Shown here: one piece after another, positions 1-64,000 of the stretch
Numbering within the stretch: position 1 is the stretch's first letter
Layout of the letters: every line of letters starts with the position of its first letter
Source: Streptomyces niveus
GTDB taxonomy: Bacteria > Actinomycetota > Actinomycetes > Streptomycetales > Streptomycetaceae
Length of the DNA stretch: 64,000 nt
Reading direction: 5' to 3'
NCBI RefSeq assembly: GCF_002009175.1
Contig: NZ_CP018047.1
Span: 4,650,001-4,714,000 of the forward strand
The notes under the pieces: model-generated
The model's input: the letters and a program-made list of their open reading frames with translations, nothing else
Databases searched by the model: none
What the model was told of the DNA's origin: nothing
Program-made: the position numbers and the translations under genes

Positions 1-1214
1 GCACCGAGACCCTGGCCTCGCACGGCTACCCGTCCACCTGGCGGCTGATCAAGGACGTCGGTCTCGACCGCGACGGCGGGGTGCTCAAGGTCGGCAGCCT
101 CGCCGGTGTCTGGCGGGACGGCAAGGCGCACGCGGGCAGCGGGCACTGGGTGGGCACCCTCACCGGCGCGGGGCTGTCGCTCGGCGGCCGGATGGCCATG
201 ACCGGGATGCTGGGCGGACTGCTGCCGTCGCTGGGCAAGGTCAGCACCCGGCGCCCGGGGGAGAGCCCGCTCGGCCTGCGTACGGTCGCCGAGTTCGTCG
301 ACGGCAAACACCCGGATCTGCACGACTATCTCCTCCAGCCGGCCGCGAGCACCGGCTGGGCCTGGGACACCCGGCGGTCGTGCGTCGCGCCGCTCGTGGC
401 CACGATGGTCGCCACCCGGGGGCTGCACGGCTGGCGCACCTACCGCGACGGCATGGACTCGCTCGCCCGGAAGGTCGCGGAGCGGCTGACCGTGCACACC
501 GGGAGGGCCGTCCAGGAGGTCACCGAGAGCCCCGGCGGCGGCGTACGGCTGGTCTTCGCCGACGGGCGCGTGGTAACGGCCCGTGAGGTCGTACTCGCGG
601 TGCCCGCGCCCGTGGCCAGGAAGCTGTATCCGTCGGCGCCCGCCGAGGAACTGCCCTTCCTGGACGCCACGTCGTACTCCCGCATGATCCGCGTGACCCT
701 CCAGGTGGACCGCCCCCTCGCGGTGCGTCAGTCGCGCGGTACGAAGAAGGTCTACGCGCTGCTCATCCCGGAGAAGGAGGACGGCTATCTGGCCGGTCTG
801 ACCTTCGAACACTTCAAGGCGGCCAACCGGGCGCCGCGCGGTCGGGGACTGGTCAGCATGCTGAGCGCGGAACGCGCCACCGACGAGCTGATGGACCGGC
901 CCGACGAGGAGGTCGTCGAGAAGCTGCTGGGGCGCGCCACGAGGTACGTGCCCGAGCTGCGTGAGGCGCTGATCGCGTCGCACGTGCACCGCTTTCCGTA
1001 CGCGGCCCCCGAGGCCACCCCGGACGCCCTGCGGCTCCAGGGCGCCTTCCTGGACCGGCCCGTGCGGGCGGTGGAGTTCGCGGGGGACTGGGTCTTCCAG
1101 CGGCCGACGAGCGAAGCCGCCGTGCAGGCGGGGGAGTTGGCCGCCGAGCGGATCCTGTCGCGGCGGCGGAGCCCGGCCGCCGCGCAGGGGCCCGTACCGA
1201 CGGTGCAGGCTTGA
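1..1214 (+). CDS. FAD-dependent amine oxidase / protoporphyrinogen oxidase-like protein (5' end missing)
   Basis: The reading frame is open from base 3 and ends with TGA at 1214; the start and the N-terminal FAD Rossmann motif lie left of the window. The C-terminal stretch EFAGDWVFQRPTSEAAVQAG is the usual last FAD-contact region of the amine-oxidase/phytoene-desaturase/protoporphyrinogen-oxidase superfamily, and the middle has the typical REVVLAVPAPVARKL strand. It should be a cytosolic flavoprotein oxidising an amine, porphyrinogen or isoprenoid-type substrate; the substrate cannot be read from the sequence. A strong hairpin follows it, so its transcript probably ends before the LuxR gene. 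Whether it belongs to the biosynthetic island further right is unclear. Confidence 0.8.
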   Translation, partial: TETLASHGYPSTWRLIKDVGLDRDGGVLKVGSLAGVWRDGKAHAGSGHWVGTLTGAGLSLGGRMAMTGMLGGLLPSLGKVSTRRPGESPLGLRTVAEFVDGKHPDLHDYLLQPAASTGWAWDTRRSCVAPLVATMVATRGLHGWRTYRDGMDSLARKVAERLTVHTGRAVQEVTESPGGGVRLVFADGRVVTAREVVLAVPAPVARKLYPSAPAEELPFLDATSYSRMIRVTLQVDRPLAVRQSRGTKKVYALLIPEKEDGYLAGLTFEHFKAANRAPRGRGLVSMLSAERATDELMDRPDEEVVEKLLGRATRYVPELREALIASHVHRFPYAAPEATPDALRLQGAFLDRPVRAVEFAGDWVFQRPTSEAAVQAGELAAERILSRRRSPAAAQGPVPTVQA

Positions 1215-1268
1215 TGTGCGTGCTTGACGGGCACGCCTGACGGCGCGTAAGGGTCTACACCTTTCATG

Positions 1269-1308
1269 AAGCCGCCCACCCGCCGAAATCCCGGCGGGAG
1301 GGCGGCTT
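1269..1308 (+). terminator. Two-part stem-loop terminator after the FAD oxidase gene
   Basis: AAGCCGCC (1269-1276) pairs with GGCGGCTT (1301-1308), and an inner CCCGCCG (1279-1285) pairs with CGGCGGG (1292-1298), leaving a 6-nt loop. It lies about 55 bp after the stop codon and ends in a short T run, as expected for an intrinsic terminator. Confidence 0.8.
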
Positions 1309-1474
1309 TCCCATGGTCGGAGCGGGGTTTCGGTCACGTTGCGGGAGTGACTGGAGTGACACCAGTGACCGCCCATTGACCGAGCCTTGACCGATCGTTG
1401 GACGCGGCCTGTGAGGTTCCGGGGGAGAGAAAAACGAGTTGGACGTGCGAACAAGATGAGCCACGGGGGCTGGA

Positions 1475-3958
1475 ATGCGCGCGCAGAACAACGAAGGAAC
1501 AGAAGGAACCATACGGATCGTCGAGCCGGTGCGAACAGGCGGGGACCTCGCTCCCTCCACCGCGCAGCGGTCGCGTTACGCACTCACCTCCCGGGTCGGC
1601 AGGGAAGCGGAACTGGCCGATCTCAAGGCTCGCGCCGCCTCTCCGAACGGACAGGTGCTCACGCTCACCGGCCCGGTCGGCGTGGGCAAGAGCCGGCTGG
1701 CGGACGCGCTCTTCGAGCAGATCGCCGGTGAGTTCGCGGACGGCGGGCGGTACTTGGAGCTGGACACGCTTCGGCTGGAATCGAGCGATGCCGACGGCGG
1801 GGTCGCCCGCGCGGTCGCGGAGGCTCTGGAGCTGATACCGACTCCCGTTCCGGACAATAATGTTGCCGATGCGCCAGATCGTGGCGACGCGTTGGGCGAC
1901 CGAGCTCCGCTCGATCTGCTGCGTGACCATCTCGGCGGACGGGATTTCCTGCTCGTACTCGACTGCGGAGGCCGCCCACCGCACGGCATCGCCGAACTCT
2001 GGGAGGCGGTCGGCTCGGCCGCCCGCCGGCTGTGTCTGGTGACCGTCGGCACCCAGGTGCTCGGTATGTACGGCGAGCACCGCGTCCCGCTCTTCCCCCT
2101 CGCCGTGCCCACGGCGCGCGACACGGCCGACCTCACCCGCCTGGGACAGGTCGACTCCGTACGCCTGCTGGTGGACCGCACCAAGGCCGTACGGCCCGGA
2201 TTCCGCCTCACGCAGGAGAACCGCGAGACCGTCGCCAAGCTCTGCCAGATGCTCGACGGGCTGCCGCTCTCCATCGAACTGGCCGCGTCCCGGCTGAAGG
2301 TCAGCTCGCCGCGCGCCCTGCTTGACGAGCTGAGCCGGTCGCCGGGCACGCTGACGGACCCGGGTACGGCAACCGACGCGGCGGCGGGCCCGGACACGCT
2401 GGGCCTCGCTCCGCAGGCCGTCGAACTCCTCGTACGGCTCGGGGTGTTCACCGAGAGCTTCGGTGTCGCCGAGGCCGCCGGGGTCTTCGAACTCCCCCTC
2501 GATGTCACCCGGCAGGCGCTGGAGGAGATGGTCGACCACAGCGCGCTGCTGACCGAGGAGCAGCGGGACGGCAGCATCCGGTTCTGGATGCTGCGCAGGT
2601 CCCGGGCGCGGGCCCTGGAACACCTCGGACGGCAGGACGCGCTGGGGCCGGTACGCGCCGACCACGCCGTGTTCTTCATCCGTCAACTGCACGGTATCCG
2701 CAGTGAGTTGGAAGGCCCCGGGCAGACTGCGGCGCTGGAGCAGTTCGACCACTGGCACCAGGACGTGCTCGCCGCGCTGGAGTTCCTGGTCGAGGCGGGC
2801 AACGGCGAGGCGGTGGCGACACTGGCCACCGCGGCGCAGCCGTACTGGCTGCTGCGCGGCGAGGTGGAGAGCGCCGATCACTGGCTCTCCGCCGCGCTGC
2901 GGCTCGGCATCGACCGGCACCGGGTACGTCTGGCCGCGTTGGAGGCGCTCGGCGAGGCGCTGCTCCTGACCGACGACCCGGCGGCGGCCAAGCCCTGGCT
3001 GGACGAGGCGCTGGTCGCGTACACCGAACTGGCCGACGGCCCGGGGGTCGCGACCGTACGCCAGCACCTGGCCAGGCTCGCCCAGATCGAGGGCAACCTT
3101 CCCGCCGCCGAGAACCTACTGACACTGGTCCTGGCGGACCTCGACCCGCGGGGAGGTGGTCAGTGGTGTCGGGGGGCAGTGCTGGCCCGCCTCGCCGAGG
3201 TCCGCCGGGACCGGGGAGACATCACGTCGGCTGCGCGGCACGCCACGGAGGCCGTACGGCTCTTCGAGCGCGTGGAGGACGCCCGCTCGGCGGCCCGCGC
3301 CAAGCTCACCCTCGCGGGACTGACGGGGGGGCAGGGTGACTACGACCGGGCCGAGCAACTGGCCTGCCGCGCACTGCTGTTGCTGCACGACCGGGGCGAT
3401 CTGCCGGAAGTGGCACGTGGGTTGGCGGTCCTCGCGGAACTCCTCACCTACAAGTACGGCCGCACGGCGGCGGTGTGGGAGCGCGCGGCCCTGCTGCTCG
3501 GCGCGTCGGACGCCCTGCGCCGCCGGGTCGGCGACACCCTGGCGGGCCAGCCGAACGCCGTCAGCGGCACCCTGCTCGGCCAGGTCAGCGAACGGATGGG
3601 ACGCAGCGCCTTCGACACCGCCTGGCAGCAGGGCGGGCTGTGCACCCCGGACGAGGCGGTCGCACAGGCCCTCACCCTGATCGAACGCACCGACCACCAG
3701 CCGCGCCCCACGGACCTGGTCGGCTCGCTGACCAGGCGCGAACACGAGGTGGCGATGCTGGTCACGGAGGGCCTGACCAACCGCGAGGTCGCGCGCAGGC
3801 TGGGCATCGCGGAGTGGACGGCGGTGAACCACATGCGCAAGGTGATGCAGAAGCTCGGCTGCACCTCCCGCGTCCAGGTGGCGGGCCGGATGCTGCGTCC
3901 CCTGGACCCGCACGCGGGCGTGCAGGGCGCGGCGGCGGGGGGCCTGGTGCGGCGCTAG
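1475..3958 (+). CDS. Large ATPase-LuxR family transcriptional regulator
   Basis: This is an 827-residue protein. A P-loop GPVGVGKS is at residues 66-73 and a Walker-B-like strand FLLVLDCGG follows about 95 residues later. The middle is long, Ala/Leu-rich and TPR-like. A C-terminal LuxR helix-turn-helix starts with LTRREHEVAMLVTEGLTNRE and ends with MQKLGCTSRVQVAGRML. The layout resembles AfsR/SARP-like NB-ARC proteins and LAL regulators, but the DNA-binding domain is LuxR type at the C-terminus. Such proteins usually activate secondary metabolism when the ATPase/TPR part senses a signal. It is the only regulator near the biosynthetic island (5.4-24.4 kb), so it is a candidate pathway regulator by inference. 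The ATG follows a G-rich stretch (GGGGGCTGGA). Confidence 0.85.
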   Translation: MRAQNNEGTEGTIRIVEPVRTGGDLAPSTAQRSRYALTSRVGREAELADLKARAASPNGQVLTLTGPVGVGKSRLADALFEQIAGEFADGGRYLELDTLRLESSDADGGVARAVAEALELIPTPVPDNNVADAPDRGDALGDRAPLDLLRDHLGGRDFLLVLDCGGRPPHGIAELWEAVGSAARRLCLVTVGTQVLGMYGEHRVPLFPLAVPTARDTADLTRLGQVDSVRLLVDRTKAVRPGFRLTQENRETVAKLCQMLDGLPLSIELAASRLKVSSPRALLDELSRSPGTLTDPGTATDAAAGPDTLGLAPQAVELLVRLGVFTESFGVAEAAGVFELPLDVTRQALEEMVDHSALLTEEQRDGSIRFWMLRRSRARALEHLGRQDALGPVRADHAVFFIRQLHGIRSELEGPGQTAALEQFDHWHQDVLAALEFLVEAGNGEAVATLATAAQPYWLLRGEVESADHWLSAALRLGIDRHRVRLAALEALGEALLLTDDPAAAKPWLDEALVAYTELADGPGVATVRQHLARLAQIEGNLPAAENLLTLVLADLDPRGGGQWCRGAVLARLAEVRRDRGDITSAARHATEAVRLFERVEDARSAARAKLTLAGLTGGQGDYDRAEQLACRALLLLHDRGDLPEVARGLAVLAELLTYKYGRTAAVWERAALLLGASDALRRRVGDTLAGQPNAVSGTLLGQVSERMGRSAFDTAWQQGGLCTPDEAVAQALTLIERTDHQPRPTDLVGSLTRREHEVAMLVTEGLTNREVARRLGIAEWTAVNHMRKVMQKLGCTSRVQVAGRMLRPLDPHAGVQGAAAGGLVRR

Positions 3959-4059
3959 CTCTCGGGGCACGGCGACCATGGCCGTGACGTGGACGCCCGG
4001 ACATCGGGTGGAGCGTCTCGGCCATGGATCGTCTCGGTGGCGGCCGGTTGACTGGCGTC

Positions 4060-4905
4060 ATGTCTGAACATCCGATTCTCGTCACCGGGGCGACCGGCAA
4101 GTCCGGCCGCCGTGTCGCCGGCCAACTGCGGGCCAAGGGGCTGCCGGTCCGTGCGGCGGCCCGTAACGGTGAGCACGTCTTCGACTGGACCGACAGCCGC
4201 ACCTGGGACTCCGCCCTGGAGGGCGTGCGGTCCCTCTACATCGTCCAACTGGACGGCACGAAGCTCGTCCGCCCCTTCGTCGAACGGGCGGTACGGCACG
4301 GGGCCCGGCGGATCGTCCTGGCCTCGGGGCGCGGGATCGACGACCCGGACTACGCGAATGACAGCGGCGGCGTCCTCGACGGCATCCTCGACAGTGAGGC
4401 CGCGGTGCGGGAGAGCGGTCTGGAGTGGACGATCAGCAGACCGGGCTGGTTCGCGCAGAACTTCAGCGAGGGCTTCTTCGCGGATGCCGTCCGCGCCGGC
4501 GAACTGCGGCTGCCCGCCGGAGACGGGGCCGCCAGCTTCGTCGACGCCGAGGACATCGCCGCGGTGGTGGTCGCCGCCCTGACGGAGGACGGCCACGCGG
4601 GCCACACCTACGAGCTGTCCGGCCCCCGGGCGGTGACGCTGACCGAGGCGGTCGCCACGATCTCCACGGCCGCGGGCCGCGAGATCCGCTACGTACCGGT
4701 CCCGGTGGCGGAGTACGTCGCCGACCTCGTCCACCAGGGACTGCCACCGGCGGACGCCGGAGCCTTCGCCGACGTGATCGAACCGCTCAGGAAGGGCACG
4801 GACGCCTACGTCTCCGACGGCGTCCACCGAGCCCTGGGCCGCCCGCCGCGTCCTTTCGCGGAGTTCGCCAAGTCCACGGCTGCGGCGGGTGGTTGGCGGG
4901 TCTGA
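4060..4905 (+). CDS. NmrA-type NAD(P)H-binding protein (QorB-like)
   Basis: The protein is 281 residues when started at MSEHPILVTGATGKSGRRV; an in-frame ATG at 4024 would add 12 residues and no clear ribosome site favours either. The N-terminal Rossmann motif TGATGKSG binds NAD(P)H. The later ESGLEWTISRPGWFAQNFSE segment is typical of NmrA/HSCARG and quinone-oxidoreductase QorB-like atypical SDR proteins, which act as redox sensors or quinone reductases and lack the usual YxxxK dyad. The gene is convergent with the DUF4287 gene to its right. The substrate is not predictable. Confidence 0.8.
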   Translation: MSEHPILVTGATGKSGRRVAGQLRAKGLPVRAAARNGEHVFDWTDSRTWDSALEGVRSLYIVQLDGTKLVRPFVERAVRHGARRIVLASGRGIDDPDYANDSGGVLDGILDSEAAVRESGLEWTISRPGWFAQNFSEGFFADAVRAGELRLPAGDGAASFVDAEDIAAVVVAALTEDGHAGHTYELSGPRAVTLTEAVATISTAAGREIRYVPVPVAEYVADLVHQGLPPADAGAFADVIEPLRKGTDAYVSDGVHRALGRPPRPFAEFAKSTAAAGGWRV

Positions 4906-5094
4906 ACGTCTCCCGGAGGGGTTGCCGTACGCCACGTCCGCTGATGCGCACGCCCACTACACAACACGCCTCCACGACGCGTGACGAACCGCTCCGCGCG
5001 GCGCACGGCTGGTGCCGCCCCCGCACTGCCCCGCCCGCGCCGCCGCGCCCGGTTCCCGCATGGCGCCGGGAGTCGGCCGGTGAGCCCGGCCGGT

Positions 5095-5307
5095 CTACTT
5101 CCCGGCGTTCTCCGCGAGCGTGTGGGCCACGAGTGCGTTCGCGTGGCCGTGGCCCAGTGCGTGGTCCGTCTTCAGCCAGGAGACGAGTTCCATGTGCTTC
5201 GTCAGCGACGAGGAACGGATCAGCTCCTTCCACTCCGCGATCGGCCGGCCGTACTTCTTCTCGATCGAGGGGAAGTAGGCGGCAGGGCCCTTCACGGTTT
5301 CGGTCAT
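5095..5307 (-). CDS. DUF4287 domain protein
   Basis: A 70-residue protein carrying GPAAYFPSIEKKYGRPIAEW, the hallmark of the small DUF4287 family common in actinobacteria, often adjacent or fused to DUF5655-type domains. Histidines in the C-terminal half (KTDHALGHGHANALVAH) are part of the conserved region. ATG at 5307 is preceded by AGGGGAC. There is no assigned biochemical function. It may be transcribed from the gap that also holds the 13-bp hairpin at 5379-5408. Confidence 0.85.
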   Translation of the reverse strand: MTETVKGPAAYFPSIEKKYGRPIAEWKELIRSSSLTKHMELVSWLKTDHALGHGHANALVAHTLAENAGK

Positions 5308-5378
5308 GTCGGCGGTGTCCCCTCAGCGGTGGAGTTCTTCGCCACTATGACCGGTGGTGCCCGCCGAAGTGATCGGCG

Positions 5379-5408
5379 ATCGAAAGTGGCCTTCGCCACT
5401 TTCGATCC
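5379..5408. terminator. Perfect 13-bp hairpin downstream of ispG
   Basis: GATCGAAAGTGGC (5379-5391) and its exact reverse complement GCCACTTTCGATC (5396-5408) flank a CTTC loop, 18 bp after the ispG stop. The position fits a terminator for the leftward operon. No T-run follows on that strand, so an operator or processing site upstream of the DUF4287 gene is also possible. Confidence 0.65.
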
Positions 5409-5426
5409 CCGCGGGGTGTCCCCGTC

Positions 5427-6584
5427 TCACACCCCCGCCACGACCAACGGCTCGCCGGAGGGGACCCCTTCGGCCTCCATTTCCGCGGCGATCTTCAGGG
5501 CTTCTTCGATGAGGGTCTCGACGATCTTGGATTCGGGGACCGTCTTGATGACCTCGCCCTTGACGAAGATCTGGCCCTTGCCGTTCCCCGACGCCACCCC
5601 CAGATCCGCCTCACGCGCCTCACCCGGACCGTTCACCACACAGCCCATCACCGCCACCCGCAACGGAACCTCCATGCCCTCCAGGCCCGCGGTCACCTCG
5701 TCCGCGAGCTTGTAGACGTCGACCTGCGCACGCCCGCAGGACGGGCAGGAGACGATCTCCAGGCGGCGCTGCTTCAGATTCAAGGACTCAAGGATCTGAA
5801 GGCCGACCTTGACCTCCTCCGCCGGCGGCGCCGAGAGCGACACCCGGATCGTGTCCCCGATCCCCTCGCTCAGCAGCGCACCGAACGCCACCGCGGACTT
5901 GATCGTCCCCTGGAACGCCGGACCCGCCTCCGTCACCCCCAGATGCAGCGGATAGTCACACCGGGCCGCGAGCAGCCGGTACGCGTTGACCATCACCACC
6001 GGATCGTTGTGCTTCACCGAGATCTTGATGTCCCGGAACCCGTGCTCCTCGAACAGCGACGCCTCCCACAACGCCGACTCGACGAGTGCTTCGGGAGTGG
6101 CCTTCCCGTACTTCTTCAGAAGCCGGGCGTCCAGCGAACCCGCGTTCACCCCGATACGGATCGGCGTCCCCGCCGCCCCCGCCGCCTTCGCGATCTCCTT
6201 GACCTTGTCGTCGAACTGCTTGATGTTCCCCGGATTCACCCGCACCGCCGCACACCCCGCGTCGATCGCCGCGAACACGTACTTCGGCTGGAAATGAATA
6301 TCCGCGATCACCGGGATCTGCGACTTCCGCGCGATCGTCGACAACGCGTCCGCGTCATCCTGCGTCGGACACGCCACCCGCACGATCTGGCACCCCGACG
6401 CCGTCAGCTCCGCGATCTGCTGCAACGTCGCCCCGATGTCCGACGTCCGCGTCGTCGTCATCGACTGCACCGACACCGGCGCGTCCCCACCGACAGCCAC
6501 CGAACCGACCTGGATCTGACGACTGACCCTCCGGTCGGCCAGCTTCACCGGAACATCCGGCATTCCGAGTGCGATGGCGGTCAT
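5427..6584 (-). CDS. ispG: 4-hydroxy-3-methylbut-2-enyl diphosphate synthase (flavodoxin type)
   Basis: A 385-residue IspG/GcpE catalysing the sixth step of the MEP isoprenoid pathway, MEcPP to HMBPP, with a [4Fe-4S] cluster. The N-terminal TIM barrel is clear ([17 protein letters not shown]). The cluster-binding C-terminus shows SCPSCGR with two ligating cysteines, then a third cysteine in CVVNGPGEA followed by the conserved glutamate. ATG overlaps the dxs stop by 4 bp (ATGA), so the two are translationally coupled. It is the last gene of a ten-gene leftward operon that also holds dxs, ispH and a prenyl synthase, and is probably a pathway-dedicated copy beside a housekeeping one elsewhere. 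Confidence 0.95.
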
Positions 6585-8371
6585 GAGGTGAGTGTCCTTT
6601 CCGAGGTCATCCGAGTCAGTACCGCGTCCGTGACGGCGTCGGCGGTCAGCCCGCAGTGGGCGAGGACCTGGGCCCGCGAGCCGTGGTCGAGGAACTCGCG
6701 CGGCAGCCCGAAGTTCCTTACGGGCGTGTCGATCCCGGCGTCCGCCAGGGCCTGCCCGAACGCCGCGCCGACGCCGCCGACGCGTCCGCTGTCCTCGATG
6801 GTGATCACATGCTTGAAGTACGCGGCGGCCTCCACCAGCGTGGGGTTGACCGGGGTGACCCAGCGCGGGTCGACCACCGTCGCCCCGACGCCCGCCTCCC
6901 CGAGCCGGCCGGCGACGTCCAGCGCGAGCCGGGCCATCGGGCCCACCGAGACGATCAGGACGTCGCGGCCGGGCGCGTTGTGGAGCACGTCGAAGCCGTC
7001 GGTCGTGTCGATCGCGGGGATGTCCGCGCCGGTGGTCCCCTTGGGGAAGCGCAGCACCGTCGGCCCCTGCTCCCAGGCGACCGCCTCGCGGAGCAGTGCG
7101 CGCAGTGTCGCGCCGTCGCGCGGCGCGGCGATACGGATGTCCGGTACGGCCTGGAAGAGGGTCAGGTCCCACATGCCGTTGTGGCTGGCGCCGTCGTCGC
7201 CGGTGACGCCCGCGCGGTCCATCACCAGCGTGACGGGGGCGGAGTGCAGGGCGATGTCGGTGACCATCTGGTCGATCATGCGGTTGCCGAACGTCGCGTA
7301 GATGGCCAGCACCGGGTGCAGACCGCCGAGCGCCAGACCGGCGGCGGCCGCCGCAGCGTGCTGCTCGGCGATCCCGACATCGATCGTGCGCGCCGGGAAC
7401 TCCCGCTGGAACTCCAGCAGTCCGACCGGTTCCGCCATCGCCGCCGTGATCGCCACGACATCGGAACGCTCCGCCCCGATCCGTACCATCTCGTCGGAGA
7501 ACACGGCCGTCCACGCGGGACTCGACGCGGGAGCGGCGGTGGCGGACGGGGCGGTGGCCGGCGGAGTCGCCCGTACGACATGGCAGCGGTCCAGCTCGTT
7601 CGTCTCCGCCGTCTCCCAGCCGCGACCCTTCTCCGTCACCACATGGACGACGACCGGACCGCCCAGGGCCCGCGCACGACCCAGCGCGTCCTCGACGGCG
7701 GCGATGTCGTGCCCGTCGACCGGGCCGACATAGCCGAAGCCGAACTCCTCGAAGACGTTCGCGGAAGCTCCGTCGCCCGTGGCCGAACGCAGTTTGCCGA
7801 GGTGCGCCGCCAGGCCACCCACCGTCGGCGCGTACGAGCGCTCGTTGTCGTTCAGGACCACGATCACCGGCCGCTGGGGCGCGCCGCCCAGGTTGTTCAG
7901 CGCCTCCCAGGCGAGACCGCCGGTCAGCGCCCCGTCCCCGATGACGGCGACCACCGCGCGGTCGGTGTCGCCGCTCAACTCGCGGGCGCGCGCCAGCCCG
8001 TCCGCGTAGCTGAGCGCCGTCGACGCGTGCGAGTTCTCGATCACGTCGTGCTCGGACTCGGCGCGCGAGGCGTAGCCGGACAGCCCGTCGCGTGTACGCA
8101 GACCGTCGAACCCGGCGCGCCGGCCGGTCAACAGCTTCTGTACGTAGGTCTGGTGGCCGATGTCCCAGAGCAGCGTGTCCTGCGGCGAGTCGAAGACCCG
8201 GTGCAGCGCGATGGTCAGCTCGACCACGCCCAGGTTGGGTCCGAGGTGTCCGCCGGAGCGGCACACCGCGTCGATCATCACCTCCCGGATCTCCGAGGCG
8301 AGCTGGCCGAGTTGCGCGGGCGAGAGACCGCGGAGATCGCGGGGAGCCGCGATCTCGTCGAGTAGTGCCAT
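6581..8371 (-). CDS. dxs: 1-deoxy-D-xylulose-5-phosphate synthase
   Basis: A 596-residue thiamine-diphosphate enzyme joining pyruvate and glyceraldehyde-3-phosphate, the committed entry to the MEP pathway. Visible motifs are the ThDP signature [16 protein letters not shown], the active-site [17 protein letters not shown], and the N-terminal [20 protein letters not shown] at 8371 has GGAGG 8 nt upstream. It is slightly shorter than typical Dxs (about 620-650 residues), with an Ala/Pro/Ser linker ([19 protein letters not shown]) between the first and second domains. It stops inside the ispG start. A dxs inside a secondary-metabolite operon normally raises precursor flux for a terpenoid product. 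Confidence 0.95.
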
Positions 8372-8439
8372 GACTGAACCCTCCATGTCCGAGATGGCCG
8401 ACGTGGCCGACGTGTCCGTGCGGCGGTGGTGCGGATCTG

Positions 8440-8931
8440 TCAGGGCCGGCCAGTTCCCGGGTCGCCGTCCGTGGGCGGCGGCCGGAAGCTGATCTGCGAG
8501 CCGGGCCGCAGGCCGGCCTCGGGACCGGTGAGCGTCCAGGCGGTGTGGATCAGTACGTTGTAGTGGTTGGGGAAGTGGCAGGCGTCGAAGCCCAGCAGGG
8601 TGCCGATGGGCTCCCCGTCGACCAGGACGATGTCGCCCCGGTCCAGCACCCCGGACACCGAGATCTCCACGAATCCGAGGAAGCCGACCCGGTCGATACG
8701 GGAGCCGGCCTCGGTCTCCAGATGGTCGGTGGTGACCAGTTCGTGCAGCTCGCCCTCGCGTACGCAGCGGGAGGCGAACTCCTCCAGGCGCATGCCGCGG
8801 TCCGTACGGCGGTGCCGCAGCACCTTGACCACCTCGGACCTGACCGTGCGCTTGTCGCCGTTCTCCGGGCTGGGCGCCAGCAGCGCCGGGACCTGCGTCC
8901 CGTTGGCGGTCCCGTTGGCCGTCCTGTTCAT
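8440..8931 (-). CDS. Small uncharacterised cluster protein (possibly DUF6917-like)
   Basis: A 163-residue protein whose ATG shares one base with the upstream stop (TGATG), so it is tightly coupled to the Gfo/Idh gene. The core has [51 protein letters not shown] and [15 protein letters not shown]. The cysteine and two histidines in ACHFPNHYN could form a metal or catalytic site, and the alternating beta-strand/turn pattern suggests a compact beta-rich fold. It resembles, from memory only, a Streptomyces family listed as DUF6917. The first ~30 residues are low-complexity. There is no known activity; its strict placement inside the operon suggests a pathway role such as a small enzyme or binding protein. 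Confidence 0.75.
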
Positions 8932-9893
8932 CACGTCACCGCCTCCGTCCGCTCGGATCGCCCCGTCTGCTCGGTCTGCTCCGCCCGCTCCGTGCGGTAC
9001 GTCGCGTCGACCAGCTCCAGCATCGCGAGCCCGGCGCGCGAGGCGTCCGTACCGGCGCGCACCGCCTGCTCGAACTCCTGGAGCACACCCACGTATTCGT
9101 GCTTCAGGGAGCTCTTGAACGCGTGGTGCCCGGCGAGCATGTCCGCGTGGTGCTCGGTGCCGTCCTTCAGGCGGACGGTGACGTCCTTCGCCTCGCCGTG
9201 CGGATACGACCAGTCCAGCTCGACGGTGGCGGGCACCCCGCCGGCCGAGCGCAGCTCCACCCGCGCCTGCCGGTCGACGCCCTCCCCGTCGCGTACGACC
9301 TCGGCGGACTCGACCGTCAGCTCGCCGAGGAACAGCCGTACGACGTCGAAGGCGTTGGGGCCGTTGTCGGCGACGCAGCCGCCGCCGCAGCGCTCGGGGT
9401 CGAGGTACCAGCGGTCCTGGCCGACGTGCTCCTCGATCTTCTCCAGATAGCGCACCGTCACCGACTCCACCGCCGCCGCCTCGGGGAGTGAACGCAGCAG
9501 GCCGAGCACGTTGTCGTTGTAGCGCCGGTGGAACGCGGTGAACAGCACCGAGCCGCCGCTCACGGCGAGTTCGGTGAGCGCGCGGCCGTCGGCCAGGTGC
9601 AGGGCGAGCGGCTTCTCCACGCAGACCGCGACGCCCGCTTCGAGCGCGTCGCGGCAGACGGCCGCGTGCGCGTCGTTGGGGACGTTGACGACGATCGCGT
9701 CGAGTTCGGTCTCGGCGAGCATCCGCCGGTGGTCCGGGTAGCAGGGCAGCCCCGCCGCGCGGTGCGGGGCCAGCGCGTCCTCGCGCAGGTCGCAGACCGC
9801 GACCAGTTCGAGGGTGGGCAGGCCGGGGAAGGCGTCGAGGTAGAACCGGGAGATGACCCCGAGCCCCACCACGCCTATCCGCAGGGGTTTCAT
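8931..9893 (-). CDS. Gfo/Idh/MocA family oxidoreductase (first copy)
   Basis: A 320-residue NAD(P)-dependent sugar or inositol oxidoreductase. The N-terminal Rossmann motif is [14 protein letters not shown], the family signature [11 protein letters not shown] follows, and the C-terminal domain has [17 protein letters not shown], where family members usually place a catalytic HxxD; here the histidine position reads NAFD. Such enzymes oxidise a sugar hydroxyl, often at C3, to a ketone ahead of a DegT aminotransferase. ATG at 9893 has a strong AAGGAGG 8 nt upstream. The C-terminus ends in a Glu/Thr/Arg-rich tail. Together with the second Gfo/Idh and two DegT genes, this suggests two keto-sugar formation and amination steps. 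Confidence 0.85.
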
Positions 9894-9984
9894 TTTCTGT
9901 GTCCTCCTTGGAGGCGATCGCCGGTGTGCCGGGTGGTGGGTGCCGGGGTGGTGGGGTGGTGGGTGTCGCCCGGGGCCTCGCGGG

Positions 9985-11160
9985 CTACGTGTCCTGTGCC
10001 GGGCTTCCTTCGAGCGCCTTCGGCGCCGTCAGGCCCCGCTCCGCCGCCACCGCGACCAGCTCCTCGAACAGGGCCGCCGACAGCGGGACCCCGCTCTTGC
10101 CGTGCTCCGTCGCGCGCTCCGCCTCGAACCAGCCGGGGTAGCGGACCGGACGGTCCTCGTCCACCGCCGGGGAGCCGACCAGCGCGTCGAACATCCCGGC
10201 CGTCTGCGCCTCGAAGTCCTCCCGCGGGCGCAGCTCCGCCGGGGCGACGACCAGCACCGTGAAGCCGATGTTGTCGTCCTGGCCGCTGGGGCTGCCGCTG
10301 CCGGACCAGGCCTCGGTCGCCGGGCCGAGGCCGGCGCCCGGCAGGAGCGCGCCGAGGACCTCGACGAGCAGGCCGAGCCCGTACCCCTTGAACGCCCCGG
10401 TGGCCGGATCGCCGCCCAGCCACTTCAGATAGCCGTCGCCCCGGTCGAGCGCGTGCGGGTCGGTGACCGGTTGGCCATCCTTGTCCTCCAGCCAGCCCTC
10501 CGGGATCGGCTGTCCGGCCCGCGCCGCGCCGCGGACGCGGCCGGTCGGGACGACGGTGGTGCTCATGTCGAGGACGAGCGGCGGGCGCGCCCCGGCGGGC
10601 GCGGCGAACGCGAGCGGGTTGGTGCCCAGCAGCGCGGCCTGTCCGCCGGGCGGCCGGATGATGCGCTGCTGACCGCAGTTGGAGACGAGCAGGCAGATCA
10701 TCCCGCGGTCCGCCGCGCGCTTGGCGTGCGCGCCCGCGCAGCCGAGGTGGGTGGCGTCGCGTACGGAGACGAGCCCGACGCCGTACTGGAGGGCGCGCTC
10801 GGCGGCCAGGTCCACGGCCTCGCTCGCCGACCAGAGGCCGAGGGCGCGGTGCGCGTCGAGCAGGACGGCCGCACCCCGGTCGGCCAGCACTTCGGGCTCG
10901 GCGGCCGGGTCGCAGCGGCCGTCCTCGAAGAGCTTCAGATAGAGCCGGGTGAGGTTGGTCAGGCCGTGCGAGGTGATGCCGGTCAGGTCGCCGTGGACCA
11001 GGGCCTGCGCTGCGGTCAGGGCCCGCTCGGCGGGCAGGCCGTGGTGCCGGAACACGGCGGCGGTGAACTCCACCAGCTCGGTGAGGTCGACGCGCGGTGT
11101 CGCGGGGGCGTCGGCGGTCGATGTCGTCGTGCTCGTCGTGGTTGTCGTGGTCGTCGTCAT
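9985..11160 (-). CDS. Ldh2-family (malate/L-lactate-type) NAD(P)-dependent dehydrogenase
   Basis: A 391-residue member of the LDH2/MDH2 family, which reduces 2-oxo acids or cyclic imines such as piperideine-carboxylate rather than using a Rossmann fold. Family segments are GITSHGLTNLTRL, VSVRDATHLGCAGAHAKRAADRG, GTNPLAFAAPA and GAFKGYGLGLLVEVLGALL. The protein begins with a run of eight threonines (MTTTTTTTTSTTTST) from an ACG/ACC-type repeat, absent from typical family members and probably disordered. ATG at 11160 lies 4 bp after the M20 stop, with AGGGGA inside the end of the M20 gene. The substrate is unknown; reduction of an oxo-acid or imine in the cluster product is plausible. Confidence 0.85.
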   Translation of the reverse strand: MTTTTTTTTSTTTSTADAPATPRVDLTELVEFTAAVFRHHGLPAERALTAAQALVHGDLTGITSHGLTNLTRLYLKLFEDGRCDPAAEPEVLADRGAAVLLDAHRALGLWSASEAVDLAAERALQYGVGLVSVRDATHLGCAGAHAKRAADRGMICLLVSNCGQQRIIRPPGGQAALLGTNPLAFAAPAGARPPLVLDMSTTVVPTGRVRGAARAGQPIPEGWLEDKDGQPVTDPHALDRGDGYLKWLGGDPATGAFKGYGLGLLVEVLGALLPGAGLGPATEAWSGSGSPSGQDDNIGFTVLVVAPAELRPREDFEAQTAGMFDALVGSPAVDEDRPVRYPGWFEAERATEHGKSGVPLSAALFEELVAVAAERGLTAPKALEGSPAQDT

Positions 11161-11164
11161 GAGG

Positions 11165-12511
11165 TCAGTTCCCCTGGTCCAGCCGATTGCGTGCGAAGGA
11201 GATGAGCAGGCGCTCGATGTGGCGCGCGTACCGGTCGAGGTCGGCCAGATCGGCGAACTCACCTTCCGCGTGGGCCTGGTTGGCGCCGAGATCGCCGGGG
11301 CCGAAGACCACCGTCGAGGTGTCGGGTACGCCGGCGAGCCAGATCGCGTCACAGGTGAACGCGGGCAGTTCGGCGGGCCACGGCGCGAGTCCCGCCCGCT
11401 CCAGCAGCAGTTCGCCGACCCACGCGTCGTCGGCGTACAGGGCGGGAAGTCCGCGCTTGAGCCAGTCCAGATGGGTCACGCGGGCGGCGTCGCGGGCGGT
11501 GGTGGCGAAGGTCGGGCTGTCGGCGAAGCGTTCGCGGAAGCGCTCCACGCCGGTCCGCAGTACGTCGTCCAGCGCGGCTTCCAGCTTGCGCCCGGTGTCC
11601 TGGGAGCCGTACGACAGATTGATCAGCAACTGGCCCGTGCCGTAGACCTTGTTGTGCATGGAGCCGGTGTTCATCCCGGCGACGCAGACCTGTCCGTCGA
11701 CCGCGTACGGCGGCAGCTCCGAGGCGAGGTGCTGGGCGAGATAGCCCAGTAACACCGTCGCGTTGTGGCCGGCGCCCGGCTCGTCGTCGATGCCGTCGCG
11801 GCCGTCGACGCGCAGGCGTGCGGTCATGGAGGCGGTGGCCCTGCTCAGTACGCGGAAGCCGGTCGGCTCGCAGAACACGTTGAGCCGGCCCACGTACCCC
11901 TGCTCGACCAGCGGCTTCGTGCCGAACACCCCCATGGCGCCGCCCTCTTCGCCCGCGACGAGCTGGATCAGCACGCCCACCTCGGTGCCGAGCGCGGGGG
12001 AGGCGGCGAGGGCGGCCCGCAGCCCGGCGAGGAGTCCGACGGCGGGGCCCTTGGCGTCGATGGAACCGCGGCCGTGGAACCGTGAACCGCTGAAGGAGAC
12101 CGGGCCGCCGCCCGCGACGGTGTCCATGTGCACGTTGAACATCACCGTCGCGGCGCGCGGCAGTTCGGGGCCCAGGCGCAGGACCATGTTCGGCTGGCAG
12201 TCGAGGAATCCGGGCATCGTGTCGGCCGCCTGGCCCACCGCCCGGGGTACGTCCGAGCCGGTGACGGTGTCGGGTCCGGCGGGGGCGTGGTGCACGACCC
12301 GGAAGCCGAGCCGGCCCGCCGCCTCCGCGTACGCGCTCTGCGCCTCCCACAGCTCCACCGGCTCCCCGCCGCCGGTCTCCAGCGGTCCGGCGGTGCGCAG
12401 GGCGAGGAGGTGCAGGAGCAGTTCCCGGTCGGACTCGGTCAGCCCGGCGGTGGTGCCCGGAGTGATCCGCCGGGTCGGCAGGTCGTAGGCCGGACGCTGG
12501 TCGTAGGTCAT
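11165..12511 (-). CDS. M20 family metallo-amidohydrolase (ArgE/DapE-like), contains a TTA codon
   Basis: A 448-residue zinc hydrolase. Metal-site motifs are visible: NVHMDTV, GRGSIDAKGP with the bridging aspartate, GEEGG with the catalytic glutamate, and a C-terminal NQAHAEGEF histidine. Family members remove N-acetyl or N-succinyl groups or cut dipeptides, so in this operon a deacylation (deprotection) step is likely. Leu254 is encoded by TTA (minus strand, 11752-11750), a codon read only by the bldA tRNA in Streptomyces; I found no other in the island. The gene starts at ATG 12511, 31 bp after the TIM-barrel gene. Confidence 0.88.
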   Translation of the reverse strand: MTYDQRPAYDLPTRRITPGTTAGLTESDRELLLHLLALRTAGPLETGGGEPVELWEAQSAYAEAAGRLGFRVVHHAPAGPDTVTGSDVPRAVGQAADTMPGFLDCQPNMVLRLGPELPRAATVMFNVHMDTVAGGGPVSFSGSRFHGRGSIDAKGPAVGLLAGLRAALAASPALGTEVGVLIQLVAGEEGGAMGVFGTKPLVEQGYVGRLNVFCEPTGFRVLSRATASMTARLRVDGRDGIDDEPGAGHNATVLLGYLAQHLASELPPYAVDGQVCVAGMNTGSMHNKVYGTGQLLINLSYGSQDTGRKLEAALDDVLRTGVERFRERFADSPTFATTARDAARVTHLDWLKRGLPALYADDAWVGELLLERAGLAPWPAELPAFTCDAIWLAGVPDTSTVVFGPGDLGANQAHAEGEFADLADLDRYARHIERLLISFARNRLDQGN

Positions 12512-12542
12512 GCGGGGTCCCCCTCTCTTTGCTGACGGCCTG

Positions 12543-13406
12543 TCAGGCGGCGCTGTCCGTGGCCGGACCCAGCTCGCGCACGAGCTTTTCGAGCCGCTGC
12601 CCGTACGCCACGAACTCGTCCACGTAGTCCCCGGACGGGTCCGACCAGCCCTCGTGGGGACGGATGTTGATGTGCGGCTCGATCGAGACGGTGCCGGAGT
12701 AGCCCTGGTCGAACAGCAGCCGCAGCGAGTCCGCGACCCGGCAGTCCCCGTCGCCGGGCAGCGAGTAGAACTGCGCGCTGGTGTCGCCCGTACCGTCCTT
12801 CACGTGCACGTGCGCGACATACGGCGCGATGTGCGCGAGATGGTCGTACGCCTCGTAGCCGTACGCGATGCCGTTGCCGACGTCGAAGAGCAGTCGCAGC
12901 GCGGGGCTGTCGGCGGCCTCCAGGAGACGGAGCATGCGCGCAGGGTCGGTGGCGGCCCAGCCGGCGCAGTTCTCGTGCACCAGCACCAGTCCGGCGTCCT
13001 CGGCGCGCACGGTGAGCCGCCGTATCCGCATCAGCACCTCCCGCTCCCAACCGGCGTCCGAGAGACCGGCGTTGGGGTAGGACATGATGCGTACGTAGCG
13101 GGTGCCGAGGTGGTCGCAGCGGTCGGCGAGCCGCGCCAGCTCGTCGAGGTCGTCGGTGAACGGCGAGGCGATCGTACGGGCCCAGTTGCCGATCCGGGAG
13201 TCGACGCAGGAGACCCCGAGCCCGGCCTCGGCGATCGACCCGGCCACCCGGTCGAAGGCCGGGCCGTCGAGTTCGGCCAGGGGGACACCGTCGACCGAGC
13301 GCAGCTCCACGCTGTCCCAGCCGAGCCGCCGTACCGCCTCGATCTGCCGGTCGATCCCCGGGGCGGCCTCGTCGCCGATGCCGCTCAGACGGATGTCAGC
13401 CCTCAT
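12543..13406 (-). CDS. Xylose-isomerase-like TIM-barrel protein (sugar phosphate isomerase/epimerase family)
   Basis: A 287-residue AP-endonuclease-2/IolE-type TIM barrel. It shows the metal-site pattern of the family: VHENCAGWAATDP (Glu), LLFDVGN (Asp), HVHVKDG (His) and SIEPHI (Glu). Members epimerise or isomerise sugars, dehydrate inosose, or act on 3-keto sugars. ATG at 13406 lies inside the end of the upstream Gfo/Idh gene (11-bp overlap), so the two are likely produced together. Pairing of a Gfo/Idh with an IolE-like barrel is common in keto-sugar and inositol pathways. Confidence 0.85.
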   Translation of the reverse strand: MRADIRLSGIGDEAAPGIDRQIEAVRRLGWDSVELRSVDGVPLAELDGPAFDRVAGSIAEAGLGVSCVDSRIGNWARTIASPFTDDLDELARLADRCDHLGTRYVRIMSYPNAGLSDAGWEREVLMRIRRLTVRAEDAGLVLVHENCAGWAATDPARMLRLLEAADSPALRLLFDVGNGIAYGYEAYDHLAHIAPYVAHVHVKDGTGDTSAQFYSLPGDGDCRVADSLRLLFDQGYSGTVSIEPHINIRPHEGWSDPSGDYVDEFVAYGQRLEKLVRELGPATDSAA

Positions 13407-14544
13407 GGTCTGCACCGCCCTGGAGCGCGGGGGAGACGCCGGTGAGCGGTGGCCGGGCAGGCGCCGAGGAGTCCTCGCGGGCGCTCTGCGCGGCGGCCAA
13501 CAGACGTGCTTCCTGGAGCAGTTGGACCACCCGCCGCGCGATCGCGTAATCGTCCATGTCCTCCACGCCGCCCGGACCGCCGCCGTCCGAAGCGCTACGG
13601 CCCGAGCCGCTGCCGCCACCCGCGTCGACCGCCTGGTACTCCCGGTAGGCGTGGTCGATGTAACTGGTCAGCGCGTCGTCGAAGAGGATCCGCGGGGTCG
13701 CCGCACCACCGCCGGCGTCGTCGTGGACGGTCAGACTGGCGTGGTGGTCGACATCGCTGATCGGGTAGTGGCCGACGACATGGCCGGTGTCGAACCGCAG
13801 CCCGACACGGCGTTCGCGGATCGGCGAGGTGAGGTCGGAGGCAATCTCCGTGGTAGCGCCGTTGTCGTGCTGGAGCGTCAGCCGGGCGCCGCCCATGCCG
13901 GGGATGACCCTGTCGCCGATCCGCATGTCCGTCAGCGCCGCGTCGGTGATCCGCGCGTCCCCCGCGAGCCGCAGGGCGACACCGAGGGAGTGCGGCAGCT
14001 CCACGTCGAAGGCGGTGGTGTGGTTGTTGGAGCGCAGCGTGCGCGTCCAGCGCGGCTTGAACTGGGTGAAGGACATCGAACGCAGCTCGCCCAGCCCGCC
14101 GTACCGCGTCAGTTCGGCCAGCTCCCTGGTGAGCGAGCTGGCCAGCCACGGCGAGACGACCCGCAGCCGCAGACCGCGCACCCGCGCCAGCATGTCGATC
14201 GCCTCCAGGCCGGCGATGTCGTCCGCCATCGGCTTCTCGACCACGATGCGGGTGTAGCCGAGGTCGGCCAGCTGCTGGAGCGTGGCGAACCGGTCGGCCG
14301 GTGGCGTGCACAGATGGACGACCGTGGTGGCGGGGTCCGCCAGCTCGGCGGCGTGGGCCAGGGAGTCCGCCGGCACCAGGCCCTCGGTCAGGGCCTGTTC
14401 GCGGATGTCCTGGACGTCCCAGACCACGGGCGGGTCCGGCGACCACGGACCGCTTCCGTCCGGCAGGGCGCGCAGCTTGCGCAGCACCGGCCAGTGCAGC
14501 CCGAGGCCGGCCCGCCCGCCGCCGACGATGAACGTGTTCAGCAT
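13396..14544 (-). CDS. Gfo/Idh/MocA family oxidoreductase (second copy)
   Basis: A 382-residue protein with an N-terminal Rossmann motif FIVGGGRAGLGLHW and the family lysine in VVEKPMADDI. It is more divergent and longer than the copy at 8931-9893, with a low-complexity Gly/Ser insert (DAGGGSGSGRSASDGGGPGG) before the last helix. The dinucleotide motif is GGGRAG rather than the common GxGxxG/A of close relatives. It is probably an NAD(P)-dependent oxidation or reduction of a sugar-derived intermediate. It overlaps the TIM-barrel gene by 11 bp and lies 61 bp after the prenyl synthase. Confidence 0.82.
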   Translation of the reverse strand: MLNTFIVGGGRAGLGLHWPVLRKLRALPDGSGPWSPDPPVVWDVQDIREQALTEGLVPADSLAHAAELADPATTVVHLCTPPADRFATLQQLADLGYTRIVVEKPMADDIAGLEAIDMLARVRGLRLRVVSPWLASSLTRELAELTRYGGLGELRSMSFTQFKPRWTRTLRSNNHTTAFDVELPHSLGVALRLAGDARITDAALTDMRIGDRVIPGMGGARLTLQHDNGATTEIASDLTSPIRERRVGLRFDTGHVVGHYPISDVDHHASLTVHDDAGGGAATPRILFDDALTSYIDHAYREYQAVDAGGGSGSGRSASDGGGPGGVEDMDDYAIARRVVQLLQEARLLAAAQSAREDSSAPARPPLTGVSPALQGGADHEG

Positions 14545-14605
14545 GACGTGACCTTCGCTCTCGAGGAGATCTGTCGTCTGGCGAGAAAGGGAACGGGCTG
14601 CCGGA

Positions 14606-15673
14606 TCAGTGGTCGCGGTAGGCCACCGACGTGGCCATGTCGGCGAGTTCGCGCTTCCACTCCTCGCTGATGGGCGCCGCCGACAGCGCCTCGTGCGCCT
14701 GGACCACCAACTCGTCGATACGGTGCTCCACTTCGGCGCGTACGCCGCTGCTGGTCAGCGCCTCGGCCAGCGCGGCGCCGTCCCACTCGGCGGCCTGGAC
14801 CAGCTCGCCGACGTGCGGGTCGCGCAGCGCGGCGAGGCTCACCAGGAGCGTCATCTTGTGCTGTTCGGCGTCCAGACCGACCGGCTTGCCGACCGCGTCC
14901 GCGTCGCCGTAGGTGTCGATGAGGTCGTCGCGCAGCTGGAACGCCTCGCCCAGCGCGGTGCCGTACGCCTCGAAGGCGGCGGCCGACGTGGTGTCGCCCG
15001 CGATGGCCGCGCCGAGCTCCAGCGGGCGGTGGATGCTGTAGTGACCGGACTTGGCGTTGGCGATGTACCGGGCGAGCTTCGGGTCCGGGAGGGACTCCGC
15101 GGCGACCGTCACGTCCAGGTGCTGACCGATGATCATCTCGCTGACGAGTCGGCCCCAGACCAGCCGGGCCTCGGCGGGCAGGTCCTGGATGAGCTGTCCG
15201 GCGTACGAGAAGGCCAGGTCACCGGCGAGTACGGCGATGCCCTCGCCGTAACGGCGGGCCTCGCCCTGCCAGCCCCGCGCCCGGTGCCGCTCGATGTGCT
15301 GGACATGGACCGTGGGCTTGCCGCGGCGCAGGTCGGAGTCGTCGATGACGTCGTCGTGGATCAGCGCGAACGCGTGCAGCATCTCGATGGCCGCCGCCGC
15401 GTCGACCACACGCGAGTCGGACAGCTCACCGCCCGCCGCCAGGAAGCCGGCCGCGCAGAACGCGGGGCGCAGGCGTTTGCCGCCGGCGCGGATCAGTTCG
15501 CCGATGGCGTCGACGGGGACCGCGGCGCGCGCGTCGACCGCCGCCCAGCGGGAGTGCTCCGCGGCGAGCATGGCGTCGAGCCGTTCCTCGGTACGGTCCA
15601 GGACGGCCGCGCGGGACTGCGCGGCGAGCCCTGCGAGGTGCTCGACGGCCGGTGCGGGCGGTGAGACGGTCAT
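14606..15673 (-). CDS. Polyprenyl (probably geranylgeranyl) diphosphate synthase
   Basis: A 355-residue trans-isoprenyl diphosphate synthase that condenses allylic diphosphates with IPP. The first Asp-rich motif is DDVID with no 2-residue insertion, inside MLHAFALIHDDVIDDSDLRR; the second is DDLIDTYGD. The residue five before the first motif is Phe and the fourth is Ala, the pattern of archaeal-type GGPP synthases, so a C20 product is predicted. ATG at 15673 has AGGAG 7-9 nt upstream. It sits beside ispH in the operon, so MEP flux, prenyl elongation and tailoring are co-expressed. No terpene cyclase is present in the window. Confidence 0.92.
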   Translation of the reverse strand: MTVSPPAPAVEHLAGLAAQSRAAVLDRTEERLDAMLAAEHSRWAAVDARAAVPVDAIGELIRAGGKRLRPAFCAAGFLAAGGELSDSRVVDAAAAIEMLHAFALIHDDVIDDSDLRRGKPTVHVQHIERHRARGWQGEARRYGEGIAVLAGDLAFSYAGQLIQDLPAEARLVWGRLVSEMIIGQHLDVTVAAESLPDPKLARYIANAKSGHYSIHRPLELGAAIAGDTTSAAAFEAYGTALGEAFQLRDDLIDTYGDADAVGKPVGLDAEQHKMTLLVSLAALRDPHVGELVQAAEWDGAALAEALTSSGVRAEVEHRIDELVVQAHEALSAAPISEEWKRELADMATSVAYRDH

Positions 15674-15866
15674 GAGCGTTCTCCTGTCGTGTCGGCGGTC
15701 GTGCCGGCGATCTGGTCCTCGGGGCGCCGGGCCCGTTCTTCCAGGCGTACGGCTCCGAGGCGTGGGGCTCCGGGCTCGCGGCGCCGGCTCCGGCACATGA
15801 GCGGCGCGGGCCGTACGGCTTCCGCCGGAGGGGCGGACGAATCGGGCGGACGGATCGGCGGACCGA

Positions 15867-16826
15867 TCAGGCGGACGGACGCGCCTGGCCGAGACCCGAC
15901 GGCAGCTGGAAGACGATGTCCTCCTTGGTCGTCACGGACAGCTCCACGTCGTGGTAGCCCAACTGGTCCAGCCGCTCCAGCAGTTGGTCGACCAGCAGCT
16001 CGGGCGCGCTGGCGCCGGCGCTCACACCGATCGTTGTCACCCCGTCCAGCCAGCTCACGTCGAGTTCGGTGACGTCCGGCACCAGATAGGCGGCGGTCCC
16101 TTCGAGGAGGGCGACCTCCACCATCCGTACCGAGTTGCTGGAGTTGCGCGACCCGACGACCAGCACGAGATCGCTGCGCGCGGCGATCTGCTTCACCGCG
16201 ACCTGCCGGTTGGTGCTCGCGTAGCAGATGTCGCCGTCGGCCGGGCTCCGCAGATCGTCGAAGCGCTCGCCCAGCACCGCGACGATGCCGGCGGTCTCGT
16301 CCATCGACAGCGTCGTCTGGGTGAGCACCGCGACCGGGGTGTCACGCGGCAGATCGAGCTGCCGCGCGCTCTCCTCGCTCTCCACGATCACCGTGCGGTC
16401 GGGGGCCTCGCCGTACGTGCCCTCGACCTCCTCGTGGTCGGCGTGGCCGACCAGCAGCAGGGTGCGGCCGTCGCGGGCGTAGCGCCGGGCCTCCTGGTGG
16501 ACCTTCGACACCAGCGGGCACGTCGCGTCGATGGTGTCGAGGTTGCGGGCCTTCGCGTTCTCGCGGACCTCGGGGGCCACCCCGTGCGCGGAGAACACAC
16601 AGACCGCGCCGGGCGGCACCTCCGCCTCGGAGTCCACGAAGATCGCGCCGCGCCGCTTCAGCACCCCCACCACGTAGTGGTTGTGGACGATTTCTTTTCG
16701 CACATAGACGGGAGCGCCGTGGACCTCCAATGCCTTCTCGACGATTTCTATCGCCCGGCGTACCCCCGCACAGAATCCGCGTGGCTCGGCGAGGATCACT
16801 TTCTTGTCGGACACGATGTCGGTCAC
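15867..16826 (-). CDS. ispH: 4-hydroxy-3-methylbut-2-enyl diphosphate reductase
   Basis: A 319-residue IspH/LytB, the last MEP enzyme, reducing HMBPP to IPP and DMAPP with a [4Fe-4S] cluster. The three cluster cysteines are visible in PRGFCAGVRRAI, DATCPLVSKVH and GDICYASTNRQ. Conserved substrate histidines occur in EIVHNHYVV and FSAHGV, and the catalytic Glu region is present (TQTTLSMDET). GTG at 16826 has AGGAG 9 nt upstream. It is the first gene of the leftward operon, transcribed from the bidirectional region at 16827-17131. A 193-bp gap separates it from the prenyl synthase; I see no gene there. Confidence 0.95.
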   Translation of the reverse strand: MTDIVSDKKVILAEPRGFCAGVRRAIEIVEKALEVHGAPVYVRKEIVHNHYVVGVLKRRGAIFVDSEAEVPPGAVCVFSAHGVAPEVRENAKARNLDTIDATCPLVSKVHQEARRYARDGRTLLLVGHADHEEVEGTYGEAPDRTVIVESEESARQLDLPRDTPVAVLTQTTLSMDETAGIVAVLGERFDDLRSPADGDICYASTNRQVAVKQIAARSDLVLVVGSRNSSNSVRMVEVALLEGTAAYLVPDVTELDVSWLDGVTTIGVSAGASAPELLVDQLLERLDQLGYHDVELSVTTKEDIVFQLPSGLGQARPSA

Positions 16827-17131
16827 GACTGGAAACTCCTGTCGGTCCGTGGAATTGGGCTTCACCGTCGACCACACCGAAGAGGCAAGTCAAGGTTTTT
16901 CGGACCGGCAATAAGCAAGGAGCCAGGTAATAGGCAGAGTTCTGCACGCTCTTGCCTGCACTGTCCCCCGCAACTGCCAATGGATTGCCGGGTGATTGCT
17001 ATCGAAGGGGTGTCGGCGCGCGGTCTACGTTCGATCGGACGTAACGAGCAGAACCGCGGAGTTCCGGACGAGCAGTTCCGACAAACAGAACCGTGGATTC
17101 CGCCCAGCACCGCCGAGACGACTGGAGTGAA
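16827..17131. promoter_or_regulatory. Bidirectional promoter/operator region of the biosynthetic island
   Basis: This 305-bp non-coding gap separates the divergent ispH and DegT operons and is more AT-rich than its surroundings. It contains an 18-bp near-palindrome at 17026-17043 (TACGTTCGATCGGACGTA, one mismatch). It also holds a pair of CAGAACCG repeats (17049-17056 and 17086-17093) that bracket two AGTTCCG copies (17060-17066 and 17074-17080), giving two GAAC/GTTC inverted pairs. These look like regulator binding sites; the protein is unknown, with the LuxR-type regulator at 1475-3958 as a candidate. Confidence 0.65.
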
Positions 17132-18355
17132 ATGGACAGCAAGGCGATGCCGGCTCCGGCGAGCACCGTCCCGTTCTTCACACAGGCGGAATCCTTCGAG
17201 CGTCTGTGGCCCCGGCTGAGCGCGTATCTCGACGAGGTCTGCGAGTCGGGGACGTACTCCAACGGGCCGAAGACCGCCGAGCTGGAGGCCGCGCTGCGCG
17301 CCTACACCGGTGCCCGGCACGCGATAGCCGTCGGCAACGGCACCGACGCGCTGGTCCTGCTGCTGCGCGCGGCGGGGATCGGCCCCGGTGACGAGGTGAT
17401 CGTGCCGGCGTTCAGCTTCTTCGCGTCGGCCAGTTCCGTGGCGCTCGTCGGGGCGGTCCCCGTCTTCGCCGACGTCGACCCGCTCACCTACAACCTCGAC
17501 CCGGCCGCGCTCGAAGCGCTGATCACACCGCGCACCAAGGCCGTCATGCCGGTCCATCTGTTCTGCCAGCCCGCCGACATGACCGCGGTGCTCGCCGTCG
17601 CCGAACGCCACGGCCTGCTCGTCCTGGAGGACAGCGCCGAGGGCATCGGGATGCGGCTGAACGGACGCCACACCGGTCTGATCGGGGCGGGCGGCGTGCT
17701 GTCGTTCTTCCCGACCAAGACGCTCGGCGCGCTCGGCGACGCCGGCATGGTGCTGACCGACGACGACGCGCTCGCCGGCGCCGTCCAGCGGCTGCGCGAC
17801 CACGGCCGGCCCGCGCTGCCGCACCCGTCCCCGGCCTCCGGTGCCAAGCCCGCCGCCGCCCCGGCGGCACGCGCCGAGTACGCGCGGCAGGGCGAAATCG
17901 CGGGCACCAACAGCAAGATGGACGAACTCCAGGCCGCGGCCCTGCTCACGAAGCTGACCACGCTGGACGACGACATCCGCCGCCGCGCCGTGCTGGCCGA
18001 CGCCTACACCCGCCGGCTGCGCGGCATCCCCGGCGTGCGCGGGCTGCCCGCGGTCGTGGAGCGCGGCGAGCCGGTGGATCCGGTGTTCTACGTCTATCTC
18101 ATCGAGACCGACCGGCGCGACGCCCTCGTCTCGCACCTCGCCGCCGCGGGCATCGGCACCGAGACGTACTACCCGCTGCCGCTGCACCTCCAGCCGTGCT
18201 TCGCCCATCTCGGCCACCAGGAAGGCGACTTCCCGCACGCCGAGGCGGCCAGCCACCGCACCGTGGCGCTGCCGCTCTACCCCGAGCTGACCCTCGCGCA
18301 GCTCGGCCGGGTGTGCGACGCCGTCCGCTCCTTCTTCACCGGGAGTACGTCATGA
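17132..18355 (+). CDS. DegT/DnrJ/EryC1 sugar aminotransferase (WbpE/WlbC-like)
   Basis: A 407-residue PLP enzyme. The Schiff-base lysine is in SFFPTKTLGALGDAG, and the substrate/PLP regions VGNGTDALVLLLRA, DEVIVPAFSFFASA and LEDSAEGIG are typical. The overall pattern, including ETYYPLPLHLQPCF near the C-terminus, is closest in my reading to aminotransferases that act on UDP-3-keto-hexuronates (WbpE, WlbC) or other NDP-ketosugars. ATG has GGAGTG just upstream. First gene of the rightward operon; it overlaps the next DegT gene by ATGA. Confidence 0.88.
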   Translation: MDSKAMPAPASTVPFFTQAESFERLWPRLSAYLDEVCESGTYSNGPKTAELEAALRAYTGARHAIAVGNGTDALVLLLRAAGIGPGDEVIVPAFSFFASASSVALVGAVPVFADVDPLTYNLDPAALEALITPRTKAVMPVHLFCQPADMTAVLAVAERHGLLVLEDSAEGIGMRLNGRHTGLIGAGGVLSFFPTKTLGALGDAGMVLTDDDALAGAVQRLRDHGRPALPHPSPASGAKPAAAPAARAEYARQGEIAGTNSKMDELQAAALLTKLTTLDDDIRRRAVLADAYTRRLRGIPGVRGLPAVVERGEPVDPVFYVYLIETDRRDALVSHLAAAGIGTETYYPLPLHLQPCFAHLGHQEGDFPHAEAASHRTVALPLYPELTLAQLGRVCDAVRSFFTGSTS

Positions 18356-19539
18356 CCACCGAGACCTCGCCCGCACAGGCCGCCCCGACCCGCGTCGCCG
18401 CGGCCACGGCGACCACCGAGACCGTCCCCTACGCGCACACCCGGCTCCCCGACGCGGACCGTGAACTGCTGCGCGAGGTGCTGTACGAGGTCGGTACCGA
18501 CCCCGAGCAGAAGTTCATACTCGGCCGCCGCACCGCCGAACTGGAGCGGCGGCTGGCCGACCGCGCGGGTGTGCGCGACGTCGTCGCCTGCGCCAGCGGC
18601 ACCGGCGCCCTCGTCCTCGCCCTGCGGGCCGTCGGGGTCGTCCCCGGCGACGAGGTGATCGTGCCCGCCTTCGGCGCGGAACCGCTGGCCGCGACGGTGC
18701 TCGGCGTCGGCGCGGTGCCGGTCTTCGCCGACGTCGACCCGGTGACGATGGTCATGGACCCCGTCGACGCGGAGAGCAGGGTGACGGAGCGCACCCGCGC
18801 GGTCGTCCCCGCCCACACCTTCACGACGATGGCCGACATGCCCGCGATCATGGCCTGGGCACGGCGGCGCGGCATCGCGGTCGTCGAGGACGCCGCGGTT
18901 GCCCAGGGCGCGACCCTGGGCGGCCGGGCGGCCGGCACCTGGGGGGACATCGGGCTCTACTCGTTCTTCCCGGTCAAGCCGTTCGGGATGCCCGGCGAAG
19001 GCGCCGTGGTTCTCTCCGACAACCCCGAACTCGCCACGCTGGTGCGGCGGTTGCGCAACCACGGGCAGGACGGTGTGCAGCGCTTCGTGCACCACGAGGT
19101 CGGTCTCAACAGCCGCTTCGACGAGGTGCTGGCCGGCTACCAGCTCGCCCGGCTGGACCGCGCCGAGGACATGATCGCCCGGCGTGCCGCGATCGCCGCG
19201 CACTACAACTCACGGTTCGCGGCGCTGCGCGGGAGCGGTCTGCTCGCCCCCACCACCGGCGCCGACGGCCAGTGCCACTACGTCTACGCCGTACAGACCA
19301 TCTGCCGGGACTCGCTGGCGGCGCACCTCGCCGCGCACGGCATCGGCAGCCGCGTGTACTACCCGGTCCCGCTGCCGAGGCTGTCCGCCTTCGCCGCGTA
19401 CGCCGGGGAGGGCGCGGACGGACGCCGTCCCGGTACGGAACTGGCGAGCGCGCGCCATCTCGCGCTGCCGCTGAATCTCAATCTGACGGACAGTCAGGTC
19501 GAGCGTACGGCCGACGTGGTCTGCGCCTTCTTCGACTGA
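18352..19539 (+). CDS. Second DegT/DnrJ/EryC1 family aminotransferase
   Basis: A 395-residue paralogue of the preceding gene. PLP lysine is in SFFPVKPFGMPGEGA, with CASGTGALVLALRAVG, DEVIVPAFGAEPLA and VEDAAVAQGATLGG also clear. The substrate-facing residues differ from the first copy (FGAEPL versus FSFFAS; HTFTTMAD versus HLFCQPAD), so it should amine a different ketone. The start ATGA overlaps the first DegT stop. Two tandem aminotransferases imply two amination steps, or one amination and one deamination. A GC-rich 114-bp gap with imperfect CGACCG(C/T) repeats follows before the dehydrogenase. Confidence 0.87.
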   Translation: MTTETSPAQAAPTRVAAATATTETVPYAHTRLPDADRELLREVLYEVGTDPEQKFILGRRTAELERRLADRAGVRDVVACASGTGALVLALRAVGVVPGDEVIVPAFGAEPLAATVLGVGAVPVFADVDPVTMVMDPVDAESRVTERTRAVVPAHTFTTMADMPAIMAWARRRGIAVVEDAAVAQGATLGGRAAGTWGDIGLYSFFPVKPFGMPGEGAVVLSDNPELATLVRRLRNHGQDGVQRFVHHEVGLNSRFDEVLAGYQLARLDRAEDMIARRAAIAAHYNSRFAALRGSGLLAPTTGADGQCHYVYAVQTICRDSLAAHLAAHGIGSRVYYPVPLPRLSAFAAYAGEGADGRRPGTELASARHLALPLNLNLTDSQVERTADVVCAFFD

Positions 19540-19653
19540 CCACCGGCGCGGCCCCCCCCATGCGCGCGGTCGGCCGCTTTCGCCCGACCGCCGTCGCCGA
19601 CCGCTGTCGCCCGACCCTGACCAACTGACCAATCTTCTCCGACGGGAGCAACC

Positions 19654-20919
19654 GTGAAAAGCAAGGTCGTCGTTGTCGGGCAGGGGTACGTGGGCCTGCC
19701 ACTGGCCGTCCGGGCCGCCCAGGCCGGCCACCAGGTGGTCGGCTACGACGTGGACACCGACCGCGTCAAACGGCTCGTCAGCGGTGAGTCCTACGTCGAG
19801 GACATCCCCGACGCACAGCTCGCCGTCCTGCTCGACCGGGGCACCTACCTGCCCACCACCGACCCCACGGACCTCGACGGCTTCGACATCGCCGTCGTCA
19901 CCGTGCCCACCCCGCTGCGGGACGGCGCCCCCGACCTCTCGTACATCGAGTCGGCCGCCCACACCCTCGCCGGCCGGCTGCGCCCCGGCGCGACCGTGGT
20001 CCTGGAGTCGACCACGTACCCCGGCACCACCGTCGAACTGCTCGTCCCGCTGCTGGAGGAGGGCTCGGGCCTTGTCGCCGGCCAGGACTTCCACCTCGGC
20101 TACAGCCCCGAGCGCATCGACCCCGGCAACCCCACCTGGCGCCTGGAGAACACGCCCAAGGTGGTCTCCGGCATCGACTCGGCCTCCCTCACCGCCGTAC
20201 AGGCCTTCTACGACACGATCACCAGCAACACCGTGCCCGTGCGCACGACCGAGGTCGCCGAGCTGTCCAAACTGATCGAGAACACCTTCAGGCACGTCAA
20301 CATCGCCCTGGTCAACGAGATGGCGATGTACGCGCACGAACTCGGCGTCGACGTCTGGGAGGCGCTGGACGCCGCCGCCTCCAAGCCCTTCGGCTTCATG
20401 CGCTTCACCCCCGGCCCCGGGGTCGGCGGCCACTGTCTGCCGGTCGACCCCGAGTACCTGTCCTGGCGGGTCAGGCGCACGCTCGGCCGCAGCTTCCAGT
20501 TCGTCGAACTCGCCAACGAGATCAACGGGCACATGCCCGACCATGTGGTCCAGCGGCTGCTGCTCGCCTTCAACGCCCGCCGCAGGCCGCTGGCCGGCTC
20601 CCGGGTCCTGCTGCTCGGCCTCGCGTACAAGCCGAACACCGGTGACGCCCGCGAGTCGCCCGCGCTGCGCGTGGCGGAGCTGCTGCTCGGTCTCGGCGCC
20701 GAGGTACGCGCGGCCGACCCGTACGTGGTCGAGGCGGTCACCGTGAACAGCAGGCTGACCCGCTGCGACTTCACCGAGGAGGAGCTGGCGGCGGCCGACG
20801 CGGTGGTGCTGCTGACCGACCACGACGCCTTCGACTACGAACTCGTCGCCCGCGCCTCGGACTTCGTCCTGGACTGCCGGCACCGGCTGGAGACCGGCCC
20901 CACCGTCGAAGTCCTCTGA
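19654..20919 (+). CDS. Nucleotide-sugar 6-dehydrogenase (UDP-GlcNAc/UDP-Glc type)
   Basis: A 421-residue four-electron NAD-dependent dehydrogenase oxidising C6 of a UDP-hexose to the uronate. Motifs: VVVVGQGYVGLPLA (NAD), YSPERIDPGN, ELSKLIENTFRHVNIAL, the catalytic cysteine in GPGVGGHCLPVDPEYL, and LLGLAYKPNTGDARESPA. The SPERxDPGN and GGHCLPVDP forms match the WbpA/TviB branch that acts on UDP-GlcNAc better than the Ugd/UDP-glucose branch, an inference from motifs. GTG start follows GGGAG. With the Gfo/Idh and DegT genes this fits a UDP-3-amino-3-deoxy-uronate route. Confidence 0.9.
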   Translation: MKSKVVVVGQGYVGLPLAVRAAQAGHQVVGYDVDTDRVKRLVSGESYVEDIPDAQLAVLLDRGTYLPTTDPTDLDGFDIAVVTVPTPLRDGAPDLSYIESAAHTLAGRLRPGATVVLESTTYPGTTVELLVPLLEEGSGLVAGQDFHLGYSPERIDPGNPTWRLENTPKVVSGIDSASLTAVQAFYDTITSNTVPVRTTEVAELSKLIENTFRHVNIALVNEMAMYAHELGVDVWEALDAAASKPFGFMRFTPGPGVGGHCLPVDPEYLSWRVRRTLGRSFQFVELANEINGHMPDHVVQRLLLAFNARRRPLAGSRVLLLGLAYKPNTGDARESPALRVAELLLGLGAEVRAADPYVVEAVTVNSRLTRCDFTEEELAAADAVVLLTDHDAFDYELVARASDFVLDCRHRLETGPTVEVL

Positions 20920-21005
20920 AGTCCTCCGAGCGGTGATCGGGCGAGCAAGGCGAGCGAGAGACCGGCCGCAATCCGGGCCGTCCAACGGGAGACGGAGACA
21001 CAGAC

Positions 21006-22973
21006 GTGAGTGACGGACATCCGGAGGTCTGCATCGTCGGCGCCGGGCCTCGCGGGCTCTCGGTGCTGGAACGGCTCTGCGTCAACGCGCGCCGGGGCCT
21101 GCCCGGCGGCTCCACCCTCACGGTGCACGTCGTGGACCCGCACCGGCCCGGCGCCGGCGGGGTGTGGCGCACCGACCAGTCCCACCATCTGCTGATGAAC
21201 ACCGTCGCCTCGCAGGTCACGCTGTTCACCGACGAGAGCGTGGAGATCGACGGCGAACTCGCCCCCGGCCCCAGCCTGTACGACTGGGCGGTCGAGACGG
21301 CGGCGGCGCCGGGGGAGGGGACCGGGGAGGCGTACGACGACCAGGTCCGCGCCGAGGCCCGCGACCTCACCCCGGACTCCTACCCGACCCGCGCCTTCTA
21401 CGGCCACTACCTGGAGTGGGTCTTCCGGCACGTCGTCCGCACCGCGCCGACGCATGTGCGCGTCGTCGTCCACCCGTGGCGGGCGGTCCGGCTGGACGGC
21501 GCCCCCGAAGGACCGCAGAGCGTGCACCTCGCCGACGGCTCCCGCGTGGAGGGCCTGGACGCGGTTGTCCTGGCCCAGGGCCATCTCGCCGTCCGGGGCG
21601 GTCCCGGCGAGCATGAACTCGCCGGCTTCGCGCGGGCCCACGCGCTGACGTATGTCCCGCCCGCCAACCCCGCCGACACCGACCTGTCCGCCGTCCGGCC
21701 GGGCGAGGCCGTCGCCCTGCGCGGACTCGGGCTCAACTTCTTCGACCATCTGACGCTGTTCACGCTCGGCCGTGGCGGCACGTACACCCGAAAGGACGGC
21801 CGGCTCGTCTACGGCCCGTCCGGACGCGAACCGCGCCTGTACGCCGCCTCCCGGCGCGGCATCCCGTACCACTCACGGGGCCGCAACCAGAAGGGCGCGC
21901 ACGGCCGGCACATCCCGCGGGTCCTCACCCCGGAGGTGCTGGAGCGGCTGCGCACAGCCGCCCGGCTCGGCGGCGGCCTCGACTTCGGCCGCGACCTGTG
22001 GCCGCTGATCGCCAAGGAGGTCGAGACCGTCTACTACACGGCGCTGCTCGCCCGGCGCGTCGGCGAGCGCGAGGCCGGCCGGTTCGGCGACCGGTATCTG
22101 AAGCCGGCCTGGGGATCGGCCGAGGAGTCCGACCTGCTCGACGCGTACGGCATCGGCCCCGAGGCCCACTGGGACTGGAAGCACCTCTCCCTGCCCCACG
22201 CCGACCAGGGCTTCCGGAGCGTCGGGGACCACCGCGACTGGCTGCTGGACATCCTGCGCCGGGACCTCGCCGAGTCCGAGGCGGGCAACGTCGAAGGCCC
22301 GCTCAAATCCGCCCTCGACGTGCTGCGGGACCTGCGCAACGAGATCCGTCTGGTGGTCGACCACGGCGGACTCACCGGCCGCTCCCACCGCGACGACCTG
22401 GAGCGCTGGTACACCCCGCTCAACGCCTTCCTGTCCATCGGCCCGCCCGCCGCCCGGATCGAGCAGATGATCGCGCTCGTCGAGGCCGGGGTACTGACCG
22501 TCCTCGGCCCGGACATGCGCGTCGGCACCGACCCCGACCGGGGTGTCTTCACCGTCGAGGCACCCGCCGTGCCCGGCTCCGCGACCCGCGTCACCACCCT
22601 GGTCGAGGCCCGGCTGCCCGAGCCCGACCTGCGCCGGACGACCGATCCGCTGCTGATGGACCTGCTGGCCACCGGGCAGTGCCGCCCCTACGCGATAGCC
22701 GACCCGGAACTCGGCGCGTACGAGACCGGCGGCCTGGCCGTCACGCCCCGGCCCTACCGGCTGGTGGACGCCGAGGGCCGCGCCCACCCCCGGCGCTTCG
22801 CCTACGGCGTACCGACCGAGTCCGTGCACTGGGCGACCGCGGCCGGGGTCCGCCCCGGCGTCAACTCGGTGACCCTGGGCGACTCCGACGCGATCGCGCT
22901 GGCCGTCCTGGCCCTGCCCGCGGGCCCGCCCCGGCCTCCGGTGACGGACCACCAGAAGTCCAGGACCACGTGA
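21006..22973 (+). CDS. FAD/NAD(P)-binding monooxygenase, CreE-like (L-aspartate N-oxygenase candidate)
   Basis: A 655-residue flavoprotein with an N-terminal FAD motif VCIVGAGPRGLSVLERL (residues 8-24), which marks the FAD-NAD(P)-binding family annotated PF13454. DQSHHLLMNTVASQVTLFTD and DSYPTRAFYGHYLEWVF are further family segments. Length, family and direct adjacency to a PcaB/fumarase-type lyase match the creE-creD pair. In cremeomycin biosynthesis CreE oxidises L-aspartate to nitrosuccinate and CreD releases nitrous acid. The GTG start has GGGAGACGGAGA upstream. The specific CreE assignment is from memory and context, not an alignment; a generic flavin N-oxygenase is the alternative. Confidence 0.75.
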   Translation: MSDGHPEVCIVGAGPRGLSVLERLCVNARRGLPGGSTLTVHVVDPHRPGAGGVWRTDQSHHLLMNTVASQVTLFTDESVEIDGELAPGPSLYDWAVETAAAPGEGTGEAYDDQVRAEARDLTPDSYPTRAFYGHYLEWVFRHVVRTAPTHVRVVVHPWRAVRLDGAPEGPQSVHLADGSRVEGLDAVVLAQGHLAVRGGPGEHELAGFARAHALTYVPPANPADTDLSAVRPGEAVALRGLGLNFFDHLTLFTLGRGGTYTRKDGRLVYGPSGREPRLYAASRRGIPYHSRGRNQKGAHGRHIPRVLTPEVLERLRTAARLGGGLDFGRDLWPLIAKEVETVYYTALLARRVGEREAGRFGDRYLKPAWGSAEESDLLDAYGIGPEAHWDWKHLSLPHADQGFRSVGDHRDWLLDILRRDLAESEAGNVEGPLKSALDVLRDLRNEIRLVVDHGGLTGRSHRDDLERWYTPLNAFLSIGPPAARIEQMIALVEAGVLTVLGPDMRVGTDPDRGVFTVEAPAVPGSATRVTTLVEARLPEPDLRRTTDPLLMDLLATGQCRPYAIADPELGAYETGGLAVTPRPYRLVDAEGRAHPRRFAYGVPTESVHWATAAGVRPGVNSVTLGDSDAIALAVLALPAGPPRPPVTDHQKSRTT

Positions 22974-23012
22974 AATCATCGCTGGCGAGCGCGAGTTGAC
23001 GAGGAATCAGAT

Positions 23013-24440
23013 ATGACGAGCAGTCAGCCCATGATCGACACGGGGCTTTTCTCGCCGGTCCGGTCGGGCACCCCGGCCGAGGCCGCCACGAGCGACACCG
23101 CGTGCCTCCAGGCCATGCTCGACACCGAAGCCGCCCTGGCACGGGTGCAGGCCCGGCTCGGCACCGTACCCGAGTCCGCCGCCCGAGCCATCGGCGAGGC
23201 CGCGCGGGCCGAACACTTCGACCCGCACGAGCTGGCGGTCCAGGCGCGCGGCGCCGCCAACCCGGTCGTCCCCCTCGTACGGCGGCTGACCGCGCTGGTC
23301 GCCGCCCGGGACGCCGACGCCGCGCACAGCGTCCACCAGGGCTCCACCAGCCAGGACATCCTCGACACCGGCCTCATGCTGGTCGCCGCGCGCACCCTCG
23401 ACCTCGTCCTGGCCGACCTGGACCGCACCGCCGCCGCGCTGGCCGGCCTCGCCGCCCGGCACCGCGACACCCCCATGGCCGCCCGCACACTCGGCCAGCA
23501 CGCCGTCCCGACCACATTCGGCCTCAAGGCGGCCGGCTGGCTCCAGGGCGTGCTCGACGCACGGGACCGGCTGCGCCGGGTGCGCACGCAGGGGCTGCCG
23601 GTCCAACTCGGCGGCGCGGCGGGCACGATGGCCGGATATCTGGAGTACGCGCTCCTGCACGCGCCGGACGCCGCCGCCGACGGCGGGCGGCGCTACATCG
23701 AGGAGCTGCCCGGCGCGCTCGCCGCGGAGCTGGACCTCACCGAACCGCTCGTGCCCTGGCACACCGTCCGTACGCCCCTCGCCGACCTCGGCGCGGCCCT
23801 CGCCCTGCTGACCGGCGCGCTCGGCGGTATCGCGGCCGACGTCCAGCTGCTGTCGCGCACCGAGACGGGCGAGCTGGCGGAACCGGCGGCCGAGGGCCGG
23901 GGCACGTCCTCCGCCATGCCGCACAAACGCAACCCCGCGCTCTCCGCGCTGATCCGCGCCGCCTCCTACCAGGTGCCCTCCCTCGTCGGCACCTTGATGC
24001 AGGTGTCGGTCCACGACGACGAGCGGCCCTCCGGCGCCTGGCACGCCGAATGGCTGCCGCTGCGCGACTGTCTGCGCCTGGCCGGCGGCGCGGCGCACAC
24101 CGCCGCGGAACTGACGGAGGGTCTGACCGTCCACGAGGACCGGATGCTGGCCAATCTGGACCTCACCGGCGGTCTGGTCGTCTCCGAACGGCTCGCGGCG
24201 CTGCTCTCCGTCGAACTCGGCAGGGCGGAGGCGAAGGCGCTGCTCGGCCGCGCGTCGGCGCAGGCCGCCACCTCCGGCAGGCATCTCGCCGATGTCCTGG
24301 CACAGGCCCCCGACCTGGCAGGACGCCGGTCGGCCGACGACCTCCGCAAGCTGTCGGATCCGGCGCACTACACCGGGGCGGCGGGCCAGTTGGTGGACCG
24401 GGTGCTCGGCCGCTTCCGCCTCGACCGGCCCGCCGACTGA
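23013..24440 (+). CDS. Fumarase/adenylosuccinate lyase superfamily protein, CreD-like (nitrosuccinate lyase candidate)
   Basis: A 475-residue lyase. The superfamily signature GTSSAMPHKRNPAL is at residues 297-310 and HQGSTSQDILDTGLM at 108-122, both typical of the PcaB (carboxymuconate cycloisomerase) and adenylosuccinate lyase branch. These enzymes eliminate an amine or leaving group from succinate-type substrates to give fumarate. Directly after a CreE-like flavoprotein, nitrosuccinate lyase (nitrous acid plus fumarate) is the best reading. ATG has GAGGAA 5-10 nt upstream. It is the last gene of the rightward operon, followed by a GAGGAC repeat and a non-coding gap. PcaB itself is unlikely because no protocatechuate genes are present. 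Confidence 0.78.
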   Translation: MTSSQPMIDTGLFSPVRSGTPAEAATSDTACLQAMLDTEAALARVQARLGTVPESAARAIGEAARAEHFDPHELAVQARGAANPVVPLVRRLTALVAARDADAAHSVHQGSTSQDILDTGLMLVAARTLDLVLADLDRTAAALAGLAARHRDTPMAARTLGQHAVPTTFGLKAAGWLQGVLDARDRLRRVRTQGLPVQLGGAAGTMAGYLEYALLHAPDAAADGGRRYIEELPGALAAELDLTEPLVPWHTVRTPLADLGAALALLTGALGGIAADVQLLSRTETGELAEPAAEGRGTSSAMPHKRNPALSALIRAASYQVPSLVGTLMQVSVHDDERPSGAWHAEWLPLRDCLRLAGGAAHTAAELTEGLTVHEDRMLANLDLTGGLVVSERLAALLSVELGRAEAKALLGRASAQAATSGRHLADVLAQAPDLAGRRSADDLRKLSDPAHYTGAAGQLVDRVLGRFRLDRPAD

Positions 24441-24609
24441 CCCGGCGGGTCCGGCGATCGAGGACAGGACAGCGGCCCGGGACGCCCATCGCGGCGCCTG
24501 CCGGGCATTAAGGCTCGCTCGTCAAGATCGAGCCCTGTGTAAGGATGAGACCGTCGCCCGGCAATGGGCCGCGCGGCCCGTATGACTCCCTTTCCCTGGA
24601 TGGTCTTGG
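24441..24609. repeat. Non-coding gap with a CCGGCGATYGAGGAC element and an inverted repeat
   Basis: GTCCGGCGATCGAGGACAGG at 24450-24469 is a copy of the short intergenic repeat also found twice at 30333-30386 and, inverted, near 43541-43566. Further on, GGCTCG (24512-24517) pairs with CGAGCC (24529-24534), a weak terminator or operator. No gene is seen here before the small open frame at 24610. Confidence 0.6.
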
Positions 24610-24810
24610 ATGCAGAGCTCTCAGCGTCGTATCGTCCGAACCGCGCCTCTTCCCGCCGCAGATGAGTCCGTTTCGCGTCCGCAGCACAGCGACCTCTTCC
24701 TGGAGGCGCAGTACACGATCGACCTCCCCCCGCTCGACGAGGAGGAGGAAGCCGACCCCAGCACCGTCACCACCCCCTACCGGGGGAGGCACCCGCATGT
24801 CGCCGGGTGA
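24610..24810 (+). CDS. Possible small acidic protein upstream of PPK2
   Basis: A 66-codon frame overlapping the PPK2 start by 14 bp. The predicted protein has a basic N-terminus and an acidic patch (DLPPLDEEEEADPS). Codon third positions are mostly G/C, especially in the second half, which supports translation. There is no convincing ribosome site before the ATG. If real it would be co-translated with the polyphosphate kinase; otherwise this is PPK2 leader sequence. I do not recognise a family. Confidence 0.4.
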   Translation: MQSSQRRIVRTAPLPAADESVSRPQHSDLFLEAQYTIDLPPLDEEEEADPSTVTTPYRGRHPHVAG

Positions 24811-25783
24811 GGACCGCGAGAAGGTCCTCCTCGACGGGCTGACGGTCGACGACCGGGACCCCCAGCAGCCCGTCCTGCTCGACAAGTCCGGGCGCCCCGT
24901 CCGGACATGGCGGCAGAACTACCCGTACGACAAGAAGATGCGCCGCCGCGAGTACGAGCGGACGAAGCGCACGCTCCAGATCGAACTGCTCAAGTTGCAG
25001 CGCTGGGTGAAGGACACCGGCCAGCGGGTGGTCGTGGTCTGCGAGGGCCGGGACGCGGCGGGCAAGGGCGGCACCATCCAGCGGTTCACCGAGCGGCTCA
25101 ACCCGCGCGGCGCCCGCGTGGTGGCCCTGGAGAAGCCCACGGAGCGAGAAGCGGGGCAGTGGTACTTCCAGCGGTACGTCGCGCATCTGCCCTCGGCCGG
25201 GGAGATCGTCTTCTTCGACCGCTCCTGGTACAACCGGGCCGGTGTCGAGCGGGTGATGGGCTTCTGCACCCCGGCCGAGAACGAGCACTTCCTCCACCAG
25301 GCGCCCCAGTTCGAGCGGATGCTCACCGACGACGGCATCCTGCTGGTCAAGTTCTGGTTCTCGGTCTCGCACGACGAGCAGCGCACCCGCTTCGCGATCC
25401 GGCAGATCGACCCCGTACGGCAGTGGAAGCTCTCGCCCACCGACCTCGCGTCGCTCGACCTCTGGGACGCGTACACCGCCGCCAAGGTCGACATGTTCCG
25501 GGCCACCGACACCGCGTACGCGCCCTGGACCGTGGTCAAGAACAACGACAAGAAGCGGGGACGGCTGGAGGCCATGCGCAGCCTGCTGTGGCGGGTGGAC
25601 TACGACCTGAAGGACGAGTCGGTCGTCGGCGAACCCGACCCGCTCATCGTCGGCCCGGCCGACACCCTGCTCGAAGCGGGGGAGGAGAGCACCGACCTGT
25701 CCCCGACCCCGCTGGCCTCCCGTACCCACGGCCCCGGTGACCACCCACCGAAGCCGAAGACGGAGCCGACGCCGAAGGACTGA
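24797..25783 (+). CDS. ppk2: Polyphosphate kinase 2 family protein
   Basis: A 328-residue PPK2. Walker A is in CEGRDAAGKGGTIQRF and Walker B in VFFDRSWYNRAGVERVMGF; FWFSVSHDEQRTRFAIRQ and YAPWTVVKNNDKKRGRLEA are also diagnostic. PPK2 enzymes move phosphate between polyphosphate and nucleotides, usually favouring NDP/NTP formation. I chose ATG at 24797 because GGGGGAGG lies 8 nt upstream and the conserved region starts soon after. The C-terminal ~40 residues are a Pro/Glu-rich tail. A convergent PLD-family gene follows, and the gap between them has repeated GACCGGTC/GACCGGCC inverted motifs. Confidence 0.93.
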   Translation: MSPGEDREKVLLDGLTVDDRDPQQPVLLDKSGRPVRTWRQNYPYDKKMRRREYERTKRTLQIELLKLQRWVKDTGQRVVVVCEGRDAAGKGGTIQRFTERLNPRGARVVALEKPTEREAGQWYFQRYVAHLPSAGEIVFFDRSWYNRAGVERVMGFCTPAENEHFLHQAPQFERMLTDDGILLVKFWFSVSHDEQRTRFAIRQIDPVRQWKLSPTDLASLDLWDAYTAAKVDMFRATDTAYAPWTVVKNNDKKRGRLEAMRSLLWRVDYDLKDESVVGEPDPLIVGPADTLLEAGEESTDLSPTPLASRTHGPGDHPPKPKTEPTPKD

Positions 25784-25840
25784 CCGGCCGTCGCCGAGGG
25801 GCCGACCGGCCGTGACCGGTCGCCGATCGGCCGGGACCGG

Positions 25841-27001
25841 TCACAGATAGCGGCGGATCGGGACCACGGCCGCCTCCTGGGCCCGCCGCACCAGCGAGCG
25901 CCGCTTCCAGCGGCGCGGACAGATCGGCTCGCTCAGCGTCAGATCCTCTTCGAAGTGTTCGTCCAGCGTGGCCGTGAAGGCCGCGTCCAGCACGGCGAGC
26001 ATGACCTCCTCGTCGTGGTCCAGCGAACGCCGGTTGAAGTTCGTGGACCCGATCAGCGAGGCGATCGAGTCGACGGTGATGATCTTCGCGTGCATCATCG
26101 TCGGCCGGTACTGATGGATCTTCACGCCGCACGCCGTCAGCTGCTCGTAGTACCGCTGACCGGCCAGCAGACAGACCCGCTTGTCCGTGTGCGGCCCCGG
26201 CAGCAGGATCTCCACCGAGACCCCGCGCCGGGCCGTCGCGCACAGCAGCTCGACGAAGTACTCGTCCGGCGCGAAGTACGCCGTGGCCAGCCGTACGCGC
26301 TCCTCGGCCGACTCCAGCATGACCCGGATCAGGGTCTGCATGTCCTGCCAGCCGAAACTGGCCGAACCGCGCACCACCTGCACGATCGCGTCGCCGGGCG
26401 CGTCCTGCGTGACGAACCGGTCCCGCTCGTCGAACATCTCGTCGTGGCACTCCGCCCAGTTCTGGGTGAACGCGGCGGCGATCCCGTCCACCGCGGCCCC
26501 CCGGACCCGTACATGCGTGTCGCGCCACTCGTTCTCGTTCCGCGCGTCGCCGCACCACTCCTCGGCGATGCCCACACCGCCCGTGAACGCGGTCGTCTCG
26601 TCCACGACGAGCACCTTGCGGTGGCAGCGGTGGTTCTGCTTCAGCGGCGAGAGGTACAGCGGCTTGCGGAACCACGCCACCTGCACCCCGGCCCGCTCCA
26701 TCGCCGCCAGCTGGTCCTTCTCGATCAGCCGGCTGCCGAAGCCGTCGAGCAGCAGCCGCACCCGCACACCGGCGGCTGCCCGCTCGCTCAGCGCCCGCGC
26801 GAACTCCTGGGCGATGTCGCCGCGCCAGTAGACGAACGTCATCATGTCGACGGTGTGCTCGGCGCCACGGATGCTCTCCAGCATCGACGCGAAGATCTCG
26901 TCACCGTTGCGCAGCGGGACGAGCGCGTTGCCCTCGGTCATGGCGATACCGATCAGCCGCTCCAGGCGCCGGCGTATGCGCCGGATCTTCTCGGTCGTCA
27001 T
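25841..27001 (-). CDS. Phospholipase D family protein, cardiolipin synthase-like
   Basis: A 386-residue protein with two HKD motifs, HRKVLVVDETTAFTGG and HAKIITVDSIASLIGSTNFN, the paired catalytic sites of the PLD superfamily. EWRDTHVRVRGAAVDGIAAAF between them is typical of bacterial cardiolipin synthases, which join phosphatidyl groups to make cardiolipin. No N-terminal membrane segments are visible, unlike classical ClsA, so it resembles ClsB-type soluble forms. ATG at 27001 has GGAG just upstream; a TTG at 27070 would extend it by 23 residues. It is convergent with PPK2. Confidence 0.88.
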   Translation of the reverse strand: MTTEKIRRIRRRLERLIGIAMTEGNALVPLRNGDEIFASMLESIRGAEHTVDMMTFVYWRGDIAQEFARALSERAAAGVRVRLLLDGFGSRLIEKDQLAAMERAGVQVAWFRKPLYLSPLKQNHRCHRKVLVVDETTAFTGGVGIAEEWCGDARNENEWRDTHVRVRGAAVDGIAAAFTQNWAECHDEMFDERDRFVTQDAPGDAIVQVVRGSASFGWQDMQTLIRVMLESAEERVRLATAYFAPDEYFVELLCATARRGVSVEILLPGPHTDKRVCLLAGQRYYEQLTACGVKIHQYRPTMMHAKIITVDSIASLIGSTNFNRRSLDHDEEVMLAVLDAAFTATLDEHFEEDLTLSEPICPRRWKRRSLVRRAQEAAVVPIRRYL

Positions 27002-27208
27002 GGACTCCGGCGTCGCCGGGTCACCGATCGGCGGCGCGGGCAGGACAGATCTCTGCGGCGGGCAGGACAAGGGGCACCCCTCTCAGGTCGGGTCGGTACC
27101 TGTCCCGGATTCCCCCGCCGCGCCCTGTCACGCAGAGTTCGGCGACACGTGTTCGGCGACACATGTTCAACCGCGGATGTTCAGCCGAGGACGTTCAGCT
27201 GGGGATGT

Positions 27209-27820
27209 TCAGCCGCGGAAAGCGTCGGACGCCCTGAGGAACTTCTCGATCAGGCCCACGTCCTTCACGCCCCGGCTGCTCTCCACCCCGCTCGACACGT
27301 CCACGCCCCACGGCCGCAGGGCCGTCACGGCGTCCACCACGTTGTCCGGCGAGAGACCGCCCGACAGCACCCACGCACCCGCCGGCTGCTCCGGCAGCGA
27401 GTCCGGGGACCAGCGTTCGCCGGAGCCCGGCCGCGGCGAGTCGATGATCAGCATGTCCTCGCCGTACGCGCCCGCCGTCAGCGGATCGCCCGACTCCGGC
27501 GAGGTGGCGCGGATGAGGCGGTACCCGTCGGCGCGCAGCGCGGCGAACGCCTCGGGCGGCTCGCCGCCGTGCAGCTGGACGGTGTCCGCGCCCGCCTCGG
27601 CCGCCGCCCGGCGCACCTCGTCCAGGGACTCACCGCGGAAGACCGCGACCTTGGCGACACCGGGCGGTACGAGCGCGGCGAGCGGGCGGGCCTCGGCGGG
27701 GGACAGCCGGCGGGGGCTCGTCGTCAGGATGAACCCGACGGCGGACGCCCCGCCGGCCACGGCGGCCTCGACCTCTGCGGGCTTCCGCAGACCGCAGACC
27801 TTGACGTACAAGTTGTGCAA
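27209..27820 (-). CDS. trpF: Phosphoribosylanthranilate isomerase
   Basis: A 203-residue TIM barrel isomerising PRA to CdRP in tryptophan biosynthesis. Motifs: VKVCGLRKPAEVEAA with the catalytic cysteine, DTVQLHGGE, and phosphate-binding WVLSGGLSPDNV and GVDVSSGVESSRGVKD. The start is TTG at 27820, with GAGGAG 6 nt upstream; no ATG or GTG fits. The gene stands alone with no other trp gene nearby. Streptomyces usually lack trpF because PriA performs both HisA and TrpF reactions, so this is a redundant or specialised copy. It is divergent from a truncated AMP-binding gene, their start codons only 17 bp apart. Confidence 0.92.
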   Translation of the reverse strand: MHNLYVKVCGLRKPAEVEAAVAGGASAVGFILTTSPRRLSPAEARPLAALVPPGVAKVAVFRGESLDEVRRAAAEAGADTVQLHGGEPPEAFAALRADGYRLIRATSPESGDPLTAGAYGEDMLIIDSPRPGSGERWSPDSLPEQPAGAWVLSGGLSPDNVVDAVTALRPWGVDVSSGVESSRGVKDVGLIEKFLRASDAFRG

Positions 27821-27821
27821 C

Positions 27822-27831
27822 AGGAGCTCCT
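27822..27831. promoter_or_regulatory. Palindromic ribosome-binding site shared by two divergent genes
   Basis: AGGAGCTCCT reads as a Shine-Dalgarno on both strands. On the minus strand it lies 6 nt before the trpF TTG; on the plus strand it lies 11 nt before the ATG at 27838. Each mRNA must therefore start inside the opposite gene, so the transcripts overlap. Confidence 0.7.
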
Positions 27832-27837
27832 CGCTCG

Positions 27838-28914
27838 ATGGACTCGACTCGAGAGTACGAAGAAAGCGAGACGTACGTGCCGCACACCGCCGCCCTGACC
27901 GCACCCGGTGCGCCTTTCGAGGTCGTACGCGCCGAGAACGGCTCGCTCATGCACGCGGACGGGCCGCGCACCCTGCGGGAGTTCGTGGAGACGACGTGGG
28001 CGTACGGGGAGCGGCCCTTCCTCGTCGGTGGCGACGGGACCGTCCTCCTTACGTACGGTGAGTTCTTCGCCGCCGCGACCGCGCTGGCCAACCGCTTCGT
28101 GGACACCTACGCCCTGCGGCCCGGCGACCGCGCGGCCGTCCTGATGGGCGACCGCCCCGACTGGCAGACCGCCTTCTGGGCCACACAGCTCGCCGGGCTG
28201 GTCGCCGTACCGCTCGACGCCGCGTGGAGCGCGGACGAGGTGGCCCGCGTACTGGACCACTGCGCGCCCCGCGTGCTGCTCGTGGACGAAGAGCGGCTGC
28301 CGGGCGTCGCGGGGCGGGCGGGGGAGCGGCTGGTGGTCTTCGGCTCCGGAGGCTCCGGGAGGTCCGGGGGCTCCGGGTCGGCGGGGCCCTCCGCCGGGCC
28401 CGCCGAGCGGTACGAGGACCTGCCGGCCCCCGATCCGTACGCGGCCCCGCCCGACATCGAGATCCGCGCCGAGGACGACGCCACGATCGTCTACGCGTCA
28501 CCGGCGAATCCCCTCCGGGGGGCCGTCACCACTCAGCTCGCGCAGGCCGGGGCCGCGATGGACGCCCGCTTCCGCGCGGCGGCGGACGCGCTGGGACGCG
28601 GCGAGCTGCCGGGTCTCGGCCCGGCCCCCGTCACTCGGCTGACGAGTCCTTTCTCCGGCCCGGCCGCGCTCTTCGACGTGTACGGCGCCATGGCGGCGGG
28701 CGGCACCCTCGTCCTGGACGGAGCGGTGCGGACGGAACGGGCCTGGCGGTGGCCGGCCGACACACCCGCCGGGACGCCCACCGTCGAGTCGCGCGTGTCG
28801 GAGGAGACCGGCGAGCTGTGGCTGCGGGGTCAGTCGCTCCCGTACGCCTACTGGCGCGACGAGGGGGCCACGGCCGAGGCGTTCACGCCCGACGGCTGGT
28901 TCAGGACCGGCTGA
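27838..28914 (+). pseudogene. Truncated AMP-binding (ANL superfamily) protein, probably degenerate
   Basis: The N-terminal half is a recognisable acyl-CoA-synthetase/ANL domain (TYGEFFAAATALANRFVD, PGDRAAVLMGDRPDWQTAFWATQLAGLVAVPLDAAW). The family P-loop, usually [ST]SGTTGxPKG, reads YASPANPLRGAV. The sequence from the P-loop to the end is compressed, and it stops at DGWFRTG, where family members continue GWFRTGD into the hinge and C-terminal domain. A 358-residue product would lack the C-terminal lid (normal length about 500-550) and is unlikely to adenylate. Start is ATG 27838, or GTG 27877. The stop lies 14 bp inside the convergent M6 protease gene, suggesting truncation by deletion or recombination at that boundary. 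Confidence 0.7.
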
Positions 28915-30202
28915 TCCGGACGCGGTAGCCGCCGTCGCCGTCCGTGCCGAGCACCGCGACGCTGACGCCGCTCTCCCGGTCCCGGAACGTCTCGCCGGGC
29001 CCGTACGGCGCGTCGGACAGCTCCGCGTGCACGTTGGGCCGCCGCGTACAGCCGCCGCTGCGCTCCTCGCTGTCGGAGACGGTCACCGGGCCGCGCCCCG
29101 TGTCGACATCGGTCTCGACCCGGTAGATCAGCACGCCGGGCTTGCAGACGGCCTCGTCGTTCCCCGCGCGGGTGCGGACCTCGACGGCGAAACCTGACTC
29201 CTCGGAGAGCGGTACGAACGCCAGTTTGTGACCGCCCTCGGTGGCCAGCGGAGTCAGGTCGTGCTCGCTCTCGCCGGGCGCGGCCGCGCAGCTGACCTGG
29301 GCGTTGTCGAGCCAGCCGAGCTTCCACTTGTGCCAGCCCAGCAGATCGTTGTTGGCCCCCCAGTCCTCGGACATGATGTCCCAGTGCCCGACCGTGCCGC
29401 CGCCGTCCATCGTGTAGAGGTCGGGGAGGCCGAAGACATGACCGTTCTCGTGCGGCAGGACGCGGTAGCCGGTCCGTGAGTACGACCCCGAGCCGTCGTC
29501 CTGCCTGCTGTAGACGAAGGACGTGTTGGAGAGCGGGACGCCGTCCGCCTTCGGGGCCTCGCCGTTGCCGGAGAACGTCACGGACAGGACGGTGTCGAGG
29601 GCCGAGGGGCCGGCGTTGGGCGTGACGAGGATGTTGACCAGGTCGTACTCACTGAAGTCCACCTGGGGGTCGGCCACCGTCACGATGTCCTGGACGAGCC
29701 GCCGGTAGCCGGGTTCGTACGGCGCGCCGCGCTCTATCCCGTAGTCGGCGAACGGCAGCGGCATCCGCAGCCAGTCCTTCAGGGGGGCCTCGGGCCGGTA
29801 GTCGAGCCGCCCGTACGAGCTGGTGCGGAACCACTGCGAGGTCTGCGGGAAGAACTCACCGAGCCGGTCGGCGGCTCTGCCGGGACCCGGCGCGTCCGAG
29901 AAGTCGACCATCAGATTGAGCGCGCGCACGGTGCCGGTCGAGCGGGTGTAGCCGGTGGGGGTGGGCACGCCCTCGGACATCTGTACGCCCGCCGCGGGGG
30001 CGATACGGCACGGGGTGAGCGTCGAGTCGTGCGCGGTGGAGGCGGGGCCGGCGGAGGCGCGGATGGGCAGCGGGAGGGTGGCGCTGGCGGTGGCGAGGGC
30101 GGCGAGGGTCAGCGCGCCGATGGCGGCGAGCGTGCCGAGCCGGCCGGGTCTGGCGTGGCGGCCGTGACCTGCGGTTCCGCGTATCCGACGGGTGTCCTTC
30201 AT
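28901..30202 (-). CDS. Secreted M6 family metalloprotease (immune inhibitor A-like)
   Basis: A 433-residue protein with an Arg-rich N-terminus and a hydrophobic signal segment (LGTLAAIGALTLAALATASA, about residues 22-41). The zinc motif is HENGH at residues 251-255 in VLPHENGHVFGLPDLY, followed by GGTVGHWDIMSEDWG, the downstream met-turn-like region of M6 peptidases. It should be exported and act as an extracellular zinc endopeptidase. ATG at 30202 is preceded by GAAGGCGG. Its 3' end overlaps the truncated AMP-binding gene tail to tail by 14 bp. Confidence 0.88.
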   Translation of the reverse strand: MKDTRRIRGTAGHGRHARPGRLGTLAAIGALTLAALATASATLPLPIRASAGPASTAHDSTLTPCRIAPAAGVQMSEGVPTPTGYTRSTGTVRALNLMVDFSDAPGPGRAADRLGEFFPQTSQWFRTSSYGRLDYRPEAPLKDWLRMPLPFADYGIERGAPYEPGYRRLVQDIVTVADPQVDFSEYDLVNILVTPNAGPSALDTVLSVTFSGNGEAPKADGVPLSNTSFVYSRQDDGSGSYSRTGYRVLPHENGHVFGLPDLYTMDGGGTVGHWDIMSEDWGANNDLLGWHKWKLGWLDNAQVSCAAAPGESEHDLTPLATEGGHKLAFVPLSEESGFAVEVRTRAGNDEAVCKPGVLIYRVETDVDTGRGPVTVSDSEERSGGCTRRPNVHAELSDAPYGPGETFRDRESGVSVAVLGTDGDGGYRVRISRS

Positions 30203-30332
30203 CGGCCGCCTTCGGGTCAGCGGCAGTCGTCCCTCTGACTGCTCTCGGTCCGCTCACCCTGCGACGGTCGGGGTGTCGGCGCTCGCTGGGTGCGCCGATC
30301 GTGGGTTTTTCGATCGCCGTACGGGCGTAAAA

Positions 30333-30386
30333 GCCCGGTCCGGCGATTGAGGACAGGACACGGAGCCCGGTCCGGCGATTGGGGAC
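30333..30386. repeat. Two tandem GCCCGGTCCGGCGATTGAGGAC elements
   Basis: The element starts at 30333 and again at 30365 (period 32 bp; the second copy has GGGGAC in place of GAGGAC). It matches the element at 24450-24469 and the inverted copy near 43541-43566. Short elements of this type recur between Streptomyces genes. Confidence 0.7.
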
Positions 30387-30438
30387 AAGTACGACCCATC
30401 CGCCCGTGACCCAGCTCACACGTCCCGCCGAAATAACC

Positions 30439-30492
30439 GGGGACGCCTTCCCCGTTTGCACCCGTGTCAAGGAAAACGGGGACACGCTCCCC
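30439..30492. promoter_or_regulatory. Two GGGGA-N5-TCCCC operators upstream of the TetR gene
   Basis: GGGGACGCCTTCCCC (30439-30453) and GGGGACACGCTCCCC (30478-30492) are 15-bp palindromes 39 bp apart, each followed by GTTTGC or ACTTGC. They end 29 bp before the TetR GTG and are probably its autoregulatory binding sites. The rest of the 319-bp gap (30203-30521) contains only the GAGGAC repeats and no gene. Confidence 0.7.
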
Positions 30493-30521
30493 ACTTGCGT
30501 GAACCGAGGGAAGGGCCCGAC

Positions 30522-31172
30522 GTGACCACCGCTGCCGAATCCGAAGCGCGCCGCATCCCGCGTCCGCGAGCGGACGCTCTGCGCAACAGGGAGCGCATCG
30601 TGGCGGCGGCCCGCGAAATCCTCGTGGAGTCGGGTCCCGACGTACCGCTCGACGAGATCGCGCGGCGCGCCGGCGTCGGCAACGCGACCCTCTACCGCCA
30701 CTTCCCCGACCGCTCCGCGCTCATCCTGGACGTGGTGCACTCCGTCATGGCGCGCACCGCGGACCAGGCCGAGCGGATGGCGGCCGAGGAGACCGACCCG
30801 TTCGTGGCGCTCAGCCGCTTCGTCCACGCGGCGGCCGACGAGCGGATCGGCGCCCTGTGCCCGCTCCTCTCCGGCAGCTTCGACGGGGACCTTCCCCATC
30901 TGCACGCGGAACGCGAACGCCTCGAAGCGGCTGTGGAAGACCTCATGGAGAAGGCGCGCGCCGCGGGCAGGCTGCGCACCGACGTCGCGGTCGGTGACCT
31001 GATGGTCGCGCTCTCCCAGCTCACCCGTCCGCTGCCCGGTACCGGTTGCCTGAACATCGACCGGTTCACCCACCGGCATCTACAGCTGTTCCTCGACGGC
31101 CTGGAGGCGCCCGCGCGCTCCGAGCTGCCGGGTGCGGCGGCGACTCTGGAGGATCTGCGCCACGGTCGATGA
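30522..31172 (+). CDS. TetR family transcriptional regulator
   Basis: A 216-residue repressor. The N-terminal helix-turn-helix is RERIVAAAREILVESGPDVPLDEIARRAGVGNATLYRHFPDRSALI, and the C-terminal ligand domain has FVHAAADERIGALCPLLSGS. GTG at 30522 has GAGGGAAGGG upstream. The EmrB/QacA-type exporter 250 bp downstream in the same direction is its probable target, a standard drug-sensing arrangement. Two palindromic operators precede the gene. Confidence 0.9.
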   Translation: MTTAAESEARRIPRPRADALRNRERIVAAAREILVESGPDVPLDEIARRAGVGNATLYRHFPDRSALILDVVHSVMARTADQAERMAAEETDPFVALSRFVHAAADERIGALCPLLSGSFDGDLPHLHAERERLEAAVEDLMEKARAAGRLRTDVAVGDLMVALSQLTRPLPGTGCLNIDRFTHRHLQLFLDGLEAPARSELPGAAATLEDLRHGR

Positions 31173-31196
31173 CGACGTGTGACGCGCCCCCGGACC

Positions 31197-31285
31197 AAGA
31201 ACTTCCGGAGAGAGAACCTCCGGAGCAAGAACTTCTGTCGACCACGTACACCACGTACATCACTTACACCGTGTAGACCACGCGT
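31197..31285. repeat. Short direct repeats between TetR and the exporter
   Basis: AGAACTTCCGGAG and AGAACCTCCGGAG (31198-31225), followed by a partial third copy AAGAACTTC, precede a run of 9-bp units near ACCACGTAC at 31241-31285: two perfect copies and three degenerate ones. They lie in the 252-bp gap that should hold the exporter promoter, and may be regulator half-sites or a simple repeat. Confidence 0.55.
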
Positions 31286-31424
31286 CTCACCCGCACCGGC
31301 GACCACGATCACGACCACGTCGGCCGGATTCTCCCGAACCAGTAACCCGTAACCAGCGCGTAGGGCCGACCAGTGCGTCCCCGCGTCCGTTATGAACTCT
31401 TCGTACGCATAGGCGGACTCACCC

Positions 31425-32972
31425 ATGTCAAAAACAGCCGAGACCCGGCTCCCGGACCCCCAGGTCCCCGATTCGGTCCCTGATCCCAATCGCTGGAAAG
31501 CCCTGGTGTTCATCGCCCTGGCCCAGCTGATGGTCGTGCTCGACGCGACCATCGTGAACATCGCGCTGCCCTCCGCCCAGCAGGACCTGGGAATATCGAA
31601 CGGCAACCGCCAATGGGTCATCACCGCTTACGCGCTCGCCTTCGGCGGTCTGCTGCTCTTCGGCGGACGCATCGCCGACCTCTGGGGACGCAAGCGCACC
31701 TTCACCGTCGGCCTGCTCGGCTTCGCCGCCGCGTCCGCCATCGGCGGCGCCGCCACCAGCGAGGCCATGCTGCTCGGCTCGCGCGCCCTCCAGGGCGCGT
31801 TCGGCGCGCTGCTCGCACCGGCCGCGCTCTCCCTGCTCGCCGTGACGTTCGGCGATCCCAAGGAGCGCGCCAAGGCGTTCGGCATCTTCGGTGCGATCGC
31901 CGGTGGCGGTGGCGCCGTCGGTCTGATCCTCGGCGGATTCCTCACCGAGTACCTGGACTGGCGCTGGACTTTCTTCGTCAACATCCCGTTCGCGATCGTG
32001 GCCGCCGTCGGCGCCTACTTCGTGATCCGGGAGCCCGCGGGCGGCCGTAACCGCAACCCGCTCGACATCCCCGGTGTCGTCCTGTCCACGCTCGGCCTGG
32101 TGGCGCTGGTGTACGGCTTCACGCGCGCCGAGTCCGAGGGCTGGTCCGACCCGACGACGATCGGCATGTTCGTCGCCTCGGCCGTCCTGCTGGCCACGTT
32201 CGTCGCGGTGGAGGCACGGGTGAAGTCCCCGCTGCTGCCGCTGCGCGTCCTGATGGAGCGCAACCGCGGCGGTGTCTACCTCTCGCTGGGTCTGGCCATC
32301 ATCGGCATGTTCGGTCTGTTCCTCTTCCTGACCTACTACCTCCAGGTCGTGAAGGGCTACTCGCCGGTGCAGACCGGCTTCGCGTTCCTGCCGATGATCG
32401 TCGGCATGGTCACGGGCTCCACCCAGATCGGCGCCCGGCTGATGACCCGCGTGCCGCCGCGGCTGCTGATGGGCCCCGGCTTCCTGGTCGGCGCGACCGG
32501 CATGCTGCTGCTGACGCAGCTGTCGCTGGACACCTCGTACGCAGGTCTGATCCTGCCGGCGCTGGTGCTGCTCGGTCTCGGCATGGGTACGGCGTTCATG
32601 CCGGCCATGTCCCTCGCGACGCACGGCATCGAGCCGCGTGACGCGGGCGTCGCCTCGGCGATGGTCAACACCTCGCAGCAGGTCGGCGGCGCGATCGGTA
32701 CGGCGCTGCTGAACACCGTGGCCGCCTCCGCCACCACCGCGTACGTCGCGGCCAACGCGGCGGGTGCGGGCAACCCGAAGCTCCTGGAGCTCCAGGCGAT
32801 GGTGCACGGATACGCGAGCGCCATCTGGTGGGCGGTCGGCATCCTGGTGATCGCCGCCGGTATCGCCTTCACCTTCATCAACACCGGCCGTCCGGGGAGC
32901 ACCCGGGTGGCCAAGGGTGCGGGCGCCGACGCCTCGGCGGAGGACGTCCAGATCCCGGTGGCCATGCACTGA
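31425..32972 (+). CDS. MFS drug exporter, DHA2 family (EmrB/QacA-like)
   Basis: A 515-residue protein with the 14-helix DHA2 layout. Motif A is present as GGRIADLWGRKRTF and motif C-type as GFTRAESEGW/GPGFLVGATGMLLL; the first helix carries QLMVVLDATIVNIALPSAQQDL, including the conserved membrane aspartate. It exports drugs or metabolites using the proton gradient. It lies downstream of a TetR regulator in the same direction. Immediately after the stop are six tandem copies of CCCACCGG. Confidence 0.92.
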   Translation: MSKTAETRLPDPQVPDSVPDPNRWKALVFIALAQLMVVLDATIVNIALPSAQQDLGISNGNRQWVITAYALAFGGLLLFGGRIADLWGRKRTFTVGLLGFAAASAIGGAATSEAMLLGSRALQGAFGALLAPAALSLLAVTFGDPKERAKAFGIFGAIAGGGGAVGLILGGFLTEYLDWRWTFFVNIPFAIVAAVGAYFVIREPAGGRNRNPLDIPGVVLSTLGLVALVYGFTRAESEGWSDPTTIGMFVASAVLLATFVAVEARVKSPLLPLRVLMERNRGGVYLSLGLAIIGMFGLFLFLTYYLQVVKGYSPVQTGFAFLPMIVGMVTGSTQIGARLMTRVPPRLLMGPGFLVGATGMLLLTQLSLDTSYAGLILPALVLLGLGMGTAFMPAMSLATHGIEPRDAGVASAMVNTSQQVGGAIGTALLNTVAASATTAYVAANAAGAGNPKLLELQAMVHGYASAIWWAVGILVIAAGIAFTFINTGRPGSTRVAKGAGADASAEDVQIPVAMH

Positions 32973-33020
32973 CCCACCGGCCCACCGGCCCACCGGCCCA
33001 CCGGCCCACCGGCCCACCGG
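32973..33020. repeat. Six perfect tandem copies of CCCACCGG
   Basis: The 8-bp unit starts at the base after the exporter stop codon and runs without error for 48 bp. It is followed by two imperfect copies of CAAGGACNGCCCTGGC (about 33021-33054). The array lies between convergent genes and is a likely site of copy-number variation. Confidence 0.9.
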
Positions 33021-33064
33021 CCAAGGACCGCCCTGGCCAAGGACTGCCCTGGCGTCGCCGTTCC

Positions 33065-33571
33065 TCAGCGGCGCCAGGGCAGATCCGCGTCCGAACCGTC
33101 CGGCTGGAGCCCCTCCGCCAACACCCGCATGATCTCCCCGAGCTGGGTCACCTGCTCGGGGCCGAGCCGGTCGAAGATCGCCTGCCGTACGGCGGCGACA
33201 TGGCCGGGCGCCGACCGCCGCAGCACCTCTTCGCCCTCCGCCGTGAGGATCGCGTTCTGCCCGCGCTTGTCGGAGGGGCAGTCCTCGCGGCGTACCCAGC
33301 CGTGCCGCTCCAGCCGCGCTATCGCGTGCGAGAGCCGGGACCGGGTGATCTTGGCGTTCTGGGCGAGCCGGGTCATCCGCATCCGGTGGTGCGGGGCGCG
33401 GGCCAGATGCACGAGCAGGGCGTAGTAGATGTGCGGCATCCCCGCGTCGCGCTGCAACTGGCGGTCGAGATGGTCCTCCAGCAGCGTGGTGGCCTGGAGG
33501 TACGCCTGCCAGACGCCCTGCTCCTCGGCGCTGAGCCAGCGTGGCCCGTCTTCGCTCCCCATGCTCTCCAC
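33065..33571 (-). CDS. MarR family transcriptional regulator
   Basis: A 168-residue winged-helix regulator: MRMTRLAQNAKITRSRLSHAIARLERHGWVRREDCPSDKRGQNAILTAEGEEVLR is the DNA-binding domain, with the DKRG wing. GTG at 33571 has AAGGAG 8 nt upstream; an internal ATG at 33562 is possible. It is divergent from the extradiol dioxygenase-like gene, and CTTGAA/TTCAAG sites lie in the 100-bp gap, so it probably controls both genes in response to a phenolic or quinone ligand. Confidence 0.9.
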   Translation of the reverse strand: MESMGSEDGPRWLSAEEQGVWQAYLQATTLLEDHLDRQLQRDAGMPHIYYALLVHLARAPHHRMRMTRLAQNAKITRSRLSHAIARLERHGWVRREDCPSDKRGQNAILTAEGEEVLRRSAPGHVAAVRQAIFDRLGPEQVTQLGEIMRVLAEGLQPDGSDADLPWRR

Positions 33572-33582
33572 CGTACGCGCTC

Positions 33583-33641
33583 CTTGAAAGTTGAACTAGA
33601 TGGACGTAAAGTCCGTCTCAGGAAGTGTTTTAAAGTTCAAG
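33583..33641. promoter_or_regulatory. Putative MarR operators between divergent genes
   Basis: CTTGAAAGTTGAAC (33583-33596) and GTTTTAAAGTTCAAG (33627-33641) are near reverse complements of each other, and GGAC-TAAAG-like inverted bases lie between them. They sit in the promoter gap shared by the MarR gene and the dioxygenase. Confidence 0.55.
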
Positions 33642-33671
33642 CAGATCATCGGAAACCGGCAGGGAGACGCC

Positions 33672-34454
33672 ATGACCAGCACAGCGGAGCGCATGCCCGC
33701 CCTCTATCTCTCCCACGGCGCCCCTCCCCTCGCCGACGACCCGGTGTGGCCCGGACAGCTCGCCGCCTGGTCCGCCGAACTGCCGCGCCCGAAGGCGATC
33801 CTGATGGTCTCAGCCCACTGGGAGGAAGCCCCCCTCGCCCTCGGCGCCACCGAGACCCTGCCACTGGTCTACGACTTCTGGGGCTTCCCCGAGCACTACT
33901 ACCGGGTCCGGTACGCCGCCCCGGGCGCCCCCGGCCTCGCCGACTCCGTCGAGAAACTGCTCCGCGGCCCCGGCACCCCCGTACAGCGCGTCCCCGACAG
34001 GGGGCTGGACCACGGCGCGTACGTCCCGCTGGTCGAGATGTTCCCCGGCGCCGACATCCCCGTACTCCAGATCTCCATGCCGACGCTCGACCCGGACGAA
34101 CTCCTCGCGATCGGCCGCAAGCTCGCCCCGCTGCGGGACGAGGGCGTCCTCGTCGTCGGCAGCGGCTTCTTCACGCACAACCTGGCCGCGCTGCGCCACG
34201 TGGGTCCCGGAGTGCCGGGCTGGTCCGCCGAGTTCGACGCCTGGGGCCGCGAGGCGCTGCTCGCGCGGGACGTCGACGCGCTGCTCGACTTCACGCACAA
34301 GTCCCCGGCGGGGCAGCTCGCCCACCCGCGTACCGAGCACTTCGCGCCCCTGTTCGTGACGCTCGGAGCCGCCGGGGAGGAGCTGGACACCGTACGGAAC
34401 GTCATCGACGGCTTCTGGATGGGACTGGCCAAACGCTCGGTGCAGTTCGGCTGA
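33672..34454 (+). CDS. Class III extradiol dioxygenase family protein (DODA/LigB-like)
   Basis: A 260-residue protein of the 4,5-DOPA dioxygenase / YgiD group, non-haem Fe or Zn enzymes opening catechol rings. Metal-ligand and acid/base histidines are visible in LYLSHGAPPLADD, LMVSAHWEE, RGLDHGAYVPL and VGSGFFTHNL. ATG at 33672 has AGGGAGA upstream. It is divergent from a MarR regulator, consistent with induction by aromatic compounds. The physiological catechol is unknown. Confidence 0.88.
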   Translation: MTSTAERMPALYLSHGAPPLADDPVWPGQLAAWSAELPRPKAILMVSAHWEEAPLALGATETLPLVYDFWGFPEHYYRVRYAAPGAPGLADSVEKLLRGPGTPVQRVPDRGLDHGAYVPLVEMFPGADIPVLQISMPTLDPDELLAIGRKLAPLRDEGVLVVGSGFFTHNLAALRHVGPGVPGWSAEFDAWGREALLARDVDALLDFTHKSPAGQLAHPRTEHFAPLFVTLGAAGEELDTVRNVIDGFWMGLAKRSVQFG

Positions 34455-34541
34455 CCGGCGCCCCGGTACTCCGCCAGTGGTCGGCCCAATGGCAGACGGG
34501 TTCAGATAGGCAACGGTTCGACATCCCCTGGCCAATGGCAC

Positions 34542-34570
34542 TTGACCGGGCAATCGGCGCTCCGTACGTT
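34542..34570 (+). promoter_or_regulatory. Vegetative-type promoter of the amino-sugar ABC operon
   Basis: TTGACC (34542-34547), a 17-bp spacer and TACGTT (34565-34570) fit the HrdB -35/-10 pattern TTGAC/TAnnnT. Transcription would start near 34577, inside the DasR-like site. Confidence 0.6.
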
Positions 34571-34572
34571 CC

Positions 34573-34588
34573 TGTGGTCTAGACATCC
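34573..34588. promoter_or_regulatory. DasR-responsive element (dre)-like operator
   Basis: TGTGGTCTAGACATCC matches 12 of 16 positions of the dre consensus AGTGGTCTAGACCACT, including the whole GTGGTCTAGAC core. It overlaps the predicted transcription start of the ABC/GH3 operon, 16-31 bp before the ATG, an ideal repressor position. Confidence 0.8.
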
Positions 34589-34603
34589 TGTTAGGGAGCG
34601 GCC

Positions 34604-35893
34604 ATGCGGAAACATGTCATCGGGGCCTTTGTCGTCACCATGGCGCTCGGACTCTCTGCCTGCGGCAGTGGGGACTCGGGCGGGGACGGCGGCGAAACGT
34701 CGGGCAAGGGCAAGACCCTGACCGTGTGGATCATGGAGGGGACCAACCCGGACCCCAAGCCCTTCTTCAACGAGGTCGCCGCGGCCTTCAAGAAGAAGAC
34801 GGGCGCCACGGTCAAGGTCGAGTACCAGCAGTGGGCCACCGCGCAGAGGAAGTTCACCACCGCGATCGAGGGCGGACCGAGCCAGGTCCCCGACGTCGCC
34901 GAGGTGGGCACCACCTGGATCCCGCAGTTCGCCGAGACCGGCGGCCTCGTTGACGTGACCGACAAGGTGAAGGACTCCGGGCTGGGCGACGACCTGGTCG
35001 AGGGCCTGGCCGACGCGGGCACGCTGGACGGCAAGCAGTACGGCATGCCCTGGTACGCCGGTGTCCGCGGACTCCTCTACCGCAAGGACATCTTCGAGAA
35101 GCACAACCTCAAGGCCCCGACCACCTGGAAGGAACTGCGCGACACCGCGCTGGTCCTGAAGGAGAAGGAGCCGGGCATGATCTCCTTCCCGGTCGCGGGC
35201 GGCGCGGAGATGTTCGCGACCCCGTTCGTCTGGGGCGCCGGCGGCGAACTGGCCGTCGACGAGGGCGGCAAGTGGAAGTCCGGCATCAACTCCCCGGAGT
35301 CGGTCAAGGGCATCACGTACTACACCGACCTCGCGAAGAAGGACAAGCTGTCCCCGGCGAAGGTCACCACCTGGACCGAGAAGGAGGTGGCGACCGACTT
35401 CCAGAAGGGGAAGATCGCCATGTCCCTCTCCGGCAACTGGACGCCCAAGGCGTTCGTCCAGGCGGCCCCCGACCTCGAGGGCAAGCTCGCCGCGGCGCCC
35501 ATCCCCGGTGAGACCGGCGGCATGAGCAAGTCCTTCCTCGGCGGCTCCTACCTCTCCACCTTCAAGGGCGAGAACCAGGACCTGGCCTGGGAGTACGTCA
35601 AGCTGGTCACCACCGGCGAGTTCGCCACCAAGTGGGCCGAGCAGACGAACTACTTCCCCGGACAGAACTCCCTCCTCAAGGAGGTCCAGGCGAAGAACGA
35701 CCCGCTCGTCGCCCCCTTCGCCAAGCAGATGACCGAGGCCGGCGCCACCGTGCCGAAGACGCCCGCCTACGGCCAGATCCAGGCCACCCAGGTCGTCACG
35801 AAGATGATCCAGTCGATCCTGACGGACAAGCAGACCGTGCAGGAGGCCGCGGACCAGGCCGCCGAGGAGATGGACAAGATCTTTGCCTCCTGA
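34604..35893 (+). CDS. ABC transporter sugar-binding lipoprotein (chitobiose/GlcNAc-type candidate)
   Basis: A 429-residue family-1 extracellular solute-binding protein. Signal peptide MRKHVIGAFVVTMALGLSAC ends in lipobox LSAC, so Cys20 is lipid-anchored. The mature protein starts with a Gly/Ser/Asp linker, then LTVWIMEGTNPD and later WEYVKLVTTGEFATKWAEQ, typical of CUT1 sugar receptors. AGGGAGC precedes the ATG. A DasR-type operator upstream and a GH3 N-acetylglucosaminidase at the operon end point to a GlcNAc-containing oligosaccharide, as for DasA or NgcE; no ATPase gene is present, consistent with sharing MsiK. Confidence 0.88.
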   Translation: MRKHVIGAFVVTMALGLSACGSGDSGGDGGETSGKGKTLTVWIMEGTNPDPKPFFNEVAAAFKKKTGATVKVEYQQWATAQRKFTTAIEGGPSQVPDVAEVGTTWIPQFAETGGLVDVTDKVKDSGLGDDLVEGLADAGTLDGKQYGMPWYAGVRGLLYRKDIFEKHNLKAPTTWKELRDTALVLKEKEPGMISFPVAGGAEMFATPFVWGAGGELAVDEGGKWKSGINSPESVKGITYYTDLAKKDKLSPAKVTTWTEKEVATDFQKGKIAMSLSGNWTPKAFVQAAPDLEGKLAAAPIPGETGGMSKSFLGGSYLSTFKGENQDLAWEYVKLVTTGEFATKWAEQTNYFPGQNSLLKEVQAKNDPLVAPFAKQMTEAGATVPKTPAYGQIQATQVVTKMIQSILTDKQTVQEAADQAAEEMDKIFAS

Positions 35894-36893
35894 GTCGCTC
35901 ATCGAAGACTCGGCGCACGACGACGTGGCCGCGGCGACCTCCCCTGTGAAGTCGCCGCGGCCACGCGGGCAGCGCCCGAGCCCGACGCTGCGCCGCAAGC
36001 AGCTCGGTCGCACCACCCGCCCCTGGCTGCTGCTCCTGCCCTCCCTCGTGGTGCTGGCGGGTCTGCTCCTGTGGCCGCTGGTCAAGGTCGGCATCCTGTC
36101 GGTCCAGGACTACGAGGTGAAGTTCGGCGGCGGAGTCGGCACGTACACCGGCTTCGACCACTACAAGGACCTGCTCAGCGACGGCGCCCTGTGGCGCACG
36201 GTCCTGCCCAACACCGTGTTCTTCGCGGTCGCCTGTGTGGCGCTGACCGTCGCGCTCGGCACCCTCGCCGCGCTGCTGCTCCAGCGGCTCGGCACCACCT
36301 GGCGGGTCATCTGCTCCACCGCGATCATGGCGGCCTGGGCGATGCCCGCCGTCACCGGCACCTACGTCTGGGTCTGGCTGTTCTCGGCGGGCGACGGAAT
36401 GATGAGCCAGCTCGCCGGCTCGCTCGGGCTGATCGACCCCGAGACCACGAACTGGTTCACCGAGCGGCTGTCCTTCTACGCCATCGCCACCCTCAACGTG
36501 GTGCACCACGGCTTCCCGTTCGTCGCCATCACCGTGCTCGCGGGGCTGCTGACCATCCCCAAGGAGCTGTACGAGGCGGGGATGATCGACGGCGCGAACG
36601 CCTGGCAGCGGTTCTGGAAGATCACCGTGCCCACCATCAAGCCGATCTTCCTCGTCGTCACCATCCTGTCGACCATCTGGGACTTCAAGGTCTTCACCCA
36701 GATCTATCTGATGCCGGGCGGCGCGGGCAGCAACGAAGAGGTCCTCAACCTGGGCGTGTGGTCCTACCAGCAGGCGTTCGCCCTGAACGACTACGGCGCG
36801 GGCGCGGCCACCGCCGTACTCCTGACGCTGCTCCTGCTGCTGATCACCATCGTCTACATCCGAACCCTCTTCAAGGAGAGTGACGAGCTGTGA
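35883..36893 (+). CDS. ABC transporter permease (MalF-like, CUT1)
   Basis: A membrane protein of up to 336 residues with about six helices. The coupling-loop EAA motif is in ELYEAGMIDGANAWQRFWKITVPTIKP. TTG at 35883 overlaps the receptor gene by 11 bp and has GAGGAG 11 nt upstream; later GTG codons within the first 25 residues are alternative starts, because the N-terminus up to RRKQLGRTTRP is polar and low-conservation. It forms the inner-membrane pore with the next gene. Confidence 0.88.
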   Translation: MPPESLIEDSAHDDVAAATSPVKSPRPRGQRPSPTLRRKQLGRTTRPWLLLLPSLVVLAGLLLWPLVKVGILSVQDYEVKFGGGVGTYTGFDHYKDLLSDGALWRTVLPNTVFFAVACVALTVALGTLAALLLQRLGTTWRVICSTAIMAAWAMPAVTGTYVWVWLFSAGDGMMSQLAGSLGLIDPETTNWFTERLSFYAIATLNVVHHGFPFVAITVLAGLLTIPKELYEAGMIDGANAWQRFWKITVPTIKPIFLVVTILSTIWDFKVFTQIYLMPGGAGSNEEVLNLGVWSYQQAFALNDYGAGAATAVLLTLLLLLITIVYIRTLFKESDEL

Positions 36894-37717
36894 CCCGCAC
36901 GACGACCGCCGGGCGGATCGGGCTCGCTGTCGCGGTGTTCGCGCTGCTGGTCTTCACGCTGTTCCCGGTGTACTGGATGGTCAGCACCGCGCTCGACCCG
37001 AACGCGATCACCCGTGGCTCCGACGTCCTGCCGAGCGGGATCAGCGGCGAGCACTTCAGCTACATCTTCGACCGCGGCAACTTCGGCCAGTTCCTGACCA
37101 ACTCGCTGATCGTCGGACTCGGCACGATCCTGGTGTCCGGGCTGCTGGCGCTGTTCGCCGCCGTGGCCGTCGCGCGCTTCCGCTTCCGGTTCCGCACCTC
37201 GGTACTGATCATGGTGCTCATCGTGCAGATGGTCCCGCTGGAGGCGCTCGTCATCCCGCTCTTCCTACAGATGCGGGACTACGAACTGCTCAACAGCCTC
37301 ATCGGACTGACCGTCGTCTACATCGCGCTGTCGCTGCCCTTCGCGATCTGGACGCTGCGCGGCTTCGTCGCGACCGTTCCCAAGGAGGTCGAGGAGGCCG
37401 CGTATCTGGACGGCTGCTCGTGGCCCCGGATGTTCTGGTCCGTCCTGCTGCCGCTGGTCGCGCCGGGCCTCGTCGCCACCAGCGTGTTCGCCTTCATCAC
37501 CGCCTGGAACGAGTTCGTCTTCGCGTACACCTTCATGAAGGACGGCTCCAAGTACACCGCCGCCGTGGGCCTGTTCCAGTTCTTCGGCGAGAACTCCACG
37601 TCCTGGGGCCCGGTCATGGCCGGCTCCACCCTCATCACCCTGCCGGTACTGGTCTTCTTCATCATCGTGCAGCGGCGGCTGGCCTCCGGGCTGGCGGCCG
37701 GGGCGGTGAAGGGGTGA
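36890..37717 (+). CDS. ABC transporter permease (MalG-like, CUT1)
   Basis: A 275-residue six-helix permease. The EAA motif is EVEEAAYLDGCSWPRMFWSVLLPLVAPG. GTG overlaps the previous stop (GTGA), with AAGGAGAG upstream. ITAWNEFVFAYTFMKDGSKYT is typical of CUT1 MalG-type partners. It works with the two preceding genes to import a sugar. Confidence 0.92.
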   Translation: MTRTTTAGRIGLAVAVFALLVFTLFPVYWMVSTALDPNAITRGSDVLPSGISGEHFSYIFDRGNFGQFLTNSLIVGLGTILVSGLLALFAAVAVARFRFRFRTSVLIMVLIVQMVPLEALVIPLFLQMRDYELLNSLIGLTVVYIALSLPFAIWTLRGFVATVPKEVEEAAYLDGCSWPRMFWSVLLPLVAPGLVATSVFAFITAWNEFVFAYTFMKDGSKYTAAVGLFQFFGENSTSWGPVMAGSTLITLPVLVFFIIVQRRLASGLAAGAVKG

Positions 37718-39216
37718 GCACCGGTCATACGCGGGACGAAGCGCTGCGCCTGGTCAACTCCGTGCTGCTGCCCGGCTTCCACGGCACCGAGCCGCCCCCG
37801 TGGCTGCTCGGCGCCGTGGACACGGGACTCGCGGGCGTCGTGTACTTCGCGCACAACGTGCCCGACCCCGCGACCGCCGCCGCGCTCTCGGCGGCCCTGC
37901 ACGCCCGGCGCGGCGACCTGATCGTCGCGAGCGACGAGGAGGGCGGCGACGTAACCCGCCTGGAGGCCGCGACCGGCTCCTCCTACCCCGGCAACGGCGC
38001 GCTCGGCGAGGTCGACGACACCGACGTCACCGAACGCGTCGCCCGCGCCATCGGCCACGACCTGCGCGCGGCCGGCATCGACCTGAACCTCGCACCGGAC
38101 GTCGACGTCAACGCGAACCCGGACAACCCGGTGATCGGCATCCGGTCCTTCGGCGCCGACGCCGCCCACGTGGCCAGGCACTCCGCCGCGTACGTCACGG
38201 GCCTGCAGTCCGCCGGCGTCGCGGCCTGCGCCAAGCACTTCCCCGGCCACGGCGACACGGCCGTCGACTCGCACCTGCGGGTGCCGCAGCTGGACGCCGA
38301 CCTCGACCTGCTCCGACGTCGCGACCTGCTGCCGTTCGCCGCCGCCATCGAGGCGGGCAGCCGCTGTCTGATGACCGGGCACATCATGGCCCGCCCGTTC
38401 GGCGACGCACCCGCCTCACTGAACGCCGAGGCCGCCCGGCTGGCCCGCGAGGAGCTGGGCTTCACCGGCGCCATCGTCACGGACGCGCTCGACATGGGCG
38501 CCGTCCTGGCCGACCCGGGCTTCGGCCCCGCCTGCGTCCAGGCCGTCCTCGGCGGCGCCGACCTGCTCTGCCTGGGCAACCCGGACAGCGCGGAGGCCGC
38601 CGAGAGCGCCTACGGGACGGCGCGCGACGCGCTCCTCGACGCCGTGGCCACCGGCGAACTGCCCGTACGGCGGCTCGCGGAGGCCGGACGGCGGGCCAGG
38701 GAGCTGGCGCAGTGGATCGGCCGCGCCCGCGCCACACCCCCGCCTCCCAAAGAGGACGAGCTGCCGCTCGCCGTGGCCCGCGCCGCCCTCCGGGTACGCG
38801 GCAACGTGGCGCTCGGCCCGGCGCCGTACGTGATCGACCTGCGACAGCGCGTCAACCACGCCTCCGGCAGCCGCGCACCCCATCTGAACCGGCTGCTCGC
38901 CGAGGCCATGCCGGGCCTGACCACCACCGGCGTACCCGCCGAAGGCCCGACCTCGGCCCGCGCGGACACCGCCCTCCAGGGCGCCGGCGAGCGCCCCGTG
39001 GTCGTCCTCGCGCGCGAGCCGCACCGGGACGCGGCGGAGACCGCGCTCCTGCGCGAGATCGTCACCCGCCGCCCGGACGCCGTCGTCGTCCTCACGGGCT
39101 GGCCGCACGCCGTGGACGCGCTGGCGGCCAACACCGTGGTGACATACGGCTCGGCCCGCGTCAACGCGCTGGCGGCCGTGGAGCGCCTCCTGGGCGGCAC
39201 CCCGCACGGGGGCTAG
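37714..39216 (+). CDS. Glycoside hydrolase family 3 beta-N-acetylglucosaminidase (NagZ/DasD-like)
   Basis: A 500-residue protein with no signal peptide, hence cytoplasmic. KHFPGHGDTAVDSH at residues 174-187 is the GH3 NagZ-branch signature that carries the His/Asp acid-base pair, and IVTDALDMGAV carries the nucleophile aspartate. It should cut imported GlcNAc disaccharides or other GlcNAc-glycosides. GTGA overlap couples it to the permease. Its stop codon overlaps that of the convergent GNAT gene. The C-terminal third is a GH3 second domain with lower conservation. Confidence 0.88.
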   Translation: MSTGHTRDEALRLVNSVLLPGFHGTEPPPWLLGAVDTGLAGVVYFAHNVPDPATAAALSAALHARRGDLIVASDEEGGDVTRLEAATGSSYPGNGALGEVDDTDVTERVARAIGHDLRAAGIDLNLAPDVDVNANPDNPVIGIRSFGADAAHVARHSAAYVTGLQSAGVAACAKHFPGHGDTAVDSHLRVPQLDADLDLLRRRDLLPFAAAIEAGSRCLMTGHIMARPFGDAPASLNAEAARLAREELGFTGAIVTDALDMGAVLADPGFGPACVQAVLGGADLLCLGNPDSAEAAESAYGTARDALLDAVATGELPVRRLAEAGRRARELAQWIGRARATPPPPKEDELPLAVARAALRVRGNVALGPAPYVIDLRQRVNHASGSRAPHLNRLLAEAMPGLTTTGVPAEGPTSARADTALQGAGERPVVVLAREPHRDAAETALLREIVTRRPDAVVVLTGWPHAVDALAANTVVTYGSARVNALAAVERLLGGTPHGG

Positions 39217-39755
39217 AGCTTCTTCTCGTACCAGGCGACGTCCCAGTACCTGCCGAACTTGCGGCCGACCTCGCCGTACGTACCGATGTGCCGGAAGCCG
39301 AAACGCTGGTGCAGCCGCTCCGACGCGCTCGTCCCCCCGCCTTCGGCGGGAGTCACCCCCTGCACGATGCCCGCGTACGCGCGGTGCACGTCCTCGCCCT
39401 CCAGGGCCTTGAACAGCGCCTCGTAAAGAAGCGTGCCGACTCCCCGGCCCGCCGCCCCGTCCGCGCAGTACACCGTGACCTCCACAGAGGTGGAGTACGC
39501 CGGCTTCGGCCGCAGCGGACTACTGGTCGCGTAACCGAGCACACGCCCGGAAGGGACATCCTGAGCAACCCTGAGGCGGTGTGGGCCGTCTTCGGGGTAG
39601 GAGCGCAGCCACGGGCGGCGTTGCCCGGGAGTGAAGGTGGCGGTGTCGAAGGTGATCGGGGTCTCGCGGACGTAATGGTTGTAAATCTCCGTGAGCGCCG
39701 TCAGATCGTCCTCGGTTCCGCTTCTGACCTGCACTTCCGTCCAGCTTGGCACCAT
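39213..39755 (-). CDS. GNAT acetyltransferase, phosphinothricin acetyltransferase-like
   Basis: A 180-residue GNAT. IYNHYVRETPITFDTATFTP and EVTVYCADGAAGRGVGTLLYEALFKAL (acetyl-CoA motif GRGVGT) are the hallmarks of the PAT/Bar/MddA group, which acetylates phosphinothricin, methionine sulfoximine or amino acids. An unusual Gly/Thr-rich loop (GVTPAEGGGTSASERLHQRF) replaces the shorter PN(E/P)xSxxLHxxxGF stretch. ATG at 39755 has GAGGAGGG upstream. It is divergent from the hrdD promoter. Confidence 0.88.
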   Translation of the reverse strand: MVPSWTEVQVRSGTEDDLTALTEIYNHYVRETPITFDTATFTPGQRRPWLRSYPEDGPHRLRVAQDVPSGRVLGYATSSPLRPKPAYSTSVEVTVYCADGAAGRGVGTLLYEALFKALEGEDVHRAYAGIVQGVTPAEGGGTSASERLHQRFGFRHIGTYGEVGRKFGRYWDVAWYEKKL

Positions 39756-39815
39756 GCGTCCCTCCTCGGTGGCGGGACAGGGTACTGCATGATCACAAAA
39801 ATGAGTGCACGCCTT

Positions 39816-39842
39816 GGGAATTCTGTCCGGATTCCAGTCGTT
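39816..39842 (+). promoter_or_regulatory. SigR-type promoter upstream of hrdD
   Basis: GGGAAT (39816-39821), exactly 18 bp, then GTT (39840-39842) matches the SigR consensus GGGAAT-N18-GTT used in the thiol-oxidative stress response. It lies about 62 bp before the hrdD start. In S. coelicolor hrdD is known to be a SigR target. Confidence 0.85.
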
Positions 39843-39903
39843 GTTTCCAACGGATGCAGGGCACCCGGAAGGGTGTCGCGACCGACTCAGTAAGGGAGCT
39901 CGC

Positions 39904-40899
39904 ATGGCAACCCGTGCCGTCGCCCGTCGCACCGCCACCGGCGGTTCGAAAGCGGCAAGCAGTGTTCGCGCCGTAGGCGGGGAGATCGCCGACCGCGACC
40001 TGGTCGGCATGTACCTCGACGAGATCGCGCGTACACCGCTGCTCGACGCCGCCAAGGAAGTCGAGCTGTCCCAGACCATCGAAGCGGGTGTGTACGCACA
40101 GCAGATCCTCGACGGATCGGTGGAGAGCGAGGGTGCCGGCGCGGAGCACGAGGAGCTGGAAGCCCTCGTCGCCGCCGGTGAGCGCGCGAAGGACGTCTTC
40201 ATACGCTCGAATCTCCGTCTCGTCGTCGCCGTGGCCCGGCGCTACCCGCGCAGTGGACTGCCCCTGCTCGACCTCATCCAGGAAGGCAACGCCGGCCTGG
40301 TGCGCGCGGTCGAGAAGTTCGACTACGCCAAGGGATTCAAGTTCTCCACCTACGCGACCTGGTGGATCCGCCAGGCCATCACCCGGTCCATCGCGGACCA
40401 GTCACGCACGATCAGGCTGCCCGTCCACCTCGTGGAGGAGCTCGGCCGCATCCGCAGGGTGCAGCGCGAGTTCAACCGTGAGCACGGGCGCGACCCGGAG
40501 CCCGCCGAGGTCGCCGCCGAGCTCGACTCCAACGCCGCGCGTGTCACCGACGTCCTGGACTGGGCCCGTGACCCGGTCAGTCTGAACATGTCGGTGGACG
40601 ACGACGGGGACACCCAGTTCGGTGATCTGCTGGAGGACACCTCGGCGATCTCACCCGAGCAGTCCGTCCTCACGCTGCTGCGCAGCGAGGAGCTGGAAGA
40701 CCTGATCGGCAGGCTCGACCACCGCACGGCCTCCATCATCAAGATGCGTTACGGCATCGAGGACGGCCGGGAGCGGACGCTCACCGAGGTGGGCAAGCAG
40801 CACGGCCTGACCCGGGAGCGGATCAGGCAGATCGAGAAGCACGCCCTTCTCGAACTGAAGAAGATGGCGCACGACGTGGGCTTCGACGCCGCGGCGTGA
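39904..40899 (+). CDS. hrdD: RNA polymerase group 2 sigma factor HrdD
   Basis: A 331-residue sigma-70 protein. Region 1.2 GGEIADRDLVGMYLDEIART, region 2 KDVFIRSNLRLVVAVARRY with KGFKFSTYATWWIRQAI, and region 4.2 EVGKQHGLTRERIRQIEKHAL are complete. It lacks the long region 1.1 of HrdB and matches Streptomyces HrdD closely in size and N-terminus (MATRAVARR). ATG at 39904 has AAGGGAG upstream. It is non-essential in S. coelicolor and recognises HrdB-like promoters; the SigR promoter upstream ties it to disulfide stress. A strong hairpin terminates it. Confidence 0.93.
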   Translation: MATRAVARRTATGGSKAASSVRAVGGEIADRDLVGMYLDEIARTPLLDAAKEVELSQTIEAGVYAQQILDGSVESEGAGAEHEELEALVAAGERAKDVFIRSNLRLVVAVARRYPRSGLPLLDLIQEGNAGLVRAVEKFDYAKGFKFSTYATWWIRQAITRSIADQSRTIRLPVHLVEELGRIRRVQREFNREHGRDPEPAEVAAELDSNAARVTDVLDWARDPVSLNMSVDDDGDTQFGDLLEDTSAISPEQSVLTLLRSEELEDLIGRLDHRTASIIKMRYGIEDGRERTLTEVGKQHGLTRERIRQIEKHALLELKKMAHDVGFDAAA

Positions 40900-40920
40900 G
40901 CCAAGGCGTGCCCTTTGAGC

Positions 40921-40960
40921 GGAGTCCCGGTATCCACCCCCCCCCCGGTGCCGGGACTCC
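40921..40960 (+). terminator. hrdD terminator hairpin with a C10 tract in the loop
   Basis: GGAGTCCCGG (40921-40930) pairs perfectly with CCGGGACTCC (40951-40960). The 20-nt loop contains ten consecutive C (40937-40946). It follows the hrdD stop by 21 bp and faces the convergent WYL gene, so it may serve both. Confidence 0.85.
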
Positions 40961-40968
40961 TTACGTAC

Positions 40969-41937
40969 TCACACCCCGCCCGCCGCACGGCTCAGCCGGC
41001 TCCCCAGCGCACCGATGTGCTCGACCAGCCGCGCGGGACTGTGGACCGTGAACTCGCAGTCCACCAGCGCCAGTCGCAGCGCCAGCCACTCCAGCGAATC
41101 GCCCGCCTCGGTCCGTAGCCGGCAGCTGTCGGGCCCGGTCGGCTCCGGCACGCCGAACGAGGCCGGCAGCCGCGACGCCACATGGTCCGCGGGCGCCGCG
41201 AAGCTCACATCCACCTCCCACGGCTGCTGCGCGCCCCGCATCGAGCTGGTCAGGAACTCCGCCGCGTCACCCGTCGGCAGCTCACGCGGCGTGAAGCGCG
41301 CCCCGGTCGGGAACGGTTCGCCGACCCGGTCGACCCGGAACGTACGCCAGTCCTCCCGCGCCAGGTCGTACGCGACGAGGTACCAGCGCCGGGCAGTCGA
41401 CACCAGCCGGTACGGTTCGACCTGCCGCTTGGTCCGCGCGCCGTCGCCCGCGCGGTAGTTGAACCGCAGCCGCTCCGTACCGGTGATCGCGGACGCGATG
41501 ACCGTCAGCGTCCGCGGGTCCACGCTCGCCGCGTCGCCCCGGATCAGCAGCGGCACCGTCGCGGCCTGGAGGGTGGAGACCCGGCGCCGCAGCCGCGAGG
41601 GCAGCACCTGCTCCAGCTTCGCCAACGCCCTTACGGACGCCTCCTCGACGCCCTCGATGGCATGCCCCGCCCCGGCCCGCAGCCCCACCGCAATGGCCAC
41701 GGCCTCCTCGTCGTCCAGCAGCAGCGGCGGCATGGCGGCGCCCGCCACCAGCCGGTATCCACCGACCGCACCCCTGCTGGCCTCGACCGGATAGCCGAGA
41801 TCGCGCAGCCGGTCGATGTCCCGGCGGATCGTGCGCGGGCTGACGTCGAGACGCGTCGCCAGCTCGCTGCCCGGCCACTCGCGCGGCGTCTGGAGAAGTG
41901 ACAGCAGATTCAGGAGTCGTGCCGGGGTATCCGTCAT
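40969..41937 (-). CDS. WYL-domain HTH transcriptional regulator (YafY/DeoR-like)
   Basis: A 322-residue regulator: winged helix ELATRLDVSPRTIRRDIDRLRDLGYPVEASRG, then a WYL domain with YRLVSTARRWYLVAYDLAREDWRTFRVDRV and a C-terminal WCX extension. Such proteins often sense a nucleotide or drug. It is divergent from a DHA2 exporter with a 62-bp gap holding GGACATGAACTGGCCTACATG-like bases, so the exporter is the probable target. ATG at 41937 is chosen; one upstream start would add seven residues. Confidence 0.9.
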   Translation of the reverse strand: MTDTPARLLNLLSLLQTPREWPGSELATRLDVSPRTIRRDIDRLRDLGYPVEASRGAVGGYRLVAGAAMPPLLLDDEEAVAIAVGLRAGAGHAIEGVEEASVRALAKLEQVLPSRLRRRVSTLQAATVPLLIRGDAASVDPRTLTVIASAITGTERLRFNYRAGDGARTKRQVEPYRLVSTARRWYLVAYDLAREDWRTFRVDRVGEPFPTGARFTPRELPTGDAAEFLTSSMRGAQQPWEVDVSFAAPADHVASRLPASFGVPEPTGPDSCRLRTEAGDSLEWLALRLALVDCEFTVHSPARLVEHIGALGSRLSRAAGGV

Positions 41938-41999
41938 GCGCTCCAGGGTGCCAGCCATCTAGGACATGAACTGGCCTACATGCTGCATAGCTTTCTCCC

Positions 42000-43511
42000 A
42001 TGACTTCTCCAGCCACAGCACCGGTCGCCGTACCGGACACCACCCCCGACCCCGTCACGCCCTCAGCGCCCGGCGACCGCAGGCGCTGGCTCGCGCTGGC
42101 CGTGGTCATGACCGCGGCCTTCATGGACCTGGTCGACGTCACCATCGTCAACATCGCCATCCCCAGCATCGAGCGGGACCTCTCGGCGACCTTCGGCGCC
42201 ATCCAGTGGATCACCGCCGGATACGCGCTTGCCTTCGCCGCCGGACTGATCACGGGCGGCAGGCTCGGCGACATCTACGGCCGCAAGCGGCTCTTCCTCC
42301 TGGGCATCACCGGCTTCACCCTCGCCTCCGCGCTCTGCGGCTTCGCCGTGAACCCCGAGATGCTCGTCGCCTCCCGGCTGCTCCAGGGCGCGATGGCCGC
42401 GCTGATGGTGCCCCAGGTGCTCGCGATCATCCACGTCACCTTCCCCGCGCACGAACGCGGCAAGGTCTTCGGGATGTTCGGCGCGATCGTCGGCCTCGGC
42501 GCCGTATCGGGACCGCTGCTCGGCGCGCTGCTCACCCAGTGGAACCTCTTCGGGCTCGAATGGCGCCCGATCTTCCTGATCAACCTGCCCGTCGGGATCG
42601 CCGGAGTGATCCTCGGCCGCAGGTTCATCACCGAGTCCAAGGCGCCGAAGGCCCTGCGGCTCGACGTGGTCGGTGTCGTCCTGGTGACCGGGGCGCTGCT
42701 GATGCTGATCTACCCGCTCACCCGGGGCCGCGAGCTGGGCTGGCCGCTCTGGGGGCACCTGTGCATGGCGGGCAGCGTGCTGGTGTTCGCGGCGTTCGTG
42801 GCGTACGAGAAGGTGAAGACCCGCAAGGACGGGTCGCCGCTGGTGGAGCTGTCCCTGTTCAAGGTCAAGAGCTTCGCCGCGGGCATCGCCGTACAGCTCA
42901 CCTTCGGTGTCAGCCTGGGCATCTTCTTCCTGGTCTGGACGCTCTACATGCAGATCGGCCTCGGCTGGAGCCCGCTGCGCGCGGGTCTGACCGGCCTGCC
43001 GTTCTCGCTCGCGGTGTCCACCGCCGCGGGGCTCTCCGTACAGAAGCTGGTCCCGCGGTTCGGCCGCAAGGTCCTCCAGACCGGCGCGCTGACGATGGCG
43101 GCGGGCGTCCTGCTCTACATCTGGGAGGCCGGGCGGTACGGCGCGGACATCACCACCTGGCAGATGGTGCCGCCGCTGGTCGTGATGGGCCTGGGGATGG
43201 GCCTGATCGTGGCGCCGCTGACGGACGCGGTGCTGTCGGACGTACCGCGCGAGCACTCGGGTTCGGCGTCCGGCCTGATCAACACGGTGCAGCAGATGGG
43301 CAACGCGCTGGGACTCGGGCTGGTGTCGGTGGTCTTCTTCGGGGTGGTCGACGACCACCGGGCGACGACGCCCACGGGGGTGGCGTCGGCGTTCGAGGCC
43401 GGCTTCCAGAACGCGCTGTGGTGGGTGGTGGCGGTACTGGCGGTGATCTTCCTGCTGATGTTCGCGCTGCCGAAGCGCAAGTCGCCGGAGCCGCGGGTGC
43501 TGGCGGCCTGA
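42000..43511 (+). CDS. MFS drug exporter, DHA2 family (second copy)
   Basis: A 503-residue 14-helix transporter. The first helix has AAFMDLVDVTIVNIAIPSIE, and motif A is GGRLGDIYGRKRLF. It resembles the exporter at 31425-32972 in layout but not closely in sequence. Transcribed away from a WYL regulator that probably controls it. The substrate is unknown. Confidence 0.92.
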   Translation: MTSPATAPVAVPDTTPDPVTPSAPGDRRRWLALAVVMTAAFMDLVDVTIVNIAIPSIERDLSATFGAIQWITAGYALAFAAGLITGGRLGDIYGRKRLFLLGITGFTLASALCGFAVNPEMLVASRLLQGAMAALMVPQVLAIIHVTFPAHERGKVFGMFGAIVGLGAVSGPLLGALLTQWNLFGLEWRPIFLINLPVGIAGVILGRRFITESKAPKALRLDVVGVVLVTGALLMLIYPLTRGRELGWPLWGHLCMAGSVLVFAAFVAYEKVKTRKDGSPLVELSLFKVKSFAAGIAVQLTFGVSLGIFFLVWTLYMQIGLGWSPLRAGLTGLPFSLAVSTAAGLSVQKLVPRFGRKVLQTGALTMAAGVLLYIWEAGRYGADITTWQMVPPLVVMGLGMGLIVAPLTDAVLSDVPREHSGSASGLINTVQQMGNALGLGLVSVVFFGVVDDHRATTPTGVASAFEAGFQNALWWVVAVLAVIFLLMFALPKRKSPEPRVLAA

Positions 43512-43900
43512 CGCTGCCGGGTCGCGTCTGCGGCCCGGTTCTGGCCTCAATCGCCGGCCGGGCTGGGGGTGGTGCGGACCCGTCGGGGGTGTGAACAGCG
43601 CCACGTGGCGGCGTGAGGGGGGCGGGGTCGCAGGAGGGGTGTGTTCGGACACTCAGGCTGATTTGTGGTGCGTGAACAAGATGGGTCGTCGGGTCCAACG
43701 AACGGGGCACGCGCCGTAAATCACGCCGTCCGGACATACCCGTCCGGAGGCCCCGAACCCCGACCGGCACCCGACAACCGCAACCCGGACACCGAACCCC
43801 GTCGCCCGACCACACGCCCACATGTGTTTACTTCCAAGGAACCCCACCGTAACGTGACCCCGAAACCACAGACTCGGGCATCGAACGGACGTAAACCCAC
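43512..43900. promoter_or_regulatory. fru leader region with GTTTAC/GTAAAC operators and an inverted GAGGAC repeat
   Basis: The 389-bp gap holds no gene. Near 43541-43566 is an inverted copy of the CCGGCGATTGAGG element. Closer to the DeoR gene, CCCACATGTGTTTAC (43817-43831) and GTAAACCCACATG (43891-43903, ending in the start codon) form an inverted pair 60 bp apart, a likely autoregulatory site for the fru repressor that could form a loop. Confidence 0.6.
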
Positions 43901-44662
43901 ATGTACGCACCGGAGCGGCAGCAAGAGATCCTGCGCCTCGCCCGTGAGGGAGGCCGCGTCGATGTGCTGTCGCTCGCCGAGGAGTTCCAGGTCACCGCCG
44001 AGACCGTACGGCGCGACCTCAAGGCCCTCGACCGCGCCGGCCTCGTCCGCAGGGTGCACGGCGGCGCCATCCCCGCCGGCCGCCTCGACTTCGAGCCCGA
44101 CCTCGCCGAGCGCGAGTCCACCGCCGCGGACGAGAAGGACCGCATCGCGCACGCCGCGCTCGCCGAACTGCCCCGGACCGGCAGCGTGATCCTCGACGCG
44201 GGCTCCACCGTCGCGAGACTCGCCGCCGCGCTCCCGCTGGAGAGCGGCCTCACCGTCGTCACCCACGCGCTGCCCGTCGCCGCGCGCCTCGCCGACCACC
44301 CCGGCATCGACCTGCACCTCGTCGGCGGCCGGGTCCGGCACCGCACGCGCGCCGCCGTCGACGCCTGGGCGCTGCGCGCGTACGGCGAGATCCGCGCCGA
44401 CGTCGTGTTCCTCGGCACCAACGGCTTCTCCCCGGACGGCGGCCTCACCACCCCCGACCTCGCCGAGGCGGCCGTCAAACGCGCACTGGTCGCGGCGGCC
44501 CGCCGCGTCGTGCTGCTCGCGGACTCGGCCAAACACGCCCAGGAGCACTTCGCCCGCTTCGGCGCCCTCGCCGATGTCGACCTGCTGATCACCGACACCG
44601 CACTCACGCCCGCCGCCCGCGCCGCGATCGAGTCCGCAGGCACCGAGGTGCTCGGTGTCTAG
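43901..44662 (+). CDS. fruR: DeoR family regulator of the fructose operon
   Basis: A 253-residue DeoR protein: EILRLAREGGRVDVLSLAEEFQVTAETVRRDLKALDRAGLVRRVHGG is the helix-turn-helix, followed by a DeoRC sugar-phosphate sensor domain (LDAGSTVARLAAALP, FLGTNGFSPDGGLTTPD). It heads an operon with fruK and fruA, so it should repress until fructose-1-phosphate binds. There is no good ribosome site before the ATG, and the operator touches the start codon, so a leaderless or very short leader is possible. Confidence 0.9.
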   Translation: MYAPERQQEILRLAREGGRVDVLSLAEEFQVTAETVRRDLKALDRAGLVRRVHGGAIPAGRLDFEPDLAERESTAADEKDRIAHAALAELPRTGSVILDAGSTVARLAAALPLESGLTVVTHALPVAARLADHPGIDLHLVGGRVRHRTRAAVDAWALRAYGEIRADVVFLGTNGFSPDGGLTTPDLAEAAVKRALVAAARRVVLLADSAKHAQEHFARFGALADVDLLITDTALTPAARAAIESAGTEVLGV

Positions 44663-44692
44663 GCCCGCCAACACGACCCGGAGGGCCCCCGC

Positions 44693-45646
44693 GTGATACT
44701 CACCGTCACCCCGAACCCGAGCCTCGACCGTACGTACGAGATCCCCGCCCTCGACCGCGGCGAGGTCCTGCGCGCGACCGTCGAGCGGATGGACCCCGGC
44801 GGCAAGGGCGTCAACGTGTCGCGGGCGGTCGCCGCGGCCGGGCACCGCACCGTCGCCGTGCTGCCCCTCGGCGGCGCGCCCGGCGCGCTCGTCGCCCAAC
44901 TCCTCGCCGAGCAGGGCATCGACGTCGCCCCCGTACCGATCACCGGCGCGACCCGCTCCAACATCGCCCTCGCGGAACCCGACGGCACGCTGACGAAGAT
45001 CAACGCGCCCGGCCCCGAACTGACCCCCGCCGAGTCGGAGTCCCTGCTGTCCGCCCTCGGCGACCACGCCGTGGGCGCGGACGGCGACTGGATCGCCTGC
45101 TGCGGCAGCCTGCCGCGCGGGCTCGGCCCCCAGTGGTACGCCGAACTGGTCGCCCGCGCGCACGCCGCCGGCGCCCGGATCGCGCTCGACACCTCCGGCG
45201 CCTCGCTGCTGGCCGCGCTCAAGGAACGCCCGGACGTAGTGAAGCCCAACGCCGACGAGCTCGCCACCGCCGTAGGCCGCCCGCTGGCCACCGTCGGCGA
45301 CGCGCTGAAGGCGGCGGAGGAACTGCGTACGTACGGCGCCAGGTCCGTCCTCGCCAGCCTCGGCGCCGACGGCCAGCTCCTGGTGTCCGACGCGGGCGCG
45401 TACTTCGGCTCGGCCGCCGTCGCGGCCGTCCGCAGCAACGTCGGCGCCGGTGACGCCTCGCTCGCCGGCTTCCTCGCGGCCGGCGGCACCGGCCCGGACG
45501 CGCTGGCCTCGGCCGTCGCCCACGGCGCCGCGGCCGTCCAACTGCCGGGCAGCGTCATGCCGTCGCCCGCGGACCTCGACCCGCGGGCGGTCACCGTGTC
45601 CGCGGACATCCCCCTGGACCGTCCCCTCTCGGAGCCCGCCTCATGA
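44693..45646 (+). CDS. fruK: 1-phosphofructokinase
   Basis: A 317-residue PfkB-family kinase phosphorylating fructose-1-phosphate to fructose-1,6-bisphosphate. MILTVTPNPSLDRTYEI, MDPGGKGVNVSRAVAAAG and the C-terminal SNVGAGDASLAGFLA with the catalytic aspartate are diagnostic. GTG has GGAGG 8 nt upstream, 30 bp after fruR. It works directly after the PTS permease encoded next. Confidence 0.95.
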   Translation: MILTVTPNPSLDRTYEIPALDRGEVLRATVERMDPGGKGVNVSRAVAAAGHRTVAVLPLGGAPGALVAQLLAEQGIDVAPVPITGATRSNIALAEPDGTLTKINAPGPELTPAESESLLSALGDHAVGADGDWIACCGSLPRGLGPQWYAELVARAHAAGARIALDTSGASLLAALKERPDVVKPNADELATAVGRPLATVGDALKAAEELRTYGARSVLASLGADGQLLVSDAGAYFGSAAVAAVRSNVGAGDASLAGFLAAGGTGPDALASAVAHGAAAVQLPGSVMPSPADLDPRAVTVSADIPLDRPLSEPAS

Positions 45647-45692
45647 CCTCTCCCCGTACGTCCCCGAACCGTTCCCCACGAAGGAGCCCGCG

Positions 45693-47684
45693 ATGAGCGA
45701 CATGATCACCGCGGACCTGGTCGACCTCGACCTGGCCGCAGAGACGAAGGAAGCCGCGGCCCGCTCGCTGGCCGAACGCATGGTGGCTCTGGGCCGGGTC
45801 ACCGACCTGGTGGGCTTCCTGGCCGATGTGGCCGCCCGCGAGGCGCAGATGCCGACCGGGCTCGACGGCGGCATCGGCATACCGCACTGCCGCAGCGAGC
45901 ACGTCACGGAGCCGACGCTGGCGTTCGGCCGCCCGGCCGAGGGCATCGACTTCGGGGCGCCGGACGGCGCCGCTGACCTGATCTTCCTGATCGCGGCCCC
46001 GGCGGGCGCCGACGACGCGCATCTGACGATCCTGTCCGCCCTCGCCCGTCGTCTGATGGACCCGGACTTCACGGCGGCGCTGCGCGCGGCGACGGACCCG
46101 GCGGCGACCGCGAGCCTGATCAGCGGCGAGACACCGCCCGGCGCACCCGCCCCGGCGCAGACGGCTGCCGAACCGGAACCGGCCCCCGAGCCCGACGTCT
46201 TCCGCATCGTCGCCGTCACCTCCTGCCCCACCGGCATCGCGCACACCTATATGGCAGCCGAGGCCCTGGAACAGGCCGGCCAGACCGAAGGCGTCGAGGT
46301 CGTCGTCGAACCGCAGGGCTCCGCCGGGTTCAACCGGATCGACCCCGCCGTCATCGCCGCCGCCGACGGCGTGATCTTCGCGCACGACGTGCCGGTACGG
46401 GAGAAGGAACGCTTCGCCGGCAAACCGACCGTCGACGTCGGCGTCAAGGCGGGCATCAACCGCCCCGCCGAACTGATCGCCGAGGTCCGCGACAAGGCCG
46501 CCCGCGGCGAGACCACGGCCGCCGCCACCGGCTCACCCGTCGACGAGGCGGGCGACCCCGGCGAGGGCTACGGCACCAAGCTCCGCAAGTGGCTGATGTC
46601 CGGCGTCAGTTACATGGTCCCGTTCGTCGCGGCCGGTGGACTCCTCATCGCCCTCGGCTTCGCCATCGGCGGCTACACCATCGACAAGGCGCCCTCCGTC
46701 GCCGAACACTTCGTCTGGACGGACTCCACCAGCTGGGCCGCGCTGCTCTTCCAGGTCGGCGGCCTGGCGTTCAGCTTCCTGGTGCCGGTCCTCGCGGGCT
46801 ATATCGCGTACGGGATGGCCGACCGTCCCGGTCTGGTCCCCGGCTTCGTCGGCGGCTCCATCGCGCTCACCATCAACGCGGGATTCCTCGGCGGTCTCGC
46901 CGCCGGTCTGATCGCCGGCGGCACGGTCATGGCCATCCAGCGGATCAAGGTGCCCGCCGCGCTGCGCGGCATCATGCCGGTCGTCGTCATTCCGCTGATC
47001 TCCTCCGCCGTCGTCGGTTTCCTGATGTTCCTGGTGGTCGGCAAGCCGATCGCCGAGCTCCAGAAGGCCCTGACGGACTGGCTGTCGGGGCTCTCCGGCG
47101 CCAACGCGATCATCCTCGGCGTCGTCCTCGGCCTGATGATGTGCTTCGACCTGGGCGGGCCGCTCAACAAGGTCGCCTACGCCTTCGCGGTCGGCGGCCT
47201 CGCCAACCCCAACGAGGGCAGCCTGAAGGTGATGGCGGCCGTGATGGCCGCGGGCATGGTCCCGCCGCTCGCGATGGCGCTGGCCACCGTGGTGCGCGGC
47301 GCACTCTTCACCCGCACCGAGCGCGAGAACGGCAAGGCCGCCTGGGTGCTCGGCGGCTCGTTCATCACCGAGGGCGCGATTCCGTTCGCCGCGGCCGACC
47401 CGCTGCGGGTCATCCCGTCGGCCATGGCGGGCGGCGCGGTCACGGGCGCGCTGTCGATGCTCTTCGAGTGCACCCTGCGGGCACCGCACGGCGGGATCTT
47501 CGTGCTGCCGCTGATCGGCAATCCGGTGCTCTATCTGATCGCGATCCTGGCCGGTACGGCGGTCAGTGCCGCTCTGGTCATCCTGTTGAAGGGCATGGGC
47601 GGGCGCGGCGGGAAGGACGCCGGCCGGGACGGCGTCCCGGGCGCGGAGTCCGGGACCGCGCCCAAGGTGCCGGTGTCCGTCTGA
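45693..47684 (+). CDS. fruA: PTS fructose transporter, fused IIA-IIB-IIC
   Basis: A 663-residue fusion. The EIIA domain (about 1-145) has phospho-His65 in GGIGIPHCRSEH; EIIB (about 168-265) has phospho-Cys178 in VAVTSCPTGIAHTYMAAEA; EIIC (about 290-650) is a multi-helix membrane domain (WLMSGVSYMVPFVAAGGLLI; CFDLGGPLNKVAYAFAVGG). An Ala/Pro/Glu linker joins A and B. It imports fructose as fructose-1-phosphate. ATG at 45693 has AAGGAG 7 nt upstream, separated from fruK by 46 bp. Confidence 0.95.
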   Translation: MSDMITADLVDLDLAAETKEAAARSLAERMVALGRVTDLVGFLADVAAREAQMPTGLDGGIGIPHCRSEHVTEPTLAFGRPAEGIDFGAPDGAADLIFLIAAPAGADDAHLTILSALARRLMDPDFTAALRAATDPAATASLISGETPPGAPAPAQTAAEPEPAPEPDVFRIVAVTSCPTGIAHTYMAAEALEQAGQTEGVEVVVEPQGSAGFNRIDPAVIAAADGVIFAHDVPVREKERFAGKPTVDVGVKAGINRPAELIAEVRDKAARGETTAAATGSPVDEAGDPGEGYGTKLRKWLMSGVSYMVPFVAAGGLLIALGFAIGGYTIDKAPSVAEHFVWTDSTSWAALLFQVGGLAFSFLVPVLAGYIAYGMADRPGLVPGFVGGSIALTINAGFLGGLAAGLIAGGTVMAIQRIKVPAALRGIMPVVVIPLISSAVVGFLMFLVVGKPIAELQKALTDWLSGLSGANAIILGVVLGLMMCFDLGGPLNKVAYAFAVGGLANPNEGSLKVMAAVMAAGMVPPLAMALATVVRGALFTRTERENGKAAWVLGGSFITEGAIPFAAADPLRVIPSAMAGGAVTGALSMLFECTLRAPHGGIFVLPLIGNPVLYLIAILAGTAVSAALVILLKGMGGRGGKDAGRDGVPGAESGTAPKVPVSV

Positions 47685-47697
47685 GCCGACTCACCGC

Positions 47698-48543
47698 TCA
47701 TCTGACCCGCGCGCGAAGCTCCATGGCTTCGCGCGCGGCGCTCTGCGCGGCGTACACCTCACACATATGACGGCCGTCCGGCGTCGCCGTGTGCTCGACC
47801 TCCCACAGACTCGTCTCCGTGCCGTCGAGCAGCAGGAACGCGTGCTCGTACAGCGTGAACCCGGCGTCCTTGCCCTCGACATGGCCGTGCCGGCCGAAGA
47901 CCTGGGTGATCTGGTGGGCGAAGGCCGCTCGCAGTGGCCGCGCGATCTCCTCGCCCGGCCGGTCGATGTTCTCCGCGCGGCGCAGCACCCGGCGTGCGTG
48001 GTCGGCGGAGTTGTCCGGGTGATACACCCGGGGCAGTGGAGTCTGTGGCGCTGTCAGCAGGCCGCTGAGCAGTTCGAGATCGGCCGCGAGGTCGGACTCG
48101 AAGCTCGGGTCGAGACTCCCGCCGAGACCGGGCTCGAAACGGGACTCGAAGAGCGAATCGGAATCGGCGGTGGGGTCGAGGTGGTCGAAGGGGGGAACGG
48201 CGGCCTTGTCCGTAGCGCCCGCGCCGCCGGGGCGGCGCAGCCGGGAGGCGGCGAGGCGCACCTCGTGCTCGTCGGTGTAGAGCTCGTGCTGTTCGGCGCC
48301 GTCGCGCCCGGTGTTGTGGACCAGCTCCCAGAGGGTGAGGGCGGTGCTGTCGGCAAGCAGGTAGGTATGCCGGTAGGTCTCGCGATGCAGTCCCGCACTG
48401 TGGTGCGAGGAACGCATTGAACTGGCGTGCGCCAGAGCGGAGTCGAGCCGCTCGATCACGGCGTCGGGCAGATCGAAGGAGTTGAGTGCCCGACCCAGGA
48501 GACGCTCAAGATGCGTCTCGCTTGTCTCATACGGATCGTTCAA
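47698..48543 (-). CDS. Conserved Streptomyces protein (DUF6227-like)
   Basis: A 281-residue protein with two similar halves. HHSAGLHRETYRHTYLLADSTALTLWELVHNT and the later YEHAFLLLDGTETSLWEVEHTAT share a His...LLxDGT..(L/S)LWE(L/V).H pattern, an internal duplication. The acidic linker is low complexity. I recall this family as DUF6227, found only in streptomycetes; no function is known. I prefer the TTG at 48543 because GGAGA lies 6 nt upstream; a GTG at 48567 lacks a ribosome site. It is convergent with fruA. Confidence 0.8.
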   Translation of the reverse strand: MNDPYETSETHLERLLGRALNSFDLPDAVIERLDSALAHASSMRSSHHSAGLHRETYRHTYLLADSTALTLWELVHNTGRDGAEQHELYTDEHEVRLAASRLRRPGGAGATDKAAVPPFDHLDPTADSDSLFESRFEPGLGGSLDPSFESDLAADLELLSGLLTAPQTPLPRVYHPDNSADHARRVLRRAENIDRPGEEIARPLRAAFAHQITQVFGRHGHVEGKDAGFTLYEHAFLLLDGTETSLWEVEHTATPDGRHMCEVYAAQSAAREAMELRARVR

Positions 48544-48689
48544 GGTGGGTCTCCAGGCCGTCGCCACATGTCACTTGGTGATTGCATAACGTAGCCCCTG
48601 GGACTGACATTGCGTCCCAAGTTCGGTAAAACGATTGGGGGCGCGCGATAAGTTCCTTCAAGCCCCCCTCAACTCCCTTGCGCCGCCGG

Positions 48690-49730
48690 TCAGTCCGTGC
48701 CGTACAGATCGCGGTACGCGGGGAACGTGCCGCCGGGTCCCTCAACCCCTGCCGCTGCCACCATCGCCCGCACGATTGCCCTGGTCACGGCATCGGCCCC
48801 GGCCGCCAGCAGCTCGTTGAGCGCCAGCGGATCCCCGGCTTCGAGCGGGCGTTCCCCCGTGGCGAGCGTGAAGACCGTGTCGCCGTCGTTGAGCAGATGT
48901 ACAGGACGGACGGCGCGCGCGATGCCGTCGTGCGCCGTCCCCGCGAGCTTCTGCGCCTGGGCCTTGGAGAGGTCGGCGTCGGTCGCCACGACGGCCAGTG
49001 TGGTGTTCAGCGGAGGCCGCCCGTCACGCTCGCGGATCCCGGCGAGACGCGCCAGGGCCGCCTCGTGCACACCGGCCGGCGGATGGCCGGGACGGCCCTG
49101 GAAGTACCGCCCGTACAGCACGCCCGTCAGCGGATCGACCGCCGAGCCCGCCGCGTTCGCGACGACCAGCGCCGCGACGGTGACCCCGGACGGCAGCGCC
49201 ACGCTCGCCGTACCGACCCCGCCCTTCAGCTGCCCCACCACGGCCCCGGTCCCGGCGCCGACCGCCCCCTCGGCGACCGGTGCCCCCGATTCCGTACGGG
49301 CCGCCGCCTCCACCGCCGCCCGGCCCGTCGAGGCGTCCGGACGGGCCCGCCAGTCGCCGCCGCGCCCCAGGTCGAAGACGCAGGCGGCCGGGACGACCGG
49401 CACCACCTGGGACGGATCCGGCCCGACCCGAACACCCCGCCCGTGCTCCTCCAGCCACGCCATCACCCCGGCGGCGGAGTCGAGCCCGTACGCGCTGCCG
49501 CCGGTCAGTACGACGGCCTCCACCCGCTGGACCAGATTGCGCGGATCCAGCGCGTCGGTCTCCCGGGTGCCGGGCCCACCGCCCCGTACGTCCACGGCGG
49601 CGACCGCCCCGCCCTCGGGCGCGAGGACGACCGTCGTACCGGTGAGCGCCCGGTCCCCGGCCGCCCGCGCGTGGCCGACCCGAATCCCCGCCACATCCGT
49701 CAGTGCGTCATTGATTGCCATGGGCCCCAT
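48690..49730 (-). CDS. P1 family peptidase (DmpA/NylC-type N-terminal nucleophile hydrolase)
   Basis: A 346-residue protein of the self-cleaving P1 family, which includes D-aminopeptidase DmpA and nylon hydrolase NylC. VAGIRVGHARAAG at the N-terminus and RVEAVVLTGGSAYGLDSAAGVM are conserved. Self-cleavage should occur before the threonine in PPLNTTLAVVATDADLSKAQ, producing the N-terminal nucleophile. ATG at 49730 is followed by an alternative at 49721; neither has a strong ribosome site. The substrate is an unknown amide or peptide. Confidence 0.9.
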   Translation of the reverse strand: MGPMAINDALTDVAGIRVGHARAAGDRALTGTTVVLAPEGGAVAAVDVRGGGPGTRETDALDPRNLVQRVEAVVLTGGSAYGLDSAAGVMAWLEEHGRGVRVGPDPSQVVPVVPAACVFDLGRGGDWRARPDASTGRAAVEAAARTESGAPVAEGAVGAGTGAVVGQLKGGVGTASVALPSGVTVAALVVANAAGSAVDPLTGVLYGRYFQGRPGHPPAGVHEAALARLAGIRERDGRPPLNTTLAVVATDADLSKAQAQKLAGTAHDGIARAVRPVHLLNDGDTVFTLATGERPLEAGDPLALNELLAAGADAVTRAIVRAMVAAAGVEGPGGTFPAYRDLYGTD

Positions 49731-49802
49731 GCGTACCACGAGGTCAGACCCGTCGACGGTGGATCCCCCCGTCCGCCGCGCCCATCGCCGTACCCTAGAC
49801 GT

Positions 49803-50045
49803 ATGAGTACCGCACGCACTCCCGGACCCCGTGACACCGCCACGGAGCCGCCCCGACCGGCCCCGCCGAAGCCGTCACCCCCGAAGCCGGGCCCGCCCAG
49901 GCCGCCGCTCGTCTTCGACGACCCGCTGGACCGCCAGTCCTCGGACGACACCGACGCCGGCTGGGGCGAGCGGCAGACCACGAGCGGCGACAGTGCGGCC
50001 GACCTGGCCCGCTTCCTGGACGAGAAGCCGCCCCACCACATCTGA
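49803..50045 (+). CDS. Small conserved Streptomyces protein
   Basis: An 80-residue protein. The first half is Pro/Lys-rich and disordered (PRPAPPKPSPPKPGPPRPP). The second half, FDDPLDRQSSDDTDAGWGER and SAADLARFLDEKPPHH, looks like a conserved motif I recall from Streptomyces hypothetical proteins. A TAcccT-type -10 (TACCCT, about 49791-49796) lies just before the ATG, so it may be leaderless. It is convergent with mscL, 21 bp apart. No function can be assigned. Confidence 0.7.
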   Translation: MSTARTPGPRDTATEPPRPAPPKPSPPKPGPPRPPLVFDDPLDRQSSDDTDAGWGERQTTSGDSAADLARFLDEKPPHHI

Positions 50046-50066
50046 GCGCCCGGAGCCCGGCAGGCG

Positions 50067-50543
50067 CTATGGAGCGCTCCGCCCCGGCCCCCGTTGCTGA
50101 GCCAGCAGGGCGTCCCTGATCTCCTTCAGGACCTCCAGCTCGCTCACCTCCAGCACTTCCTCCACCTGCTCCTTGACGGCCTGCTGCCTGGCTCGCCTGG
50201 CCAGGTACTTCGCCATCGGCAGGACCATCAGGAAGTACACGACGGCGGCGGTGATCAGGAAGCTGAGTGTCGAGCTCAGCACCGTCCCCCACATGATCGG
50301 GATACCCGACACCACCTCGCCCGCCGCGTTCGTCTTGCAGGGGGCCTGCAGACACGACGTGTAGCGGTCCAGGTCCTTGGTGCCGAACGCGCCGACGACC
50401 GGATTGATGACGCCCTTCACCAGGGAGTTCACCACGTTGGTGAACGCGGCGCCGATGACCACCGCGACCGCGAGGTCGATCACGTTGCCACGCGTCAGGA
50501 AGGCCTTGAAGCCTTCCAGCACGCTCTCCTTCTCCTTGCTCAC
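50067..50543 (-). CDS. mscL: Large-conductance mechanosensitive channel
   Basis: A 158-residue MscL. TM1 is NVIDLAVAVVIGAAFTNVV, the periplasmic loop carries a cysteine pair (YTSCLQAPCKT), TM2 is LITAAVVYFLMVLPMAKYL, and a charged C-terminal helix follows. It opens under membrane tension to release solutes during hypo-osmotic shock. GTG at 50543 has AAGGG upstream; longer upstream starts would add non-conserved sequence. Confidence 0.93.
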   Translation of the reverse strand: MSKEKESVLEGFKAFLTRGNVIDLAVAVVIGAAFTNVVNSLVKGVINPVVGAFGTKDLDRYTSCLQAPCKTNAAGEVVSGIPIMWGTVLSSTLSFLITAAVVYFLMVLPMAKYLARRARQQAVKEQVEEVLEVSELEVLKEIRDALLAQQRGPGRSAP

Positions 50544-50708
50544 CAGTGAGCCCTTCTTCGTATCTGCCGTGGGGACAGCGACGGGGACAGCCAATCGCCC
50601 TGACACCTTGGGCAACTCGCGCCCCAGCTGTCCAATCCGCCCATGCTTTCGTGTGACCAGTGTGCTCATCAGTACGACGACGAAAAGCAGGGGCCGGCAC
50701 CGGGTGGC

Positions 50709-51341
50709 TCAGCACAGCGTCACCGCCAGCCGGGAGTTCGTGCTCGCACCCGCCAACTCCGCGGCGACATCACGCGCGACGGTCAGCAGGACCAGCGCCC
50801 CACCGTCGGTGGCGCTCGCCGGAGCCCGTGGGACGGATTCCACCAGCGCGCCCGTCGCGATCACCCGGGCGTCCGACTCCTCGCCCACGGGGGAGTGGGC
50901 CGCGGCGATCACATCGACCCGGTCGCCCGGTCGCAGCAGCCGGACCGTCGCCACATCCGCGATCCGTACCGGAGCCGTCACCAACCGGGCCTTGGCCGCG
51001 CCCGGTTGGGCGCCTGCGTCGGCGCCCGCGACCGACGCACCTCCACCCCCACGCGCCGCGCGGGACGCGGCGCGCTCCTCGGCTCCGGCCGGGGCACCGG
51101 GACCACCCGCGCCCGACGCCGCCAACGCGGCGGCCGTCACCGCCAGCCCCGCCGCCATCGCACGCCGCCGCCGGAGCAGGGCCCTGCGCAGCCGATGCCC
51201 GCCGCCGCGCACCCGCAACGGATCGAACGCGGGCACCCCGCACGGCGCGGGCACCGGCACGGACGGGTAGAGCGGTGGATCCGAGGGACGGGTGGAGAGG
51301 GGACGGGAGGGGGCGTGGGAGAGCGAACGGGAACGGGACAT
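50709..51341 (-). CDS. SAF-domain protein, CpaB/RcpC-like
   Basis: A 210-residue protein with one membrane segment (MAAGLAVTAAALAASGAGG) after an Arg/Pro-rich cytoplasmic N-terminus, then an Ala/Gly-rich stretch and a SAF domain (VTAPVRIADVATVRLLRPGDRVDVIAA). CpaB/RcpC proteins are pilus-assembly subunits. In Streptomyces lone SAF proteins of this type occur without a full pilus operon, and no other pilus gene is nearby. ATG at 51341. Confidence 0.8.
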   Translation of the reverse strand: MSRSRSLSHAPSRPLSTRPSDPPLYPSVPVPAPCGVPAFDPLRVRGGGHRLRRALLRRRRAMAAGLAVTAAALAASGAGGPGAPAGAEERAASRAARGGGGASVAGADAGAQPGAAKARLVTAPVRIADVATVRLLRPGDRVDVIAAAHSPVGEESDARVIATGALVESVPRAPASATDGGALVLLTVARDVAAELAGASTNSRLAVTLC

Positions 51342-51479
51342 GGCAACCACCACCTGGCGTGAGGAGTTCTTTCTGACCGCCCCTCACGATTCACGTCCCG
51401 CCGAAATCCCGCCGAAGCCTGTGGACAACTACCCGGATGTGGATATCTCGCTCACCCGAACGAGGTCCGCCCCAGGCGT

Positions 51480-52340
51480 TTACGGCAGCTCAAGTCCCGT
51501 ATCGATACCGTCCAGCGCGTGCGAGCACAGACAGTCCCGCGTCTCGCCCGCCTGCAATGCGCCCACGGTGTCGAACAGCACCGTGCGCAGCCGGTCGACG
51601 TTGGAGGCGAAGACCTTCAGCACTTCCTCGTGCGAGACACCCTCGCCCGTCTCCGCCCCGGCGTCCAGATCGGTCACGAGGGTCAACGACGTGTAGCAGA
51701 GCCCCAGTTCACGCGCGAGCACGGCCTCGGGGTGACCCGTCATACCGACCACCGACCAGCCCATCGACGCGTGCCACCGTGATTCGGCGCGGGTCGAGAA
51801 GCGCGGCCCCTCGACGACCACCAGCGTCCCGCCGTCCACCGGCTCCCACTCGCGCCCGCGCGCCGAGGCGAGCGCCGCCTCGCGCCCCTCGGGGCAGTAG
51901 GGATCGGCCAGCGAGATGTGGACGACCTTGGAAGCGCCGCCACCGGGCAGCGGCACCCCGTCGTAGTACGTCTGGACGCGCGCCTTCGTACGGTCCACCA
52001 GCTGGTCCGGCACGAGCAGCGTCCCCGGGCCGAACTCCTCACGCAGCCCGCCCACGGCGCAGGGGCCGAGCACCTGCCGTACGCCGACGGACCGCAGCGC
52101 CCACAGATTGGCTCGGTAGTTGATGCGGTGCGGCGCGATGTCGTGCGCGCGCCCGTGGCGGGGCAGGAACGCGACGCGCCTGCCCTCGACATCGCCGATG
52201 AACAGCGAGTCGCTGGGCGGCCCGTAGGGGGTGTCGACGGTGACCTCGGTCACGTCGTCGAGGAATGAGTACAGACCCGAGCCGCCGATGACGCCGATCT
52301 CCGCGGTCTCCGAGCCCTCTGCGTTCGCCTTGGTCACCAT
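51480..52340 (-). CDS. mtnP: S-methyl-5'-thioadenosine phosphorylase
   Basis: A 286-residue PNP-type nucleoside phosphorylase cutting methylthioadenosine to adenine and methylthioribose-1-phosphate in methionine salvage. GVIGGSGLYSF, FLPRHGRAHDIAPHRINYRAN, VVEGPRFSTRAESRWH and VGMTGHPEAVLARE are family motifs. The ATG (MVTKANAEG) at 52340 is used; two residues upstream is another ATG. It stands alone between the CpaB-like gene and the fmdB terminator. Confidence 0.92.
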   Translation of the reverse strand: MVTKANAEGSETAEIGVIGGSGLYSFLDDVTEVTVDTPYGPPSDSLFIGDVEGRRVAFLPRHGRAHDIAPHRINYRANLWALRSVGVRQVLGPCAVGGLREEFGPGTLLVPDQLVDRTKARVQTYYDGVPLPGGGASKVVHISLADPYCPEGREAALASARGREWEPVDGGTLVVVEGPRFSTRAESRWHASMGWSVVGMTGHPEAVLARELGLCYTSLTLVTDLDAGAETGEGVSHEEVLKVFASNVDRLRTVLFDTVGALQAGETRDCLCSHALDGIDTGLELP

Positions 52341-52413
52341 GACGATCACCCTAGCGGGGCCCGTGGGAGGGCACGCGTGGGTGGGCGGGCGCGGGGGAGC
52401 GCGGGTACGCCGA

Positions 52414-52442
52414 GGACCCCGCCGTACCGAACGGCGGGGTCC
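52414..52442 (-). terminator. 12-bp stem terminator after fmdB
   Basis: GGACCCCGCCGT (52414-52425) and ACGGCGGGGTCC (52431-52442) form a perfect stem with a 5-nt loop, 18 bp after the fmdB stop, between fmdB and mtnP. Confidence 0.85.
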
Positions 52443-52460
52443 CGGAGAAGGTTTCGGACG

Positions 52461-52883
52461 CTAGGCGGCGGAGGAGCCGCTGGAGCTGGAGCTGCCGCTC
52501 GAAGCACTCGACTTCGAGCCGGAGGAACCAGAGCCGGACGAACCGGAGCTGGACGAACCCGAACCCGACGACGAAGATCCGGTCGACGACGTGGACGCGG
52601 ACTTGGAGTCCGACGACGACGAGCCCGAGGACTTGTCGCTCGAACCGCCCGAGTCACCCGAGCCGTTCGACGCGCCCGCCTTGGCGGGCGTGCTGCTCGA
52701 CGACGAGCCGCGGCTGTCGTTCCGGTAGAAACCGGAGCCCTTGAAGACGATGCCGACCGCGGAGAACACCTTCTTCAGGCGTCCTTCGCACGCGGGGCAC
52801 ACGGTGAGGGAATCGTCGGTGAATTTCTGCACCGCCTCGAGGCCCTCGCCACATTCGGTGCACTGGTACTGATAGGTCGGCAC
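52461..52883 (-). CDS. FmdB family zinc-ribbon protein with a Ser/Gly tail
   Basis: A 140-residue protein. The N-terminal zinc ribbon MPTYQYQCTECGEGLEAVQK with a second CPAC pair defines the FmdB/CxxC-CxxC regulatory family; VFKGSGFYRND ends the domain at about residue 55. The remaining ~80 residues are almost only Ser, Gly, Asp, Lys, Ala and Thr and should be disordered. A CIRCE-like operator lies immediately before the ribosome site AGGAGG, so the gene may be under HrcA heat-shock control. Function of FmdB proteins in actinobacteria is unclear. Confidence 0.9.
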   Translation of the reverse strand: MPTYQYQCTECGEGLEAVQKFTDDSLTVCPACEGRLKKVFSAVGIVFKGSGFYRNDSRGSSSSSTPAKAGASNGSGDSGGSSDKSSGSSSSDSKSASTSSTGSSSSGSGSSSSGSSGSGSSGSKSSASSGSSSSSGSSAA

Positions 52884-52892
52884 TTGTTCCTC

Positions 52893-52919
52893 CTGGCACT
52901 CTCACTCAATGAGTGCTAA
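52893..52919. promoter_or_regulatory. CIRCE-like HrcA operator upstream of fmdB
   Basis: CTGGCACTC, 9 bp, GAGTGCTAA matches the CIRCE consensus TTAGCACTC-N9-GAGTGCTAA at 16 of 18 positions, with a perfect right half and exact spacing. It lies 10-36 bp before the fmdB start, the normal place for CIRCE. Confidence 0.85.
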
Positions 52920-52949
52920 CGACGCTCCATAGTGACGCATTCCGCTGGA

Positions 52950-54326
52950 TCAGTCCACTGCCACCGGCACGCGGTGACCCATGCCACGCGCGGCGACACG
53001 GCCGGGCGCCTTCGGCGTGAGCCGTGAGCGCAGGGCGACGAGCGTGACCAGAGCCAGCGCGGTGCCCACCAGGGGCACCACGAATCCGGCGCTCGCGCCG
53101 TGCGCGTCCGCCAGCTGCCCGGCGGCCGTGACCGCGCCGGCCTGGCCCAGCGCGACCGAGCCCGTCAGCCAGGTGAAGGCCTCCGTACGGGCCCCGGCGG
53201 GGACCAGCGGCTCGATCAATGTGTAGCCACTGATCAGCGCGGGCGCGATGAAGAGCCCGACCAGCAGGCCGAGCGCGGCGAGCGCGGGTACCGAGTGCAC
53301 GGCCCACAGCCCGGAGGCGGCCAGTGTCAGGCCCGCGTAACCGGCGATGAGCCGGCGGCGGGGTCCGATCTTCCAGGCGACGGCGCCGCACGCGATACCG
53401 GCGAGCATGTTGCCGGCAGCGAAGACTCCGTACAGAAGGCCGTTCGCGCCGGGGTTGCCGATCTCCTCGGCAAAGGCCGTGAGCGAGACCTGCATCCCGC
53501 CGAAGACCGACCCGATGCCGAGGAAGACCACGGCCAGGACGCGTACGCCGGGTACGGACAGCGCCGAGACGCGCGCCCCCGCCGAACCGGCCGAACCGGC
53601 CGACCCGCCGGAACCGTCCGCGCGCTCCGAGCCGTCGGCCCGCTTCCAGCCGCCCGCACGCCGCCCCACCGGCTTCGGCTGGGTGCCCCTCTGAGCGGCG
53701 AACAGCAGCCCGCCCGCCAGGGTCAGCACCCCCTCGGCGATCAGCCCGGCAGCCGGGTGCACACCGGTGCACAGCGCGGTCGCCAGGACCGGTCCTATGA
53801 CGAAGGTGAACTCGTCCGTGACGGACTCGAAGGCGGCGGCCGTCGGCAACAGCCGCGCCCGCTCCTCGGACGAGCCGAGCAGGGCCGCCCAGCGGGCCCG
53901 GACCATCGGCCCCACCTGCGGGACCGAGGCGCCCGTCGGTACGGCGGCGACGAACAGCGCCCACAGGGGCGCGCCCGACAGTGCCAGCACGGTCAGGGCG
54001 GTGACGGAGACCGCGTGCAGCAGCACCCCGGGCACCAGCACCGCGCGCTGGCCGAACCGGTCGGCGAGCTTGCCGTTCTGCGGTGCGAAGAGCGCCATGG
54101 AGACACCGGTGGCGGCGGCGACGATGCCCGCGCTGCCGTACGAACCGGAGGTGTGCTGGACGAGCAGGACGATGCCGATCGTCAGCATCGCGAAGGGCTG
54201 TCGCGCGGCGAAGCCGGGAAGCAGGAACGTCCAGGCGCCGGGTGTGCGCAGCAACTGTCCGTAACCCGGACGGGGCGCGGCCGTTCCCTCGGAGGCACCG
54301 GCGGTGGTGTCGACCGTGTTGACCAC
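52950..54326 (-). CDS. MFS transporter (12-helix type)
   Basis: A 458-residue major facilitator. Loop motif GVSMALFAPQNGKLADRFGQRAVL (motif A) and a second-half copy with VAWKIGPRRRLIAGYAG are visible. A charged Gly/Ala/Ser insert (KRADGSERADGSGGSAGSAG) forms the central cytoplasmic loop. The GTG at 54326, after AAGGCAAGGACC, is preferred; upstream starts would add 41 Pro/Arg-rich residues. The substrate is not predictable. Confidence 0.85.
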   Translation of the reverse strand: MVNTVDTTAGASEGTAAPRPGYGQLLRTPGAWTFLLPGFAARQPFAMLTIGIVLLVQHTSGSYGSAGIVAAATGVSMALFAPQNGKLADRFGQRAVLVPGVLLHAVSVTALTVLALSGAPLWALFVAAVPTGASVPQVGPMVRARWAALLGSSEERARLLPTAAAFESVTDEFTFVIGPVLATALCTGVHPAAGLIAEGVLTLAGGLLFAAQRGTQPKPVGRRAGGWKRADGSERADGSGGSAGSAGSAGARVSALSVPGVRVLAVVFLGIGSVFGGMQVSLTAFAEEIGNPGANGLLYGVFAAGNMLAGIACGAVAWKIGPRRRLIAGYAGLTLAASGLWAVHSVPALAALGLLVGLFIAPALISGYTLIEPLVPAGARTEAFTWLTGSVALGQAGAVTAAGQLADAHGASAGFVVPLVGTALALVTLVALRSRLTPKAPGRVAARGMGHRVPVAVD

Positions 54327-54689
54327 GGTCCTTGCCTTTCTGCCGCCTGGTGGCGTCCCCGGACGTGCGGGGGCCGCCGAGAGCTGTCCTCTTGCGCGGA
54401 ACTGCGGTAGATACCCAGGGTCCACTGAAGGGGACGCCACGGCCGCCATACGGTCGCGCCAGCTCTGCGTCAGGCAGAGTTGGTCGATCAGGGTCGATCA
54501 AGTCTGTGTTGTCACGTCGGTACGTCGGAAACAGTCCTCGACGAGACAGGCACGGACCTCACCCTACCTGGGAAACACCTGGAAGATTCCGGCCCGTACC
54601 TGTGATTGCCGCCTCCGGGCAGGGCGGCCTTCGATGCCGGGCCGAGCCGAGCCCGGCCCGCCAGCCGCCCACCGGCGACCGCCCGGCTG
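54327..54689. other. Non-coding gap between the MFS gene and the antiporter
   Basis: This 363-bp region has no convincing gene. GCCGCC/GGCGGC around 54608-54631 could form a weak terminator for the antiporter gene. If the MFS gene starts further upstream, about 120 bp of it would be coding. Confidence 0.5.
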
Positions 54690-56297
54690 TCAGCCCTGCC
54701 CTCGTCCGAGCCCGCCGACCCCGCTCCCGGGCTTCCCGTGCGCCCCCGGCTTTCTGCCCGGCCCGCCGGTGCCGCCCCCGCCCGTCCCGTTCGTCCCCAG
54801 CCAGTCGGCCAGCTTGCCGCCCTGTCCGACCGCCCGCAGACGGCGCTCGGCCGCGTCCCGTACCGGATCCGTCGCCACCACCAGCAGTTCGTCGCCCCGC
54901 CGCAGCACGGTGGTCGGCCCCGGTACGAAGCTCTTGTTCTCCCGTACGACCAGCGTGACCGCCGACCCAGGGGGCAGCCGCAGCTCGCCGACCTCCACGC
55001 CGTGCATCTTCGAGCGGTCCGGGATGGCCACCGACAGCAGATGACCGCGCAGCCGCTCCAGCGGCGCCGACTCGACACCGAGGTCGGCCGCCTCGGACGG
55101 GTCGCCGAGATGCAGCTTCCCGGCGACCCAGGGCAGCGTCGGCCCCTGCACGAGCGTGTACACGACGACCAGCACGAAGACGATGTTGAAGATCCGGTGG
55201 CTGCCCTCGATCCCCGACACCATCGGGATGGTCGCCATGACGATGGGTACGGCGCCACGCAGCCCCGCCCACGACATCAGCGCCTTCTCCTGCCAGGGGA
55301 TGCGGAACGGCGCGAGGCTGACCAGTACAGACAGGGGCCGCGCCACCGCGGTCAGCACCAGACCGACTATCACCGCGGGCCAGAAGTCGTCGCCCAGTTC
55401 GTGCGGCGTCACCAGCAGCCCGAGCAGGACGAACATGCCGATCTGCGCGAGCCAGCCCAGCCCCTCCGCGAAGCCGCGGGTCGCGGGCGCGTGCGGGAGC
55501 TTGGAGTTGCCCAGCAGCATGGAGGCCAGGTACACGGCGAGGAATCCGCTGCCGTGGGCCATGGCCCCGGCCGCGTACGCGACGACCGCGATGGCCATCA
55601 CGGCGATCGGGTACAGGCCCGAGGCCGGCAGTGCCACGCGCCGTAGCCCGAAGGCGCCGAGCCAGCCCACCGCGAGGCCGATGGCGGCGCCGATGGCCAG
55701 CTCCAGGGCGATCTCGCCCACGAGTACGTACCAGTGCTCCACCGGTCCGACCGTCGACAGCGCCACCACCATGATCACGACGGGGGCGTCGTTGAAGCCC
55801 GACTCCGCCTCCAGGGCGCCCGTCACCCTCGACGGCAGCGGAATCTTCCTCAGTACGGAGAAGACGGCGGCGGCGTCCGTGGACGAGACGACGGCGCCGA
55901 TGATCAACGCCTGCCGCCAGTCCAGGCCGACGAGGTAGTGCGCGGCGGCGGCGGTCACGCCCACGCTCACCGCGACGCCGACGGTCGACAGCGCGACGGC
56001 GGCCGGCAGCGCGGGTTTCGCCTCTTTCCACTTCGCGCCGAGGCCACCCTCGGCGAGGATCACGACCAGGGCGGCGTACCCGATCACCTGCGTCAGCTCG
56101 GCGTTGTCGAACTTGACGTTGAAGATGCCGTCCTGCCCTATGACGACGCCGATCCCCAGGTAGAGCAGCAGGCTGGGCAGCCCGCTCCGGGACGAGATCC
56201 GTACCGCGGCGACGGCGATCAGCAGCACGAGTGAGCAGATGAGCAGGAGTTCATTGAGCTGGTGGACAGTCAGCGGCCGATCCTTCCCCTCGCGCAC
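54690..56297 (-). CDS. Potassium/proton antiporter (CPA1/NhaP2-like) with a C-terminal TrkA_C domain
   Basis: A protein of up to 535 residues. About twelve helices form a Na+/H+-exchanger core (VVSSTDAAAVFSVLR and ESGFNDAPVVIMVVAL include the conserved transport aspartates). LRGHLLSVAIPDRSKMHGVEVGELRLPPGSAVTLVVRENKS begins a TrkA_C regulatory domain. The tail is Gly/Pro-rich. GTG at 56297 is the formal start, but AAGGA lies 7 nt before a CTG eight codons later (LTVHQLNELL), a possible non-standard start. It is divergent from the penicillin acylase homologue. Confidence 0.88.
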   Translation of the reverse strand: MREGKDRPLTVHQLNELLLICSLVLLIAVAAVRISSRSGLPSLLLYLGIGVVIGQDGIFNVKFDNAELTQVIGYAALVVILAEGGLGAKWKEAKPALPAAVALSTVGVAVSVGVTAAAAHYLVGLDWRQALIIGAVVSSTDAAAVFSVLRKIPLPSRVTGALEAESGFNDAPVVIMVVALSTVGPVEHWYVLVGEIALELAIGAAIGLAVGWLGAFGLRRVALPASGLYPIAVMAIAVVAYAAGAMAHGSGFLAVYLASMLLGNSKLPHAPATRGFAEGLGWLAQIGMFVLLGLLVTPHELGDDFWPAVIVGLVLTAVARPLSVLVSLAPFRIPWQEKALMSWAGLRGAVPIVMATIPMVSGIEGSHRIFNIVFVLVVVYTLVQGPTLPWVAGKLHLGDPSEAADLGVESAPLERLRGHLLSVAIPDRSKMHGVEVGELRLPPGSAVTLVVRENKSFVPGPTTVLRRGDELLVVATDPVRDAAERRLRAVGQGGKLADWLGTNGTGGGGTGGPGRKPGAHGKPGSGVGGLGRGQG

Positions 56298-56531
56298 ACC
56301 GGATCGTTTCTCCGGCAGTCGGCACTTCGTTACCTTACCTAATCTTTAACGTTTTCTTGACGCGATCGATCGTTCGTGCGATCGATCCCGTGATTTCCTG
56401 TGTGATCGTCCGAGGAGTCCCGCCAGGTCGTACTCCGGGTCGTACTAGTGACACCGCGTCGGGGCGAGTGAACCGCTGCGCCTATGGTTGCTGCAGCATT
56501 CCAGGACCACCCTGCCCCTCGAAGGACAGCG

Positions 56532-59324
<2,793 letters not shown>

Positions 59325-59336
59325 GGCGCAGGACGC

Positions 59337-59376
59337 GAGGGCCCGCCCCGCCGGACGCACCGGCCGGGCGGGCCTC
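59337..59376. terminator. Bidirectional GC-rich hairpin between convergent genes
   Basis: GAGGGCCCGCCCCGCCGG (59337-59354) pairs with CCGGCCGGGCGGGCCTC (59360-59376) with one bulge and a short loop. It fills the gap between the penicillin acylase homologue and the cyclo-ligase gene. Confidence 0.8.
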
Positions 59377-59979
59377 TCATTTCCCGGTGAAGCGCCGTGT
59401 CCCGCCCGGAGTCACCACCACGTGCACGGGGCGGTCGTGCGGCTCCTCCGGGACCCGGTCGACCACCTCGTGGTCGTACAGAAGCACCGCGAGAGCGGGC
59501 CCCGCGTCCATGCCGGTGTCCGTCGCCGCCTCCTCCAGCCGTGCCAGGACCCGGTCGTACGACCCGCCGCCCCGCCCCAGCCGCATCCCGCACCCGTCCA
59601 CGGCGAGCCCGGGAAGCAGCACCACCCGCGCATCGAGCACCGCGCGTACGCCCAGCCGGGGGCCGTCCGGCTCCAGCAGCCCGCGCCCCGCGCGCACCAG
59701 CCGCTCCGCCCCGTCGTACGCCGCCCAGTCCAGATCGTTGTCCGGCAGCAGCACCGGCAGGAGGACACGCATCCCCCGCTCCCGCAGCGCGTCGAGCAGC
59801 GCGCGCGTGCCCGGCTCGCGTCCCACGGAGACGTACGCGGCGACGGTCCCGGCCTCCGCGAGTTCGGGAAGGTCCAGCGCCCGCCCGGCGAGAACCGCGG
59901 AGGCGTCCCGGACGTCCTCCTCCGACAGAAGGCGCCGCGCGGCGAGGAGTTCCCGCCGTAGGGCCGACTTTCCCGACAT
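59377..59979 (-). CDS. 5-formyltetrahydrofolate cyclo-ligase
   Basis: A 200-residue MTHFS (YgfA-type) converting 5-formyl-THF to 5,10-methenyl-THF with ATP. LRRELLAARRLLSEEDV at the N-terminus, VAAYVSVGREPGTRALLDAL, and LLPGLAVDGCGMRLGRGGGSYDR, the nucleotide/folate loop, are diagnostic. The ATG at 59979 (MSGKSALR) fits the family length; the frame is open further upstream. It is divergent from galU by about 105 bp. Confidence 0.92.
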   Translation of the reverse strand: MSGKSALRRELLAARRLLSEEDVRDASAVLAGRALDLPELAEAGTVAAYVSVGREPGTRALLDALRERGMRVLLPVLLPDNDLDWAAYDGAERLVRAGRGLLEPDGPRLGVRAVLDARVVLLPGLAVDGCGMRLGRGGGSYDRVLARLEEAATDTGMDAGPALAVLLYDHEVVDRVPEEPHDRPVHVVVTPGGTRRFTGK

Positions 59980-60084
59980 GTCAGTACTCAACGGACTTCG
60001 CAAATCTCTCTTATGTATACGTATGGAGAGAAAGTTAACCGGAGCCACATCTTCCCCTCATCCTGGACGGATATGGTGCTCGGC

Positions 60085-60987
60085 ATGACTCAGTCGCCCC
60101 CCAGGATCAGCAAGGCTGTCATCCCCGCCGCAGGGCTGGGAACACGCTTCCTTCCTGTCACCAAGGCCACTCCCAAGGAGATGCTGCCGGTCGTCGACAA
60201 GCCCGCGATCCAGTACGTGGTCGAGGAAGCCGTGATGGCCGGGCTCTCCGACGTTCTCATGGTCACCGGACGCAACAAACGTCCCCTGGAAGACCACTTC
60301 GACCGCAACTACGAGCTGGAGGAGGCGCTCACCCGAAAGGGAGACACCGAACGCCTCGCCAAGGTGCAGGAGTCCAGCGACCTGGCCACCATGCACTACG
60401 TCCGGCAGGGTGATCCCAAGGGCCTCGGCCACGCCGTCCTGTGCGCCGCCCCGCACGTCGGCGACCAGCCCTTCGCGGTGCTCCTCGGCGACGACCTGAT
60501 CGACCCGCGCGACCCCCTGCTGTCCCGCATGGTCGAGATCCAGGAGAACGAGGGCGGCAGCGTCATCGCGCTGATGGAGGTCGAGCCGGACCAGATCCAC
60601 CTCTACGGATGCGCCGCCGTCGAGCCCACCGCCTACAGCGACGTGGTCAAGGTGCACGACCTGGTCGAGAAGCCCGACCGCGCCGACGCGCCCAGCAACT
60701 ACGCCATCATCGGCCGCTACGTCCTCGACCCCGCCGTCTTCGAGATACTGCGCAGGACCGAGCCCGGCCGCGGCGGTGAGATCCAGCTCACCGACGCCCT
60801 CCAGCAGCTCTCCGCCGACGAGAAGGTCGGCGGCCCGGTCCACGGCGTCGTCTTCAAGGGACGCCGCTATGACACGGGTGACCGCGGCGACTATCTGCGT
60901 GCCATTGTCAGACTCGCGTGCGAACGTGAGGACCTGGGACCGGACTTCCGGACCTGGCTGCGCAGTTACGTCACCGAGGAGATGTAG
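60085..60987 (+). CDS. galU: UTP-glucose-1-phosphate uridylyltransferase
   Basis: A 300-residue GalU making UDP-glucose. KAVIPAAGLGTRFLPVTKATPKEMLPVVDKP is the nucleotide-binding start, and GLGHAVLCAAPHVGDQPFAVLLGDDLID the sugar-phosphate/metal region. ATG at 60085 gives the usual length. It is followed by moeA after 4 bp, so galU and the molybdenum cofactor genes are likely one transcript. Confidence 0.94.
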   Translation: MTQSPPRISKAVIPAAGLGTRFLPVTKATPKEMLPVVDKPAIQYVVEEAVMAGLSDVLMVTGRNKRPLEDHFDRNYELEEALTRKGDTERLAKVQESSDLATMHYVRQGDPKGLGHAVLCAAPHVGDQPFAVLLGDDLIDPRDPLLSRMVEIQENEGGSVIALMEVEPDQIHLYGCAAVEPTAYSDVVKVHDLVEKPDRADAPSNYAIIGRYVLDPAVFEILRRTEPGRGGEIQLTDALQQLSADEKVGGPVHGVVFKGRRYDTGDRGDYLRAIVRLACEREDLGPDFRTWLRSYVTEEM

Positions 60988-60991
60988 GAAC

Positions 60992-62332
60992 TTGAGCAGT
61001 ACGGCGACACCGGCACCCGCACCTGTCTCCGGGCAGGGACGGCTCTGGACGGTCGACGAGCACCTTGCGGACATCCTCGCCACGGTCCGCCCGCTGGACC
61101 CGATCGAGCTGCAACTGCCCGACGCCCAGGGCTGCGTCCTCGTCGAGGACGTCACGGTGCCGGTGGCCCTGCCGCCCTTCGACAACAGCTCCATGGACGG
61201 GTACGCGGTCCGTACGGCCGACGTGTCGCGCGCCGACGAACGCTTCCCGGCCGTCCTGACGGTCGTCGGCGACGTCGCGGCGGGGGGCGGCTCCCTGCCC
61301 CGCGTCGGTCCCGGACAGGCCGCCCGGATCATGACCGGCGCACCGCTGCCACCGGGCGCCGAGGCCGTCGTCCCCGTCGAATGGACCGACGGCGGTACGG
61401 GCGGCGGAGCGGCCACCTCCATGCGCCCGGCCGGCTCCGCGCCCGAGGGCGCGAGCGGCGAGGTCCGGGTGTACCGCCCCGTCGAGGCCCGCGCCCATGT
61501 CCGCGCGCGTGGCAGCGACGTACAGGCCGGAGACCTCGCCCTGGAGGCCGGCACGATCCTGGGACCGCCGCAGATCGGCCTGCTGTCCGCCATCGGCCGC
61601 GCGACCGTCCGGGTCAACCCGCGCCCGCGCGTCGTGGTCCTGTCCACCGGCAGCGAACTGGTCCAGCCGGGCGAGGCGTTGGGCGAGGGCCAGATCTACG
61701 ACTCCAACAGCTTCGCGCTCACCGCCGCCGCGCGGGACGCCGGCGCCATCGCTTACCGGGTCGGCGCGGTCACCGACGACGCGGACACCCTCCGGTCCAC
61801 CATCGAGGACCAGCTGATCCGCGCGGACATGATCGTGACGACCGGCGGTGTCAGCGTCGGGGCGTACGACGTGGTCAAAGAGGCGCTGTCCTCCGTGGGA
61901 GACGAGGACGAGCCGGGCAGCGGCATCGACTTCCGCAAGCTCGCGATGCAGCCGGGCAAGCCCCAGGGCTTCGGCTCGATCGGCCCGGAGCACACCCCGC
62001 TGCTCGCCCTCCCCGGCAATCCCGTCTCGTCCTATGTGTCCTTCGAGCTGTTCGTACGCCCCGCGATCCGCGCGCTCATGGGCCGCCGGGACGTCCACCG
62101 CCCGACGGTCCGCGCGACGCTGAAGGCCGACGCGCCGCTGAGGTCCCCGGCCGGCCGCCGCCAGTTCCTGCGCGGTGTGTACGACGCCGAGGCGGGCACG
62201 GCCGTCCCCGTGGGCGGCGCCGGTTCCCATCTCGTCGCCGCCCTCGCCCACGCCGACGCGCTCATCGTGATCCCCGAGGAGGCGACGTCGACGGAGCCCG
62301 GAAGCGAGGTCGACGTGGTGCTGCTCGGCTGA
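60992..62332 (+). CDS. moeA: Molybdopterin molybdotransferase
   Basis: A 446-residue MoeA/Glp, inserting molybdate into adenylated molybdopterin. ALPPFDNSSMDGYAVRTADV, ARIMTGAPLPPGAEAVVPVEW, RVVVLSTGSELVQPGEAL and the MPT-binding VTTGGVSVGAYDVVKEAL are all present. TTG at 60992 has GAGGAG 9 nt upstream, inside the galU end. It has an extra Gly/Ala-rich insert (DGGTGGGAATSMRPAGSAPE) after the second motif. Confidence 0.93.
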   Translation: MSSTATPAPAPVSGQGRLWTVDEHLADILATVRPLDPIELQLPDAQGCVLVEDVTVPVALPPFDNSSMDGYAVRTADVSRADERFPAVLTVVGDVAAGGGSLPRVGPGQAARIMTGAPLPPGAEAVVPVEWTDGGTGGGAATSMRPAGSAPEGASGEVRVYRPVEARAHVRARGSDVQAGDLALEAGTILGPPQIGLLSAIGRATVRVNPRPRVVVLSTGSELVQPGEALGEGQIYDSNSFALTAAARDAGAIAYRVGAVTDDADTLRSTIEDQLIRADMIVTTGGVSVGAYDVVKEALSSVGDEDEPGSGIDFRKLAMQPGKPQGFGSIGPEHTPLLALPGNPVSSYVSFELFVRPAIRALMGRRDVHRPTVRATLKADAPLRSPAGRRQFLRGVYDAEAGTAVPVGGAGSHLVAALAHADALIVIPEEATSTEPGSEVDVVLLG

Positions 62333-62403
62333 GGGCCGCGCGGTGACGGTAGCGTGTCTGCCCAGACAGGCCCCGCCGGGCCCGGACCGGGAGCGCCACA
62401 GCG

Positions 62404-62979
62404 ATGACTGCGTTTTCCCGGGGGGAGACCCCCGGACCTTCTGGACAAGGCCGACTGACGCATATCGACGAGGCGGGCGCGGCCCGCATGGTCGACGTCT
62501 CCGCCAAGGAGGTCACCGCGCGGACCGCCGGCGCGAGCGGCCGGGTGCTGGTGTCGCCGCGCGTGGTCGAACTGCTGCGGGGCGAGGGCGTGCCCAAGGG
62601 TGACGCCCTGGCCACCGCCCGGATCGCGGGCATCATGGGCGCGAAGCGGACCCCGGAGCTGATCCCGCTCTGCCATCCGCTGGCCCTCTCCGGAGTCACG
62701 CTCGACCTCACCGTCACGGACGACGCGGTGGAGATCCTGGCGACGGTGCGCACCACGGACCGCACCGGCGTGGAGATGGAGGCCCTGACCGCGGTCTCGG
62801 TCGCGGCGCTGACGGTGGTCGACATGGTGAAGGCCGTCGACAAGGGCGCGGTGATCACGGACGTACGGGTCGAGGAGAAGACCGGCGGGAAGTCCGGCCA
62901 CTGGTCACGCCGGGCACCGGAACCGGACGCACCGCCGGACACCCGGCCGAACGGGACCCCGGAGAGGGGCACGGCATGA
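62404..62979 (+). CDS. moaC: Cyclic pyranopterin monophosphate synthase
   Basis: A 191-residue MoaC acting after MoaA in molybdopterin biosynthesis. [45 protein letters not shown] with the conserved cysteine and histidine, and [30 protein letters not shown] with the active-site residues are clear. N- and C-terminal tails are longer than E. coli MoaC. ATG at 62404; its stop overlaps the mogA start by ATGA. Confidence 0.94.
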
Positions 62980-63512
62980 CTCCAGCCGAGAACGGAGCTG
63001 CGGCCCCCGCACCGCGAGCGAGTCGGCCCTACCGGGCCCTCGTCGTCACCGCTTCCAACCGCGCGGCGGCCGGCGTGTACGCGGACACCGGAGGCCCGAT
63101 CATCGCGAACGCCCTCGGAGAGCTGGGCTTCTCGGTCCAGGGACCGCTGGTCGTGCCCGACGGCGACCCGGTCGAGCAGGCCCTGCGCGACGGGGTCGCC
63201 GCCGGTTACGCCGTCATCCTGACCACCGGCGGCACCGGCGTCTCGCCCACCGACCGCACCCCCGAGGCCACCCGCCGCGTGCTGGACCACGAGATCCCCG
63301 GCATCCCCGAGGCTATCCGCGCCGAGGGCGCCCGGAAGGTCCCCACGGCCGCGCTCTCGCGAGGCCTCGCCGGCGTCGCGGGCCGGACCCTGATCGTTAA
63401 TCTGCCGGGTTCCTCCGGCGGCGTACGCGACGGGCTCGCGGTCCTCGGCCGGCTGCTCGTCCACGCCGTCGACCAGATCCACGGCGGCGACCACCCGCGT
63501 ACCGACGGATGA
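62976..63512 (+). CDS. mogA: Molybdopterin adenylyltransferase (MogA/MoaB family)
   Basis: A 178-residue protein. [47 protein letters not shown] and [30 protein letters not shown] are MogA/MoaB motifs; it adenylates molybdopterin before MoeA adds molybdate. ATGA overlaps with moaC upstream and with the GNAT gene downstream. Confidence 0.93.
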
Positions 63513-64000
63513 ACCACCCCTTCTGGCCGGTGGCGCTGGTGGACGGCGACGTCGTCCTGCGCCCCATAAAGTCGCGCGATCAACGGGCCTGGCGCGAGGT
63601 CAACCGGCGTAACCGCGAGTGGCTGCGGCCGTGGGAGGCGACGATCCCGCCACCGCCCCCCGGCGCCCCGGTCGCCCAGCGCCCGACGTACCGGCAGATG
63701 GTCCGTCATCTGCGCGCCGAGGCGAACGCGGGGCGGATGCTGCCGTTCGTCATCGAGTACCAGGGGCGCCTCGTCGGCCAGTTGACCGTCGCCGGCATCA
63801 CCTGGGGCTCGATGTGCTCGGGCCATGTCGGCTACTGGGTGGACCGCGACGTCGCGGGACGCGGCGTCATGCCGACGGCCGTGGCGCTCGCCACCGACCA
63901 CTGTTTCCGTATGGCGGGGATGCACCGGGTCGAGGTGTGCATTCGCCCCGAGAACGGGCCGAGCCGCCGCGTCGTGGAGAAACTCGGATTCCGCGAGGAA
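63509..64000 (+). CDS. GNAT N-acetyltransferase, RimJ-like (3' end missing)
   Basis: Reads from ATG 63509, overlapping the mogA stop by ATGA, to the window edge: 164 codons, no stop. RPIKSRDQRAWREVNRRNREWLRPWEA and GYWVDRDVAGRGVMPTAVALATDHCFRMAGMHRVEVCIRPEN, with the acetyl-CoA loop and the Asn of PEN, identify a RimJ/RimL-type N-acetyltransferase that modifies protein N-termini, often of ribosomal proteins. It is translationally coupled to the molybdenum cofactor genes. Confidence 0.9.
   Translation, partial: MNHPFWPVALVDGDVVLRPIKSRDQRAWREVNRRNREWLRPWEATIPPPPPGAPVAQRPTYRQMVRHLRAEANAGRMLPFVIEYQGRLVGQLTVAGITWGSMCSGHVGYWVDRDVAGRGVMPTAVALATDHCFRMAGMHRVEVCIRPENGPSRRVVEKLGFREE

Follow-up and report, generated by a model that had tools for sequence, protein, structure and literature searches.

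A conserved actinobacterial gene cluster in Streptomyces niveus for the probable coupling of an isoprenoid chain with an amino-sugar acid

The 64,000-nucleotide stretch of Streptomyces niveus DNA analysed here (the window) carries much of an antibiotic-type gene cluster, the apparent role of which is to link an isoprenoid chain with an amino-sugar acid. A block of fifteen genes at positions 5427..24440 was found to form the larger part of a conserved cluster of approximately 32 kb (about G000:C1:4642167-4674440), whose gene content, family placement, synteny and recurrence were observed directly. The best explanation, which we hold to be somewhat better than evenly probable, is a prenyl amino-sugar cluster with its own isoprenoid supply and nitrous-acid tailoring. 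Its genes are as follows, in window coordinates unless otherwise given.

G000:C1:4646839-4647816, left of the window: UbiA prenyltransferase (PF01040, 61 bits)
1..1214 (whole gene -201 to 1214), plus strand: FAO10, FAD amine-oxidase-type flavoenzyme, 3' part (PF01593, 98.9 bits)
1655..3958, plus strand: LuxR-type regulator with TPR regions (PF00196)
4060-4905: NmrA-like gene (weak AvaA7 match)
5427..6584, minus strand: ispG, second copy (TIGR00612/NF001540, above cut-off)
6581..8386, minus strand: dxs, extra copy (TIGR00204, 559 bits, cut-off 466)
8440..8934, minus strand: DUF6917 protein (PF21891, 180 bits)
8931..9893, minus strand: Gfo/Idh-type dehydrogenase 1, gfo1 (PF01408, 84 bits; no NCBIfam cut-off reached)
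9985..11160, minus strand: Ldh_2-family dehydrogenase, ldh2 (PF02615, 333 bits)
11165..12511, minus strand: M20 metallo-hydrolase (PF01546)
12543..13406, minus strand: AP_endonuc_2 TIM barrel of isomerase/epimerase/dehydratase type (PF01261)
13396..14544, minus strand: Gfo/Idh-type dehydrogenase 2, gfo2 (PF01408, 24.9 bits, cut-off 24)
14606..15673, minus strand: short-chain polyprenyl diphosphate synthase, probably GGPP (PF00348)
15867..16877, minus strand: ispH, second copy (NF002189, 450 bits, cut-off 444)
17093..18355, plus strand: DegT-type sugar aminotransferase 1, DegT1 (PF01041, 374 bits)
18349..19539, plus strand: DegT-type sugar aminotransferase 2, DegT2 (PF01041, 288 bits)
19654..20919, plus strand: nucleotide-sugar 6-dehydrogenase, WecC/WbpA-like (TIGR03026, 405 bits, cut-off 190)
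21006..22973, plus strand: CreE-type L-aspartate N-hydroxylase (PDB 8cp2/8cp5, 726 bits)
23013..24440, plus strand: CreD-type nitrosuccinate lyase (NF052556, 664 bits, cut-off 650)

All fifteen genes of the block, as delimited by an earlier sequence-only reading, proved to be real and correctly placed, with coding-type codon bias (ispG having been checked separately) and Pfam or NCBIfam matches to the families proposed; inner start codons in the gene coordinates were chosen from the ORF translations. The beginning of the block at 5427 could not be upheld: FAO10, an adenylating ligase of the ANL superfamily, the UbiA prenyltransferase, an FAD oxidase (FAO2) and an MMPL exporter are located further left and share its conservation, the last four, with which the cluster starts, lying before window base 1. 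Since the conserved cluster extends leftward, the fifteen genes are not the whole system, and that proposal was rejected. The UbiA prenyltransferase and the ligase, both absent from the earlier account, could perform the joining.

The cluster boundaries were set by two collinear clusters, one with cre genes in S. camponoticapitis and one without in Streptomyces TP-A0874. In S. camponoticapitis the gene order was kept at protein identities of 80-96% (ldh2 left out of the comparison), which is beyond chance. Identities in S. camponoticapitis and TP-A0874 were 90% and 68% for FAO10, and 82% and 43% for the LuxR-type regulator. A SARP-type regulator further left was excluded, being found at the corresponding place in neither. 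The right edge at creD was sustained: the gene next to creD encodes PPK2 in S. camponoticapitis, S. niveus and Streptomyces sp. NP-1717, but in S. physcomitrii unrelated genes come next instead.

The assignment of the last two genes as a nitrous-acid-forming pair was likewise borne out. The CreE protein, the single match in the genome, matched one distinct PDB sequence (8cp2/8cp5) across residues 8-637, which excerpts of PMC10404684 describe as the L-aspartate N-hydroxylase of Streptomyces sp. V2. The CreD protein had CreD itself (5xny) as its top PDB match, passed the NCBI nitrosuccinate-lyase model and carries the loop SSAMPHKRNP, which fits the consensus SSxMPxKRNP given in excerpts of PMC13411527; an R....WH motif was also present, spaced in agreement with Arg341, Trp346 and His347 in the S. 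cremeus enzyme. An alignment placing 21006-22973 and 23013-24440 outside the CreE and CreD clades, the outcome named earlier as contradicting the assignment, was not obtained. A creD search in 18 genomes, which fails to discriminate between CreD and the related muconate cycloisomerase, was set aside.

The sequence-only reading had also proposed dedicated MEP genes, and dxs, ispG and ispH were confirmed as second or third genomic copies, with dxs found at three places and ispG and ispH at two each. The cluster ispG is 97% identical in DNA to the housekeeping ispG, whilst the cluster dxs is 61% and 54-66% identical to those at the other places and ispH 56% identical to its other copy. The polyprenyl synthase carries both Asp-rich motifs, its best-scoring other genomic copy being 38% identical. 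The MEP set in the cluster is incomplete, comprising these three genes only; dxr and ferredoxin-oxidoreductase genes were present in some relatives, such as genome G118. The UbiA protein exceeded the PF01040 cut-off of 34.2 bits and carries two Asp-rich motifs, DDVNGIKDG and KDISGD. UbiA-type bacterial meroterpenoid clusters combine a membrane UbiA prenyltransferase with their own prenyl diphosphate supply, as is seen here, but the head group in the window cluster apparently derives from a nucleotide amino sugar, not from a polyketide or an aromatic of the shikimate route.

Eight enzymes constitute the amino-sugar core, namely the two Gfo/Idh and two DegT enzymes, Ldh2, M20, the TIM barrel and DUF6917. 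In Pseudomonas, WbpA, WbpB and WbpE form a UDP-diamino-uronate pathway, which the window cluster appears to resemble in having enzymes of the nucleotide-sugar 6-dehydrogenase and Gfo/Idh kinds and DegT enzymes of the C3-aminotransferase kind. The earlier proposal of a WbpA/B/E-type set held in part. Among solved structures, DegT1 was nearest to 2oga (which we take to be DesV) and then WbpE, and DegT2 to WbpE, so that both appear closest to C3-type sugar aminotransferases; the sugar dehydrogenase was closest to UDP-N-acetylhexosamine dehydrogenases, with the UDP-ManNAcA-type enzyme 4r16 nearest. Despite these agreeing relatives, neither the sugar dehydrogenase nor the DegT enzymes reached specific equivalog cut-offs. 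No mark of WbpB was found for gfo1 in NCBIfam models or the PDB search, in which L-arabinose dehydrogenases scored best (72 bits), against 47 for 3q2k and 40 for 3q2i, both presumably WbpB-like WlbA proteins. Unlike the Pseudomonas pathway, the window cluster has two Gfo/Idh and two DegT enzymes in addition to Ldh2, M20, the TIM barrel and DUF6917, shares operons with prenyl genes and, in a Pfam scan of the window and left-flank genes, showed no acetyltransferase that could stand for WbpD.

The M20 hydrolase, whose His/Asp/Glu positions were invariant in 29 sequences, was nearest to N-acyl-amino-acid deacylases in a PDB profile search, a placement consistent with the enzyme taking off an N-acetyl group. 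When plasmids were searched with M20, one record was returned. Residues E147, D177, H201 and E245 of the TIM barrel (numbered on the 12543-13412 translation; model pLDDT 94.3) were invariant in 27 sequences. The gene at 8440-8934, previously unnamed, encodes Pfam DUF6917, a hallmark of the cluster family with 684 homologues among 832 candidates, and is predicted to be a beta-barrel (AlphaFold2 mean pLDDT 87.1).

The substrate and the product, the sequence of steps, the length of the chain and the target of the nitrous acid are inferred. The core and the UDP-N-acetylhexosamine-type 6-dehydrogenase would probably convert a UDP-amino-sugar to a polyaminated sugar acid or a derived ring acid, whilst the extra MEP enzymes and the polyprenyl synthase would provide a prenyl diphosphate, most likely GGPP. 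UbiA would attach the prenyl chain, the adenylating ligase would activate a carboxylate, the FAD oxidases would modify the product and the MMPL protein would export it. CreE and CreD would generate nitrous acid, which most likely would diazotise or nitrosate an amino group installed by the DegT enzymes. The product is most likely an acid that derives from an amino sugar and bears a prenyl group (probably C20), nitrous-acid tailoring being optional. Counting against this reading, no glycosyltransferase or enzyme for sugar release was recognised to account for loss of the nucleotide. Tentatively, and at less than even probability, it may represent a new and widespread actinobacterial metabolite class, with a UDP-GlcNAc-derived head group made by eight enzymes and prenylated by UbiA, to which the window branch adds its own supply of isoprenoid and, from nitrous acid, a diazo, nitroso, triazole or similar N-N group.

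A somewhat unlikely alternative is that the core yields a sugar-derived aromatic or heteroaromatic carboxylic acid (of pyrrole, pyridine or benzoate type), the ring of which is prenylated by UbiA. The nearest curated models of UbiA are naphthoate-type prenyltransferases (weak, at 31 bits), and the solved relatives of Ldh2 include delta1-piperideine-2-carboxylate reductase alongside malate and ureidoglycolate enzymes. A benzoate-transporter homologue (BenE) accompanies the core in 6 of 108 loci, but this is a small share of them and no BenE gene turned up in the window cluster, where no aromatising enzyme was identified besides the two amine-oxidase-type flavoproteins.

The eight core genes, mostly with UbiA, recur across 108 distinct actinobacterial loci examined, with DUF6917 in 103, gfo1 in 104, tim and gfo2 in 106 each, ldh2 in 105, UbiA in 82, FAO10 in 77 and the ligase in 75; against the proposed reading, the sugar dehydrogenase adjoins the core in only 51, many loci having short flanks. 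DUF6917 was present in 46 of 297 family genomes, and one core gene in 41 of 392 genus genomes. The fifteen-gene set recurs collinearly in S. camponoticapitis. The core, whose recurrence the earlier account had missed, is not unique either and mostly stands without MEP/GGPP or nitrite genes, which occur in a minority of loci. The same cluster, or the part held by the contig, was found in four genomes (G631, S. camponoticapitis, S. niveus and Streptomyces sp. NP-1717); the earlier statement that no cluster with such a combination is known thus stands for clusters with a named product only. No description of such a cluster or its product was found within open-licence PMC full text, and the cluster family is widespread in actinobacteria without a described product in the literature covered.

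It is also conceivable, if unlikely, that the CreE/CreD pair is an independent neighbour supplying nitrite for something elsewhere in the genome. No creE match was found in the genome of TP-A0874 despite its collinear cluster, and CreE-derived nitrous acid is therefore not needed for the core product; in W. vitaminophila the sole creE found lies on a different contig from the core, beside a carrier-protein homologue. Against this, creE adjoins the core in 15 of the 108 loci (flanks having been extended for creE-positive genomes only), and in 4 of 20 loci that were sampled irrespective of cre. Its arrangements vary, the cre genes lying at differing positions by the core in the window group, S. 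buecherae, strain ISL-43, G118, UNOC14_S4 and Crossiella, which favours repeated functional association over a single chance neighbour.

Linkage between cre and MEP genes is not tight. Fifty loci were chosen blind to cre, from 30 of the 46 DUF6917 family genomes and 20 from the best 30 of the 41 genus genomes, and were drawn partly from loci most similar to the window; of the 9 loci that have MEP/GGPP genes 3 carried creE, as did 2 of the 41 others (p 0.035, uncorrected for kinship). A tree-aware comparison left three independent pairs, too few for testing, so linkage is not demonstrable on the tree, as an independent pair would have it. An association of MEP with creE at a Fisher p of 4e-10 was discounted, as flanks were extended only in creE-positive genomes and the rows are related. 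In a comparison of 16 cre-positive with 10 cre-negative stretches, creD was found in 9 of the former and none of the latter, and no other gene family occurred in more than 5 of the 16 whilst absent from the 10; no candidate for a nitrite-using N-N enzyme thus follows creE in this comparison.

Improbable, in our estimation, is that nitrous acid serves to strip an amino group, the ANL enzyme diazotising an amine and the NmrA-like reductase (4060-4905) exchanging the diazo group for hydride, as in the formation of avenalumic and p-coumaric acid. Both enzyme types are present, and an NmrA-like gene lies close to cre in S. buecherae, S. philanthi and G463, but the scores against the AvaA6 and AvaA7 models (62 and 26 bits) fall far below the curated cut-offs of 975 and 400. 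The ligase also occurs in cre-negative clusters such as that of TP-A0874, and is unsupported as a diazotase; none was identified. The NmrA-like gene was dropped as an AvaA7-like reductase, being missing from the cre-positive, otherwise collinear S. camponoticapitis cluster. Orthologues of AvaA6 and AvaA7 of the avenalumate/p-coumarate system were accordingly not found in the cluster, nor was a ketosynthase/chain-length-factor pair among the window and left-flank proteins (Pfam scan). That the genes instead build an envelope polysaccharide or lipid carrier is very improbable: amino-uronate genes with a prenyl synthase are presumably typical of envelope pathways, but no glycosyltransferase, polymerase or flippase was recognised among the genes scanned, the distribution is patchy in both family and genus, and a LuxR regulator and MMPL exporter are present.

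We take the genes of the window cluster to be unlike those of the azamerone cluster. Azamerone, a bacterial meroterpenoid, is described in excerpts of PMC11705231 as a terpenoid phthalazinone with nitrite-derived nitrogen, the producer of which has creE/creD homologues at a locus other than the putative cluster. Both systems would pair a meroterpenoid-type pathway with nitrite; the window cre genes lie within the cluster. The aspartate-nitrosuccinate clusters for cremeomycin (cre), fosfazinomycin, alazopeptin and avenalumic acid, as given in excerpts of PMC11705231 and PMC10777205, share the adjacent N-hydroxylase and lyase genes with conserved sequence signatures, but the window cluster is without a recognised diazotase and has UbiA, MEP and amino-sugar genes, and most loci of the prenyl amino-sugar family lack creE/creD.

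If the proposed reading is true, this is a common actinobacterial cluster family (a core gene in about a tenth of genus genomes) without a described product, the core of which is accompanied by isoprenoid supply in some loci but not in others, and likewise by nitrous-acid genes. As the core varies in the latter, the window cluster and that of TP-A0874 offer a natural experiment on the role of nitrous acid. The family would also allow a test of sugar-derived acids as substrates for UbiA enzymes, and may perhaps hold a new nitrite-using enzyme.

The source genome of Streptomyces niveus is a single contig of 7.99 Mb, in which the window occupies G000:C1:4650001-4714000 (C1, NZ_CP018047.1). The fifteen genes claimed for this region by the sequence-only reading proved to be real and placed as described, with their closest relatives found in Streptomyces niveus, S. 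camponoticapitis, Streptomyces sp. NP-1717 and Streptomyces sp. S4.7. Pfam searches of the 40 kb to the left revealed genes for a SARP-type regulator, an MMPL exporter, an FAD amine-oxidase-like protein (FAO2), a UbiA prenyltransferase, an AMP-binding ligase and a second amine-oxidase-like protein (FAO10), the last of which crosses into the window. The gene order in S. camponoticapitis was MMPL, FAO2, UbiA, ligase, FAO10, LuxR, DUF4287, ispG, dxs, DUF6917, gfo1, ldh2, M20, TIM barrel, gfo2, GGPPS, ispH, degT1, degT2, ugd, creE and creD, so that these genes keep the order of their S. niveus counterparts (80-96% identity, excluding ldh2). In Streptomyces strain TP-A0874 the order was the same from MMPL to ugd (43-88%, excluding the ldh2 slot), with no match to DUF4287 in its cluster. 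Neither the NmrA-like gene (4060-4905) nor the SARP gene was found at the matching place in these two genomes, and the conserved unit therefore spans about G000:C1:4642167-4674440. The NmrA-like gene, probably an insertion, separates the cluster halves in S. niveus and in one other genome (G631). Beyond the conserved cluster lies an AMP-binding protein of 358 aa (27838-28914), its C-terminal part seemingly missing.

The cluster belongs to a family of considerable breadth. Of 297 genomes sampled from the taxonomic family, 46 encoded DUF6917; of 392 from the genus, 41 encoded gfo1 (threshold E 1e-90); and a scan of the genome_contigs collection with an M20 alignment returned 250 related stretches, the 80 listed including Streptomyces, Kitasatospora, Nocardiopsis, Saccharopolyspora, Lentzea, Actinomadura, Kutzneria, Crossiella and other genera. 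A total of 108 distinct loci was compiled from the window itself, 30 of the 46 loci in the taxonomic family and, once three duplicates had been removed, 77 of the 80 from genome_contigs. Core genes were the most frequent (DUF6917 103, gfo1 104, tim 106, gfo2 106, ldh2 105, degT 96), followed by UbiA (82), FAO10 (77), ligase (75), methyltransferase (65), ugd (51), any MEP or GGPP gene (25) and creE (15); true counts may be higher, because many flanks are short. Two loci (L071 and L080, from genomes G171 and G183) carried a divergent, rearranged core of approximately 42-55% identity, which marks a distant branch of the family. The chromosome-sized contig of S. tubbatahanensis encoded two different DUF6917 proteins (P0130, P0231), which suggests that a single strain carries two such clusters.

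The nearest solved relatives of the two DegT proteins were 2oga, which we take to be DesV, and WbpE, whilst those of Ugd were UDP-N-acetyl-mannosaminuronate-type dehydrogenases and those of the M20 protein were N-acetyl-ornithine/lysine and LysW-lysine deacylases. The PDB search retrieved no close characterized relative of Gfo1. Residues Glu147, Asp177, His201 and Glu245 of the TIM-barrel protein, a pattern typical of metal sites in this superfamily, were kept in all 27 aligned sequences. DUF6917 was confidently predicted to be beta-rich (mean pLDDT 87.1), the modelled fold being a barrel as judged by its strands. By the simplest route, UDP-GlcNAc would be converted to a uronate, undergo oxidation and amination at C3 and then a second oxidation-amination, and finally be rearranged and deacylated. 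Counting against a prenyl/amino-sugar product, none of the cluster genes could be recognized as encoding an enzyme that would release the sugar from UDP.

Additional copies of the isoprenoid genes were found elsewhere in the genome, at two places for dxs (61% and 54-66% identical to the cluster copy) and one each for ispH (56%) and ispG (98%). GGPP synthases typically carry an aromatic residue five before the first Asp and a small residue at four, and it is from this pattern that we infer GGPP as the putative product of the cluster synthase (motif HAFALIHDDVID). In genome G118, dxr, a ferredoxin-like gene and 2-oxoacid:ferredoxin oxidoreductase subunits adjoin the cluster (L050:7026-11476), as if to supply electrons to IspG and IspH; relatives of some of these genes occur in S. 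canus, ISL-43, GKU 895, S. buecherae and S. philanthi.

The cluster ispG (5427-6584) shared 97% DNA identity over 1136 bases with the housekeeping copy in the dxr-rseP-ispG locus (L221, G000:C1:2017767-2018909). Pairing of the cluster copy with another copy of its own genome at 95-97% DNA identity was observed in four of the seven genomes holding at least two copies (S. niveus, S. camponoticapitis, TP-A0874 and SAJ15); the A. alba copies paired at 82%, and such pairing was absent in ISL-43 and WC-3618. As same-genome copies pair closely although the S. niveus and S. camponoticapitis clusters are orthologous, the sequences suggest recurrent gene conversion.

The CreE/CreD-like pair proposed from sequence was upheld by database comparison. 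A single distinct PDB sequence, 8cp2/8cp5, matched the N-hydroxylase; PMC10404684 reports it as the enzyme that N-hydroxylates L-aspartate in Streptomyces sp. V2. The lyase scored 664 bits against an NCBI equivalog cut-off of 650, had CreD (5xny) as its top solved relative, and contained SSAMPHKRNP and R....WH segments agreeing with the nitrating-enzyme loop proposed in PMC13411527. Judged by these similarities, the pair should make nitrous acid. The nitrite-using enzymes of such pathways are mostly of the ANL superfamily (PMC10777205); the cluster ANL ligase scored 62 bits against a cut-off of 975 for the model of the avenalumic-acid diazotase AvaA6, and also occurs in clusters without cre. 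No nitrous-acid-using enzyme was recognized among the cluster genes. Across 26 compared stretches (16 cre-positive, 10 cre-negative), creD was present in 9 of the 16, and every other family missing from the cre-negative stretches (oxidoreductase subunits, ferredoxin-like, carrier protein and others) in at most five. Counting against the reading as a whole, creE had no match anywhere in the TP-A0874 genome, though the rest of the cluster is present.

The position of cre relative to the core varied (the window group, S. buecherae, ISL-43, G118, UNOC14_S4, Crossiella), and creE occurred without creD in the fetched stretches of GKU 895, S. canus, SAJ15, S. palmae, where a contig end may be responsible, UNOC14_S4 and Crossiella. 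Both genes are fragmented beside an otherwise present core in S. philanthi 23Af2 (L185), with longer open frames in its close relative S. buecherae, which looks like decay in an insect symbiont. A small carrier-protein gene (L050:3664-4738, L203:3248-3499) lies near creE in G118, GKU 895, S. canus, ISL-43 (PP-binding, 48 bits) and W. vitaminophila, adjoined by a phosphopantetheinyl transferase in G118, and perhaps tethers a substrate for nitrogen chemistry.

Two types of locus could be told apart. Loci with the CoA-transferase or the second ligase (36 of 108) contained no MEP genes, and creE once (Crossiella); those with MMPL or BenE (12 of 108) contained MEP or GGPP genes in 11 instances and creE in eight. 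A further 20 loci from the genus, drawn regardless of cre status from the 30 best-scoring of 41 with genomes already seen omitted, comprised 12 with neither MEP nor creE, four with MEP only, two with both and two with creE only. Pooling these with the 30 family loci gave nine MEP-positive loci, three of them with creE, and 41 MEP-negative loci, two of them with creE (p 0.035, kinship ignored). On the M20 tree both traits were scattered across several subclades with five changes each, and just three independent pairs were available, a number that does not allow a test; an association between the two is suggested rather than proven.

Every recognized part falls in a known enzyme family, and a search of open-licence PMC full text found no published description of this cluster family. 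The genes noted in the sequence-only reading were confirmed, whilst its interpretation as a single new system joining nitrous-acid supply, prenyl genes and amino-sugar assembly was partly supported and is here widened: the cluster represents a branch, equipped with nitrite genes, of a widespread family of prenyl/amino-sugar clusters that seems not to have been described.
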